Shown here piece after piece: positions 1-64,000 of a DNA stretch of 64,000 nucleotides. Position 1 is the stretch's first letter. Each line of letters begins with the position of its first letter. The notes under the pieces were generated by a model. It was given only the letters and a program-made list of their open reading frames with translations, made no database searches and was not told the origin of the DNA. Made by a program: the position numbers and the translations under genes. Source of the DNA: Malania oleifera (taxonomy: Eukaryota; Streptophyta; Magnoliopsida; Santalales; Ximeniaceae); contig NC_080423.1 of assembly GCF_029873635.1 (NCBI RefSeq), positions 101,928,991-101,992,990 on the forward strand, written 5' to 3'.

Positions 1-682
1 GAGAATACAAAAAGACATGCTTCAGATAGGCTTCTTAGAGAAGCCAAACAAAACAATAAAAAAAAAATGCCTTTTCAAGAAATGAGCCCCACAAAGAGGG
101 ACACCCAACATGGCCAACTATATTGCAGTGACAGTTTCAAGTGTAGGATGTGGAGGGATTTTTTTTTAATTGAAAAAAAAAAAGTTATCACAGGTGCTGT
201 CGTAGGGAATAATAATCCAACAAGAAAACTTCTAATTTTTGTGTAAATAACCCTTCCTTTCCCATTTTCTTTTCCATGTATTTTTTTAAAATTCATTTTC
301 TTTTCTTATCTTTCTTATCCCATGCCCGCCTTCAGGAGATTCAGGTTTGCAGTAGAAAGGTCAAAGTAAAACCTCACTTCAATTAACACAGACATATATA
401 TATATATATATATATACCCCTGTATGTATGCACGTAACGCCTTATATACAAGGCTCCCCCACTGAACCAAATCTAAGAAGAGAGAGAGAGAGAGCCTGCA
501 CACAGCCTTACTCTACATTTTAGAGGTCTTACCCAGACTTTGACTGATCTTACTGAGTCTTCATTCCTTTTTTCAAAATTCTATCAGCCGAAGTGCGAAT
601 TATCTACAAAGCACCAAGGAGGTTCCTCCAAGTACAAAATAAACATAAGCATATTGCTTATATGGCAAGATTTCCAAAAGAA

Positions 683-717
<35 letters not shown>

Positions 718-1570
718 TGTATGCATATCAAAATTTACAAACCATTAAAACCAACTAGTTTAAGTACTACGATTTCTTCAAAAAGTGTAGGAGACATACC
801 TATTTCTTCAGAGTCTCTTCCAAGTCTCACCCTCCATGAGATCCAAAACATGTTGATAGGGACTATAGACAGCTTTTTCCCCATCTGCACTTGATTGACC
901 ACGTCTCAAAGCCCACATCTCTCTCCACAAACCCAACTGCAGCACAAGTTTGGGCCACCACAAAGAGAGCCAAATCTCATGGGGTTTTAGTCCAAGAGCA
1001 GATTATCAATGGCTAAAACATTGCCAAGACCAGCTTTTCAACTACTCTCACATGGCTCAAGATTCTAATGCCTGTTACAATAGTAATTAAAATATGGTTC
1101 AGCATTTGAGTACAAAAACTTTTCCTAGAACAAGAATATAAGCATATCTTGATTCCCATCTGAAAAAGAAGTAAGAATAAGTTGATAACAGCTTCAAAGA
1201 TATACAGTTACCAAGAGAACTCTAATCAATTTTCTTTCTTATTTAAAATCATACATTCCTTCAGTTCCAGATATACCTGCCAGGCTGGCAACGTTACCAA
1301 AGTATGCTGCAACAAAACCACAGGAGGGACTGCTGATTTTGATGCTAAGTAATTTTCCTATTTACATTGATGTGCTGCATCTCTGAAATTTCAGATAATC
1401 TTGTGTCAGATGCCATCCCCACTTCAGAGCCAGACTATTAAATAACAAGTTTGATGTGCCCCAAGGATTTCTAGGAGGAAAATTTTTATCCAGATAAACA
1501 GAGAAACTCCATTGTATGCATCAAATCAATGAATAACCGGATTCTGCATGTTTTCACAAGAACCAAGCTT
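1..1570. other. Intergenic stretch, no supported gene
   Basis: AT-rich DNA with short (AT)n runs near 397-417 and 684-712 and an AG run near 481. On the minus strand, about 835-1000 reads open for some 50 codons to a stop. Near 1283-1312 a 30-base segment is flanked by an AG acceptor and a GT donor, but the pieces do not join into a recognisable protein. I see no confident gene. Confidence 0.5.
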
Positions 1571-1712
1571 CTCAGGAGTTTTACCAGTGTGTCTATCCCC
1601 AATAATTAATTCTCGCTGACCACATCCGGTAGGGATCATCGAATCAATAGCAATAAGCCCTGTTTAAAGAGACACATGTATGGAATGTCTCGAAATAACA
1701 CCTGGAGGAGAT
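1571..1712 (-). pseudogene. atpA: Decayed plastid atpA fragment (nuclear plastid DNA)
   Basis: Minus-strand translation gives [18 protein letters not shown] followed by [10 protein letters not shown]. This is the Walker A (P-loop) part of the chloroplast ATP synthase alpha subunit; the family motif is GDRQTGKT. The preceding segment PGVISRHSIH also aligns with the plastid protein. The Gln normally before TGL is a TAA stop here, which one C-to-T change would explain, and similarity ends just after the P-loop. Only about 45 of roughly 507 codons remain. The wording [10 protein letters not shown] fits plastid alpha better than mitochondrial alpha. It is a short, old plastid-to-nucleus insertion and not a gene. 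Confidence 0.72.
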
Positions 1713-2378
1713 AAATTAACCAAGATTCAGAAGATGGCAAAATAATTCTTGAACTGTAGACAGAAAAATATTTATAAGAATTTGAAAAAAGAAAATCCAC
1801 TCCACAAGCGTGGTGAGTTGTGTCAGATGGTCACTTCACCTAAAAGCTAAACGCTCAAGCTGTTAAGCTGTTAAAATGTGGGCTAACACAATATATTCTT
1901 AACCCTACATCCACGTGAAGCCTGATAGCACTTGGGGAGAGAAACAACAATGAATAACACCTGTGACTGAGTATAAGATAATTTTTAAAAATTATAAGAT
2001 AAAATTGGATAACAAGACTAGAACCTAGGACCTCTAGGCAACCATGTTAGATTACAACTGGACATAAAGCAATTAGCAAAGTGGTCATCTAACAACTTGT
2101 AGACTACATTATGCTTAAACCATGACCGTTACACTACTGAGATGCTTGTTAGATTTCAATACACAGACCTGCACATGTATCATTAAAATAAGAAATTAAA
2201 GATTCATGAATCTATATTAAAAAATATGTACAAGCATATGTCCAAAAATCTTAGAATGCTGTGTTTTTTTTAAAAGTTCACAGAATGTCACAATTATGAG
2301 GAAGACTAAGACCGTGCGAGAGTTTAAAATGGAAATTTGATAAATGGTAAAGCACATTTGTAAGTCTTCTAAAGCAAT

Positions 2379-4085
2379 TGTTGACCCTATGGATCATACC
2401 CTATTTTGATTATGACAAACACTGAGGTATTTAATGGCCATCTAGTTCATGTGTAGGTTTATATTAGCAAATACACTAATTGCACTGAAGTAAAGCTTGA
2501 AGACCTTATTTATGATTGTATTTAATTTCCATATTCATCATGGGTTTGTAATAGTAAATAGGGTCTGGCTTGTAATATTTGTATGCATCACCTGCATGGT
2601 ATGTGAGGTAAGCTCAAAATGAAAATGACCTTAGAAAGACTTTAGGGATTACCCTTCGGTTGACCGACACCGGATTTTTTGATGTCTTCAAAAAGACCTA
2701 GAAATGACCCTAAGACACTCACTCATGCATACATATGATTGATCATTTGATTTGGGTGATTGAATACTTGAAACAGGACCGAAATGCACAAAATGTGCAC
2801 ACTCAGTCGATCGGCACTTCATGTTCATTTTGCCCCTGGTTGACCGACCAAGGACCAGGTCAACTTGTTGACCACAGCTTGGTTGACCGAACTATTACAG
2901 TTCATTTGACCTCAATTGACCAAACCCCCCTGAAGTCAACTTTATTAACTTCCTGGTCGACCGAGCACTTTTTGAATACCATCAACCTGGTCGACCGACA
3001 GGCTCAGTTCAAATTAACCCTGGTCGACCAAACTTTGCAAGAATTGAAAAATCGCTTTCGGACTTATATGTCCGGTCGACCGAGACCACAATACATTTCA
3101 CGCCCAGTCGACCGAACCCCAAGAACTTGGGTCGACCAAACTTGTCCTGATCAACCGGTGCTCTCAGGTTGGACCTATTTTTTTACCACGGTTAACTCAT
3201 TTAAACAGGGTTAATTTAATTAAATAATATTAAAATTTTTCTAATTATTCCAACTATATCTTTAACAGTTATAATTCAGGGGAAGTCTATAAATTCCCCC
3301 TCATTTGGAATAATTAGTAGAACATTAGCAATCTTAATTACAAGAAATTCTTTGAAATTCCAAAATCTATAATACTCATTTCTTGAGCCTCCAACACTTA
3401 TTCTTACCAAATCTTACTACTCAAATATCTTTTGTAAGTGTGATTTAAGTGTTGTTGTTCCATAAGGATTGCTCTCGCAAGATTGTGTTTGTGTGAAATT
3501 ATTTTCTTTGAGAGCACATCCTCAAATGTTCTTAGGGGGCTTTATTAATAAATTTTTCCAAAGAGGACTTCGTTGGAGCTTCTATGTATTGCATCGACAT
3601 TTCAATATCTTGTGAAGTTCTTATTTGATTTTGGTTGCAAAAATCCTTTCAAATCATTTTCAAATATCTAGTGTATTTTATCTTGAAAAATCTTTGAAGA
3701 GATATTTGTTTATGTGGTGAAAATCTTTATTGGAATATTCATTGAGTAATATCATTTGTATATATATATATATCTTGAGCTTTATACATTGAGAAAATCT
3801 GCTGTTTGAGATATATGAAATTTGTCTGATATCTTTGTTTGAGCATTTAGATTGAATATATATTTTGTGATACAAAGATCATATTGGTTGCACTCTCACG
3901 CACTGATTACAACGATTGTAAATGATGCGCATGATTTAAATTTTCGCATATTATATTTATCTGCACATTTGGGATTGCATAGAAAGACTCTAAGTTGTGA
4001 TATTCTGCTAACATCTGTTTTAACTTAGGAATAAGTTTTAAAATTCTAATTCAAGCCCCCTCTTGGGAATACACCAAAGCTAACA
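2379..4085 (+). mobile_element. Solo LTR, family A (1.7 kb)
   Basis: Begins TGTTGACC and ends GCTAACA, the same termini as the minus-strand copy at 39175-41313, and the two share long stretches throughout. It contains an array of about 13 degenerate GTCGACCGA motifs (about 2655-3165), then a TATA-like sequence (CTATAAATT near 3287). No gag or pol is attached. The five bases on each side (gcaat, agtca) do not match, so the TSD is lost or one flank was rearranged. Confidence 0.75.
2655..3165 (+). repeat. Cluster of GTCGACCGA-type motifs in family-A LTR
   Basis: About 13 copies of a motif close to (T/C)GGTCGACCGA occur at irregular 15-50-base spacing, for example near 2657, 2837, 2880, 2953, 2988, 3020, 3073, 3105 and 3128. 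The core GTCGAC is palindromic. Variants are mostly C/T or G/A changes within CpG, as expected from methylation decay. The open frame across this stretch (2735-3214) is a by-product of the array. Confidence 0.8.
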
Positions 4086-5886
4086 AGTCAGCTAATCATC
4101 AATTGGAACATGAAATGATGGATCACACTCATAGCCCTTAAGCTAGGAAACACCAATTCTTCTGGGAGCCTGATGTGTCAGTATCTGAATACAACTGAGT
4201 TGCATACCAATAATGTCTGACACATGTCAGAAATAAATTAATTACTTTTTATTTTTGGACACAGCGAGATACTCCCAAACACATCATAACACAGCGATGA
4301 CACATCTGGAACACTCCTTGCAGTGAAAGGATGCAGTTTGTTGGGCCCTTTAACTCTGTTAACAAAAAAAACTAAGAAAACAAACAAACAAACATTTTTT
4401 AGGAAGAGCTTAGAGACCCAAAGAATCGAGAGACCTCTTCAGCATTGGTGGGTTAAAAGTTTAGACCTTGGAGCCCTAGCAAGACTGCAGAGTACCATTG
4501 AACTTCCCAGCCCCTGCTTCACTGGAGAAAAGATGACAAGGAGGAAGTTTGTTGGCTACTTGGCCTCCTTTCTTCTTCAGTTCAACTCTTCCAGCTTCAA
4601 GCCTTCAGCTCCTCGAGCCCAGCAGACATGAATAGCATGTCCATTGCTAGTTCTCCTCCCCTAAGTTCCCTCCCCCACCCCCCTTTCAAGGGGTTGCCAG
4701 TTCGCAACTCTTTGTTAATCACTTAATTTTTTTTAAAAAAATTTCTTGATGACTAATTTGCCAGCTTTTTTTGCTGATGGACTAATGTTCTCTAATATGA
4801 ATGTAACCTGTGATTGTTCGTCTGTGGTTTCACTACTTTGTAATTGTGCAATTGATAATTGTGCATAAATTATGCTATATTTCATTTTGAATTTAATTAC
4901 CTTAATATGTCCCTACCATGTTGCACCCACATTTTTCCAAAATTGCTGTATCACTATGTCGGTATCATAACCAAGTCCATGTTGGCATCAGTGCTATAAG
5001 CCCGCCCCTTAAGTTGGTCAAGATATTAAGAAACAAATTTTGGAAGACCATCATATGATATTCTATCATAACTTGGACATGAGGAAGAACACAGACTGAC
5101 ATCTTTTACATGCCTTGGAAATCTACGCTGCTAATGCGGTTAACAGTAACAGTGTCTCACATTCCAAATCTCAATACACCAATCTTTGGGCAAACTACAG
5201 AAGCATTTTAAATATGCAAGAGCTTTCACCTATGAACAACAGTACAGTACTTAAATCAAAATCAAAATAAAAATAAAAATTATGTCATTGATGTCAACCA
5301 ATCATGTGCCTTCCATACATGAATGATAGTTGTGTTGACACGACCTGCCAATACAGCACCCCTACCAAATCATTTGCATTGTTTCTTTCTTCTTCTTTTT
5401 TCCTTTTTTTTTTGTTTTTTTTTTTCAGGGGAATGCCTACTTGGCCATCTCAAGTTACATACTTTGTGCGGTCCCATAATGTACCAAACATCAAATCAGT
5501 TTTGATCTTACTAGCAACACAATCATTCAAGAAAGAATGAAATTATTTAATCTCCCTTTTCTGATAAGTTTTAATAGATTTACGTAAACATATGAAAGAA
5601 TTTAATAACAGCAGCAAATAGAAATAGAAGGAATAATCTTAGGAAAATAAAACCATTGTTATTGATAATGACTTGTCATGGAGTCCATCAGGTAACACGG
5701 ATCATTCCCTGCAAGGGTTCCTGCTTCATTCTGATGTTCTTCCTCAAAAATGATATGCAACCATCCTATATGTGCAGGAGGGAGGAAAAAGGAGTATAAA
5801 AATTGAGGAAAAAGAAGAATATAGGACTTACAAGTTACAAAGATTTGACATTCCACAGCAGAATTTTGAACCAGATTGTCTCATCG
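4086..5886. other. Intergenic / 3' flank of PPR gene
   Basis: AT-rich with homopolymer runs. A 102-codon plus-strand frame (4323-4631) has no recognisable domain and no splice context. The right end (about 5650-5886) is probably 3' UTR of the PPR gene on the minus strand. Nothing else can be supported. Confidence 0.4.
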
Positions 5887-8139
5887 TTACCATTTTAGAG
5901 TCCTTATAGCTATAAATTCAGCTTCTTTCAACCTCCCCTGTGACTCTAGCATAGTTCTCAACTCTTCCTGGCAACCCAACTGTTGGTTGATTCCCTTCTC
6001 CACCAATTCATAGTACAGACTGAATGCTTCTGATAGTTTATGGATTTTACAGAGGCCATGTATAACAGTGTTGCACTTAACAATATCAACACTTTGATGC
6101 TTCTCCAAACTAAAGAGCAACATCTCACGTGATTGTAACCACTTTTCATGCTGACAAAGAAATGCAATCAATTCTTCCATTTTAACTGAATAACCATTAT
6201 CATAAAGCAACCCAACAGTCTGATATGCCTTATCCCATTGACCACTCTTAAAGAGTAGCACTACAGTATCTGTTGAAAGATTGATGTTTTGCCTGATTTT
6301 TCTCTCTATCATTAACTTTACAAAGCTGGATGATTCACGGGCACAGCCCTTCTTTAAAAGCTCAGCGAGTATAAAATGGAATATAGATGTTTTGGGGAGA
6401 TGAGAGCTCTTCAGCATCTTCTCTAGAGTACCATAGGCAAGCAAAGGTTCATTCATTTGCAAGAGGCCCACAATCAGAGATTCATAGATCTCAACATCAG
6501 GCAAAAAGTCTCTTCTTAACATTAAGACCAAGAGTTCATACCCAGCTTCAAATGTACCTTCCCTGCAGTGTCCCATTATCAAGGTTTTGTAAGATGGAGG
6601 ATCCTGGGTCCCTCTTTTCATTAGCTGCCTGAACACTGTCTCTGCCTTCTTGGTCTTCCCATTTCTACACAGATACTCAAATATTGGGTTGTATGCTGCG
6701 ACAAGAGGTTTACACCCAATGTCAGATAGTAGGATCTGCTTCTTCGAAAGCTCATCAAACAACTCCTCTGCTCTCTCAAAATCCCCCCTTTGGCACAAAT
6801 TCCGAATCAAAACACTGTATGTAGCCGAATCAGGTTGAATGTGCAAGTCCAACATCTTTTCAAACATCTTCAATGCCTCATCCAACTTCCCCACATTACA
6901 ATGGGCATTCATTAGTGTGTTGAAGGTACACGTATCAGGAACAAATTCTCCACCACCCATCGTTCCCTCCAAAATCTCTTTGATCTTATCAAGATTCTGT
7001 GCTTCACAAAGGCCCTGAAGAAGAGTGTTGTAAGTAATTCTATTCGGTTTCAGCCCTCTGCTAACCATCTCCTCAAACACATTCAAAGCCTTACCGATAT
7101 CTTGTTTCATGCAATACCCTCTAACCAAAGTAGTATAGGAAACAACATTAGGACTTACATTTGAGCATTTCTTGCACATACCTTTCAACAAATTGTGTGC
7201 TATTCTAACCTTTCCATCCCTACACAAACCATCTATCAGCGTATTATAGGTAACTACATCCGGCTCACATTTATATCGTGACATTTCCTTAAAAAAATGA
7301 AATCCTTCATCAACCATCGAATTAATACAAAACCCTCTTATCAATATATTAAATGTGTAAGTATCCGGAGTAACCCCATACGTCCTAAGCATTTCATCAT
7401 ACACATTCTTTGCCATATTGGTCCGACCCCGTTTGAGCAAAATAGAGAAAAGACAGTTAAATGTAATAACAGATGGCGACACCCCAATCTCCTTCATTGC
7501 CATAAACACCTTAATTGATTCTTGAAACAGCCCGGCACGGCCGTAACTCCTAATCAAAATATTGAAGAACCGATCCTCAAGCTTAACGGCGCCGCCGGAG
7601 CTCCTCTCAATCGAGAAGAGGAGGTTCCGGGCAGCATTTAGATTACGGCTGCGGCCGAGAATTTCTAACATGATGAAGTAAGATTGGTCATTGTGAGTGA
7701 ACCCATTAAGGTGAACCCACTTGAAAAAGCTCAGGGCTTTATTTGGTGCTCTGATGAGCTTGAGAGTTTGGAGAACGGTGGTTTTAGAGAGAGAGGGAGA
7801 GAGGGAGGAGAGAGAGGACTCGAGGTCGCCTGACCATGGTGTGCCGTTGATGAGGCGAGCCATGGTTCCAGCCATTTTGGTGTTTGTGGGTGATTTGGGT
7901 TTCAGATTCTGGCAAATTTCGTCGGCGTCGTCATCGCCATCGTCCATTTTCTTGGTGCACAGAGTGGAACAGCACCTGGGTAGGAGAGTCATCCAAAAGA
8001 CGTGAAGAGAAATGGAAGAGTACCTGAGCACCGAGTGCAGATGGGGAAGGGCGCAAGAGCTGAATTTGAAGATGGAAGTGAAGAATAGCTTCCTGGATCC
8101 AGCTAGTGATCCAGTCTGCGACTTATGAATTGCAGCCAT
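5887..8139 (-). CDS. P-class pentatricopeptide repeat protein, 750 aa, intronless
   Basis: Uninterrupted 750-codon frame. PPR proteins bind single-stranded organelle RNA and direct its processing, stability, splicing or translation in plastids or mitochondria. Roughly 15 PPR units of about 35 residues run from about residue 130 to near the C-terminus. Typical repeat starts are VVTYNTLIDGLCRDGKV, VVSYTTLVRGYC and RITYNTLLQGLC, each followed by a second helix ending in an EM-type motif. There is no E, E+ or DYW tail, so it is P-class and unlikely to be a C-to-U editing factor. Residues 1-65 are rich in Ser, Arg and hydrophobics and poor in acids, consistent with an organelle transit peptide. 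An acidic patch (DDGDDDADE) follows near residue 67. The first Met is chosen because it includes that leader. The overall form resembles Arabidopsis At1g02060, but that is a memory-based impression. Lack of introns is usual for the family. Confidence 0.93.
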   Translation of the reverse strand: MAAIHKSQTGSLAGSRKLFFTSIFKFSSCALPHLHSVLRYSSISLHVFWMTLLPRCCSTLCTKKMDDGDDDADEICQNLKPKSPTNTKMAGTMARLINGTPWSGDLESSLSSLSPSLSKTTVLQTLKLIRAPNKALSFFKWVHLNGFTHNDQSYFIMLEILGRSRNLNAARNLLFSIERSSGGAVKLEDRFFNILIRSYGRAGLFQESIKVFMAMKEIGVSPSVITFNCLFSILLKRGRTNMAKNVYDEMLRTYGVTPDTYTFNILIRGFCINSMVDEGFHFFKEMSRYKCEPDVVTYNTLIDGLCRDGKVRIAHNLLKGMCKKCSNVSPNVVSYTTLVRGYCMKQDIGKALNVFEEMVSRGLKPNRITYNTLLQGLCEAQNLDKIKEILEGTMGGGEFVPDTCTFNTLMNAHCNVGKLDEALKMFEKMLDLHIQPDSATYSVLIRNLCQRGDFERAEELFDELSKKQILLSDIGCKPLVAAYNPIFEYLCRNGKTKKAETVFRQLMKRGTQDPPSYKTLIMGHCREGTFEAGYELLVLMLRRDFLPDVEIYESLIVGLLQMNEPLLAYGTLEKMLKSSHLPKTSIFHFILAELLKKGCARESSSFVKLMIERKIRQNINLSTDTVVLLFKSGQWDKAYQTVGLLYDNGYSVKMEELIAFLCQHEKWLQSREMLLFSLEKHQSVDIVKCNTVIHGLCKIHKLSEAFSLYYELVEKGINQQLGCQEELRTMLESQGRLKEAEFIAIRTLKW

Positions 8140-8157
8140 TCTTCAGGACTGTACGAG

Positions 8158-8222
8158 AGGAAGCGTTGGGCTTCTCTCTCGCTCTCTCTCCCTCTCGCTC
8201 TCCCTCTCTCGCTCCCTCTCAA
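8158..8222 (-). promoter_or_regulatory. CT/GA-rich leader of the PPR gene
   Basis: Directly upstream of the PPR start codon the plus strand is a run of CTCTCTCGCT-type repeats, which reads as GA-rich on the coding strand. Such pyrimidine/purine tracts are common in plant core promoters and 5' UTRs. No clear TATA box is visible nearby. Confidence 0.45.
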
Positions 8223-9135
8223 AATTCTTTGGAGTGCGGTCCAATAATATTTTAAACTTCATATTCCAGTTATTTTTTATTATAAAAATAAATTATTTTT
8301 TGTATTATCTCAATAAAAAATTATTAAATATTATAGAAAATCGTGTTTTAAAAAATCAAATTAAGACTACAAAACGAATCAAGTCATTGTTGAGTAGTTC
8401 AATTCATTTAAATAAATGATTCAAATTTATTTTTTAAGCTTATATATTAAAATCTAAGTAAGGTTGAGAGTCTGGCTCATTTATACTCCTGAACAAATTA
8501 TTTATAGATTCGTTTTGCTCATTTATGTGTACAAATTAAGCCCTTTCACTCGCAAGTAGATTCATTTAGATGCCCTCCTAATTAAAAATTTTCCCTTGAT
8601 CACCTTCATGATCACTCAAAACAAGAAGTTATAGTGGTTTTTCCCAACAGCCTTGTGTTTCTTAGCTCATCTATGAGGGCAAAACATTTACTTGCATCTA
8701 AAAATTTTCACTTTTCCAGTGGAATTAGATTTTCCACCAAAACAAACAAAAAAAAAATGTTCCAAATCTTATTTTAGGGCAATAAATGACCATGAAAATA
8801 AATTATTTTGTAGCATACAAAAAACTAAGAAACATGCCAAATTAAATCAATGAATAGAAACAAATGTCAAACAAGAAGAAAAATTCTCCAGTTCCAACAA
8901 GTTAATTTGCAACAGGAAAAACTAACAGCAGATTCAAAAATTAATCAACGACGATCCTGCCCAAAGAATGAAGTTATACCGAACCAAAAAGAATGAGATA
9001 AAACAACTTAATATGACAGAGCACTCTTCTTTCACATACATGCCTCATCTTCCTCACACTGCCATACTAAAAGCCTGATGAGATACAATTTAATGGCGGT
9101 AGAAACATCATAAAGTTATGTGCAAAATATCAAAA
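8223..9135. other. Intergenic, PPR promoter side and PATL 3' flank
   Basis: AT-rich, with no coding frame or repeat of note. The right end (about 9000-9135) should hold the 3' UTR of the patellin gene. Confidence 0.4.
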
Positions 9136-11011
9136 TCAAAGGCTCCTCTTGATCTTGTACCGATACAGGATCCTCTTCTTCTCGATTGACCCATTATGTA
9201 TAGTAATGACAACTTTTCCAGGCTCATCGTTCCTGAAAGTGTTGCGAACGGGTGCTTCATGCGAGCCCATCTTCTTCGACTTCTGAACAATGATGGTATA
9301 AGATTCCTCATTGGCCGGTACAAATTCCTCCTTGTAATTCACTTCCCAACCCAAGACAGTGAGATCCCAAATGAGTGTGGTTCCAGCCTGTGACCATCAG
9401 AAGGCAATTTCAATTTGATCAAGCAATCCAGACAAGAGTTCATTTCATCAATGAAACCAAATTAACCAAAATTAAGTCTACCTCGGGTGCAGGTATCTCG
9501 ATTGTTTGGTCTGATCCTGCCTTGACAGCAAGTCCCAATACCCCACCGTCTTCAATGGAGAACTCCGAATCATTCTCCCGCTTGAACCCACCATACTGCA
9601 CAGGAATTTCAGTGGCTGGAATGTACCTGTAATGAGGAATTTGGTTTGTGTTCATCATTTGTCACACCAAAAGACAAAGAAGAATGGATAGCGCTGAGAA
9701 CAGCTACTTACTTCAGCAAGGTTTTGGTGACCTTGGATGGGCGAGCAAACACAAATTTGCTCTTGGTTCTTTGGGCTAAGAAAGGAGAAAAGAGAGAATG
9801 CAATGCATAATACCAGAATGGAACATTAATGAATACCTGCAATCAAAACCAACAGTTGAAGCTATTGAGTATTAATGAACAAAATGGCACTTTTTTATCA
9901 CTAGAAGATCAAGATAAATTGATTAACAGAGATTCATGATGATTCTTACATTTCTGGCAACAAACTCAGGATAATTGTCTTGGAGAAGCCCAAGAAGTTG
10001 CTTCAGGGTGATGCGGAGCTCCTTTCTTGACAGTCCAGGGGAATTCTTGAGATCATTGATTTGGAGCAATGAACAGACACCACCAGGTTTGAGATTGAGG
10101 TTCTGTATTCCCTTCTCCATGAACTGCAACCTCCATCTCAAGAACCTCAAGCGCTGTTCATCAGTCCCGAATGCCTTCTTATAAAGCTGTTCATTATCAA
10201 ACACCCCATAGACATTGTAGCAAACAGGGTGGCCTTCATGATCGGAACCGGACATGTAACCGCTGGAGACAAGATCAGCACCCAAGTCCTCATCTAAGAC
10301 TGAATTGATTTTAAAGTCCTTCCTCCATTGCAGGGTCTTTTTTAGCATCTCAAAGGCCTCATTGACCTTGAATTCTCTAGCTCTCAGGAACTTGAGGAGG
10401 ATAACATCGGTGCCCTCCGTGCCCTTACTAGGCAATAAGGGTACACCCCAGAGGGATATATCCCTGTCAACTTCAGCAAAGCTCTTCTCTTCCACCTCTA
10501 CATCTGACTTCTTCTCTTTCACATCTACATCACACTTCTTCTCTTTCCCATCTTCTATGGTTTTAACCACAACGGCTGTTTCTTCAGATTGCTCATTGGG
10601 TTTCTTTTCTTCTGCACCTTCTTCTGCTGTTTCCTCCTTGCCATCTCCTTCAGAATTCAATTCATCCTGCTTTTCAGATTTGATGCCCCCTTCACCTTCA
10701 TCCAATGATTCTTCATTTGTTTTCTTCTCCTCTTTGCTAAACAGACTATTACCAAGGATCGCTTCTTCTAGTTTGGATTTCAGCTCAACCAAAGCCTTCC
10801 TCTCAGGCTCCTTCAGATCTGAGAAAAAGTAGCTCTCCTCCTTGAAAGAATGACTCCTCTCAACCGCTTTGTGTTGGGGCTCATCCACCTTCTTCTCTTC
10901 GGCATTTTTGCAAACAACTTCCTTGGTCTCTTCCTCAACCTTTGCAGGCTCTGATTGAGAAATTACAACATCAGCAATTTGGGTTTCTTGGGCTTTAATC
11001 TCAACAGTCAT
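9136..11011 (-). CDS. PATL4: Patellin (SEC14-GOLD), PATL4-like, 4 exons, 527 aa
   Basis: Coding exons are 11011-9950, 9836-9712, 9626-9482 and 9387-9136. All have GT/AG borders, and together they give 1584 nt and 527 aa in frame. Patellins bind phosphoinositides and act in membrane traffic and cell-plate formation. Residues 1-180 are acidic and Lys/Glu-rich, with the patellin motif SFKEESYFFSDLKEPERKAL. A CRAL-TRIO N-terminal helix region follows (LPSKGTEGTDVILLKFLRAR), then the SEC14 lipid-binding fold (for example QDNYPEFVARN across the exon 1-2 border), then a C-terminal GOLD domain (GWEVNYKEEFVPANEESYTI to LYRYKIKRSL). The N-terminal segment and the PFWYYALHSLFSPFLAQRT stretch look closest to Arabidopsis PATL4. 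The length is as expected and no defect is seen. Patellin 4 versus 6 could be settled by a tree. Confidence 0.9.
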
Positions 11012-11027
11012 GGTGGATGATATCAGC

Positions 11028-11138
11028 CTGAAAATTATGAGTACAACACAAAAAAAAATAAGAAAATCTCTTCACTTCAAATGCAGAAGAACAGAAAACA
11101 AATATATATATATATATATATATGAAAGAAAGAAATAC
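11028..11138 (-). other. 5'-UTR intron of the patellin gene
   Basis: A donor (AG|GTATTTC) at 11138 and an acceptor (TTTTCAG|GCTG) ending at 11028 bracket a 111-base intron just upstream of the ATG. It contains an (AT)n run (11104-11123). The leader exon lies to its right (about 11139-11195). Confidence 0.65.
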
Positions 11139-11227
11139 CTATTCACCTCTTGCCTGGATTCTGACTCTCTGTGATTTAAAAGGTGGTTTTGAGAGGAGAA
11201 AATGATGATGATGGGCTTGTGCAACGG

Positions 11228-11236
11228 TTATATATT
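11228..11236 (-). promoter_or_regulatory. Probable TATA box of the patellin gene
   Basis: The minus strand reads AATATATAACC here. It sits about 90 bases upstream of the leader-exon donor, leaving room for a start site near 11195-11200 and a leader with CATCATCATC and TCTCCTCTC tracts. Confidence 0.6.
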
Positions 11237-11239
11237 TTG

Positions 11240-11896
11240 AGAACTTCAAAAGAGACACCCAAAGGTGTATTACATCTGGAGCCACCACATCAGGGCCGTT
11301 GAGATTATTCTTTACCAATGCTTCTGCAAGCCTGGAAGCCAGCAATGTAGGGTAGGGTTTGGGTCCATAGTCCAAATCTATATTTAGGAACATTGATTGA
11401 ATGGATGTCCTCATATCTGTATAAAGACTAAAAAACGTTCCTCCTGCACCTGCATTTGCCTTTAAATGAGTAAAAAACACCCTACAATTAGAATTTTGAT
11501 TTTTTTTCCCCTCAAATCGAGCTAATTATTCAGAAAATTATAACACTCTCAGTTAATGTGAATTTTATTTTATTCAAAAACGACATATAGATGTATTCAA
11601 ATGATGAAAAATTTTCACACCCATTTTCAAATTATCCTCGAAACCAAGATAAGACATACAGATGAGGAAAACCCAGAAGAAAATTGTATTTCAATTTGTT
11701 CTGTCTTCCTTTTTCTGGGTATTAGAATTAGAGGGTTCTGTTTAACAGTAATGGTTGTTTGATACTAAGTGACAGCACGCCCGGCGAAAATTTCAAAGAT
11801 GCAAAAAAATAAATAGATAAATAAATAAAACATCAATTAGCAGCTCATACTCTACATTATCGAAATTGAAGAAATTTTCAACATTAACACAAATGG
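11240..11896. other. Upstream region of patellin, no gene
   Basis: Likely distal promoter. A 113-codon minus frame (11139-11480) runs through the TATA box and leader and is not coding. The part from 11481 is AT-rich with no motif I can name. Confidence 0.4.
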
Positions 11897-11992
11897 AGAA
11901 AAAAGGAGTTTTTTCCCATTTTATTATTAAAAATATATAAAATATCAGATAATACTTTGAATGGGAAAAAATTTCCCAAAGTAATGCTTACG

Positions 11993-12174
11993 TAATCTCG
12001 CAGGTTGATGCTGCGAGATTTAAACCGATAGACTGCTGTAAAGACGAGACGTGACAAAGAGGGAACCAAATCTCGCAGCTTGGAGCTGCGAGATTTAAAG
12101 AGAGCAGCCAGCTGGAAATCGACGCGTGGCGCGTAAGGGGCGAAAATCTCGCAGCTTGAAGCTGCGAGATTTTC
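11993..12174. repeat. Left-arm hairpins H1-H3 of the Mutator-like element
   Basis: Three palindromes of the form AATCTCGCAG-loop-CTGCGAGATT lie at 11993-12022, 12068-12097 and 12143-12174. Stems are about 12-14 bp with loops of only 3-6 bases. They are spaced about 75 bases apart. Confidence 0.85.
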
Positions 12175-12199
12175 AGGACAAGCCACCGTCACCTTCCCG

Positions 12200-12750
12200 A
12201 GTTATGCAGGGAACTTACCTGGATGCTGCCGGAGGTGGATGCTGCCGGAGGTGGGAACTTAACTGGAACTTACCTCATCACCTTGCGAGGGGGAGAAGGC
12301 TGGAATGCGACGGCGACGGAAAAGGATACAAGCAGCTTGGGCAACGGCGCCGGCAAGGATGGTGAGCGACGACGGCAGCAAGGGGTGTTGGCGACGGTGG
12401 CGGCGAGGACTGGTTCTGCTTCAAGAGGTGTTGCAGGGTAAGGACGGGGAGGTTGCCTGAGGTGGAGATGCGTGGTGGTTGTGTCGGTTTTCTGGTGCGA
12501 TCCGGAGTTGATAACGACGACGATGACGGTGACGATGGTTGCCGAAGTTGTTTGCGGTTGTGTGGTGTCGTGGCCGAATCTGCTGGTTCGTCGGGTGAGG
12601 TGGTGAAGTTGCTGCAAGGGAGGCTGGGCGAGTGGAGCGGGGGGTTGTGGAGCAGAGAGCGGCAGCGGCGGCTACTGTTGCTGCGAGTTGCCGAGAGGTG
12701 TGGGTCGTCATCGGAGTTGCAGAGGTTTGAACTGACGGCGAGGCTCGGCT
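12200..12750. other. GC-rich core of the Mutator-like element
   Basis: Rich in CGGCGACGG, GGTGGTGG and related triplets, with overlapping open frames on both strands (for example 12278-12799 minus, 12453-12830 plus). The frames translate to low-complexity Ser, Pro, Thr and Arg stretches. This may be a captured gene piece or CpG-rich filler. No protein is recognised. Confidence 0.5.
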
Positions 12751-12754
12751 CCTT

Positions 12755-12931
12755 TAAATCTCGCAGCTTGGTGCTGCGAGATTTTCTCCCCTCCGCCACG
12801 TGTCACTTTTTTATTGGCTGTTCGGTTTAAATCTCGAAGCACCAAACTGCGAGAATTTCTTCCCTCCGTGCCACGCGTTACCTTCCCAGTAGTTCTCAGT
12901 TTAAATCTCGCAGCATCAAGCTGCGAGATTA
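12755..12931. repeat. Right-arm hairpins H4-H6 of the Mutator-like element
   Basis: Mirror set of the left arm at 12755-12785, 12827-12857 and 12902-12931. H5 has decayed: its left stem reads TCTCGAAG in place of TCTCGCAG. Spacer sequences between hairpins also match the left arm in inverted order (for example CACGTGGCG against CGCGTGGCG). Confidence 0.82.
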
Positions 12932-13231
12932 CGTGAGCATTAGTTTGGGAAATTTTTTCCCCATCAGAGTTTTATTTAATATTTTATATATTTGTAATAA
13001 TAAAATGGGAAAAAACTCAAGAAAAAAGGGTGGGGGGGGGGCGGAGGGGAACAGCATAGGCAAATCGAAATTTTCAAGTAGATCTGAGACAGACCGGAGA
13101 ATATAACCGGCAGAGAACGTGACGGGTGAAGCAATACGAAATGTCAGATAAACCTTTCTTTTTTTGGATTAGGCACCAGGTTCCACGTGTCTACTGTCTT
13201 TTTTTTTTTCACTCATTTTCAATTTTTCATC

Positions 13232-13540
13232 ATTTTTTTTTTTTTTTTTTATCGGGAACTCCTGCCACCAACATGCCCTTCGAACCCCCCCGGTGCTGCA
13301 CCAAATTCATGGAGCAGCGTCCTCCTCCCCCGGGTCTCGCTTTCTCAAGTAAAGCTCGGATGCGGTTTTAGCCAGTTGGACTTTAGGCCAACTCGCTCCC
13401 CAGGACATATCGCAAGACATGTACCCCATGACGCAGCCACATTCTATCAGACTAAGAGCATCAACTGCATGCATCAACCAGGAATCGAACCCCGATGATC
13501 CTACTTAATTGCCAGCATCTTTTCCACCATGCCATGCCTA
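13232..13540 (-). mobile_element. tRNA-derived SINE, about 310 bp
   Basis: On the minus strand the 5' end has an RNA polymerase III B box, GGTTCGATTCC (13481-13491), that matches the tRNA consensus exactly. An A-box-like TGGCATGGTGG (13524-13534) lies about 40 bases upstream. A tRNA-unrelated body follows, ending in a long A-tail (T-run 13232-13250 on the plus strand). An AG microsatellite abuts the 5' end (13540-13568). A TSD could not be identified among the T-rich and AG-rich flanks. Confidence 0.75.
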
Positions 13541-13573
<33 letters not shown>

Positions 13574-14566
13574 GGCAAAACATGGAAGGGAATTTTTTTT
13601 ATTTTATTAAGGTATAGTGCTATACTTCCTTAATAAATATTAGATTTTTTCTTATCCGCTATTTTAAATAAATGTACCGAGTACAATATCCACAAAATAA
13701 TAAATAAATAAAAGAAAAATATTTAGAAAGTAAGTAGAGCATTTTTTTTTTGTAAAAATAATTAATATTTGAATAAAAAAAATTTTATGCATAATTTCTA
13801 TTTCTTCTAATGCTACTTACCCTACTTGTCATAATTTGTTTATTACTATTAATGAAGAGGTGACCATATCGTAAAATCCGTGCATTTGGTGCACGCATTC
13901 ATGTAGAGGTCAATTACACATTTATTTATAAAGAATTTGAAATGGCTACATCCTTAAAAAATGTATAATAAGAAAATCCCTTAACATATAATACTCGTCC
14001 CCACACTCAATGAAACATTCTAAATTTCAAATGAACAATACAAATGACTTTTAAAAGATAAAAGTACTTTTTTACACAAATAAAGATCAAATTGCTCGCT
14101 TGAATCACTTGCAAGCGAGAAAAAGAACTAATAAGTAAAACCATTCATAGAAAGTGATGTCATCCCAATCATCAGTGATGAATATGCTCCAACCTTGAAA
14201 TATAGGGTTTCGACCTTTTTATTGACAATTTCATTCTTACCTTGCTTCGGTGTGTCACCCTCAATAACAGGAAAGAAGTAACAAAAAGGATTTACAAGAC
14301 AAATTTATAAAACTACGACTGCAAGAATCTGAAAACAATGCATTATGCATCAACTTTTTTTTGCATTGCAGCTGCAGTTTACTGCATATTTGACAAAACA
14401 GCATAGCCAAATATACAGAATTCTCTCATGGATGGAACATAAAAATCCTCTCTGTATCAGTTCGAGCATCTATGCATCATCCCTATGTTAACATTTGGGT
14501 GTATAAAACGGCAGCTAAAGAAGAGACCATGGTCTGATTTTGTTGCAAAAACGAGCAACAAGTCAT
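13541..14566. other. Intergenic, FSD 3' flank
   Basis: AG microsatellite followed by AT-rich DNA. The segment nearest 14566 is expected to hold the 3' UTR of the superoxide dismutase gene. No other feature is seen. Confidence 0.4.
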
Positions 14567-17500
14567 TTATTCAGCCTCTGAATCATAATTTTCAGCCTTC
14601 ACATACGTCTCATAAGGTTTACCTATTATGACTGGATCGGCCTCTTCCTCTCTTTTTCTCCTTTCTTCTTCTTCTCTTTCTCTCCGTGCAGCTCGAGCCT
14701 TCGCAATTTCAAGTCTAGAACTCACTGCTTCCCATGATACAAGCTTCTCCATGAAGACTGATATGTAATCAGCACGCCGGTTCTGTCATAAGAAACAAAG
14801 ACTATGCCATTGTTATAGTATAGCTGCAAGAGTCTGAAAAACAGACAGACAAATAAGTTTTAAAAAATAAAAAAATGACTAGCAGGGTTTTTCTTGTGTT
14901 TCATCAATGGGTTTACCTGAAAGTCAAGGTAGTAAGCATGCTGTCGGGAAAAATCAAAATACAAACCAGAATTAGTAATTAATAAATATATCATATGAGA
15001 AATCACAAAATCATTATCTTGATCAAGATAAACAATCAACATGCCGAGTACCTCCCAAACATCAATAGTCAGGATCGGCTGCAATAAACAACCACAATAT
15101 CATTAGAACACGCATGTGTACAAACTACAAACTTGGGGCAAAAGAACAGCTTTTAATATACTCACAGAGTAATCCCAAAGAAGAGGGTTTACAGCGTTGG
15201 GACTCTTCACAATTACAAGCTTTTTATCTTCCTCTGATGGATGAGGATTGGTAGCATTTTCTACATCAAGTCTATTTGCTTTGTCTGGATAAGAACAACA
15301 GAACAACATGTTAAAACTGATAAAATTCAGCAAGGAGCACAATAAATTGATCATCAGAAAAATTATAACAAAAAGCAAAAACTGCCATATTGTAGTGGAA
15401 GGATCCTCTTACAGACAAGCCAGGCCCAACCAGAACCAAACTGCGTGGATGCAGCTGACTTGAACTCCTTGACAAAACTTTCAAAAGAACCAAAGTCTCT
15501 TTCAATCAATTTCAGAAGATCTCCAGATGGTTTTCCGCCACCACTTGGTTTCATTGATTCCCAAAAGAAATCATGGTTCCAGACCTGCATATGGGTGAAA
15601 AAGACTATTTTTTAAAAAAATAAAAGGCACATAACAAGCAGATACTTCCTTTGACAATAATTGCTACAACCTACAACATTTGGTTATGAAAAATATTTAT
15701 AACTGCTATGACCTACAATTTAGGTCTGCAATCACTTACAAAAATTGAGACATACTTTTGAGTGTTTATTTTTAAACACTTGCCTTAGAAAGTACTTCTA
15801 CGGGGAAAAAGAAAACTTCTTAGAACAACTGCTGTTTTAGGCATGCCTTGCCTTGAGGGCTTTTAAAACATTGGTATGGAGATTTGGTCATTTAAGTAGA
15901 AGCTCCATTTTCAAAACTACATTTTTATTTGTTTCGACCAGCTAAAATGCAAGTACATTAAGGTAGTGTTTGGGAGGGTGGATTTCAGACCTTGGATGTG
16001 CATTTGAGTGGATTTGGACAAATTTAAATGTAATTTTATATTACATCTTATCCAAATCAAATACAACTCCAAATCTAAGGCCTCTCCAAACATAGGGTAA
16101 GTAGTAACACAAAGAATGAGTAGAAGACCTAGAAATGGGTCTAAGCATGCCTTGCCGGCTGTCTGAATTTGACTAATGGCTCCATACGCTATTCCATTCT
16201 CCTTTTTTTTCACTTAATTATTATTGTTTTGGTTTTCCAGGAGACCCATTTGCATACTAGATAACTCAGGGCAGACCATCCCCCATCCCAAGATCCTTCC
16301 TAACTCTTCCTAAGATTAGAATTCTAGACTTCCAATATAGAAATCTTAATCACTGAGATGTCCCTGGGGCTCTGTTTTTAACTTTTGCATCCACGCCACT
16401 CAGTATAGTAGAAAAGTGAGTTTGGATCCATGCTTTCCTCGCATTTATCTCAACTATTCGCTCCCAAGTCTCTCATGTATTCAGTCTCAACTTCCATGTC
16501 TCATACGACTGATTGAACTTTCAAATGCCCATGTATTCAATAACATTGCTTTGATATATATATATATATATATATATATGTTTGGCACCTTATCTATTGA
16601 ATCCTTTGTTAGTGTTTTTTTAATAAAATAAATTGCCATTGGTATCAGTTGTTAGCTGTTGTTTTAAGCATTTCCACCTTGGTTAAATAATAAATGAAAA
16701 CGGATCCTTGTGAAAATGTGTCAGCATTGATGGAAACACTTCAACAAACACCAACCACAAAATCAATTGTTCCACCTACATTTCCCCTTCATCATCATCT
16801 AGGAGTTGTCTCATTTCAGGTGCATGGAAAATTCTGAAAAGGGGCATACTACCCTATCAGAAGGTACTAGAGAAATTTTTTACCAAAATTTAATTTTTGT
16901 GCTGAAATTTTAAGATGCAATCAAATGGTGGCTGTCAGGTGGCACAAAGCTCCTAAAAGACACGGAGATAAACATTCAAAAAATTAAGGTTTCAATATTA
17001 AATGCAAATATGTACATCAGAACAAGATATTCTAAAATTATTTTTTTGATCATGAACATGGAAAACAGCCATTCACTTTCACAGAAAAAGAATTGGGACC
17101 AGTAAATTCAAGCTTTTCAAAAGATTTTTTTAAAAAAAAATATTATGTTCAATTGTACACTATTTAAAAATATATATATACAGAAAAAATTATTTAATCA
17201 AAAAAATATTTGAAAAGAACATGGTTAAAATATCTTTTGTCAAAATTTTCAATCAAAACTTGATTGACCCAATGTGGAACAATCATATAATGGTTGAAAT
17301 ATTGAAAAGCAAATAAACACATCCTTTGCACACAAGGATTGGAAATAAAATAAGCAAAATACTACATTTAAAATTAGATATTCCTTGAACCAATCTATCC
17401 TGATGGGAGGAATTTGGTTTGTTCAATAAATATTTTCATGTAACCCTAAATAGTGAAAGTAATAATGATCAGACACTGTTTTACATCGAAACAAAGTAAC

Positions 17501-20500
17501 CTTCAGGTGGAACATTACTTCATACTCAATGGTTTGCTCATATTTTCTATTAACTGCAATAGATGGTTTAGTGGTCCTATCAATAAAACTAGAAGTATCA
17601 TTATTTCAACTTGAGGAAAAATATATTAGAATAGGTAAAAAAATATATTACTTAAATTACCATTACATATAAACATTATTAAATGAAATACTAAATAAGT
17701 ATGTTAAAAGTAGTTACATAATAACAAAGAGCTACAGCCTACAGATGTTATTTGAGCAATAGAAGCATAGACTAAACCCACCAACTGAATGGTGTGAAGA
17801 AGACTGGAATAATACAAACTATCCTGAAACAGCAAAACAATTATCACATATATACAGCCATGTTTCTCATACAACTGAACACCAAATTGGCAATAATTAG
17901 CAATGCTTTTCTAAAATATATCTAATAAGCAATTGGTATATGCTAATTACTAATTATAATTGCAATGTCAAAAGTTTTGATAAATATTTAAGAGAATTAC
18001 CACTAAATTTGGGTTACTCATAGTAATGTGATTCATTGTTTTATTGTGGAATACTATTTTTTTATTTCAAGAGTTGTTTGTTCTAACTCCTTGTTCTTTT
18101 ATCATCTCATTACTAATGTAGAGAACAAAGACAAGTGCGTTCATAAATACCTGTGCAGCATTGTTGAATGCTGGAAGTAGATTGCCCTTGTTGTATGAAG
18201 CAATAACTATGTCTTCCAATGGCTTTTCATCTAACTCCGTTCCTACTATTTGCTTGTTCAAGTTGTCCACATAACCTCTATGGTGTTTTCCCCAGTGGTA
18301 CTCTAGTGTTTCCTGACTCATATGTGGCTCCAAAGCATTCTATTATACACATGTTAAAATTAGATACTAAAAAAGAAAGCAAACATTAATTTATTTTTAT
18401 ATTAAAAAAATCAACAAGAACACCATAAATATTCTGGCACTCATTTCAAGTCCAAGTTCATGATTTCTCCGTTTTGTATTGTTTACAAGCAAAGGAAAAT
18501 ATTGTTGTCACCATGAGTTTTCACCTTGAAATTGAAAAAAGCTCAGGGTAAAAAAGGCTCAGGCTATGATGACAAAGCAAGCTCAGATATTTAATGCACA
18601 ACCCTGGAACATGGGAGACAAGATACGAGTACAACCTGAGAAACCAACAGGGGCAAAACAAATCCTAAAAATGTATAATACAACACAGCAAATGCACATC
18701 AATAAATGACTTATATTTACTTACATAAATATATCATAAATAACAAAACATTAATTGAAATTTTTAGGCAGACTATTATTCCCATTCTTATTTCAAAGGA
18801 ATTCTCAACATATTACCTCTTCTATTGTAAATATAATAACATTTATTATAATATCTTCTATACTAGACAAACCATTTCAATTCACTAATGTCATTCCTCT
18901 TTTTTCCACAATTTCGTATTTCATAAATAAATTGAAAAGTCTCATTATGTTATCATGTATAAATAGCATTGAGGAATCACTGAAGAAATGTCTATGGAGT
19001 GCCAAAAAAGTGCCAGAAATTGAACTGTATTTTACATTGTGAACTCATTTAAGGAATATCAAATGCATGTTACCAAGAAGAGCAGATATTCCGCACATAA
19101 TGGAGCACTTTCTAGAAGCATGTTTTCTACATTGTTTATCACAGGCACAGATCAAGAAAGGTAAACAGCTTTTATCATTTTGAACAAGAAATAAAAAACA
19201 AATTTTTTCAGATCTTACCAGTGGATATGGGGGTGGTTTCAACTCAAATTTTGCAGTCACTATAGCAGGACCAGCTTTTCTTAAACATTGTTTCTGCAAC
19301 CAAACTAAAAGAACTGATCAAGAAAAAAACTAACAACACTTTTAAGTTTCAACAGAAAGAATTGCAGGTTATTTGACAAAACAATAAACCACGTTTCAAG
19401 TATTGTTGGAATTAAAAAATTAGATGCAAAATGGAACTTGTTTTGTGTCTGGTTTTGCTACAGCAGTCAGCTGGAAAACCCAAAATTTCTATTCCAATTT
19501 CAATCAAACATTTACCGCTTCCTTGAGAAATTTTCATATATTTTAGCAGGAGCTAAATCATGTCACTTGCAATTAATGATTCCTTTTTGCTGGAAGACCG
19601 TTCTCTCGTAACATTTTAGTTGCACTCGTATTTACCTATCATCAAAACAAGATATGCATAGTGGGCATGATGTACAGAGATGGCACTCCACAAAATAGCC
19701 ATTGGATTTATTGGCCGGTATAAGCAAGTCATAACTAGAAAGAAAATCCCTCGTGTAACTTACATGCTCCATCAAGCATCCAAAAGGGCACAATGTATGC
19801 AGTTTTACCTCCACAATTGGAGAGGCTATTTCTGTGACACAAGTGACTTTCAGATTGGGTGTAACACTGACACAATGGGATCAACTAGGACAATAAAATT
19901 GCCACAGTTCGTAAAAATTAGAGAACTAATACTTTGAAGCAGCTTGTTATTTTCACATTTCATTAAATGTTGTTAAGTCATCATCTATTTGGCAATCTTA
20001 ACTGAAGCAAAATCATCAATTGCCAGTGCTCTGCCTGAATCTTTGGTGGAATCAATCGAACCATTTCAGAATTTTAACCACTTCAACAAGATGAGAAAAA
20101 AAAATATATTATTATATGAACACAAAAATTAGGCCTTTCTTTATATTTTCCAAGTTTATAATATCTATTTATGGCTTTCTCTGAGATATTTTACATTCAT
20201 AAAAAAATGTTTCCAATATGGATACGAGGTAAAAGCCTAAAAGAGATGGTTAGATAACACCTTGGACTTTTTGCTTGATATCTTTCCCAAATGTGGGAAA
20301 ACTACTACTCTTCTGCTTGGATTTTAATAAGTAAACATTTTACAATGGAACCAAACATACCTCTCTAGTGAAATCGAGTCAACTCATATCAGCGCAGGCC
20401 AATCAAAAAGATGAGAGCATAACTTAACATTTATGCATGTAAGGTTCCACATCCAAAATTTATAAATAAATAAAAAAATTAGGGTTTGAAGAAAAAACAA

Positions 20501-20875
20501 AAAGACTAAATATCGTCCCTCGCATCGGAAATTCAAAATCTTAGCTACATGTCCTCGAAATAAACATCCACACAAGACAAAAAATCAACCACTAGAAACG
20601 AGAATTGCAGCAAACAGTGCAAAATGAAAGCATACAGTCATACAGATACAAGCATACCGGCTTTCTCCTCCATTGCCAGCAATGAACTGGTCCTGGAACT
20701 CCACGAGACCCTGCCACGAGAAAAATTTCTGAATAAATGTGGGAGCAAGAGGAGAGAGAAAGCAGAGAGAGAGGGGGGAGGAAGAGAAGGCGCAGCAATT
20801 GCGACCTCGGAAGGGAAGAAGCGCGCAGGTTAGCGAAGGAGCAGGCGAAGCAGTCGCCACCATATCCATATGCAT
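14567..20875 (-). CDS. FSD2: Plastid iron superoxide dismutase (FSD2-type), 8 exons, about 332 aa
   Basis: Converts superoxide to oxygen and hydrogen peroxide in the plastid. Exons read as 20875-20710, 19304-19219, 18339-18151, 15584-15413, 15284-15166, 15078-15052, 14940-14917 and 14782-14567 (999 nt, in frame). Exons 2-8 are secure. The exon 1 donor (CAGG|GTCTCG) is weak but is the one that keeps the frame. Exon 1 encodes a Ser/Ala-rich transit peptide. The mature part has [10 protein letters not shown], then the iron ligands: His99 (EYHWGKHH), His151 (VWNHDFFW), Asp250 and His254 (DVWEHAYY). The C-terminus is a long charged tail ([13 protein letters not shown]) ending DSEAE, as in FSD2 and not FSD1. 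In Arabidopsis FSD2 pairs with FSD3 in the plastid nucleoid and protects the plastid transcription machinery. Introns are long (up to 2.6 kb) and AT-rich. No disabling change is seen. Confidence 0.92.
15585..18150 (-). other. Long intron 3 of FSD2
   Basis: A 2.57-kb AT-rich intron between the exons carrying the first and second iron-ligand histidines. It holds an (AT)n microsatellite (16554-16579) and no internal gene. Confidence 0.75.
19305..20709 (-). other. Intron 1 of FSD2
   Basis: About 1.4 kb separating the transit-peptide exon from the exon encoding the FELKPPPYP start of the mature enzyme. An alternative donor at 20629 (AAGCCG|GTATGC) looks stronger but breaks the frame when joined to either acceptor near 19305. 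Short frames here are not coding. Confidence 0.6.
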
Positions 20876-21658
20876 TTGCAGAAGAATTGAAATTTGGTAG
20901 ACGGAAAGAGCAGAGTCCCCTGAAATTTGTAAGAGCTTCTCTGTACTCTGTACTCTGTACTCTCTAGTCTCGGGCAGTAGTACTACACTGCCACTCGTGC
21001 AAGAAGCCAAGAGGGCTGGGGACCGCCGATTCACCCGTTTTAGAGAAAACCAACCGGTCCGGAGGAAATGTGAACTTCATTAGGCCCTCGGTCACTCGCG
21101 AGCTTAACTAAATTTCTGTAATTTAATTACTTTTAATATTGTATAAATAATATTATTTACTTTTTTGTCTGTGTATATATATAATATTATTTTACACTCA
21201 AAGTAAGCTTAATTAATTTGCATTTTAATTCAATAATTTTGAGATTTATTTAGTTTAAACTAAGTCAAGTATGTCGACTCGACTCGACTTGACTCAATTC
21301 AAATATATACAAACTTAATTGAACAAAAAATGAACTTCACTCATTACTTTAAGTTCATACAAAGTCACAAAATTCATCTCAAGCTTCTCAATTGATGATG
21401 TTCTTGTAGTCATCAATTGAAATTCCATTAGATTCGTAAAAGCATAGTATACTTTGACCCTTTCACCGATCAAATGAATGATTTAACTATAATAAATAAT
21501 TTAAACACAATACTTGATATTATTTTTAATTAGAAATGGTAAATTTTACCACCTAAATTGTGTGATAAAATCTAAATTAGGTAATTTTGAAAATTTGAAA
21601 ATGGAAATGAGATGTGGTAGTCAGGGGTGATCATTTGATCAGTTCGATGAATTCAGTT
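20876..21658. other. FSD2 promoter side and AT-rich intergenic
   Basis: Just upstream of the start codon a 7-base unit is repeated in tandem (TGTACTC, about 20941-20962). The rest is AT-rich. From about 21610 the sequence resembles the left end of a small hAT-like repeat that continues at 35261. Confidence 0.4.
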
Positions 21659-24037
21659 TGTTGACTTTTTGAATCTGATCTCTGTTTCGATACTGACAAA
21701 GTATAAGTTTCTTATGTGTATATCTAGCATGTGAATAGATTCATTAATTTAACACACATATAAAGGAATGGAAATGCAAGCCTAAAGGACTTAAAGCCTA
21801 TACGGTCTGACGTATTCTATGAAAACTGAAAAGTAAAGAAAAAGAAGAAGACATCTATTTTAATTTGTATTGCATTTAGTTCTTATATTTGGTTTGTAAT
21901 AATGCAGGTCTTATATGATATGATTGCAAAGCTCAGAATGACCATAGACAAACCAAAGCTTAGGGTACCCAACACTTTCATGAAAAATTCTTTTCATAAA
22001 ACTAAAATCATATAAAAAAGATTTAAATCATTTTAGATCAAAATAGGGCTAAAAATTGCTTTTTTTTTTTAACTATCCTCGATCGACCAGCCTTCTCTAG
22101 TTTTAAAAGCCTCAGCTGACCGACCATGCCTTGAGGGCAAAATTGAAATTTTAATGACCTCAGTCGACCAGCCTATTTTATACATAAAGCCCTCAGCCAA
22201 TCGGCCTTCTTACTTGGGCCAAATCTACATGCCTCAGCCGACCGACCAAATTAGTTCAAAAAAGCCCTCAGCAGACCGATCCTCAAGAATCGGCAGACTG
22301 GTTTAAGCATCAGTCAATCGAACTTACGAAGGTTCAAAAAGTTGCCCAAGCCAGCCGACCGACCCTTTCCTTAGCCAATTGAACCCGTTTTAAAATTTGA
22401 AATTCTTGTGTGTGTTCAGCCGATCGACGCTAGCACCGGTTGACCGAACGTCTCGGGTTCTAGTTATTTTCCAGTGCTAATCACGTTTTATTTTTTAATT
22501 AAACAACTTAGAAAATACCGAGCGTGTCCCCAAACGATCATATTTTCAAAAACTCTATAAATACCCCTTCCATAAGCTAAATTATCAACTTTGATTTGTT
22601 AAAAACTTCTCTCAAATCTTTTGGGTTATTTTTTTAATCAAAGTTCCCCCAAACACATTTTATTATAAAAATTCTTTTTGGAGAAAAATTTTTTACATAC
22701 TCTCTTTCCTTTTATACATTTGAAAAATACTTTTGAAAGAGAGCATTCATTTTATTTAGGACATTTATTTTTAATCATCAATAGCATTTACTCTCACTTG
22801 TTCATTAGTTTTAAAAATCAATTTTTGAGAGTAAGCTTTGAGTGTTTCCCATATTATTTCTTTGATAAATATTTATTGGGAAAACTCTATGTAGCTTTTG
22901 AATCTTTGCACATCTATTAGAAGATTCAAATGCTCATACAGTATTTATTACACAAATATTTTTGAGCTTAAATCCTAGTTTCTCCAAACAATTTCTTTTT
23001 GCAAAATCTTTATTTGGAGAACATATGTATCACTTTCAGATTTTTAAAATGTTTTATTGCTCACTCCATATTTTAAATCAAAGTTCATATATTCTTATTT
23101 GTGCAAAAATCACTTTGAAAGCAAACACCCTAAGTTCTCCTGATTTTTATTGAAAAATATTTTTGGAGAAATATTTATTTGGATCTTTGAAGTGCTTATC
23201 ATATACATAATATTCAAGGATTACAAAATTATTTTGAGAAAATTACCCTACTCTACTAAATTTATTTCATATCATACTAGAGTGCATTTTTTAGTTTCAT
23301 GTGTACATCTCTGCTTTTTCTGAGAAGCATTTTATATGTACAAAAAATTGTTTTATGAACCGATTCGACTCATCCTACGAATTAAGCCAGGGAGTCTCTA
23401 TCCCGTAAGGGAGACCGATTTGGTTTAACCCAATAAATTGAACTGAGGTGTCTCCGCCCCGTAAGAGAGACCAGTTGGGCTTAGCCTGGTAATTGGGTTG
23501 GGGTATTTCTTGCCCTATAAGGAGAGGTTGTATTGGTTGTGGCTCAGCCCTGTGATTGAGTTGGGGTTTACCTCGCCCCATAAGGAGAGGTTGTAATGGT
23601 ATATACTCCACCCATTAAATGAGTAAGGTTAGTGGAATCCTTGAGAGGTATGCCCATGGCGGGGACGTAGGTAGTATTGACCGAACCTCGATAACAAATA
23701 TGTGTGTGTCTCTCTCTATCTCATTTACTTTTTACACTTTAATTTTCATATGTGTATGTTTATTTACTAATAGAACTATTTTGCATGCACACATACTTTA
23801 TTTAAATGAGATATGTTACACGTGTATGTTTGTATTTATTGCTTAACCACTTTACATACATACTTCAAATTTATATGGGATATATGTATGCAAATATTTA
23901 GTTTGTTGATAATGTCATAGTTGTTTTAAATATTTGCATACTTGATTATCTGTGGTGAATCGGCACAAAGCTTAAATCGGCTAAAAAAATTTTAAATACC
24001 CAATTCACCCTCTCTTGGAATCACATCATTCCTAACA
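21659..24037 (+). repeat. 5' LTR of the LARD-like element (2379 bp)
   Basis: TGTTGAC to CTAACA. Contains a cluster of CGACCGA-type motifs (about 22078-22445), then CTCTATAAATACCCC (about 22553), a good TATA box. A later set of three GTAAGGGAGA-type repeats (about 23400-23600) is also present in the 3' LTR. Many differences from the 3' LTR are transitions, so the insertion is old. Confidence 0.85.
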
Positions 24038-24039
24038 AT

Positions 24040-24051
24040 TGGTATCAGAGC
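24040..24051 (+). promoter_or_regulatory. Primer binding site, tRNA-Met(i)
   Basis: TGGTATCAGAGC, two bases after the 5' LTR, is an exact match to the standard plant initiator-Met primer site. Confidence 0.9.
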
Positions 24052-24119
24052 CTGATTACAATAAGTTTAACCGCTATTTGCATAAAGATTGCAATAACTC
24101 ATATTTGGTGTATCCCTGT

Positions 24120-24286
24120 TGTAGAAACCGGAAAAAAAATAAAATTTAAAATAAAATAAAATAAATAAATAAATAAAATAAAATAATAAAATAAAATAAA
24201 TTAATTAAATTAACAAATAAAAGGAATAGTATGATAAGGAAATATATATATATATATATATATATAAGTTAAAAGTAATTATGATA

Positions 24287-24327
<41 letters not shown>

Positions 24328-25111
24328 TGCAAGCTTCTTCAAGAAGTTTTGTTTCAAATTCATCAAATCCAATTTGAATTGGATTCCATTTCCTGTGCCA
24401 GTGCACTCTCTCTCTCTCCTCTCTCTCTCTCGCTCTCTTCGATTTCGGGTCAATTTTACACCAAATCGATAAACTGAAACCACCACGACGCTCTTGGCGA
24501 AGTTCTCTGCAAATATGCCGTAACGGATCGTTAGAGAAAGCAATTTGGAAATCATTCCTAAGTTGAGGTAAGACTTTTTAAGTCAAATTTGAAGTTGTGA
24601 CAATTGAGAAAAGTGTTATACGCGTTGAAATATTGAAGTTTAATACTGAGAGTTTTCGTTTCCAGGGGTGTTGATTGGGAACGTTGGGAATCATTTCTAA
24701 GTTGAGGTAAGATTTTTTAAGCCAAATTTGACTTTGTAGCTGTTATAGAAAATGTTGTACATACGAAAATACTAAAAATTTTCGGTTTCAGGGTATTGGT
24801 CAGGAAATCTTACGGGGGTTAGACTATATTGTTTTGGGGGCTTTCTCAGTAGTCAGGTAAGGGGATAAACTAAGCTAGTTTTGTTTTGAGAAAATGCATG
24901 TATATATATGTAGCATTTGGTTTCAGGAAAAATAAATATATTTATATATATGATTTATATTTGGAAAATACTGTTTAAATGATGATATGTTGAATACGTG
25001 GAAAATTTGTTCAGTGTGGCATGAGTATAAAAATGTTGTGAAATATTGTTTTCTAGGAATGGGGATGATATGGATTTCTATGATGGAAAACCGCGTATGG
25101 GCCGAGATATT

Positions 25112-25143
<32 letters not shown>

Positions 25144-26329
25144 ATTTTCCGGCGTACGGGCCGTGATATGTGGATATGTCTGCCGACATACGGGCCGGGC
25201 TATGTGACTGTGATTTGTCGGCGTACGGGTCGTGCTATGTTAATGTGATTTACCAGCGTACAGGCTGTGCTATGATTTGCCGGCGTACGGGCCGAGCTAT
25301 GATAAAATGTGTAATTCCGGCGTACGGGCCGATGATTTTCATGAAATATGTATATGTGAAAAATGATATGATTGATTTGATAATTATTGATATGAGATAT
25401 CCATGTATCATGATTTTAGTATATGTATATGATATCAGAACCTGATTGGTTTGGTCTAGACTAGCACTTGCACGATACCGTTGCTATGTGTCTATGATCT
25501 TCGTAATCATGATATTTGTGTTAATGCCGGTGTACGGAGTGGTGTGAGATTGGATGGCCGATGTGGTTATTTTCAAGAAGTGTGTTGTTATCGCCCCTGG
25601 TGTACGAACCAGTCTGGGTAGACCCATCGGACCTACAAACTACTGTTTGACTTAGCAATGGTAGGCCAACCATTGTCAGGTCCCGCCTTCGGGTCACACA
25701 ATCCAGTCATGTGGGGGTAATACATGACAACAACCAGCTAACCTACCAGGAATGTTTTATGTTATTATTATTATTATATGAGATGAAATATGATTATGAA
25801 AAATGCAGTATGTTCTGCCAAGTTTTGATGGTATATGTATGTTTTCCTAGATTTGATAAATAGTACTGAACATGTTATGTATGATATATGTTGAACACAA
25901 AATACTCATGTTACCACACACTAGTATTATTTTATTTCCCTTACTGAGAGGTGTCTCACCCCTAAATTTTATTAACTTTTCAGGAACCCCAGATAAGAGA
26001 TGGGAAAAGTCCCGCTGAACTAGTGCTGTGTATCTGCCCTTTTGAAGGGTAAGTTTTGTAGGGACGGTTAGATTTTTGGGGAAATGTCTCTAGGTCTTAT
26101 TTTTGGGATGTATATATGGAAATGTTGTGGACTATAGCAACTCTGGTTTATCGTAATATATGGTATTGAGATGTATATTATTATATGTTTCCTGCTGCTA
26201 GGGCTTCTGCTATATGTGCTGATATATCTTTGGTACCCACGGGTCCAGGTGGATGGTGACTTGTTGAGCTGGAATGTATGACGTTGATGTTATAAAAAAA
26301 AAATTATAGAAATTGAGCAGGTCGTGACA
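24120..26329 (+). mobile_element. Solo LTR nested in the LARD interior (2210 bp)
   Basis: Begins TGTAGAAACCGG and ends GGTCGTGACA, flanked by a perfect 5-base TSD, CCTGT (24115-24119 and 26330-26334). LTR ends of this kind are typical of chromodomain Ty3/gypsy elements, and the terminal form is shared with the LTRs at 31699 and 53239. It carries (AT)n runs (24243-24266, 24288-24322) and a GC-rich repeat block (25091-25335). Confidence 0.9.
25091..25335 (+). repeat. Direct repeats CCGGCGTACGGGCCG in the solo LTR
   Basis: Seven copies of a unit close to CCGGCGTACGGGCCGTGCTATG, near 25091, 25149, 25180, 25217, 25251, 25279 and 25316, spaced about 28-58 bases. Two weaker copies follow near 25525 and 25596. 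They are GC-rich within an AT-rich LTR. Confidence 0.8.
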
Positions 26330-26334
26330 CCTGT

Positions 26335-27240
26335 TTTGAGGGTCAAACCTTTGCAAATCCTCCACTGTTTTCATCATACAGATTTTACCATTTGATTACT
26401 AAAAATGATTTTTTGTAAAATCAATTTATTAGAGATTTTGGAAAGTGCTTGGCACAGGAGATCATATCCTATAGAAAAATAATTTTAAATGCATAGTTTC
26501 CCAACATTTAGAATAAAGTGAAAAAGCATGACATGGTTTTTTAATGCATATCATTTGACAGCCATGCATATTTTATATTGTGTCTTAGTTACTAATGATT
26601 TTAAAAGATCATGTTTTATACTAATACTAGGGAAATTTTGGAAACAATGAGCCGTATGGAAAAACCGAGAGAGAAGAGAACACCACTCCAAGCTTAAACG
26701 TTTAAAAAGGAGTAAAACGTAAAGGTATATTTGTTCTCCTTCTAATTCATTGAATAATTCATGTTATGATTCACATGATATATTTTGTATTATTTTTTTT
26801 GTGAATCATATGATATTTCTAGTTATAACCGCATGACATCTTATGAGGTTCATTTCAAAAAAATTTTATTTATACTCATAAGATTCTTATTAGAATATAT
26901 TATATAAGGGGTTATAATGCTGTAAACGCATAAATAGTATTTTGAGCTTAAAATTCTAAATTTTAGTATACACTATTATTATACTAAGATTATTAGAAAA
27001 ACAAGCCAATATGAATATCCAAATTGATAAAACTCAATCTATTTCGCCTAAGGTATATATATCATTATGATTGGTTTGTGTTTGAATATATTTGCTATAG
27101 CACGTTTATGTGAATCCCCTTCACATGGACAAAAATATTTTTAACTATTAAATAATTTTTAATTCTATATATATGCTTAAACTTCAAAATTCTTGAATAT
27201 AACATATTTTGTCAATCACACAGATTTGAAGTTTAGGGAA

Positions 27241-27290
<50 letters not shown>

Positions 27291-29754
27291 TATAACCCTA
27301 AATTCATAATGGTGCTTAAAGCTTATCCCCTTATCAGAAAATATTAGCTTAAATTGAAGAATATAATGTCAAATAATTGCCTCTTGAAAATTAGAAACTT
27401 TTGGCTAAAAGATTTAATGTTTGGGCTACATAATTAAGGGGGAGCAGTCTTGTTTAAATTCATCCAATAGTTAATTAATTGTATTGTGCTAAATTTTGGA
27501 ATATCTTATTAATTCATCTACATTGGATGACTTGGGAGCTGAATGCTAACTATCCATCCTCCGCTTAAAGTTCAATTATATTTTATGGATAATTTATTTG
27601 AACTGAACGCTTACTGTCTATTCTTTTCTTAATGGTAATTTCATTTAATGGACAAATTTATTTATTTTTGATTAGCTATTCTGATCTGCATGCTTGAACT
27701 GAATGTCACCTGCATGGCTGATGCAATGATATGAATTGCATGCTCGTAGTTATTTTTATGTTATTTGTATGGAACGTCATCTGCAAGACTGTTGCATAAC
27801 CTTGCGAATTGCATGCTGATAGTAAACTAGGTTGTTGCATGCTTAAATTGAGTTACTTATTGTAAACAACCAAGTTTTTGGTGAATGGATTTTGGGAAAT
27901 ATTATATTTATAGACGGCATGCTGCCAAAATTTCGTTAAATTTTTCCAAAAACATTAGTCCATAAACCATGTGCCAAAATAGTTATAATACGTTGCATGC
28001 TAGAACTCATTTTAAAGGATGATTGTTTGTTCAATGAATATCTAATCTTCATCCTTATCTATAATTGCATGCATGAGAACATAGGGAAACTATACTGGTT
28101 GCACATTAGAAATGAATAAATTTATATCTAGTATAGATCTTCTGAAAAGAAAGAGTGTTTATGTTGATTGGTATACTTAGTGGAATTAACCCTTGATTAG
28201 TATAAGCAGTTGAGCTCTCTTTCCTAGGATGCTGAATAATCAAATAGGTTAGTACATATCAAATCCAAAATACTATATAAATTTAAAACATGTACACATT
28301 TTGTTATCCTAGGGGGAACTAGTTCATGGACACCATTTGGTGCAACTCCTTGGGGTATGTGCTTTCACTTGAGATCTAAAGGGTAAAACATCATTCTTGT
28401 AATCAAACATCACATGTTTTGATGATGGTCCATTGACTAGGGCAATTGCTTGACTTATGGGGAGTTCTCATTTTGCACGCACTCATTATGTATATTGAGT
28501 TGTGCCACCTTTATATTGAACCTCTATTGCATAATCTTGAGTATAGCCTTGACTGGCTATCGTGCTTTTAAATTGAAATGCAATATGCCATGCTATATAT
28601 GTGTTGAATGAGTAATATTTTTTGCATGTTGAAATCTTTTGAAAGGATGAATATATGACAAGTGCGTGTAAATGTGCATCATCCTAGAGCTAAATTCCAA
28701 TATGTATGCATGCAAATATACAGGGGAGCTTAAGCCCCACTCTTAGGAAAAATCAATAAGAGCTTAATGCCTATAGTCTCTTGCATACTAAGCTTTGTTA
28801 TGAAGGATGAACATATGTTGAATATGCTTAAATGAAATTCATCCTTGTGCGTAAATGTACTTTTGTGTGCTTGAGAGTTTACTGGAGAGTTTAAGCCCTA
28901 TCCTTGAGAAAAGGATTAAAAGAATCTGTCCCATGGACTCACATTATTATTGTTTCTACTTTTTGAGTCTGAAGCTCTTCTAGGTACCCTAAACATCATA
29001 TTTTGTCTTCATTGAATCATATTTGATATGAATTATTCTTGGTACGCATGAACACCTTGCACATGACTTAATGTTAAATTTCTAGTGCATGTGTATTCTA
29101 GGAATTGTTTTCCTGGTGAAACACAAATTGCTTATCGTATATCCAGTAAGATCTATTAAGAATGAAAAAATATTTCTTATACTATAATAATGAATTTTCA
29201 CAACTGGTATCAGTATAAGTGATTAATTTTTATCTAAGCTTGCTTTGAAATCTAAAGGGGGAGTTTTTGTAAAAAATTTCATTTCTTATGTTCTCCCTAC
29301 TCTAGGCTTAGATCAGAAAGTTATTGTGGCTCGTATGCTTAACAAAATGAATTTCTTTTTACCTATGGTAAATTTTTAACTCATAGCATCTAAGCTCGTA
29401 TTCAAATTCATAGGGGGGGTTTTTGAAACTACATTTCTCTTTTTGTGCTCACCCACATTTGTAGCTTAGATCTGTTTCGAATTTGTTGTGGCATGTGCTT
29501 AAATTATAATGATCTTATTGAAAATTCTTAAATGAAAATATGTTTGCTTTGCCACAAAATCTTTGAGTTTGCCATATGTTCCCTATCCTTTCAAAATCTT
29601 CTAACATCTTTGGGATCCATATGGTTGTTTTTCTGGTTATACTTTGGAATGCTCTTAAATGCCAAATTAAGGAAACATTGCTTGCTTGAACCTTAAATGT
29701 TAAAGTTTCTTTTTTCAGCAAGCATAATCCTCAGCATTTATTGAAAATCGTAAG

Positions 29755-29792
<38 letters not shown>

Positions 29793-30382
29793 TAAAAGTA
29801 AGAAATGAACTTATATAGAATATATTTTATCTCTAGTTTATGTGCTTAAATGCTTTCATGACTTATGTTATCTCTGTGTTAAAATTTTACATCATGAAAT
29901 TTCAAAATATTCTTAAAGGGTGTTGTGTAACTGGTTCATTGAATATATACGGTCAGTTATACTGTTCTTATGAAAATAAATGCCAAAAAGAGAGAGAGTT
30001 TTCTAAAACAAATCAAAATTTTATTTTTTTTTCAAAAATGGGAGTTCTCTTTAGCTAACTCTTATTTTAAATGATCAAATTGTTTTATACTTAGTTTGGC
30101 CCTTTTGCTGATGACAAAAGGGGAAGAATTTTATGAGCAAAATGATAAACAACTTTATGACCAAAAAAAATAAAGCGAAATATTTTAGGGCAAATGATTT
30201 TAAATGAGGTAAATATCTAAGCTTTACAGTGCTTTTATACGAAAATTAAATGCATGATTATTTGTAATATATTATTTCCTTATATGCTTGTGTTATATTG
30301 TCTATACTTTTAAGTTATGCGTATTGTTAGGGTGAGCCTTTTCAGACTGTACCCATTTTGCTCTGGTGCATTTATCATCATC
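26335..30382 (+). other. Coding-free interior of the LARD-like element
   Basis: About 4 kb of AT-rich sequence with (AT)n runs at 27247-27289 and 29758-29789 and no frame over about 75 codons. Nothing resembling gag, protease or polymerase motifs was found on either strand. Confidence 0.7.
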
Positions 30383-30396
30383 AAAAAGGGGGAGAT
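30383..30396 (+). promoter_or_regulatory. Polypurine tract of the LARD-like element
   Basis: AAAAAGGGGGAGA immediately before the TGTTGAC start of the 3' LTR, the expected plus-strand primer. Confidence 0.85.
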
Positions 30397-32706
30397 TGTT
30401 GACTTTTTGAGTCCGATCCTGTTTTGATATTAACAAATAATAAGTTTCTTATGTGTGTATTTAACATGTGAATGGGTCTATTAATTTAACACACACATAA
30501 GGGAACAAAAAATAGAAGCATGAAAGACTTAAAGCCTATATGATCTAGCGTATTCCATGAAGACTGAAGAGCAAAGAAAAAGAAGAAGATAACTATTTTA
30601 ATTTGTATTGCATTTAGTTTTTATATTTGGTCTTTAATAATGCAGGTCTTATATGATATGATTGCAAGGTTCAGAATGACCATAAACAAAACATAGGGTA
30701 TCTGAAACTTTCATGAAAAATCTTTTTCATAAAAACTAAAATCATACAAAAAGGATTTAAATCATTTTGGATCAAAATAGGTCTAAAAATTGTGTTTTTT
30801 TTTAACCGTCCTCAGTTGACTGGCCTTCTCTAGTTTTAAAAGCCTCAGCTGACTGACCATGCCTTGAGGACAAAATTAAAATTTTAATGACCTCGGTCGA
30901 ACGGCCTGTTTTATACATAAAGCCCTTAGCCGACTAACCTTTGTACTTGGGCCAGATCTACATGCCTCGGCTGACCGACCAAATTAGTTCAAAAAGGCCC
31001 TCAGCCAACCGATTCTCAAGAATTGGCAGACCAGCTTAAGCATCAACTGACTGAACCTACAAAGGTTCGGAAAGTCGCCTAGGCTAGCTGACTGGCCCTT
31101 TCCTCGGCCAATCTAACCCATTTTGAAATTTTAAATTCTTATGTGTGTTAGCCGACTGGTGCTAGCATCAGTTGATCTAACCTCTCGGATTTTGGTTATT
31201 TTCCAGCACTAATCATATTTAATTTTTTAATTAAACAACTTGAAAAATGCCGAGTGTGTCCCCAAACGATCATATTTTTAAAAACTCTATAAATACCCCT
31301 TCCATAAGCTAAATTATCAACTTTGATTAGCCAAAAATTTCTCTCAAATCTTTTGGGCTATTTTTTTTAATCAAAGTTCCCCCAAACACATTTTATTGCA
31401 AAAATTCTTTATAGGGCAAATTTTTTTTCATACTCTTTCCTATTCTCTTACCTTTTATATATTTGAAATAATACTTTTGAAAGAGAGCATTCATTTTATT
31501 TATGACATTTATTTTTAATCATCAATAGCATTTACTCTCACTTATTCTTTAGTTCAGAAAATCAATTTTTAAGAGTAAGCTTTGAGTGTTTCCCATATTA
31601 TTTCTTTGATAAATATTTATTGGAAAAACTCTACGTAGCTTTTGAATTTTTGCACATCTATTGGAAGATTCAAATGCTCATATAGTATTTATTGCACATG
31701 TAACGCCTCGACCCTCTATGTGGGCCCGGAGTACTACGAATTCATTCATTTACCTACTAACCAACATTCTAATATCATTTATGCAGCGAAAATCATAAAT
31801 ATACTCTTCCAACAATATAATACCAGAGTTTTCTATACCTATTTACATTCCATAAAAACCATCCATCTCTCAGAACACTTCAAAACATAAAGCATAAAAC
31901 CTAAAACATAAACTTTATACATCCCAAAATATCATAAAAATTTTACCCTTTTTCTAAAAAATGTTATAGTAGCTCGAGCTCTCCAAGCTCAATCTCGTGG
32001 TGGTCTTGAAAAAGATAAGTTCATATTCAGGTAAAACACATCTCAATAAGGGAAAAAACCATATATTAAAACAGTGTGGCCAACATGAGATTTGTATATA
32101 ACCTGTTATTCATCATTTGCAAATCATTAACATTATTTTTGAAATCATTTTCTGATCCTATTCAAACACACGTAAGGTATTTTACCCACGAGATTACCTA
32201 AGGATAGGGGTGATTACCTATCCACACAAGTAGCACCCCTTTGCTCTGATACATTAGGCAACCCAAAGGTCATAGTTAAAGCATACCAAGGCACTCACCT
32301 TACTCAGTAAGCCCTCAAGTGATATATTAATCTCATACTCACACAATTAATACAAAAGTTTACCAACGAAGGCCCCAAGAATAGGGAAATCTACCTGCTC
32401 ATACAAATAGTTTCTCTCTGCCCTAGCATGTTATGCAGTCTAATGCCACATTTGATACTTACCAGGGCACTCACCTTTCTCAGCAAGCCCTCGAGTGAAA
32501 AGTTTGCCCCACTCAAACGTAACACGTTCTACTAGCATACATACTGATAATACCATAATACATTATTCTGCCCATTGTTATCCTATAATTTTTAACTGTT
32601 TATTTTCTTAGCTTAAACATTTCATAGCATTTCACTTTACGTGACCCATTCCATTTCACATTGTTCGCATTTCATATTTCCTTATCATTCTCATTGTCAT
32701 TTAATT

Positions 32707-32896
32707 ACAACAGCTCCCTTTTGGTTGTTATTTCTACAGCTCCCTTTTGGATGTCGCTAGCATGATCTATAGCTCCCTTTTGGCTGTCATGAGCATAATC
32801 CACAACACCCTTTTGGTTGTCATAAACATGATCCACAACTCCCTTTTGGCTGTCATAAACGTGATCCATAGCTCCCTTTTGGCTGTCATAAACATG
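32707..32896. repeat. 33-bp tandem repeat, about 6 copies
   Basis: Unit close to AGCTCCCTTTTGGCTGTCAT plus about 13 more bases. Because 33 is a multiple of three it creates a repetitive open frame (32747-32962, LLAVINM-type repeats), which is not a gene. Confidence 0.85.
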
Positions 32897-33035
32897 GTTA
32901 CATTAACAAACACATGTAACATATTCCATATAACATTTCATTTTGGTACATTTCTTGCATAACATGCATCTCATACATATAACATAGTCCCATGCAAGGT
33001 TCAATTTACTCATGACACACTATTTAACAGTAAAA

Positions 33036-33038
<3 letters not shown>

Positions 33039-33082
<44 letters not shown>
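33039..33082. repeat. (AT)n microsatellite
   Basis: About 22 AT units. A second run of similar length is at 33955-33998, in the same solo LTR. Confidence 0.95.
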
Positions 33083-33084
<2 letters not shown>

Positions 33085-33952
33085 CCCGTAAAATAAGTCA
33101 ACCTGCATTTAACATTCATATACTCAAAATATACCTTTCTTATCTTATATAATTATCCTGAAAATATCTTTTACTTTCATTAATTCATTTTCACATATAT
33201 GTATCTAATAAACAGCCCTAAGTTCGAAAAACATAATTTAAATGGTTGGCATTTAAAATTCATACCGAAACATATACACGTATTTATAACATAATTCATT
33301 TTCTATTAAATTCATAAAAATTTTGTTTTAATATATATTTTCCCTCTTACCTAGTTTCTTAAACTACGCCAACATGGACCTCGAAAAGATACTTGCGACG
33401 CCCACCCGAACTCTGAATCAAAAATCATAATTTCATTAAATCAATCCTAAATAAAATACTATTTTAACATTTCCTAGGTTCATAAATTCCAAATAAATCA
33501 TTATACTCTCAAATATAACCAATTTATTTAATTCCTTAAATCACACTCTCGTTTTGGAATGGTGCCTAGGAAACCCAAATTGAAAATTTACTCCTACCAA
33601 AACGTCGACGATCATGACTAGGACCCCGTGATGGTATCAATTGTCGATTTAAAGGCAGATTTAAGGAGAAATTGAAAAATTAGGAAAATATGACCTTACC
33701 TCAGGAATGGTGCCTATGCTGCTCCTACAACAAATCCGCTTCGATAGAAATATCAGTAGCGGAGATAGGAACCCAGTGGTATCTTCAGTTTTTTGATCAA
33801 CAGAATATTGGTCGAAAAAATAAGGAAAAAGAGAAGGAGGATGAAGGAGGCGACAAGAAGTAAGAGAGACTGAAAGAGGTTAGGAGGCGTAGGAACTGAA
33901 GAATTCAATTTGAAATTGGATTCTGGATAGCTTCCTGAAAAAGCTTAAAGTA

Positions 33953-34000
<48 letters not shown>

Positions 34001-34881
34001 TATTTCAATAGGTTTTTTTTCCTTATCATACTATTCATTTTACTTGTTAATTTAATTAATTAATTTAATAATATTTAATTAATTAATTGATTAATAATTT
34101 TAATTAATTTTTTTTCGGGTTATTACAACACAAATATTTTTGAGCTTAAATCCTAGTTTCTCCAAACAATTTCTTTTTGCAAAATCTTTATTGGAGAACA
34201 TATGTATCACATTCAGATCCTTGAAACGTTTTATTGCTCACTCCATATGTTAATCAAAAATCATATATTCTTATTTGTGCAAAAATCACTTTGAAAGCAA
34301 ACGCCCTAGGTTCTCCTGATTTTTATTGAAAAATATTTTTGGAGAAATATTTATTTGGATCTTTGAAGTGCTTATCATATATATAATATTCAAGGATTAC
34401 AAAATTATTTTGAGAAAATTACCTAACTCTACTAAACTTATTTCATATCATACTAGAGTACATTTTTGAGTTTCATGTCTACATCCCTACTTATTTTGAG
34501 ATACATTTTATATGTACAAAAAATTGTTTTATGTATCGGTTCGGCTCATCCCGTGAATTGAGTTAGGGAGTCTCTGCCTCGTAAGGGAGACCGATTTGGT
34601 TTAGCTAGGTAAATTGAACTAGAGTGTCTCTGCTCCGTAAGGGAGACCAGTTGAGCTGAGCCTAGTAATTGAGTTGGGTATTCCTCACCCCGTAAGGAGA
34701 AGTTGTATTGGTTGCAGCTCAGCTCTATAATTGAGCTGGGGTTTACCTCGCCCCATAAGGAGAGATTGTAACGGTTTATGCTCCACCTGTTAAGTGAGCA
34801 GGGTTAGTGAAATCCTTGGGAGGTATGCCCAAGGCGGGGACGTACGCAGTAGTGGCCAAACTTCAATAACAAATCTATGTG

Positions 34882-34924
<43 letters not shown>

Positions 34925-35260
34925 ATCTCATTTACTTTCTACACGTTAATTTCCATATGTGTATGCTTGTTTATTCACTGATAAAACTAGTTTGCATGCA
35001 CACATACTTTATTTAAATGGGATATGTCACACGTGTATGTTTGTATTTATTGCTTAACCATTTTACTTCTATGCTTCAAATTTAAATGGGATATATAGTG
35101 GTGCTTGTATGCAAATATTTAATTTGTTGAGAATGTCATAGTTGTTTTAAATATTTGCATACTTGATTATTTGTAGTGAATTGGTACAAAGCTTAAATCG
35201 GCCAAAAAAATTTTAAATACCTAATTCACCCCCTTTTTTGGGATCATACCATTCCTAACA

Positions 35261-35625
35261 CGGTTAATTAACTAAATTAATAATTTCAGTTAAAAAATCT
35301 CATTAATCGAACTGACCAAAATTCCATATTTAATCGAACTCAAAACCGACCGATATAAAAAATCAATAAAATTTTAGTATATATATAATATATAAAATAT
35401 TTTATTATATAACATATAATTATTTATTGTTAATTTATACTATTTGATTAATTCGGTTAACCGAATTAATTGAATCTAAAAATTGAACTGAAAACTAAAA
35501 ATTGAAATTCAACAAAAATAATAACCAAACCAAATCAAATAAATTTTTAACCGAACCGAATCGAATTAATTGAATTTACTCAATTAATTTGGTTAATTCA
35601 ATTTTAACCGAATTATGCTTGCCTT
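35261..35625. mobile_element. Right part of a degenerate hAT-like MITE split by the LARD
   Basis: AT-rich sequence with repeated GGTTAATTAAC, AACCGAATTAAT and AACCGAACCGAATCG words, a composition typical of small hAT-like repeats in dicots. The left remnant is at about 21620-21658 (CAGGGGTGATCATTTGATC). Terminal repeats are degraded and no TSD is clear. Confidence 0.35.
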
Positions 35626-36454
35626 TTGCTAGCAATAGTAGTAGTACTAATGCATGGATGGTGCTGGTGGTATCATGTACTTTTGTTTAGTACTATGGAG
35701 CAGTGTTAATGTTTTTTTTTGGGGGAGGGGGGGGGGGGAGCGGCACGTGGTTGTTAATAACTGGATGTTATTGGTTAAAATGTCACTACGTTTTTTTTTT
35801 TTTCTCTCTTTTTAGGTAATGCCGGCCGGGCATAAGCCCGACTAATCCCACACCAAGAGCAGCTAGCCCACCACATTCCTGGATATAAACGCGGATGTGA
35901 ACATGCTTAGTCCCTCATTGTAGGCCATGTGGCAAGCCAAAAAAAAAAAATAGGTCCACCATATTGGATCACCATAATTCTCCTATTGTTCTTTCTTGAC
36001 CAATCCAATCACGCCAAATATGTATGTAAACTTTATGTAATTCTACGTAGACCCTAGTAACTACTTGCCATGATTTCATTGACCTAATTCTTTGGTTTTT
36101 TTGGCAAGCAAGAGGATGGGAATGTGCCCTACACCACTCTTCCTCTCTATGTGTCGTATGAGTCTTAATGCTCACGAACTCGTAATGAATATCCTCGCTC
36201 TCACCCAATTATAAATGGAATTAAATGGATCAATCAAGTGTAATAGAATGAAAAATTATGATAAAAATGCTAATATAATAAAGTATGATTAAAAAAATTA
36301 CATTAAGATATCATTTCAACCACTTATGCAAAAATATTTTTTTTTAAAATTATTGAATCTAAATACTAATAAAAAGTGTTGAACTAGAAAAGTGCTAAAA
36401 GTTATAAGTGATAGTTGGTTATTTTTAAAATAAATAATATTTGGATACTTATTT
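35626..36454. other. Spacer with no supported gene
   Basis: Contains a G-run (about 35720-35738), a CACGTGG word and an unremarkable 79-codon minus frame (35969-36208). No domain or repeat was recognised. Confidence 0.4.
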
Positions 36455-37007
36455 TGTTGTGAAAATTGAATGTGCAACGGAATAAAACGATCTTACAAAC
36501 ACAACAACCAACAGTGAAATATACAGAACAACAATCACGCAAATTATAATGAAAGCAATAACAATGACAAAAAGAATTAAGTGGTTCGACAATGCCTACA
36601 TCCATGGGAGCAATGGGCAATGTAATTCTTACTATCTTGTGTCCAACGACTTGAACATTCAAAGTTACAACATGTACAACGTATATATAATCCTTTTGGA
36701 GGTTTTCCCCTCGAAACCCAAACTATCCAATGTCCCAAAATTCAAAACTAGCGCTGGGAACCCAAGCCAAACTGTTGACGCTTTCAGACATATTGTCAAT
36801 AGTTTTAATATTGAGAGCAAACAATCGAAGCAACGACACTAGAATTGTTGATTGTTTCTTATCATCTTGACACAACTGTCGACAATTTCAAGGAAACTAT
36901 TGACAGTTTGCTCCTGCAAACTTGCTATAAATCACAACTGTTGTTTTCTACCACGTTTTCTCATTGTACATGCATTCCACTCAATATATGAGTCACATAT
37001 CATAACA
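36455..37007 (-). repeat. 3' LTR of copia element 1 (553 bp)
   Basis: On the minus strand it starts TGTTATGATATG directly after a polypurine stretch (AAAGTGGAGAT, 37008-37018) and ends CACAACA. It matches 41895 to about 42275. Several GTCGACAATTTC / TTGACAGTTT words lie upstream of a TATATATA word (about 36680). Confidence 0.78.
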
Positions 37008-37109
37008 ATCTCCACTTTGGCGAATATATGCTCCTTAGGAGAAAATCGAAAACATAAACCCACTGCTCCACCTGGGACAAAAATATGTATAGGTTGGGAT
37101 TGCCCCTGT

Positions 37110-37620
37110 TTAGCAATTAGAGACAAAAATCAAGTCCAAGCAAAGCTTGAACTTGTCCGTGGCAGCTTCAGCTTCTGCCATGATCCCCGATTTAGTTGTA
37201 AATAGTGCAACCTAAGAATGTATCTTAGACTTCCAACAAATAGGTCTTTCGACAACAGTAAACACATACACCGTTGTAGACCTCCTATCATCAAAGCCCC
37301 CTTGCATAGTCTGCATCCATTAATCTCACAACTAATGGATCACTCTGTTGCCTGTAGAAACACCCCATTGCACTAGTATAAGGGACCTTTGACATATCCT
37401 GAGCACCACTGTCCGTCCTTGGGTACCAAGCGATAGACAATTTACATTGATTCTCCATAAAACCACCCTGAGACAACCACAATCTCACTGCAGTTCTATC
37501 CACAAAGCCACCTTGAGATAACCCCAATTTCCCTACAGCTATGTCCTTGCGAATCTCCTAACCAAGATACTTCTTGGTCATACCCAAAATCTTCATGTCA
37601 AAACTTTTTCTCAACAGAGT
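37110..37620 (-). pseudogene. Copia element 1: RNase H remnant
   Basis: Minus-strand pieces SKVPYTSAMG, VVRLMDADYA, RRSTTVYVFT and KFKLCLDLI match, in order, the copia RNase H domain up to the polyprotein end. Frames are broken and the reverse transcriptase that should precede it is largely missing. Confidence 0.7.
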
Positions 37621-38317
37621 TCCCAACCGATTAGCCTCAGTCAAAATCTTCCTAACAAATAACATTTTATCCACATAAAATAACAGATACATCACCTCCC
37701 TTGCATCCTATCACCCTCTTCCCTTCTAGAAGCTCAACCAACTCCCACATCTGATTTTTATGCAATAACTCAATTTCCTCCACCATAACACTCATCCATC
37801 TATTTTCCCTTTACTGTGCACCGTATCTTGAAAAATAGTAGGAACCTTGCTGGTAGTAATGAATCCATAAAATACTAGATCATCAAATTTATACCTGAGT
37901 GGGGCCTGATAGTGCATCTGGATCCATTGTGATCCTTCTGGTATCCCGAGTTAAAACTCCCTGCATTATGAACAATGTCATCTCTACCCTAAGTCTATAA
38001 CTCCACCTGCATCATATGTTCATTACTGATGCAATTTTTTGGCACCTGTTTCTCTTCACTCTCAAACCTGAGTAGTATATTATAACCTGTCCACACCTCT
38101 CCTACAACTTTCCTATCTAGTGATACCATTGGTGATTGGTTAAATGAGAAACGTCATACTCACCGACTTCACAAAAAAGTTCCTTGCAAGCCCCGTATAC
38201 AACCTGCCATACTGCTCACAAAACTCCTTGAACAGAACTAGCGTACCCATTTCCAATGTCTGACTTGAGGATCCCTCTTTGGGTCTGATTTTTCACCTCA
38301 GCCACAAGTTAAACATT

Positions 38318-39169
38318 TCAAACATCTTTGACTTGTGCCGCATGAAGTACACCAAGACCTTTCGGGATAAACTCACGAAATACATATGTCCAACCCGTGA
38401 TGCTACCCTCATCGGTCCCCCAAACATCTAAAACAATGTAGTTAAGAATACCCTCCATTTTGTGTGTGGTTGTTTTACGCAAAACAATATTACCTGACTC
38501 AAAATCTCCAGCTACAACTTCACCTATAATTGTGGTACCCTGCAGTGCATAGATATTTCTCGCTAACTTTTGTCCCTTCATCACCATCAAGTCGCCTTCA
38601 CACACTTTCATTATCCCACTTTCATACTTGTAACTATACCCATTACAATCTGAAGTGCCCAAAGAAATCACATTCTTCCATAGATCCGGTACATGCCTTA
38701 CATCACATAAAGTTCTCACAAAACCATAATATATTTTAATTCTTATATTTCCTATTCCAACAATTTTGCATGAAGCATCATTTCCCATCAGAACAGAACC
38801 AAAATTAACTGACTTGTAGGTACTGAGCCAATTTCTATTTGGTGTCATATGATAAGAACATCCCAAATCTAGGATCCAAGAATCTGTGAGGCATTTTGAA
38901 CCCGATGAAATATATAGCATATTGCCATCATTGCTCCATGAGTATCCTACCACTACATTTGCAGATTTTGATGAACCCACTTAATTTTCAGCATTCCCCT
39001 TTTCCCACTCTGGACACTCCGATTTTATGTGTCCAATTTTCCTGCACTTAAACTGGGAATTATTACAACTCGATCCGCTCCGAAACTTGCTTCTCCCACG
39101 TTCTTGATTATCCTTTACCAAAAGCCCTTCACCATGTGAAATTTCATTAATGGCCATCTTTCTTTGATG
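38318..39169 (-). pseudogene. Copia element 1: end of gag and GAG-pre-integrase domain
   Basis: The first part (39169 to about 38990) is the basic end of gag with a ruined zinc knuckle: FKCRKIGHIKSEWPEW has lost two cysteines. After a stop, 38980-38318 is a 220-codon open stretch. It has the protease-like region (ILDLGCSYHMTPNRNWL, where DSG-type residues are altered to DLG) and the GAG-pre-integrase domain (DVRHVPDLWKNVISLG). The frame leads directly out of the solo LTR at 39175, so this is the downstream half of the gag at 41319-41869. Confidence 0.75.
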
Positions 39170-39174
39170 AAAAC

Positions 39175-41313
39175 TGTTAGCTTTACCGTGATCCCGAGGG
39201 GGGGGTGAATTGGTATTTTTAAAATTGAATCCCTAGGTAAATATTATAACACTAGTATGTTCACAACCCTATGATCAATCTAGTGCAAGTAATGTAAATA
39301 TACCAGAATTCAAATAAAGCAATTTAATCAATGCCACATACACTAGAAAATAGTAAAATAAGAGTGACACACAGAGATGTTATCGAAGTTCGGCCAATTG
39401 CCTACGTCCCCACCTTGGCTAACAAGTACAAGGATTACCACTATAACTTGCTCACTTAAAAGGGTGGAGCGGCACCTATACAAACCAGGTCAATTAGCAC
39501 AGGGCTGACCTCAACCTTTACATACAATCCTTACCGAACTGGATTACCGCTCCCTCAGGCCACACCTGGAAACACTCAAATTTTACAATCAAATGGTACA
39601 GACAAAAGTGTTTTCACGTAAAGCAGATATGTACCCAAATGCATTCAATCAAATACACCACAAATGATTTAATACGTAAGCTCAGTGTGGTCTAAATAAT
39701 TCAACTCTCAAATGTATCTTCTATCAGTGTAATAAGTGCGTGAGAGTATCAACAAACAATCTTTGTATCTCAAGATTTTCAATCAACAGATTCACACAAA
39801 GATGTCAAGCAAGTTTCAAATGTATCAATTAGTAGGATATATCATTCACGTATATAGAATACATGCTTGGTTTGCAAAAGATATGTAATCTTTGTATTGA
39901 GCAAATAATATGTGAGTGAATAACTATTGCACAAAGACTAATATACAAAACACAAATATCTTCTCACAAGTATATTAACTATAAATCACATAAGATATTT
40001 GAGTAAGTTTTGAAAACATTTTGTAATCCAAAAATCAAATACAAACTTCCTAAGTTATAGTAACGAAAATGCAACACTCGGAAGTTCAACACAAGTCTTC
40101 TTAGGATAGGCTTATGAGCAAAGCCCCCTAAGAATACTTAGGTTTTGCTTTTGTAAAAATCGATTCAATCTCACAACAATGAGAGAGCAAAACTCTTTGT
40201 ACAAACACTCAATACACTTACAGAGGATATGGAAACTTGAAGAAGATAAGTTTGAGTGGTTTGAGTGAGAGTATGAGCAATAGGAATAGAAGAGAGTATT
40301 TTTACTTAAGAGAGAATTTTTTATTTTGTTTTGCTAATCAGATCTCTAATTTTCCCAAATGAAGGGGTATATATAGAGACCCCAAGAATTATAACTGTTG
40401 GGGACAAGTTTGGGATTATTAGAAAAGATTAATGATGTTTTTATTATTTTAACCCTGTTTTAAAAAATTAACCACGATAAAAAAAATTCAGGGCAACCCG
40501 AGAGAACCGGTCGACCAGAATATTCTCAGTCGACCGAAGTTCATATGGCTCGGTCCACAAGGCCATTTTTGAACTTCAGGATCGGTCGATCGGGAGAGGC
40601 GATTTTCTCAATTTGCGCGGTTCAGTTGACCAGGGATATTTGAACTAGGTGATTTGGTCGACCAGACCATTGGGACATCTCTCAAGGACCCTTGGTCGAC
40701 TAGGTTGGTGCAGTTCAAAATCCTCTCAGTCGACCAGGAAGGCAAAATGTTGACTTCTAGGTGATTTGGTCGACCGGGGTCAAATGAACTATAATGGTTC
40801 GGTCGACCGGGCTGTGGTTAATCAGTTGACCCAGACCGGATTCGGTCAACCAGGGTAGAATGAACTACATGGGCCGGTCGACCGAAAGTGCACAAAGTGT
40901 ACATTTCGGTCCTATTTTGATTAACAAAAACCCTATTCAATGTGCCTAACATATATGAGTGCAAATTTGAGTGTCCTAGGATCATTTTTAGGTCCTTTTT
41001 GAAGACACCGAAAAAATTCAGTGTCGGTCGACCGAAGTCATTTGCATTATGAGCTTACATATTTGACCATACAGGTGATGTGTGTGATTATTACATACAA
41101 AAAATCCTAATTACTATTACAGACCCTTTACATGAATAAAATATATTGCAACATAAGAAATTGGGTCTTCAATAGAAATTTGGTCTTCAAGCTTCACTCT
41201 TTCCATGTGCATTTGATCTGTCAATTTAAGTTCGTGCACAAAGCCTCAAGCACCTATTAGATACAATGAGTATTTGTCATAATCAAAATCGGGAGTGACC
41301 TATAAGGTCAACA
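39175..41313 (-). mobile_element. Solo LTR, family A, inserted in copia element 1 gag (2139 bp)
   Basis: On the minus strand it runs TGTTGACC to GCTAACA, with a perfect TSD (AAAAC on the plus strand, 39170-39174 and 41314-41318). It is homologous to 2379-4085. The GTCGACCG array lies at about 40498-41035, followed (minus strand) by CTCTATATATACCCC near 40370. It splits the copia gag cleanly. Confidence 0.92.
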
Positions 41314-41318
41314 AAAAC

Positions 41319-41869
41319 CCAGCAATGCGCTTGTTACCTCTTCTAAATTTAGGGTTTCTTTGCCCCATGTTAGAGTAGTAACCAAACTCTCATACGTGCA
41401 AGATGCAGGTAGGGAATTCAATAGCATCGGTGCCTTGTCTTCTTTCTCGAACTTCACATCAACCCACATCGAATCACTTACAATTTGATTGAATGCATTG
41501 ATGTGTTGGTCCAAATATAAACCTCCACCATCTTAAGCCAATACAATCTTTTCTTAAAAAATAACTTGTTCAATAAAGACTTAGACATATACCAGTTTCT
41601 AGTTTCTGCCAAATTGCTACCGAAGAATCCTCATCCATGACGTGATACAATGTGTCATCAGCCAAACAAAGTCTAATAGTCGACACCGCCTTTGCTTCCA
41701 ATTTATTCCAACTTGTTTCATCCATTCTTTCTAGTTGAACTCCGTATAAAGCTTTCACCATGCCTTGTTGCACTAACAGATCCTTGACCTTTCTTTGCCA
41801 TAAACCAAAGTTTCTTATTCCATCGAACTTAATAACATCAAACTTTGCAGAAGAAGTTTCAGAGGCCAT
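41319..41869 (-). pseudogene. Copia element 1: 5' part of gag
   Basis: Starts MASETSSAKFDVIKFDG and continues FGLWQRKVKDLLVQQG, the copia gag (UBN2/retrotran_gag) N-terminus. In-frame stops lie near 41520-41570. The second half (LDQHINAFNQIVSDSM, LLNSLPASCTYESL) runs to the solo LTR border. Capsid-like gag packages element RNA. This copy cannot make a full protein. Confidence 0.82.
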
Positions 41870-41894
41870 TACAACAATGCTCTAGTACAAACTT

Positions 41895-42275
41895 GCTATG
41901 AAAATTGAATGCATAGTGGAATAAAACGATCTTACAAATACAGCAACCAACACTGAAATATACAAAACAACAATCACACAGATTATAATGAAGGCAACAA
42001 CAATGACACAAGGAATTACATGGTTTAGTAATGCCTACATCCATGGGAGGAATCGATAATGTAATTCTTACTATCTTGTATCTAAAGACTTGAACATTCA
42101 GAGTTACAACATATACAACGTATATATAACCCTCTCGGAGGTTTTCCCCCCAAAACCCAACCTATCCAACATCCCAAAATTCAAAATTTGAAAATCAACA
42201 TCAGGAACCTGAGCCAAACCGTCGACAATTTCAAATATACCGTCTAATAAAGTTTGAAAATATTGACAACAAAAT
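41895..42275 (-). repeat. Truncated 5' LTR of copia element 1
   Basis: Aligns with 36455 to about 36830. The outer (U3) part, about 180-200 bp, is missing where copia element 2 begins. The adjoining primer site (about 41880-41893) has decayed from the tRNA-Met match. Confidence 0.75.
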
Positions 42276-42378
42276 TCTTATTACTCTTGTGAAGAATATT
42301 TCACCCTCCTATAAATTTTTGTATGGAAATATATACAAGTATACAAAATTTATTCTAGGAATGAAAGTTAAAAAATAA

Positions 42379-42478
42379 GCCTAACTATTACAAATCTTTA
42401 ACTCCTGATTTGCCTAACTGTTACAAAGCTTTAACTCATGATTTGCCTAATTGTTATAAAGTTTTAACTCATGATTTG
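42379..42478. repeat. 34-bp tandem repeat, 3 copies
   Basis: Three consecutive units like GCCTAACTGTTACAAAGC plus TTTAACTCATGATTT, with a few substitutions between units. They lie in the 3' end of copia element 2, probably in its LTR. Confidence 0.85.
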
Positions 42479-42534
42479 TAGTTGTTACAACCAGATTTAT
42501 AGCCTAATAATCAGGTTGTATAATCATGTGCTTG

Positions 42535-44199
42535 TGACTCACTCGAAAAATGAGCAGCTTAGAAGCTATCCCAAGTATAGGAGTTACGTCGTGTAATATT
42601 CAGCCCAAGGGCTAGATCGTCTCCTCAGGGAATGCGTTTAATATCAGATTTAAATTTTTTCAATTGAAAACAAAAAGGTTACTGAACTCGGTTCAGATTT
42701 GAGATTTTCAAGATGGTTCAATTTCACTTTTGACGAATTAAATAACACACGAATTAAAACTCTAGACCTAGCATGCACTGAAATTGAGAGCAAAAACGAA
42801 AACTCTAATCTACTCAAGGAAACACTGAAATACACGTTAATCAAAGATGGCAACCTAGAACATGGAATCAAAAATGCGCAATGGAAACTTAATCAGACTT
42901 AACACATACACTAAAAATTGGATCTTTAACCAAAGCAATAACTCGAACCACAATCACAATTTAAACACAAAACAAACAAAAATTTAACACATAAACGATA
43001 ACAAAAATAATAAAAAAAAAACACGAGAAATCAAATTGGACTTAATTAAAAAGACTAAATTAAAACTACCACTAACTAGATAAACAAGTAAGAAAAATTC
43101 AACAAAACTTAAATGCTTAACAATATTCAATCTTAAAAGAAATTTCAAATAAAATAAAAAAACTGAACTTTATGCAATATTTAAAGTCTTAACAAAATAA
43201 ATAAATAAAAGAAATCAGGGAATAAAGAGAGAGAGAAGAGCTCCCAGAGCTTCAGCTGGTTGCAGCGGCTGCTCGGGTTGGTGGCTGTCTGTGATGCTCT
43301 GCTGCGGTGGAGCTGATGTTGCAGAAGATGGAGGAGGTCGTGTAGCAGCTCCCGGCTGGCAACAAGCTTATGGAGGCTACGGGTGCTGTGGATGAATGCC
43401 AGCAGCAGAGGGAGTCCAGCCGATGGAGCAGCAGGAGCTTGCCGGAGTTATAGAGGGGAGTCTGGTACTGGCGGAGAGATTTTCAGAGAGGGAGAGAATG
43501 AAAGAACAGAGGGGGAAGGGAATACAGAGAGGGAGAGCAAGGGAAGAAGAAAGACAAACCAACATAGAGAAAGAGAGGACGGGAATAAATCAAGGTAAAG
43601 AGAAGAAGAAGAGAAGAAAAAGAGAAGGAGAAAGAGAAGAGAGAAGAGAGAAGAGAGAAGAGAGTGAGAGTTGGCTGGGGGCAGCACCCAACAACCCAAA
43701 AAAAGAAGAAGAAAGAAGGATTTAAAGGAGGGAAAAAAAAACCCTATGACCCGCGTTGGAGAGATCTGACCCGGATAACCCAATTGGATTTGACCCATTT
43801 GGAAAGGTCACATCAATAACCTAATTATAATTTTTTTTTCTCATTTTCTTTGTTCTATGTTCATCACCAAATTTTTCCCTTCTAGAGCCCATTTCTCTCA
43901 AAAATCGAAACATGAAAGTTGTAGATAATCCTTTCTTCTTTCTCCAAAAATTTGAATCGTCTCGATCGGAGCTTAGATGGAAAAGTTATGCACGAAATAC
44001 AAACAAGTGTTGGTTTTGGTTCCCGGGACTTTTCCTATGATAGAAAATTACCAAAAATTCATAAATGGTGCAATAAAATTCAAGAATGATAAATATGGCA
44101 CTTTATTAAAATATTGGATAAATTTGGACATTTAAGTAAAAATATAAGTCGTAAAGCCCGAGTTAAGATGCCCAATTACGCAGTTTTGACGTGTAATCA
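42535..44199 (-). mobile_element. Solo LTR, family B, in copia element 2 (1665 bp)
   Basis: On the minus strand it runs TGATTACACG to GAGTGAGTCA, with a perfect TSD (GCTTG on the plus strand, 42530-42534 and 44200-44204). It is homologous to the plus-strand copy at 50537-52174. A purine-rich stretch (about 43470-43720) yields spurious open frames. The parent family is not identified. Confidence 0.9.
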
Positions 44200-44204
44200 G
44201 CTTG

Positions 44205-45839
44205 ATTTTAGGAGTCCTCCTTTATACACCCCTGCAAGATGCAGCTACCATCGACTAAGCCAATCTTGTTTTTTAGAGAATCTGTGCCTTGTTGTGACAA
44301 GGGCTTTGTTAGTAAATATGCGAGCTGATCTCGAGTGTTGACGTGATGAACATTGAGAATGCCACGTTGAGCCATATCACGAACAAAATGTAGATCAATC
44401 TAAATATGCTTCATCCAAGAATGCCGCAATGGATTAAAACTGAGGTGAGTTGCACACAAATTATCACATAGCAGTTTTGGTAAAGCTTTCACTAGTAAAT
44501 CGAGTTCTTTGAATAGTGATAGAAGCCACATAGTTTCTGAAGCTGCATTTGCAAAGGATCTATATTCAGCTTTGGTCGACGATCTTGCTACAACTCTTTG
44601 GTTTTTTGAACTCCAAGATATGGGGTTTGATCCAAGAAAGCTTATGTATGCGGAGGTGGATGTGCGATCATCAAGATTGCCCGCCCAATCAGTATTAGAA
44701 TATGTTGTGAGATCAAAACTGGAATATTTTTTTTTATGTGAATGTCATGAAAGATTGTTTGCTTCAAGTAGCGGAGAAGTCTCTTTGCAGCTGCCCAATG
44801 AGTACTTTGGGTTTGTGCATAAGCTGTGAGAGTTTATTTACTGAAAAAAAAAATTTTCTTACGAGTGAGAGACAAGTATTGGAGACCTCCAATAAAACTT
44901 CGAAACTTGAAACTATCAAAAGATGTTGTCCCATCAACCAACTTTAGAGTTGTGCTTGTGGAAAGCAAAGTAGAAACTTCTTTAGCAGCTTTCATGTTGG
45001 TTTTAGATAGGAGGTCCCCGAATATATTTGTGTTGTGAGAGGAAGAGATTGGATTTAGTAGAAATGAATTCCATTCCTAAGAAAAAATGAAGTTGGCCCA
45101 TGTCCTTTAAAGAGAATCGAACTCCAAGTTGTTCAATGATATAAGGCATAAAATTTATGTCACTGCCAGTGATAACTAGATCATCGACATATACCAAGAA
45201 ATAGCACAAAATAGAATTATGGTTATATATAAACAAAGAGGAGTCTGCTTTCGAATTTTGAAACCCAACATTCACGATTGCCATTTTTAGTGTCGAGCAC
45301 CAGGCTTGAGGAGCCTGTTTGACGCCATAGATGGCCTTATTTAACCTGCAAACATGATTGGGTTTCGAGGCATCTTTGAATCCTAGGGGTTGGACCATAT
45401 ATACTATTTCAATCAACTGTTCATGCAAAAATGCATTGTTGACATCAAGTTGTCTTAAAGGCCATCCCTGCATCACAGCAACTATCAAAACAGTTCTAAT
45501 AGTAGGCGACTTCACAACCGGGCTAAAGGTTTCCTTGTACTCCAACCCAGGACATCGATTATAACCTTTAGCGACAAGCCTTGCTTTAAAATGATCAATA
45601 GACCCATCGACTTTGCATTTTACACGGCATACCCATTTGCAACCCACTGGTTTATAGTATTTTGGTGGGGGAACCAATTCCCATGTACCATGGCGCTTGA
45701 GTGCTATGAGTTCTTTTGACTTTGTTGTTCTCCAGTGTGTTTCACGGAGTCCTTGGGCCACACAACTTGGTTCAATGGTATTTGAAATGGGATCTTTGGT
45801 TGTTGAATTCAATTGTTTGAGTTTATGGATATTGTTCAT
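44205..45839 (-). pseudogene. Copia element 2: reverse transcriptase and RNase H
   Basis: 45839-45003 is open for 278 codons. It has the copia RT block: KWVCRVKCKVDGSI, ARLVAKGYNRCPGLEYKETF, QLDVNNAFLHEQL, and the catalytic YVDDLVITGS. Downstream, in shifting frames, come RNase H motifs (ISWSSKNQRVVARSSTKAEY). Other stops occur, so the protein is broken after the RT. Relative openness of the RT suggests it is younger than copia element 1. Confidence 0.88.
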
Positions 45840-45885
45840 CGATCGTGATGTAAGATTGGATGGATCGACCTAATCCTTTAGTTCA

Positions 45886-46977
45886 ACCCTCACACAAGCA
45901 CATACACTCAAAACACTTTAAATTAATAATTTAATTATCCGAACATAAACACCATAAGTCATGTTGTATTTCCCATGTTTTTGGAATTTTGAGAAGGTGT
46001 ATGATGTTGTTCCGAAATAAGTCTCAATTGGTTCTTTCACAAAGGAATCAAGTTAAATGCAGAAAAGTTGTTATTTCAAACTTTCAAGAATATAAGTTTT
46101 ATGTTAGCAAACTAATATTCACGCAATATATTTAAGCTAGCAAGTACCAATGTTGCAATCTATGGATTCAAAAGTGTTATTCAAAGATGTGATTTTAATC
46201 CACTATCAAGGGTTCATAAAATATAGCAAGGATTCAAACACAAGTACTGAGATTACCAATAGATTTGTTTGGATGACTTGATGTTGTTCAACACAAGTTA
46301 GACCACGCTGAAGTCCTTCGTGCAAGCTTTGAAACACCGAGATGAATGCAGCAATGTAGTGGAGGGATGATGGTCGTGTGGGGGTATGAAGGTGTTCGCC
46401 GTGTGGGTGTTGGATGGAAGGTGGTCGTGTGGTGTGTGGGGAAGATGATGATGAAGTTATTGGATAGAATAGCGGTCTCTCACCACCTGATCTCCAGAGA
46501 GAACGCGTAGCCTCAGACTACACAATCGAAATAATTGGACAGGCTTTCAAGCTCAACATGGGGGAAGGGGGGGACAAGACATTAACTTAGCTAAACTAGC
46601 ATGGGGGCAAGACAATAAACAACTTACACTTCCCACACAAGCATGGGAGAAAAAAAAATGCTCACTAAATCCTAACACATTAAAAGACTAACACAACTTA
46701 CTAAACTCACACACATGCAAGCTAAGCTTAAGTGTCTTGCAATATTACAAATTAAATACAAACGTATGTTAAAAAAAGTCAAATTCATGTGGGGGCCATT
46801 GGAGCCGTGTGGGGCCCAAATGGGTTTTGAACTCGAATTTGTTTCGGCATATCAACTAGGGTCTTTACGCACCGAAAGTCTTCACGTAATCCATGTGTAC
46901 CTACAAAAGAGTTACAAATCAAAGTAGACATCTGGAGGTCGTCCACGTGTCACCATGTTTGCAAAGGAATGGGATAA
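45886..46977 (-). other. Probable LTR / 3' non-coding part of a gypsy fragment
   Basis: No coding frame. On the minus strand it follows a purine-rich stretch (AGGAGAGATGATGGGGA) and begins TGTCTTATCCC, as an LTR after a polypurine tract would. The far end could not be defined. Confidence 0.4.
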
Positions 46978-47160
46978 GACATGTTGATCCCCATCATCTC
47001 TCCTGGACCCAAAAAATCTCTTCTTCAGAGAATTAGAAGTGAAGTACTAGGAATACAACTTTGGGTTGAGACAAAAAATCCCCATGTGTCTCCTCTGAAA
47101 TAGTGGCTTACCTGTCCACTTGACTAAGAACTTTTGGTATGAACCTGCTCGTGTGAACGT
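46978..47160 (-). pseudogene. Ty3/gypsy integrase C-terminal (chromodomain-like) fragment
   Basis: The minus strand reads YQKFLVKWTGKPLFQRRHMG, matching the end of gypsy integrases where a chromodomain-like fold recognises chromatin. The frame stops shortly after. It is joined head-on to the plus-strand gypsy gag at 47161. Confidence 0.6.
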
Positions 47161-49971
47161 TATTTTGTCATCCAAGATCTCTTCAATTTCACCAGGGTCC
47201 AGGACATTGAGGAGACGTTGGCAGCGTTTCCATGTACAGATGAACAGAAGGTAGTATTTGCAACATTCAAATTGATAGAAGAGGCAAAATGCTGGTGGAA
47301 ATCAGCGCAATTTATTGAGGACCAGAGGCCAAATTCAATGCCAGTGACGTGCAGTTGATTCAAGGAGCTGTTCTTCGAGCGATATTTCCCTGCCATCATT
47401 CAGAGCGCTAAGGCAGTAGAGTTTATGCATTTAGTTCAAGGTCAGATGACAGTATCACAGTACACAGCTCGATTTATTGAGTTGTCTTGGTTTGCCCCAC
47501 ATTTGGCACCAGACGAAGAGAAGAAGGCAAGGAAGCTTGAAGAAGGCTTGAGGCAAAATTTGTTTGAGCAGGTTATTGGTTTTCGAGCTCAAACATTCAC
47601 AGAGGTCATGGATAGGGCTGCAGTTATTAAGAGTGGCATGCAGAAAGGCTTCGTAGCTCAAAGTCAAAGAAAGAGGCCTGCGCCTCAAGGTGTTTAGGCG
47701 AGTTCTAGTAAAGGTCTATAGAGAGGAGACCGTTATAGGGAAGGTCAGAGGCGAATGATGGGACCTCATGAGAATCAAGGTGTGCAGGCCTACCATGTGT
47801 GTCAGACGTTCAGGAGATGACATCTGGGAGAGTGCCGGGTTGGGAAAGACGTTTGTTATCAGTGCGGGAGACCCAACTACAAGTCACGAGCATGCCTAGG
47901 ACCGTCGATATGTAGGGGTTTGATGTAATATTGGGTATGGATTGGCTGACATCTAATCACGCCAGTATTGATTGGCATCAGAAAGAAGTAATTTTTAGAC
48001 CCCCAGGTGAGCAAGAATACATATTTGTTGGTTCATGTGTGCATGTCTCGCCACAGTTAGTATCAGTCATGAAAACAAGCATACTACTCCTAGATGGAGG
48101 TCAAGGATTTATGGCTTTTGTAAAAGAAGTGTCAAAAAATGAATCGAAGCTTGACAGGACACCAGTGGTAAGGAAATTTCTAAATATGTTTCTAGAAGAG
48201 TTACCTGGGTTGCCTCCCGATCGCGAGGTAGATTTTTCTATAGATTTACCTCCAAGGACAACGTCGATCTCTAAAGCTCCTTACCGAATGATTCCAATTG
48301 AATTGAGAGAATTAAAGGACCAGTTACAAGATCTATTGAATAAAGGGTTTATTAGACCTAGTGTATCGCCCTGGGGAGCACTAGTACTGCTTGAAAAGAA
48401 GAAAGACGAGTCTATGAGGATATGCATCGATTACAGGGAGAAAAATAATGTAACTATTAAGAACAAATATTCTTTACCCCGTATAGATAATTTATTTGAT
48501 TAGCTTCAAGGTACATGGGTTTATTCTAAGATCGACCTCAGATCAGGCTATTATCGGGTGAAGGTTAAAGTAGAAAATATTTCTAAGACAGCATTTCAAA
48601 CCAGATACGGGCACTACGAGTTTTTGGTGATGTCATTCGGGTTAACTAATGCACCAACAGTATTTATGGATTTAATGAATCGGGTGTTTCATCAATATTT
48701 AGACCAGTTCGTTGTGGTTTTCATTGATAATATACTGGTCTACTTGAGGAGTTTTGAGGAGCATGAGGCACACTTGTGGCTGGAACTTTAGACGCTTAGG
48801 TAAAAGGAATTGTATGCCAAGTTTAGTAAATGTGAATTCGAGTAAAATAAAGTTGCATTTCTGCGGCATGTGATATCAGGGGATGGAATTTTAGTGGATC
48901 CCAGTAAAATAGAGGCAGTAGTGAATTAGGAAAGGCTGAAGAATGTTTAGGAGATTACGAGTTTCTCAGGACTGGCGAGATATTACCGTTGGTTTGTAGA
49001 GGGATTTTCAGAATTGTTAGGACCTTTGACTCAACTGACCAGGAAGAATGCCAAATTCACATGGGATGATGAATGCAAACAGAACATCCAGGAATTAAAA
49101 TAGTGGCTTGTCACTGCACCAGTACTGACGATTCCATTTAGAGGTGATGGTTAAGTAATTTATAGTAATATGTCTTTGAAAAGGCTTGGTTGTGTGTTGA
49201 TGCAGCATGGTAGGGTTGTAGCTTATGCATCCCGACAGTTGAAAGAGTATGAAAAGAACTACCCTACCCACGATCTGGAATTGGTTGCAGTGGTACATGC
49301 ACTAAATATTTGGAGGCATTACTTGTACAGTGAGAGATGCGAGATATTCTCTAACCATAAAAGTTTAGAGTACTTTTTCACGCAAGAAAGAGTTAAATAT
49401 ACGGCAAAGGAGATGGTTAGAGCACATTAAGGATTATGATTACACCATCAGTTACCACCTAGGTAAAGCAAATGTGGTGGTTGATGCACTGAATCGTAAA
49501 TCAGAGGGTACAACGCAGTTAGCAGCAATAATTCAGCACCCAATTCAGATGGACTTAGAAAGGCACGACGTGGAGGTAGTGGAGGATGGTCACCAGGAAT
49601 TTATTGCAAGCCTGGTTGTGTAGCCTACGCTATATGAAAAGATTAAAGCTGCTCAAAAAAAGGACCCAAAATTAGTAGTGGTAATAGCTAAAGTACGAGA
49701 TGGTCAGGGAGAGGAGTTTAGCATTCTGATGATAGGACTCTGAGGTTTCGCACTAGATTGTGTGTGCTTGTAGATGATGATATCAGGAGAACGATTCTAG
49801 AGGAGGCTCATAGATCTCTATAAATGGTTCATCTTGGCACTACTAAAATGTATAAAGCGAGAGTATTTCTAGTCAAGTTGCATGAAGAGGGAGATCGCCA
49901 AATTTGTGCAGTAGTGCTTAACGTGCCAACAGGTTAAGGCTAACCACTAGAGGCCGGCAGAGCAGTTGCAG
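47161..49971 (+). pseudogene. Ty3/gypsy (Tekay/Del-like) gag-pol pseudogene, 5'-truncated
   Basis: Order seen: gag ([35 protein letters not shown]), zinc knuckle (CYQCGRPNYKSRAC, with the His replaced by Tyr), then a jump to the segment after the protease ([17 protein letters not shown]). Reverse transcriptase follows ([31 protein letters not shown], the FxDD motif altered to FIDN), then RNase H ([20 protein letters not shown]) and the integrase zinc-binding start. At least a dozen in-frame stops and several shifts are present. The protease core is deleted. The frame ends at the LTR border at 49972, still inside integrase. Confidence 0.88.
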
Positions 49972-50536
49972 TGTAATGACCCAAAAATTACTCCATATTT
50001 TTTTTACATGTAAATTACTCTAATACCCTTGCTATAGTCTCTGAGGCCTCAGATGGGCACTGAGGTGTTCCTGTATATAATAGACACACCTATACAGCGG
50101 AAAACATAAAATCATACATATATATATATATATATGTATGTATGTATGTATGTATAATACCAGAATGCGGTGTTTCCAAACCATAATTACATTTTCATAT
50201 CTTACACCAGTACCATCTACCGAAAAAAAAAACACAACCCTCTAAACACACTTACCCTATAAGCAAGGCAACCAAGAAGTCACTCTATCTGTGAGCCTGA
50301 TCTGCTCGCCTAGCTGGTTCACTTGAAAAATATTAGAGTAATGGGATGAGACGACACTCAGTAAGTGAAAATATGTTATTACTAGTGTGTGGCGACCAAG
50401 TTGCATATCTATTATAAATACATAGGAAACTGTATAAGCTGGTAAATCAGTATAAAGTATATCTTTCATTCATCGTAGTTTAAAATGTAACTGTATCATG
50501 TCATTTTTCTACTTTTCATACTTCTAATATCATACT

Positions 50537-52174
50537 TGATTACGCGCTGAAACTGCGTAATTGGACGTTTAACCCGGGTTTTATGATTTATATTTTTAAT
50601 TAAATATCCAAAATTGTTCAATATTTTAATAAAGTGCCAAAATCATCATTCTTGAACTTTATTGCACTATTTATGAAGTTTTGGTAATTTTTTTGGTCGC
50701 AGGAAAATTCCTAGGAATCAAAACCAACACCTGTTTGTATTTTGTGCATAACTTTTCCATCTGAGCTCCGATTGAGACGATTCAAATTTTTGGAGAAAGA
50801 GAAAAGGATTATCTAGAACTTTCATGTTTTGAGTTTTGTGAGATACAGGCTCTAGAAGAGCAGAATTTGCAATGAACAGAGAATGAAAAAAATGAAAAAA
50901 TATAGCAATTTGGGTTTCCTATTCGGGTTTAGGGCTTTCCCCCCTATCCTATTTAACCCTTATCTTTCTCTTCCTGCATAGGCAGCCCTCATGGCTCCCC
51001 ATTCTCTTCTTCTTCTTCTTCTTCTTCTTCTTCTTTAGTTAGTTTTTTTTTTTTTTTTTGTTCTTTTCAATTCTGCTTCTCTCCCCTTGTCTCTCTTCCT
51101 TCCCTTTCTCTTTCCTCCCTCACCCTCCCCCTTTCCTCTTTTTCTCTTGGCCTCCTCTGCCCTTTTCCAGCACGGCCAGCCTCCTCCACCATCTTCAGCA
51201 GTCCCCAAGCACAGCACAACACTAGCCGACTCCATAGCAGGACCACCAAAGCGCAGCAGCAACTTCTCTAGCACAGCAATAACTTCACGGCTCCGTGGAT
51301 TTGTTTCTCTCTCTCTCTCTCTTTTCCTTTCTTTCTTTCTTTTATTTACTTTTCTTTGAATCTTGGAATATTGAAGAAAGTTTAGTTTTTTTTTTAATGT
51401 TATTGGAGTTTTCTTTCTTTTTGTTTAAGTTGAGTAATGTTGAGTATTTCATTATTGTTAAATTAATCCCTTTGTTTATCTAATTGATAGTTATTTTAAT
51501 TTAGTATTCTTAATTAAATTCAGATATTTTTTTGTCGAAATTCGATTTAGTTAGGGTCTATGATTAGTAAAGGTTGTGTTTTTATTGTGTTCCGTTATTG
51601 TTTATGTCTTTTAAATTTCCGTTGAGTTCATGTTTACATTTAAATTGTGAGTCTTGATTTGATCTCTTAATTGTGCTAAAGGTTCGATTTTTAGTAGGTT
51701 TGGTTTTTTTTTTAGTGTGTGTCTAATTTAGTTTCCATTGTGTGTTTTTAATTCCATGTTCTAGGTTACGATCTTTAATTAGTGCGTGTGTCGATGTTTC
51801 CTTAGGTAGATTAGAGTTTCCATTCTAGCGTGTTTTAATTCCTTATTTGTAGTTTCCATTTTTAATTAGTGTGTGTCCCAATGTTTCTTTAAGTAAATTA
51901 GGATTTCTATTCTTGTTTCTTTTATTTAGTACATGTTTGTTTTATGATTTTTTAAATTAGGTGCCATCTAATTCGTCAAAAGTAAAATTGAACAACTCTG
52001 AAAAACTCCGAATCTGAATCGAGTTCAGTGCAATTTAATTTTGATTGGAAGAACGTTAAATCTGAGATTAAACGCATTCCCTGAGGAGACGATCTAGCCC
52101 TTGAGCTTAATATTACATGACAGAACTCTTATACTTGGGATAGCTTTCGAACTGCTCATTTTTCGAGTGAGTCA
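50537..52174 (+). mobile_element. Solo LTR, family B, in the gypsy LTR (1638 bp)
   Basis: TGATTACGCGC to GAGTGAGTCA with a perfect TSD, ATACT (50532-50536 and 52175-52179). The intact site is seen in the middle LTR near 60770. It has a TTC-repeat (51006-51035) and a T-run. Confidence 0.92.
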
Positions 52175-53238
52175 ATACTGTATTTATCAAATGCTATAAA
52201 TCTGTATACATATACATAACTATGTTTTTCCCTGAAAATCTGTATGTCAAGATTTAACTTCTCATGGCAGGGTTGTGCATCCCGTAGGCTGGACTTTACT
52301 CTGATTGACCTACCAGGAAAGTCACTGTACTCTACCCTTCCTCAATCCGGCCAAACTGCATCATGTCTTAAGCACGAAACTGGACTACTACCTCGTCAAA
52401 CTAGGCCCCCTCAACCCAGAAACTGGGGAGACTACAATCACTCTGGGCGCGATTGACGGTACCAACACACTATCTGAGATATGTGGTTGCACTCTGATCT
52501 GTAAATAGCAACGGTACCGTGCTCTATAAACTATATCTGTCTGTAATATTTCATTAGGGATCTGATATTGTACACATATATACTACTACTATAATTATCC
52601 TACTGTTTTCGTAATGTTTCCAAAATAACCATAATACTATAATTTTATATTGGAAATACTGTAACATCTGAATAACATAATTGTAGTAACTGATTGCTAT
52701 AACTGTATATCTGACTGTATAATCTGTATAATCTGAGTGTTATGGTTTTGGGAAACATGAAATTCTGTAATTACTATAATATACTGATCTAAATAAAATA
52801 TGTAATACTTGTATGATAAGTATTTGTCTATATTTGTATATACTGTAAATCATGATATGCTGAAAAAAAAACTATATAAATTCTATACCAGGTAAATATC
52901 TACTCAGGCCACACAAACATTAAACTCATATTCTGTAAAACTGGATTATAACTGGTAATACATATATATATATACATTCATAAAATTTCTGTTAACTTTA
53001 CTAAAATTCCTAGCATAGCATATTTCCCTTACTTGGTTTCTGAAAAAGCCCCCTACTGTCTTTGGTCCTACACCCGCAGGGTTCCCCACTCAACACCTTG
53101 AAAATAACATCTTATAGAACAAAATATCAGTATTTCTACTTATACTACATTTCTTATAACTGTAAGAAAGACAAATACTAAATTAAATGTCTTATCCTAA
53201 AATTGGGATGGAGTTCAAGTCACTTCCACCAACGATCC

Positions 53239-53428
53239 TGTAGTGATCCTATAAAAAAATTTAATTAATTAATTAAAAATTTAAAAACTTTAAAAAATTA
53301 TTATTAAAAAATTAAATTAAATTAAAATTTAAAAATATAAATCAATTAATTAACTAAATAAATAATAATTATTAATTAAATAATATAATATAATAATAAT
53401 ATATTATAATAAAATATATTTAATATAC

Positions 53429-53461
<33 letters not shown>

Positions 53462-55028
53462 ATGTAAACCTTCTCGAAGCCTCAGCTTCAAGAAGGGGGT
53501 TTAGAAGAAACAGAAGAGGCAGCACAAGATGTCTTCAACTCTCCTCGTCTCCTCTCTCCCACTCTCCTCAATTTTGTCTCAAATATTCGGCCGATCGGAA
53601 ATCCAAAAATACCGTTGGGCTCTGCTCGTCGCCACCGACATTTCTACTGGAACGGATCTGTCGTGGGAGCGGCGTAAGCATATCTCCTGGGGTAAGGTCA
53701 AATCTCAAACTTACCCTAGTTTCTCTTAAACTATAAGCCTCATTAACGAACGAAAATTGTCAGGAGACTCGTGGGGAGATTCTCTAAAATCTAGCCAGAG
53801 CAGGTTTTCGAATTGGAGTTCCGAGGTATCAATCCTAATTCGGGGGTAAGTTTGATAATTTAGGCTTTTATTAAGCTATTTAGGGGATTCAAAACTTAGG
53901 GAAATTTTAGGGAAAGTTACTCTAGGAATTGTGACGAATAATATGGTGAAATTTGAATTTCAAGGCTCAGGGGTTTTTCAACACTTGGGGGTAGGTCAGG
54001 GTGTTATCATGCTTTATCAGGAATCAGATAAGGAGATTAAGTTAAGTTAGTAATTTTATGAAATTTGAATCAATTTAATTGTTATGTTTACATAAATATA
54101 TTTATTTATTTATTCATTTGGGAATTTAAAGGTTATTTTGATAACCAACCATTCGAAATGGATTTTACAAACTTAGGATATATGGTATAGTATTTTTGAA
54201 TAAAATGAATGGTGGAAAGCTTATTTGTTTATATGGATATGTTAAAACATGGAAAATCGTGTGGCAAATGATTTAATTGGTATGGATTATTGTATATCTA
54301 GATTTGAGATTTTGAAATACTGAATTGTTTGAAAAATACTAGAAATACTTGTGAAAATACTGGAATTGTTTATGAAATGCAGGTGTTTGAACTAACAACC
54401 AGTGGCCGGGTATTGTTTGATTGGCCAAGGGTCGGGATTATTATTTGACGGCCGAGGGATGAGTTTTAATTAATGGCTATATGTCGGGTTGTATTTTGTG
54501 GGCGGAGGCTAGGTTTTTGGAATAACAGGAAATATATGTGAATTGATATTTTAAATGGTGATTTCTATTATCTAAATTGCTGATATGTTTTAGAAACCCT
54601 GGGGACCAATGTATTGTGAGCACGGTACCATTGTTAGAGATTTGTTATGTGGCCGTGCGCGCCCACACCTGTGCTAAGAGGTGTAAAGTGGCCTTGTCCG
54701 ATTTGCCTACATGAGGAGAATGTATCCCTGGGTGAGGGCAATTGGACCAATAGTTGGAGTTGCGTGTACCCGTGGAGTATGTTGGCGGAGAGTGTAGATG
54801 ACTACTATTTGAGTGGATCCTCTAAGACATTAGTCCAGCCTTTGGGCCGCATAACCCGTGCCATGGGGAAGTAAATGGCGTGTTTGTCATAGGGAGTGTC
54901 TTATATGAGGATTTTATATTTCATTTTCACTACGTGTGTGTGCTTTATATTTGATGAATAAGGTATTAGGTACACTGACGTCATTAAAGTAGCACTCTGG
55001 GCCCACGTGGCGGGTCGAGGTCATTACA
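53239..55028 (+). mobile_element. Solo LTR in the gypsy LTR (1790 bp)
   Basis: TGTAGTGATCC to GGTCGAGGTCATTACA with a perfect TSD, GATCC (53234-53238 and 55029-55033). The empty site is seen at about 61826 in the middle LTR. It has AT-rich first 200 bases and GC-rich GGCCGGG / GGCCGAGGG words repeated near 54400-54500. Confidence 0.92.
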
Positions 55029-55472
55029 GATCCACTTCGGCAGATTTGCAAAGAAATTTTCCAAGAGTGTCGTGGAGGCCTCGGATCGTCGAATCGGTGA
55101 GAAACGGAGTCAGAATCAAAGAGAGAAGGGGAGAGGGATGCTTTATAGAGGGAGAGGGTCTTCTTGCAAAATTTTCTATAGAAAAATTCGGGTTTTAGCT
55201 ATTTATAATCCCAGATTCGTTGATGAAACACGTCATCTTATCGACAAGTCCATGAAGAAAGTTCGTCGACAAACTTGAACACCTCATTGATGAATTTCAG
55301 ACTGCCAAAAGCCCCCTCTCGGTATCTTCTCGTCAATGAGACACATCCTCGTCGACGAGACCTTCATGTATTCTTGTCGACGAATCTCCTGTGTTCGTCA
55401 ACGAGACCCTGCTTAATTTTCTTCTTTTCTTTCCTCCTATTTTAAATTATGAAAATTATCTAGGTCTCTACA

Positions 55473-58400
55473 TTCTCCCTTCCTTATAAAATTTCGTCCT
55501 CGAAATTTACTATCTGTGTTGAACACCATTCATATAATTTACCATCCTTTAGAGATAAACGGTTTACTTATTTTATTACTTACCCTCACTTATGGCAGAG
55601 GAATACCGTGGTTACATTCAAAGTCCTGGGAGATTACAAATATACCCAAAAAGAAAATTCTCCCAAAACCAAAACACTACCTATCCTATAATCTAAAGTA
55701 CAATATAATTATCGCTCTACACTGAACAAACTTTATCTTTATCTAATCATACTAACTAATACTACAATTCATTAAATAAATGTGGGTATTTTTGTTTAAT
55801 TTCTTCTTCAAGCTCCCACGAAGTATGGTTTCTCCATAAGACTTTTACCACCTGAATTTCTTTGTGCGCAATTCTTGTATCTTTCTGTCCAAGAACTGTA
55901 CTGGTGCTTCTTCATAAGCTAATGAATCTTTAAACTCTATTTCTGCATAACTGATTGTGTGGGATGGATCTGAGACGTATTTCCTTAGCATAGTTACATG
56001 AAATACGTCGTGTATTCTAGATAAAGCAGGTGGCAAAGCTAGCCTTTAGGCAATTGACCCCACTCTCTCTAGTATCTCAAAAAGGCCAATATACCTAGGG
56101 CTCAGCTTGTCCTTCTTCCCAAAATCTAGCACGCACGCACGAAGCATATCTTCTAATGTCTGGATCATCTTCTCAGTTTGACCATCCGTCTGGGGATGAA
56201 AAGCAGTGTTGAATGCTAACTATGTACCCATAGCCTCTTAAAAACTTTTCCCAAATCGTAAGGTAAATCGAGGATCTCGGTCTGAGATTATAGATACTGG
56301 TACTCCATGGACGCGTACTATTTCCTGAACATATATTTCAGCCAATCTGTCCATGGAATAGCCGACTTTAATAGGGATGAAATGAGCGGTCTTCGTAAGA
56401 CGATCAACAATCACCCAAATTGCATTCGATCCCTGTCGCATTGGTGGTAACCCAGTAACAAAATACATAAAGACGTGATCCCATTTCCACTCAGGAATAA
56501 ACAGTGGCTGCAACTGCCTTGCTGGTCTCTGGTGCTTAGCCTTAACCTACTGGCACGTCAAACACTGCTGTACAAATTTGACAAAAATACTCTCGCAGAT
56601 CTCTATACATTTTAGTACTGCCAAGATAGATAGTGTATAGTGATCTGTGAGCCTCCTCTAAAATCATTCTTCTAATATCATCATCCACAGGCACACACAA
56701 TTTGATACGAAACCTCAAAGCTCCGTCATCAGAGATATTAAACTCCCCTCCCTGACCATCTTGTACTCTAACTATTACCTCTGCTAATTTTGCATCATCA
56801 CCCTGAGCGGCCTTAGTCTTTTCATATAACGTCGGCTGCACAACCAGGCTGGCAATAAATGCCTGAGGATTATCCTTTACCAATTCTACATCAAGTCTTT
56901 CCAAATCCATCAGGATCAGATGCTAAACCTCCATAGCTTCCAGTGCTAGTCCCACTGATTTCCTGCTTAGAACATCTGCTACCACATTCGCTTTCCCTGG
57001 ATGGTAACTAATAGTGCAGTTATAGTCTTTAATGAGTTCCAGCGACCTTCTTTGCCTTATATTCAGTTCTTTCTGGGTAAAGAAATATTTCAAGCTTTTG
57101 TGATCCGTGAAAATTTTGCACTTCCTACCATATAGATAATGCCTCTAGATCTTTAAAGCATAAACCACTGCATCTAATTCTAAGTCATGCACAAGATAGT
57201 TCTTTTCATATTCTTTAAGTTGTCTAGATGCATAGGCAATGACTCTTTCATGCTACATTAATACACATCCAAGACCCTTTAGAGATGTGTCACTGTATAT
57301 CACAAATTCATCCCTTCTTGATGGAATAGCCACTACCAGAGCTGAAACCAACCGCCGCTTTAACTCCTAAAAACTCTACTCACAATTACTGGTCCAATCA
57401 AACTTCACATTTTTCCTTATAAGTCTTGTTAATGGACTCGATAACCTGGAGAAGCCATCTACGAAACGTTGGCAGTAGCCTGCCAAATCTAGAAAACTCC
57501 TGACCTCCTGTACATTTCTTGGTCTTTCCTAACTCACCATTGCCTCTATCTTATTCGGATCAACCGATATACCCGCCTTGGAGATCACATGGCCTAGGAA
57601 AGAAACCTGCCTTAACCAGAATTCACATTTCTTGAATTTTGCATACAATTTTCTTTCTCTCAATATTTGCAACACCCGCCTCAAATGATGCTCGTGCTCC
57701 TCAAAACTTCTTGAGTAGACCAGTATATCATCAATGAATACAACCGCGAACTGGTCCAGATACTAATGGAACACCCAATTCATTAAATCCATAAATAATG
57801 CTGGTGCATTAGTCAACCCAAATGGCATCACCAAGAACTTATAATGCCCATATTTGGTTCGAAATGTTGTTTTCGAGATATCTTCCACTCTAATTTTCAC
57901 TTGATGATAACCCGATTGCAGGTAAATTTTAGAGTAAACTTGGGTCCCTTAAAACTGATCAAACAAATCATCGATCATAGGGAGATGATATTTATTCTTG
58001 CAGTCAATTTGTTTATCTCCCTATAATAGATACACAACCTTATGGTCTCGTCTTTCTTCTTCACGAATAAAACTGGCACTCCCTAGGGCGACACATTGGT
58101 CCTAATAAATCCCTTGTCGAGTAATTCCTATAACTGATCATTCAATTCTTTCAATTTGACTGGACCCATATGGTATGGTGCTCTAGATACCGGTGCTAAC
58201 CCCGGTAGAAGATCCACGGTAAATTCAACTTCATGGTATGGTGGTAAACCAGGCAGTTCCTCCGGAAAAATATTTGGAAATTCTCTCACTACTGACATAA
58301 AATTTTGTTTTAGTTCTTCTTTTGGCAATTTCTTTATGCACGCAACATACCCCCGGCAAACACCCTATAACGGTCTCCTCACCTGAATAGCTGACACAAG

Positions 58401-60223
58401 CTGTGGTGAGGCACGCACATGTGAACCCATAAATCTGTATTTTTACTCACCCGAGGGTCTGAAAACTACTTCTTTTTAATGACAATCTATGCTGGCATGA
58501 TGAGTTGCAAGCCAATCCATACCCAGTATGACATCAAACCCCTGCATATCTAGGACCACGAGATCAGCTGGAGTACTTTCTCTTGAATACTTAATGGAAA
58601 GTTCCGAAACACTTTCCTACATCTTACCACAGATCCCGTTGGTGTACCCACGGATAGCTCTACATCTAATAGTTATGTCTCTACCCCAGTTACTTTGACA
58701 TACCCTGCCGATATAAAGGAATGGGTGGCACCTATATCAAACAAAACAATAACTTTATATGGTAAAGTAATAAGGGTACCTGTGACTATGTCTCCAGCCG
58801 TCTCGGCATCACTCGGCATCAACATATAGACCCTCGCTAACGCAGTGTTCCTCTACTGACCTTCGTGGGGCACCTGGTAACCACCCCGAACTAGTCTGGG
58901 AGATGGTACATAAATCTATGACATCTGGCACTATTGAGCCATATGGTCGGGTCTCTCGCAACGATAACAAACATTCACTCTCAGCCGGAACTCACCTAGA
59001 TGTCTTCGTCCACACCTGGGGCAAGTAGTATGAGGTTGTCCACCCTGAAATCCACTGTGCTCTACTATCTCCCTCTAACCCCCACCAAATCTACCTCCTT
59101 TCCAAGGGTCTCGCCTGGACCCTGCCTGAAAACTCGAGGGTGCAGTCCTCTTCTTCTGACTCTGTATCTCAGTTTAGACACTCTCCTATGCTATTATGGC
59201 TCGGTTTACCAACTCTGACAAGTCCTGTATCCTTAGTACTACCACCTATCTATAAATATCTCGCCTTAGATTTCTCTCAAACATTCTAGCCTTCTTAACT
59301 TCATTTGGAACAATATAAGGACATAAAGGCGATAACTCGATAGCTTTTTTCGCGTAGTACTGGATCGTCATCGATCCCTAGGACAAGCTCAGAAACTCCT
59401 GTACTCGAGCTTCTATGACTGAGGCAGGATAGTATTTATCAAAGAATACGTCCCTGAATCGGGCCTAGGTCATCAACACTGGAATTGTTCTTTGCTTCTC
59501 CAATAATCTGGCGGTCGTCCACCATCTCTAGGCCTCCGCTATTAGCTTATATGTGGCGTAAAGGACCCTCTACTTATCGGTGCAGTGAAGTACCGTCAGA
59601 ATCTTCTCTATCTCCTGCACCCAATTCTCTACAACTGCAGGATCAACTGCTCCTGAAAATATTGGCGGGTTTATCTTCATAAATATTTCTATCGTGCACC
59701 CCTGAGCTGGAGATGGACTTCCCTGCTCCTTAGAACTCCGAGCAATCTCAGTCATAACTTGTTGGGCTACACTACATACCACAGTATCTGAATCCCCACC
59801 TCCTGCACCAGAAGGCCTAGCTCCGTCATCCCCACTAGCGTGAGCGCTACTACCTCCTAGGTCCGTCTTGCAATATTACCAAATTATTTTGAGTATCTAA
59901 ATCCTACAATACTATACTAGCTAAAATACCCATAATCTCTCATTACTAGTTTAAGGTTGAGCCCTACCGCATAAAAATAGAAATCATCAATACTTTACTA
60001 TGGTTTTCCTGAAATCATCACCCTAGGAAAATCATAGAAACCACCCTGAAATTCTACCTCCAACCGTAGGACAAAACCCCAAATTCTCATCCTAATTTCC
60101 CAACATCACTTTCACAAATACCCTGTGCCACTCTTCTTAAAATTCCATTTCCAAATTTTGGTATTGTTTTCCACTGTACTCTAGAGTCTACAGAATCTAG
60201 CAACCTAAGCTCTGATATCAAAC
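55473..60223 (-). pseudogene. Gypsy array, first internal region: degenerate gag-pol with chromodomain
   Basis: Reading leftward: primer site (60210-60221), gag (FMKINPPIFSGAVDPAVVENW), zinc-knuckle region, protease (VLFDIGATHSFIS, where DSG has become DIG), and RT start ([20 protein letters not shown]). Then come many-stop RT and RNase H, the integrase zinc-binding part (RMILEEAHRSLYTIYLG) and core ([25 protein letters not shown]), a chromodomain linker (RIHDVFHVTMLRKYV), and the end VLWRNHTSWELEEEIKQKYP. The integrase position usually MDFV is MYFV, so the first catalytic Asp is lost. About 330 bases of integrase are deleted near 56125 compared with the second copy. It cannot make active proteins. 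Confidence 0.87.
60210..60221 (-). promoter_or_regulatory. Primer binding site of the gypsy element (tRNA-Met)
   Basis: The minus strand reads TGATATCAGAGC two bases after the LTR end, one mismatch from the initiator-Met site TGGTATCAGAGC. Confidence 0.85.
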
Positions 60224-62289
60224 TGTAACGACCCAAAAATTACTCAATATTTTTTTTACACATAAATTACTCTGATACCCATGCTATAGCCTCTCAGACC
60301 TCAGATGGGCACTAAGGTATTCCAGTACATAATAGACACACCTATGCAGCGGAAAACATAATATCATACATCCATATATATATACACACAATACTAGAAT
60401 TCAGTGTTTCCAAACCATAATTACATTTTCATATCTCACACCAGTACCATCTACCCAAAAAAAAAAAAAAACACAACCCTCTAAACACACTTACCCTATA
60501 AGCAGGGCAACCAAGAAGTCACTCTATCTGCGAGCTTGATCTGCTCGCCTAGCTAGTTCACCTGAAAAATGTTAGAGTAATGGGATGAGACGACACTCAG
60601 TAAGTGGAAATATGCTATTACTTGTGTGTGGGGACCAAGTTGCATATCTATTATAAATACATCTGAAACTGTATAAGCTAGTAAATTAGTACAAAGTATA
60701 TCTTTCATTCGTCGTAGTTTAAAATATAACTGTATCATCTCATTTCTACTTTTCATACTTCTAATATCATATTATATTTATCAAATGCTATAAATCTGTA
60801 AACATATACATAACTGTGTTTTTCCCTGGAAATCTGTATGTCATGATTTAACCCCTCATGACAAGGTTGTGCAACTTGTAGGCTGGACTTTACTCTAGTT
60901 GGCCTACCAGGTAAGTCACTGTACTCTACCCTTCCTCAGTCAGGACAAACTGCATCCTCTCTTAAGTACGAAACAGGACTACTACCTCGTCAAACCAGGT
61001 CCCTTAACCCAGAGAACTAGGGAGACTGCAACCACTCCGGGCGTGGTTGACAGTACCCACACGCTATCTGAGATATATGGTTGCACTATGATCTGTAAAT
61101 AGCAACGATATCGTGCTCTGTAAACTGTATTTGTCTGTAATATTTCATTAGGGATCTGATACTGTATACATATATACTACTACTATAATTACCTTACTAT
61201 TTTCATCATGTTTCCAAAATAACCATAACACTGTAATTTTGCACTCGAAATACTGTAACATCTGAATAACATAACTGTAGCAACTGATTGCTATAACTGT
61301 ATATCTCACTATATAATTTGACTATATAAGATAAGTGTTATGGTTTTGGGAAACATGGCATTCTATAATTACTTTAATATACTAATCTGAATAAAATCTA
61401 TAATACTTGTATGATAAATATCTGTCTATATCTGTATATACTGTAAATCATGATATGTTGAAAAAAAAAATTATATAAATTCTATATCAGGTAAATATCT
61501 ACTTAGGCCACACAAACATTAAACTCATATTCTGTAAAATTGGATAATAACTAGTATATATATACATACATACAATTTCTGATAACTTTACTAAAATTCC
61601 TAGCATAGCATATTTTCCTTACTTGGTTTCTGAAAAAGCCCCCTACTGTGTCTGGTCCTACACCCGCAAGGTTCCCCACTCAACACCCTGAAAACAACAT
61701 CTAATAGAACAAAATATCAGTATTTCTTTGTATACTACATTTCTTATAATTGTGGGAAAGGCAAATACTAAATAAAATGTTTTACCCTAAAATTAGGATG
61801 GAGTTCAAGTTACTTTCACCAATGATCCACTTCAGCAGATTTGCAAAGAAATTTTCCAAGAGTGTCATGGTGGCCTCGGATCATCGAATCGGTGAGAAAC
61901 GGAGTCGGAATCAAAGAGTGAAGGGGAGAGGGATGTTTTAAAGAGAGAGAGAGGGTCTTCTTGCAAAATTTTCTATAGAAAAATCCGGGTTTTAGCTATT
62001 TATAATCCCAGACTCGTCGACGAGAGGGATTCGTTGACGAGACATGTCATCTCGTCGATGAGTCCATGAAGAAAGTTCGTCGATGAACTTGAAGCCCTCG
62101 TTGACGAATTTCAGACTGCCAAAAGCCCCCTCTCGGTATCTTCTCGTCAATGAGACACAACCTCGTCGACGAGACCTTCATGTATTCTTGTCGACGAATC
62201 TCATGTGTTCGTCGATGAGACCCTGCTTAATTTTCTTCTTTTCTTTCCTCCTCCTATTTTAAATTATGAAAATTATCTGGGTCTCTACA
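60224..62289 (-). repeat. Middle LTR of the gypsy array (2066 bp), uninterrupted
   Basis: TGTAACGACCCAAAAATTAC to GGGTCTCTACA on the plus strand. The minus strand starts with U3, which carries CTCGTCGACGAG palindromes (about 62222-62013), then TTATAAATAGC (about 61995), a likely TATA box. It gives the empty-site reference for both nested solo LTRs in the left LTR. Confidence 0.88.
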
Positions 62290-63633
62290 TTCCCCTTTCC
62301 TTATAAAATTTCGTCCTCGAAATTTACTATTTGTGTTGAACACCATTCATATAATTTACCATCCTTTAGAGATAAACGGTCTACTTATTTTATTACTTAC
62401 CCTTACTTATGGCGGAGGAATACCGTGGTTACATTCAAAGTCCTGGGAGATTACAAATATACCTAAAAAGAAAATTCTCCCAAAACCGAAACACTACCTA
62501 TCCTATAATCTAAAGTACAATATAATTATCGCTCTACACTGAACAAACTTTATCTTTATCTAATCATACTAATTAATACTACAATTCATTAAATAAATGT
62601 GGGTATTTCTATTTAATTTCTTCTTCAAGCTCCCACGAAACTTCTTCTATAGCATGGTTTCTCCATAAGACTTTTACCACTTGAATTTCTTTAGTGCGCA
62701 ATTCTTGTATCTTTTTGTCCAAGATCTGTACTGGTGCTTCTTCATAAGCTAATGAATCTTTAAACTCTATTTATGCATAACTGATTATGTGGGATGGATC
62801 TGGGACGTATTTCCTAAGCATAGCTACATGAAATACGTCGTGTATTCTAGACAAAGTTGGTGGTAAAGCTAGCCTTTAAGCAACTGACCCCACTCTCTCT
62901 AATATCTTAAAAGGGCCAATATACTTAGGGCTCAGCTTGCCCTTCTTCCCAAACCTCATAACCCTTCTCAGAGGAGTTACCTTAAGGAATACTCGATCTC
63001 CCATGTCAAATTCTGACTCTCGGTTGCATGTGTCTGCGTAGCTTTTCTACCGACTCTGAGTTGTGCTTATTCTTTCTTTAATTAGTCGTATCTTACCATA
63101 CGCCTTCTGTACTATCTCTGGACCCAAAACTCGCCTCTCGCCTACCTCATCCCAGAAAAGAGGAGAACGACATCTCCTACTATATAATGTCTTGTAAGGT
63201 GTCATGCCGATACTAGCCTGATAGTTATTATTATAAGAAAACTCAACTAGCGGCATAAATTAGGTCCAACTACCCCTAAAATCTAGCACCCACCCATGAA
63301 GCATATCTTCTAATGTCTGGATCGTCTTCTCAGTTTGACCATCCATCTAGGGGTGAAAAGCTGTGCTGAATGCTAAATGTGTACCCATAGCCTCTTCAAA
63401 ACTTTTCCCAAATCGTGAGGTAAACCGAGGATCTCGATCTGAGACTATGGATACCAATACTCTATGGACGCGTACTATTTCCTAAAACATATATTTCTGC
63501 CAATCTGTCCATGGAATAGTCGACTTTAATAGGGATGAAATGAGTGGTCTTCGTCAGACGATCAACAATCACCCAAATTGCATTCAATCCATGTCGCACT
63601 AGTGGTAACCCAATAACAAAAATCCATAGAGAC
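62290..63633 (-). pseudogene. Gypsy array, second internal region: integrase and chromodomain 3' part
   Basis: A polypurine tract (minus strand AAGGAAAGGGGAA, about 62290-62303) precedes the LTR. The chromodomain end follows, then integrase with MPLVEFSYNNNYQASIGMTP (63256 leftward) and [12 protein letters not shown] near 63560. It keeps the roughly 330 bases missing from the first copy but has shifts and stops. It ends abruptly where plus-strand integrase starts. Confidence 0.82.
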
Positions 63634-64000
63634 ATAACAGAATGCTATCTGGGTAGTCGTTGATTGACTGACAAAGACAGCTCACTTCCTACCTATTAAA
63701 GTTAGCTACCCTATAAACAGATTAGTAGATATCTACATTCAAAAGATTTTTCGACCCCATTGAGTGCCAGTATCTATAGTCTCGAACCGTGACCCACGTT
63801 TTACGTCACTATTTTGGAAGAGCTTGTAGGAGGCTTTCGGGTCTCAATTAGCATTCAGCACCACTTTCCATCCTCAGACAGAGAGAATAATCTAGGTACT
63901 TGAGGATATGTTGCAAGCGTGTGTATTCGATTTCAAGGGTAACTTGACCCAGTATTTGTCATTGGTTGAATTTTCCTACAATAACAGCTATCAGGCCATC
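63634..64000 (+). pseudogene. Plus-strand gypsy integrase fragment, runs off the window
   Basis: Reads AIWVVVD-stop-LTKTAHFLPIKVSYPI, then SNRDPRFTS, FHPQTERII and LSLVEFSYNNSYQAI, the conserved gypsy integrase core. It has one in-frame stop and continues past the window. It may be the continuation of the plus-strand gypsy at 47161-49971. Confidence 0.8.

What the first reader, a model, noticed from the sequence alone, without database searches (positions are those of the whole stretch)
2379..62289. GTCGAC-centred palindrome arrays upstream of TATA boxes in several unrelated LTR families
Clusters of short, degenerate, GTCGAC-core palindromes occur in the LTR of family A (GGTCGACCGA, 2655-3165; minus copy 40498-41035), the LARD (CAGCCGACCGACC-like, 22078-22445 and 30805-31190) and the gypsy array (CTCGTCGACGAG, 62013-62222 and 55215-55410). 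A weaker set is in copia element 1 (GTCGACAATTTC, about 36770-36910). In each the cluster sits in the probable U3, followed within roughly 50-200 bases by a TATA-like sequence on the element's own strand. The flanking words differ among families, so this looks like convergence on a common core and not shared ancestry. It may be a transcription-factor array or a silencing/methylation target.
Basis: partly seen in the sequence, partly recalled or inferred. Interest (0 to 1): 0.72.

Follow-up and report, generated by a model that had tools for sequence, protein, structure and literature searches.

The report
Sirevirus-type palindrome boxes in LTR promoters
Several virus-like jumping genes in this stretch of plant DNA carry, just before their start-of-transcription signal, rows of short mirror-image DNA words built on GTCGAC; in two of the four families this is an already described hallmark of plant Sireviruses, while similar rows in unrelated elements hint that different jumping genes may court the same plant regulator.

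Summary
The arrays are real. GTCGAC occurs 29 times against 3.3 +/- 2.0 in shuffles, and the densest palindrome arrays of the window are GTCGAC-centred. They lie in U3, upstream of a TATA box. 'Several unrelated families' is only partly right: family A and the 'LARD' are both Sirevirus-type. The LARD has the exact Sirevirus PBS junction and PPT/attachment 12-mer, and one family-A LTR shares a homologous block with it (E 3e-13). Family A's box, CGGTCGACCG, is letter for letter the 'repeated motif' printed for a grapevine Sirevirus in 2010 (PMC2829016, Table 3). What remains: a Ty3/gypsy chromovirus-like LTR carries nine TCGTCGACGA boxes ending 9 bp before TATAAATAG, and a classic copia LTR five borderline AACTGTCGACAGTT-like boxes. 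Four library searches listed no report of such arrays in Ty3 LTRs by title or abstract start. Box spacing tends to multiples of 10.5 bp (pooled P 0.0003, or 0.004 for any period; not in Ty3), and boxes are more conserved than spacers between the two family-A LTRs (p 0.01). Best reading: cis-regulatory arrays for a dimeric host protein, decaying at CpG after insertion.

The parts
2379..4085 (+). Family A copy A1: Sirevirus-type solo LTR (1707 bp, TGTTGACC...GCTAACA); no target-site duplication seen
   Evidence: polyC signal TTCAAGCCCCCTC ahead of the LTR end
2657..3157 (+). A1 array: 11 boxes of CGGTCGACCG (up to 3 mismatches), LTR positions 279-779
3288..3295 (+). A1 TATA box (TATAAATT)
39175..41313 (-). 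Family A copy A2: Sirevirus-type solo LTR (2139 bp) with 5-bp target-site duplication GTTTT, nested in the gag region of copia 1; polyC signal TTCACCCCCCCC at 39198-39209
40508..41034 (-). A2 array: 14 boxes of CGGTCGACCG (up to 3 mismatches), LTR positions 280-806
40368..40375 (-). A2 TATA box (TATATATA)
21659..24037 (+). 'LARD' 5' LTR; really a Sirevirus-type element (SV2); LTR/PBS junction CA/ATTGG/TATCAGAGC at 24036-24051
22079..22447 (+). SV2 5' array: 10 boxes of TCGGTCGACCGA (up to 4 mismatches), variants of TCAGCCGACCGA; TATA at 22556
24038..30396 (+). SV2 internal region; PPT octamer AGGGGGAG at 27437, 29256 and 30387, the last followed by AT/TG; no coding domain found
30397..35260 (+). 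SV2 3' LTR, interrupted at about 31699-34127 by another LTR-like insertion; imperfect target-site duplication CAGTT/CGGTT
30812..31179 (+). SV2 3' array: 7 boxes of TCGGTCGACCGA (up to 4 mismatches); no exact GTCGAC; TATA at 31288
60224..62289 (-). Ty3/gypsy chromovirus-like LTR (copy B), TGTAGAGACCC...GGTCGTTACA, preceded on its strand by a pol end and a purine-rich tract
62014..62218 (-). Ty3 array: 9 boxes of TCGTCGACGA (up to 2 mismatches), LTR positions 72-276; TATAAATAG starts at 62004
55217..55404 (-). Same array in the second Ty3 LTR copy (8 boxes, up to 3 mismatches; TATA at 55207); homologous to copy B, not independent
36454..37007 (-). copia 1 3' LTR (classic copia; end at 36454 approximate)
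36770..36908 (-). copia 1 borderline array: 5 sites within 4 mismatches of the 14-mer AATTGTCGACAATT (whole-LTR scan winner AACTGTCGACAGTT); TATA at 36689; the other LTR reads AATTGTCGACGGTT where this copy reads AAGCGTCAACAGTT

Best explanation
These are cis-regulatory box arrays of LTR promoters. In family A and the 'LARD' they are the Sirevirus repeated motif (box CGGTCGACCG, CGG-CCG signature, and a degenerate relative of it). A Ty3 chromovirus-like family and, weakly, a classic copia carry arrays of the same build with the same GTCGAC centre but other flanks. Most likely mechanism: each palindrome is one site for a homodimeric (or two-fold symmetric) host DNA-binding protein. Many sites, often set on the same face of the helix, recruit it upstream of TATA and drive, or make inducible, transcription of the element. 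After insertion the CpG at the centre of each box is methylated and decays to TG or CA, which erodes the sites. Shown here: the arrays, their position, their palindromy, the Sirevirus hallmarks, the excess of change at CpG. Supported but not proven: spacing in multiples of about 10.5 bp (all but Ty3), and higher conservation of boxes than spacers between two independently inserted family-A LTRs. Inferred: methylation, the protein, its dimeric binding and the activating role.
For: Sirevirus identity of the LARD: exact CAATTGGTATCAGAGC at 24036, AGGGGGAG+AT/TG at 30387, three PPT octamers in 6,359 bp of internal DNA and none on the other strand; polyC signals in A1, A2 and, shorter, SV2, against the definitions seen. 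Published Vitis RM = CGGTCGACCG, 12 copies, 10 in the 3' LTR; RMs start 200-400 bp into the LTR and extend 300-500 bp; here 279-779 and 280-806. Arrays beat shuffles (exceptions in the observation check). Spacing at 10.5 bp: A1 P 0.0095, A2 0.018, SV2 0.017, copia 1 <0.001 (n = 4); A2+Ty3B+SV2+copia 1 pooled n = 33, P 0.0003, and 0.004 allowing any period from 8 to 13. A1 against A2: boxes 27 of 134 positions changed, spacers 113 of 352 (Fisher p 0.0099; non-CpG positions alone 15 of 82 against 104 of 335, p 0.021). In the LTR pairs of SV2 and Ty3, which diverged after insertion, boxes are not better conserved at non-CpG positions (12 of 64 against 23 of 208; 6 of 65 against 9 of 216), as expected if selection acted only on active elements. 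Change at CpG against other positions: 34 of 76 against 126 of 1208 (SV2, odds ratio 7.0), 12 of 56 against 16 of 388 (Ty3, odds ratio 6.3).
Against: The Ty3 array alone shows no helical phasing (P 0.43). Allowing any period, single families are weak: A1 0.034, A2 0.092 (its best period is 8.0, not 10.5), SV2 0.155, Ty3B 0.84, copia 1 0.002 on four distances. A1 and A2 are homologous, so their phasing is not independent. Boxes were chosen by likeness to the consensus, which can bias the conservation test, and p 0.01 is uncorrected. No binding protein is known to me for the GTCGAC centre; Bousios et al. could not name a single factor either. Half-sites that I recall explain only the Sirevirus arrays: RCCGAC is over-represented in SV2 (5 and 3, 0 of 300 shuffles each) and A1 (3, 6 of 300), not in A2 (1, 133 of 300), and absent from Ty3 and copia 1; TTGACY is over-represented in A1 (8, 0 of 300) and A2 (5, 1 of 300), less so in SV2 5' (2, 8 of 300), not in SV2 3' (1, 122 of 300), and absent from Ty3 and copia 1. 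RNA of three of the four arrays folded is more stable than shuffles (z -4.05, -6.68, -4.33), which fits the hairpin rival as well.
Confidence: 0.6

Rival explanations
1. The palindromes matter as nucleic-acid structure: hairpins in read-through RNA (or cruciforms in DNA) feed small-RNA production, and the arrays are hotspots of host silencing.
For: Folding z-scores of -4.05 (A1), -6.68 (A2) and -4.33 (Ty3) against shuffles, element strand only. Maize Sirevirus palindrome regions are described as sRNA mapping hotspots (passages of PMC10760457 and PMC5311732, which cite Bousios et al. 2016; that paper itself is not held).
Against: The SV2 5' array folds no better than shuffles (z 0.04). Any set of inverted words folds well, so this is no test of function. 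It does not explain 10.5-bp spacing or a shared centre. CpG change is not higher in the array region than in the rest of the LTR (SV2 20 of 44 against 14 of 32).
Confidence: 0.2
2. The shared GTCGAC centre across lineages is coincidence: palindromic arrays are common in U3 and CpG-centred words stand out; only the Sirevirus arrays are established repeated motifs. (Not exclusive of the best explanation.)
For: Published Sirevirus RMs have different centres (GACGTC in Usier, ATCGAT in Tnd-1, one or more intervening bases in others). [quoted passage not shown] Only two independent strong arrays exist in the window, so the match is one observation, and the finding was picked because of the match. 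copia 1 is borderline.
Against: Shuffled LTRs and controls gave GTCGAC-centred top words in 12 of 1440 cases, and in 4 and 3 of 200 for copia 1, yet Ty3 and copia 1 both hit it.
Confidence: 0.45
3. The arrays are one mobile or shared repeat that spread between families by recombination or template switching.
For: Nesting is common here (A2 within copia 1, an LTR-like insert within the SV2 3' LTR).
Against: No BLAST hit below E 0.05 between Ty3 or copia 1 LTRs and the Sirevirus-type LTRs; box flanks differ, TRF finds no tandem unit there.
Confidence: 0.03

Closest known systems
Sirevirus LTR repeated motif (RM), Bousios et al. 2010, PMC2829016 (sections 9, 11, 13 and passages read)
   Same: Family A box is identical to the printed Vitis RM CGGTCGACCG; number, place in the upper LTR, TATA near mid-LTR, CpG richness, polyC signal; SV2 box is a TCGGTCGACCGA-like word with the half-site GACCG (5 in the 5' array, 0 of 300 shuffles).
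   [quoted passage not shown] The A2 array runs about 527 bp, slightly over the 300-500 given. The SV2 internal region has no RM copies above chance (1 and 0 hits) and no coding domain was found.
Maize Opie/Ji (PREM-2) Sirevirus palindromes CACCGGAC...GTCCGGTG, sRNA hotspots (PMC10760457 and PMC5311732, passages)
   Different: Other centre; small-RNA evidence exists there and could not be tested here.
Stress-responsive LTR boxes (Tnt1 box I, passage of PMC2829016; HSE of ONSEN and DREB/CBF sites, passages of PMC11656987)
   Same: Factor sites in LTR promoters; symmetry is noted for Tnt1 box I.
   Different: For ONSEN and DREB/CBF a factor is named; here none is identified and no expression was tested.

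Membership tests
Sirevirus (SV2, the 'LARD') | 5' LTR/PBS junction CA/ATTGG/TATCAGAGC | tested here: met
   Exact at 24036-24051, the only such site in the window; definition
Sirevirus (SV2, the 'LARD') | PPT AGGGGGAG followed by AT/TG attachment site | tested here: met
   30387-30398; definition
Sirevirus (SV2, the 'LARD') | Multiple PPT copies near the 3' LTR (83% within 0.5 kb) | tested here: inconclusive
   Two further octamers at 27437 and 29256, none on the other strand, but 3.0 and 1.1 kb from the 3' LTR
Sirevirus (SV2, the 'LARD') | gag-pol of the Sirevirus RT clade | tested here: inconclusive
   No coding domain found: tblastn of 6 window retroelement pieces gave only E 0.13 and 0.29; Pfam on 3 of 7 pieces of 75 aa or more gave none; non-autonomous element likely
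Sirevirus (family A) | Palindromic RM with CGG-CCG signature, at least 8 copies, starting 200-400 bp into the LTR | tested here: met
   CGGTCGACCG, 10 sites within 2 mismatches in each copy, from LTR positions 279 and 280; definition
Sirevirus (family A) | PolyC integrase signal about 21 bp from the LTR end | tested here: met
   TTCAAGCCCCCTCTTGGGA... and TTCACCCCCCCCTCGGGA..., about 17-25 bp from the end depending on where the signal is taken to stop
Sirevirus (family A) | PBS junction, PPT, RT clade | not testable with these tools
   Both copies are solo LTRs
Sirevirus RM (Ty3 array) | CGG-CCG signature in the palindrome | tested here: not met
   Box TCGTCGACGA has no CGG-CCG; built like an RM, is not one. 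(The published Tnd-1 RM also lacks it.)
Ty3 chromovirus (array-bearing gypsy element) | Ty3 RT and a chromodomain after integrase | tested here: inconclusive
   RVT_1 46.8 bits in the internal region; SH3_Tf2-1 52.8 bits and Chromo 20.6 bits against a cut-off of 25.1 at the pol end next to copy B; the matching piece next to copy A gave no family; no tree was made. A Tekay-like label would rest on a recalled pol-end motif (ATTTCGAGGACGAA)

The most novel reading that the evidence does not exclude
Three LTR-retrotransposon lineages of one plant genome (Sirevirus, Ty3 chromovirus, classic copia) have independently built U3 arrays on the same GTCGAC palindrome because one host dimeric DNA-binding protein, or protein family, reads that core and tolerates different flanks. 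The core would then be a common key to LTR promoters, and DNA methylation of its central CpG the matching lock.
Probability: 0.18. Interest if true: 0.72.

Novelty: new variant of a known kind. Interest (0 to 1): 0.37.

Why it matters
If only the Sirevirus part is real, this is a further example of a known motif, useful because it reclassifies a 'LARD' as a Sirevirus-type, probably non-autonomous element and shows the RM printed for a grapevine Sirevirus in this plant, whose species I do not know. If the Ty3 and copia arrays prove to share a reader with it, the open question of what binds Sirevirus repeated motifs becomes directly testable: one probe set (CGGTCGACCG, CTCGTCGACGAG, AACTGTCGACAGTT, methylated and not) could fish out the factor, and the spread of the core across lineages would show convergent capture of one host regulator by unrelated retrotransposons.

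Tried and rejected
Rejected: one shared inserted repeat (no BLAST hit below E 0.05 between Ty3 or copia 1 LTRs and the Sirevirus-type LTRs; no tandem unit). Rejected: W-box, DRE, ARF-type or TGACG sites as the common denominator; none is enriched in all arrays (these site names are recalled, not from a call). Considered and left as a note: CpG decay of GGTCGACC yields GGTTGACC, a W-box word, so A1's TTGACY excess may be a product of decay.

Led nowhere: a scan of viral contigs for the Sirevirus PBS 16-mer gave 14 loci, none with a tblastn hit to the window's copia RT piece, so no outside relatives were obtained; a text search for motif words found 280 papers, and the 30 listed concern other matters by title; 'GTCGAC' with DAP-seq gave one paper where it is a cloning site in primers. 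RM copies in the SV2 internal region are not above chance. The 10-mer scan did not detect the SV2 5' array, and copia 1 failed with 10- and 12-mers; the word length was lengthened afterwards, so the 12- and 14-mer results for these two carry a multiple-look cost. Phasing was first run with one SV2 box left out and repeated with every box of the arrays (left out: three lone hits far from the arrays, A2 1843, Ty3B 1572, SV2 1749; distances over 80 bp, one each in A1 and A2; and the SV2 3' and Ty3A arrays, which are homologous copies).

Full report
WHAT IS THERE. The window looks like plant DNA: it holds a PPR-protein ORF and a CRAL-TRIO-domain ORF (Pfam) amid LTR retrotransposons. GTCGAC occurs 29 times against 3.26 expected from dinucleotide shuffles (0 of 100 reach 29) and is the most enriched of the 64 palindromic hexamers relative to base composition. 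By place: family A 15 (6 in A1, 9 in A2), Ty3 LTR pair 6, copia 1 LTRs 2, LARD 1, elsewhere 5.

UNBIASED TESTS. To avoid asking only about GTCGAC I scanned for any palindromic word. Over 423 sliding 600-bp windows (10-mers with 4 or more G/C, up to 2 mismatches) 11 windows hold 7 or more boxes, all GTCGAC-centred, all in family A or the Ty3 LTRs. Against shuffles of each LTR, 10-mers: A1 and A2 CGGTCGACCG 10 sites each (0 of 200), Ty3B TCGTCGACGA 9 (1 of 200), part of Ty3A 6 (0 of 200), LARD 5' not significant (88 of 200), LARD 3' part 4 of 200 (GTCAGCTGAC), copia 1 3' and 5' LTR not significant (140 and 198 of 200). With 12-mers and a composition-corrected score: A1, A2, LARD 5' (TCGGTCGACCGA, 9), Ty3B (CTCGTCGACGAG, 9) 0 of 120 each, though A1's winner is GGTCGGCCGACC; LARD 3' 1 of 120 (TCAGCCGGCTGA); copia 1 3' 9 of 120 with another word, 5' 113 of 120; five controls 5, 7, 45, 98 and 98 of 120. 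Only 12 of 1440 shuffles had a GTCGAC-centred winner. With 14-mers the copia 1 3' LTR gives AACTGTCGACAGTT, 5 sites, 5 of 200 over the LTR and 0 of 200 over U3; its other LTR reads AATTGTCGACGGTT where this copy reads AAGCGTCAACAGTT, which includes a CpG-decay difference at the centre. I call copia 1 borderline. A 14-mer scan of the LARD 5' array was significant with 4 mismatches (0 of 60), not with 3 (50 of 60).

WHAT THE ELEMENTS ARE. Family A is two solo LTRs: A1 2379-4085 (no target-site duplication seen) and A2 41313-39175 on the minus strand, flanked by GTTTT on both sides, inside the gag region of copia 1. The 'LARD' (SV2) has LTRs 21659-24037 and 30397-35260, the latter interrupted by another LTR-like insertion. 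Its 5' junction reads CA/ATTGG/TATCAGAGC and its 3' junction AGGGGGAG/AT/TG, with two more AGGGGGAG octamers inside. These are Sirevirus hallmarks as defined in Bousios et al. 2010 (passages). Both families have a C-rich signal near the LTR end, short (CCC) in the SV2 5' LTR. A2 and SV2 LTRs share a 76%-identical block of 132 bp (E 2.9e-13); A1, 66% identical to A2 over 1,512 bp, shows only E 0.017 with SV2. So A and the LARD are both Sirevirus-type, not unrelated. No coding domain was found in SV2 (Pfam saw 3 of 7 pieces of 75 aa or more). The array-bearing Ty3 element is chromovirus-like: RVT_1 in its internal region; SH3_Tf2-1 and a sub-threshold Chromo hit at the pol end beside copy B, none in the piece beside copy A. 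copia 1 has copia gag, Pol_BBD and a sub-threshold RVT_2 match.

ALREADY KNOWN PART. Bousios et al. 2010 (PMC2829016; sections 9, 11, 13 read) describe a Sirevirus repeated motif: palindromic, 8 to 32 copies per element, most in the upper half of the LTR, upstream of TATA, forming CpG islands. Table 3 gives the Vitis motif as CGGTCGACCG. That is the family A box, and family A matches the described start (279 and 280 of the LTR; arrays end at 779 and 806). CpG observed/expected is 0.66-1.51 in the Sirevirus and Ty3 arrays against 0.30-0.48 in the rest of the same LTRs, and 0.98 against 0.70 in copia 1. [quoted passage not shown]

NOT YET EXPLAINED PART. The Ty3 LTR has nine TCGTCGACGA boxes at LTR positions 72-276 and TATAAATAG at 286. 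It lacks the CGG-CCG signature, so I do not file it as a Sirevirus RM, but it has the same build and the same centre. The 2010 paper compared Sireviruses with classic copia elements and called the RM Sirevirus-specific among these. My searches for palindrome arrays in Ty3/chromovirus LTR promoters listed no paper that reports them by title or by the start of the abstract; beyond papers cited elsewhere here I read passages of PMC11963269 and PMC3414828 only. That is a limited search.

HOW IT MAY WORK. (1) Box-to-box distances favour multiples of about 10.5 bp: pooled A2+Ty3B+SV2+copia 1, n = 33, P 0.0003 (0.004 allowing any period 8-13); singly A1 0.0095, A2 0.018, SV2 0.017, copia 1 <0.001 with n = 4, Ty3B 0.43; with any period allowed 0.034, 0.092, 0.155, 0.002 and 0.84. 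This favours a protein on one face of DNA, except in Ty3. (2) Between A1 and A2, boxes changed at 27 of 134 positions and spacers at 113 of 352 (p 0.0099); in the LTR pairs of SV2 and Ty3 boxes are not better conserved and nominally change more (SV2 12 of 64 against 23 of 208, p 0.13; Ty3 6 of 65 against 9 of 216, p 0.12; non-CpG positions). That is the contrast expected of sites that matter while the element is active. (3) CpG positions change far more often than others (34 of 76 against 126 of 1208 in SV2; 12 of 56 against 16 of 388 in Ty3), 44 of those 46 changes being transitions, which indicates methylation; the arrays are not special in this. (4) RNA folding beats shuffles for A1, A2 and Ty3 but not SV2 (copia 1 not folded), so a hairpin/small-RNA role as argued for maize Sireviruses (passages) stays possible. 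I favour a factor-binding array; the factor is unknown.

VERDICT. Half of it is a known Sirevirus feature; the other half, a same-centred array in a Ty3 LTR and a borderline one in a classic copia, is a modest new variant whose meaning needs the source genome, which could not be reached.

Noticed in passing
24038-30396: SV2 internal region has Sirevirus PBS and PPTs but no coding domain was found: probably a non-autonomous Sirevirus-type element under the label LARD.
   Followed up: partly
25140-25331: Imperfect 35-bp repeat, 5.7 copies (68% matches), with a GGCGTACGGGCC-like core, inside the SV2 internal region.
   Followed up: no
31699-34127: LTR-like insertion (TGTAACGCC...TTATTACA) in the SV2 3' LTR, carrying a 33-bp repeat of 4.9 copies at 32736-32896.
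   Followed up: no
49972-64000: Ty3 elements in tandem (pol end, LTR, internal region, LTR), the lower LTR broken by further insertions.
   Followed up: partly
2657-3157: CpG decay of GGTCGACC boxes makes GGTTGACC/GGTCAACC, i.e. W-box words (name recalled); TTGACY is 8 against 1.2 expected in A1, so decaying Sirevirus LTRs may seed such sites near genes.
   Followed up: partly
47050-47301: Weak Chromo match (17.4 bits, below cut-off) on the minus strand beside a plus-strand Ty3 gag/pol, suggesting another nested element.
   Followed up: no
42379-42478: 33-bp tandem repeat, 3 copies, 91% matches.
   Followed up: no
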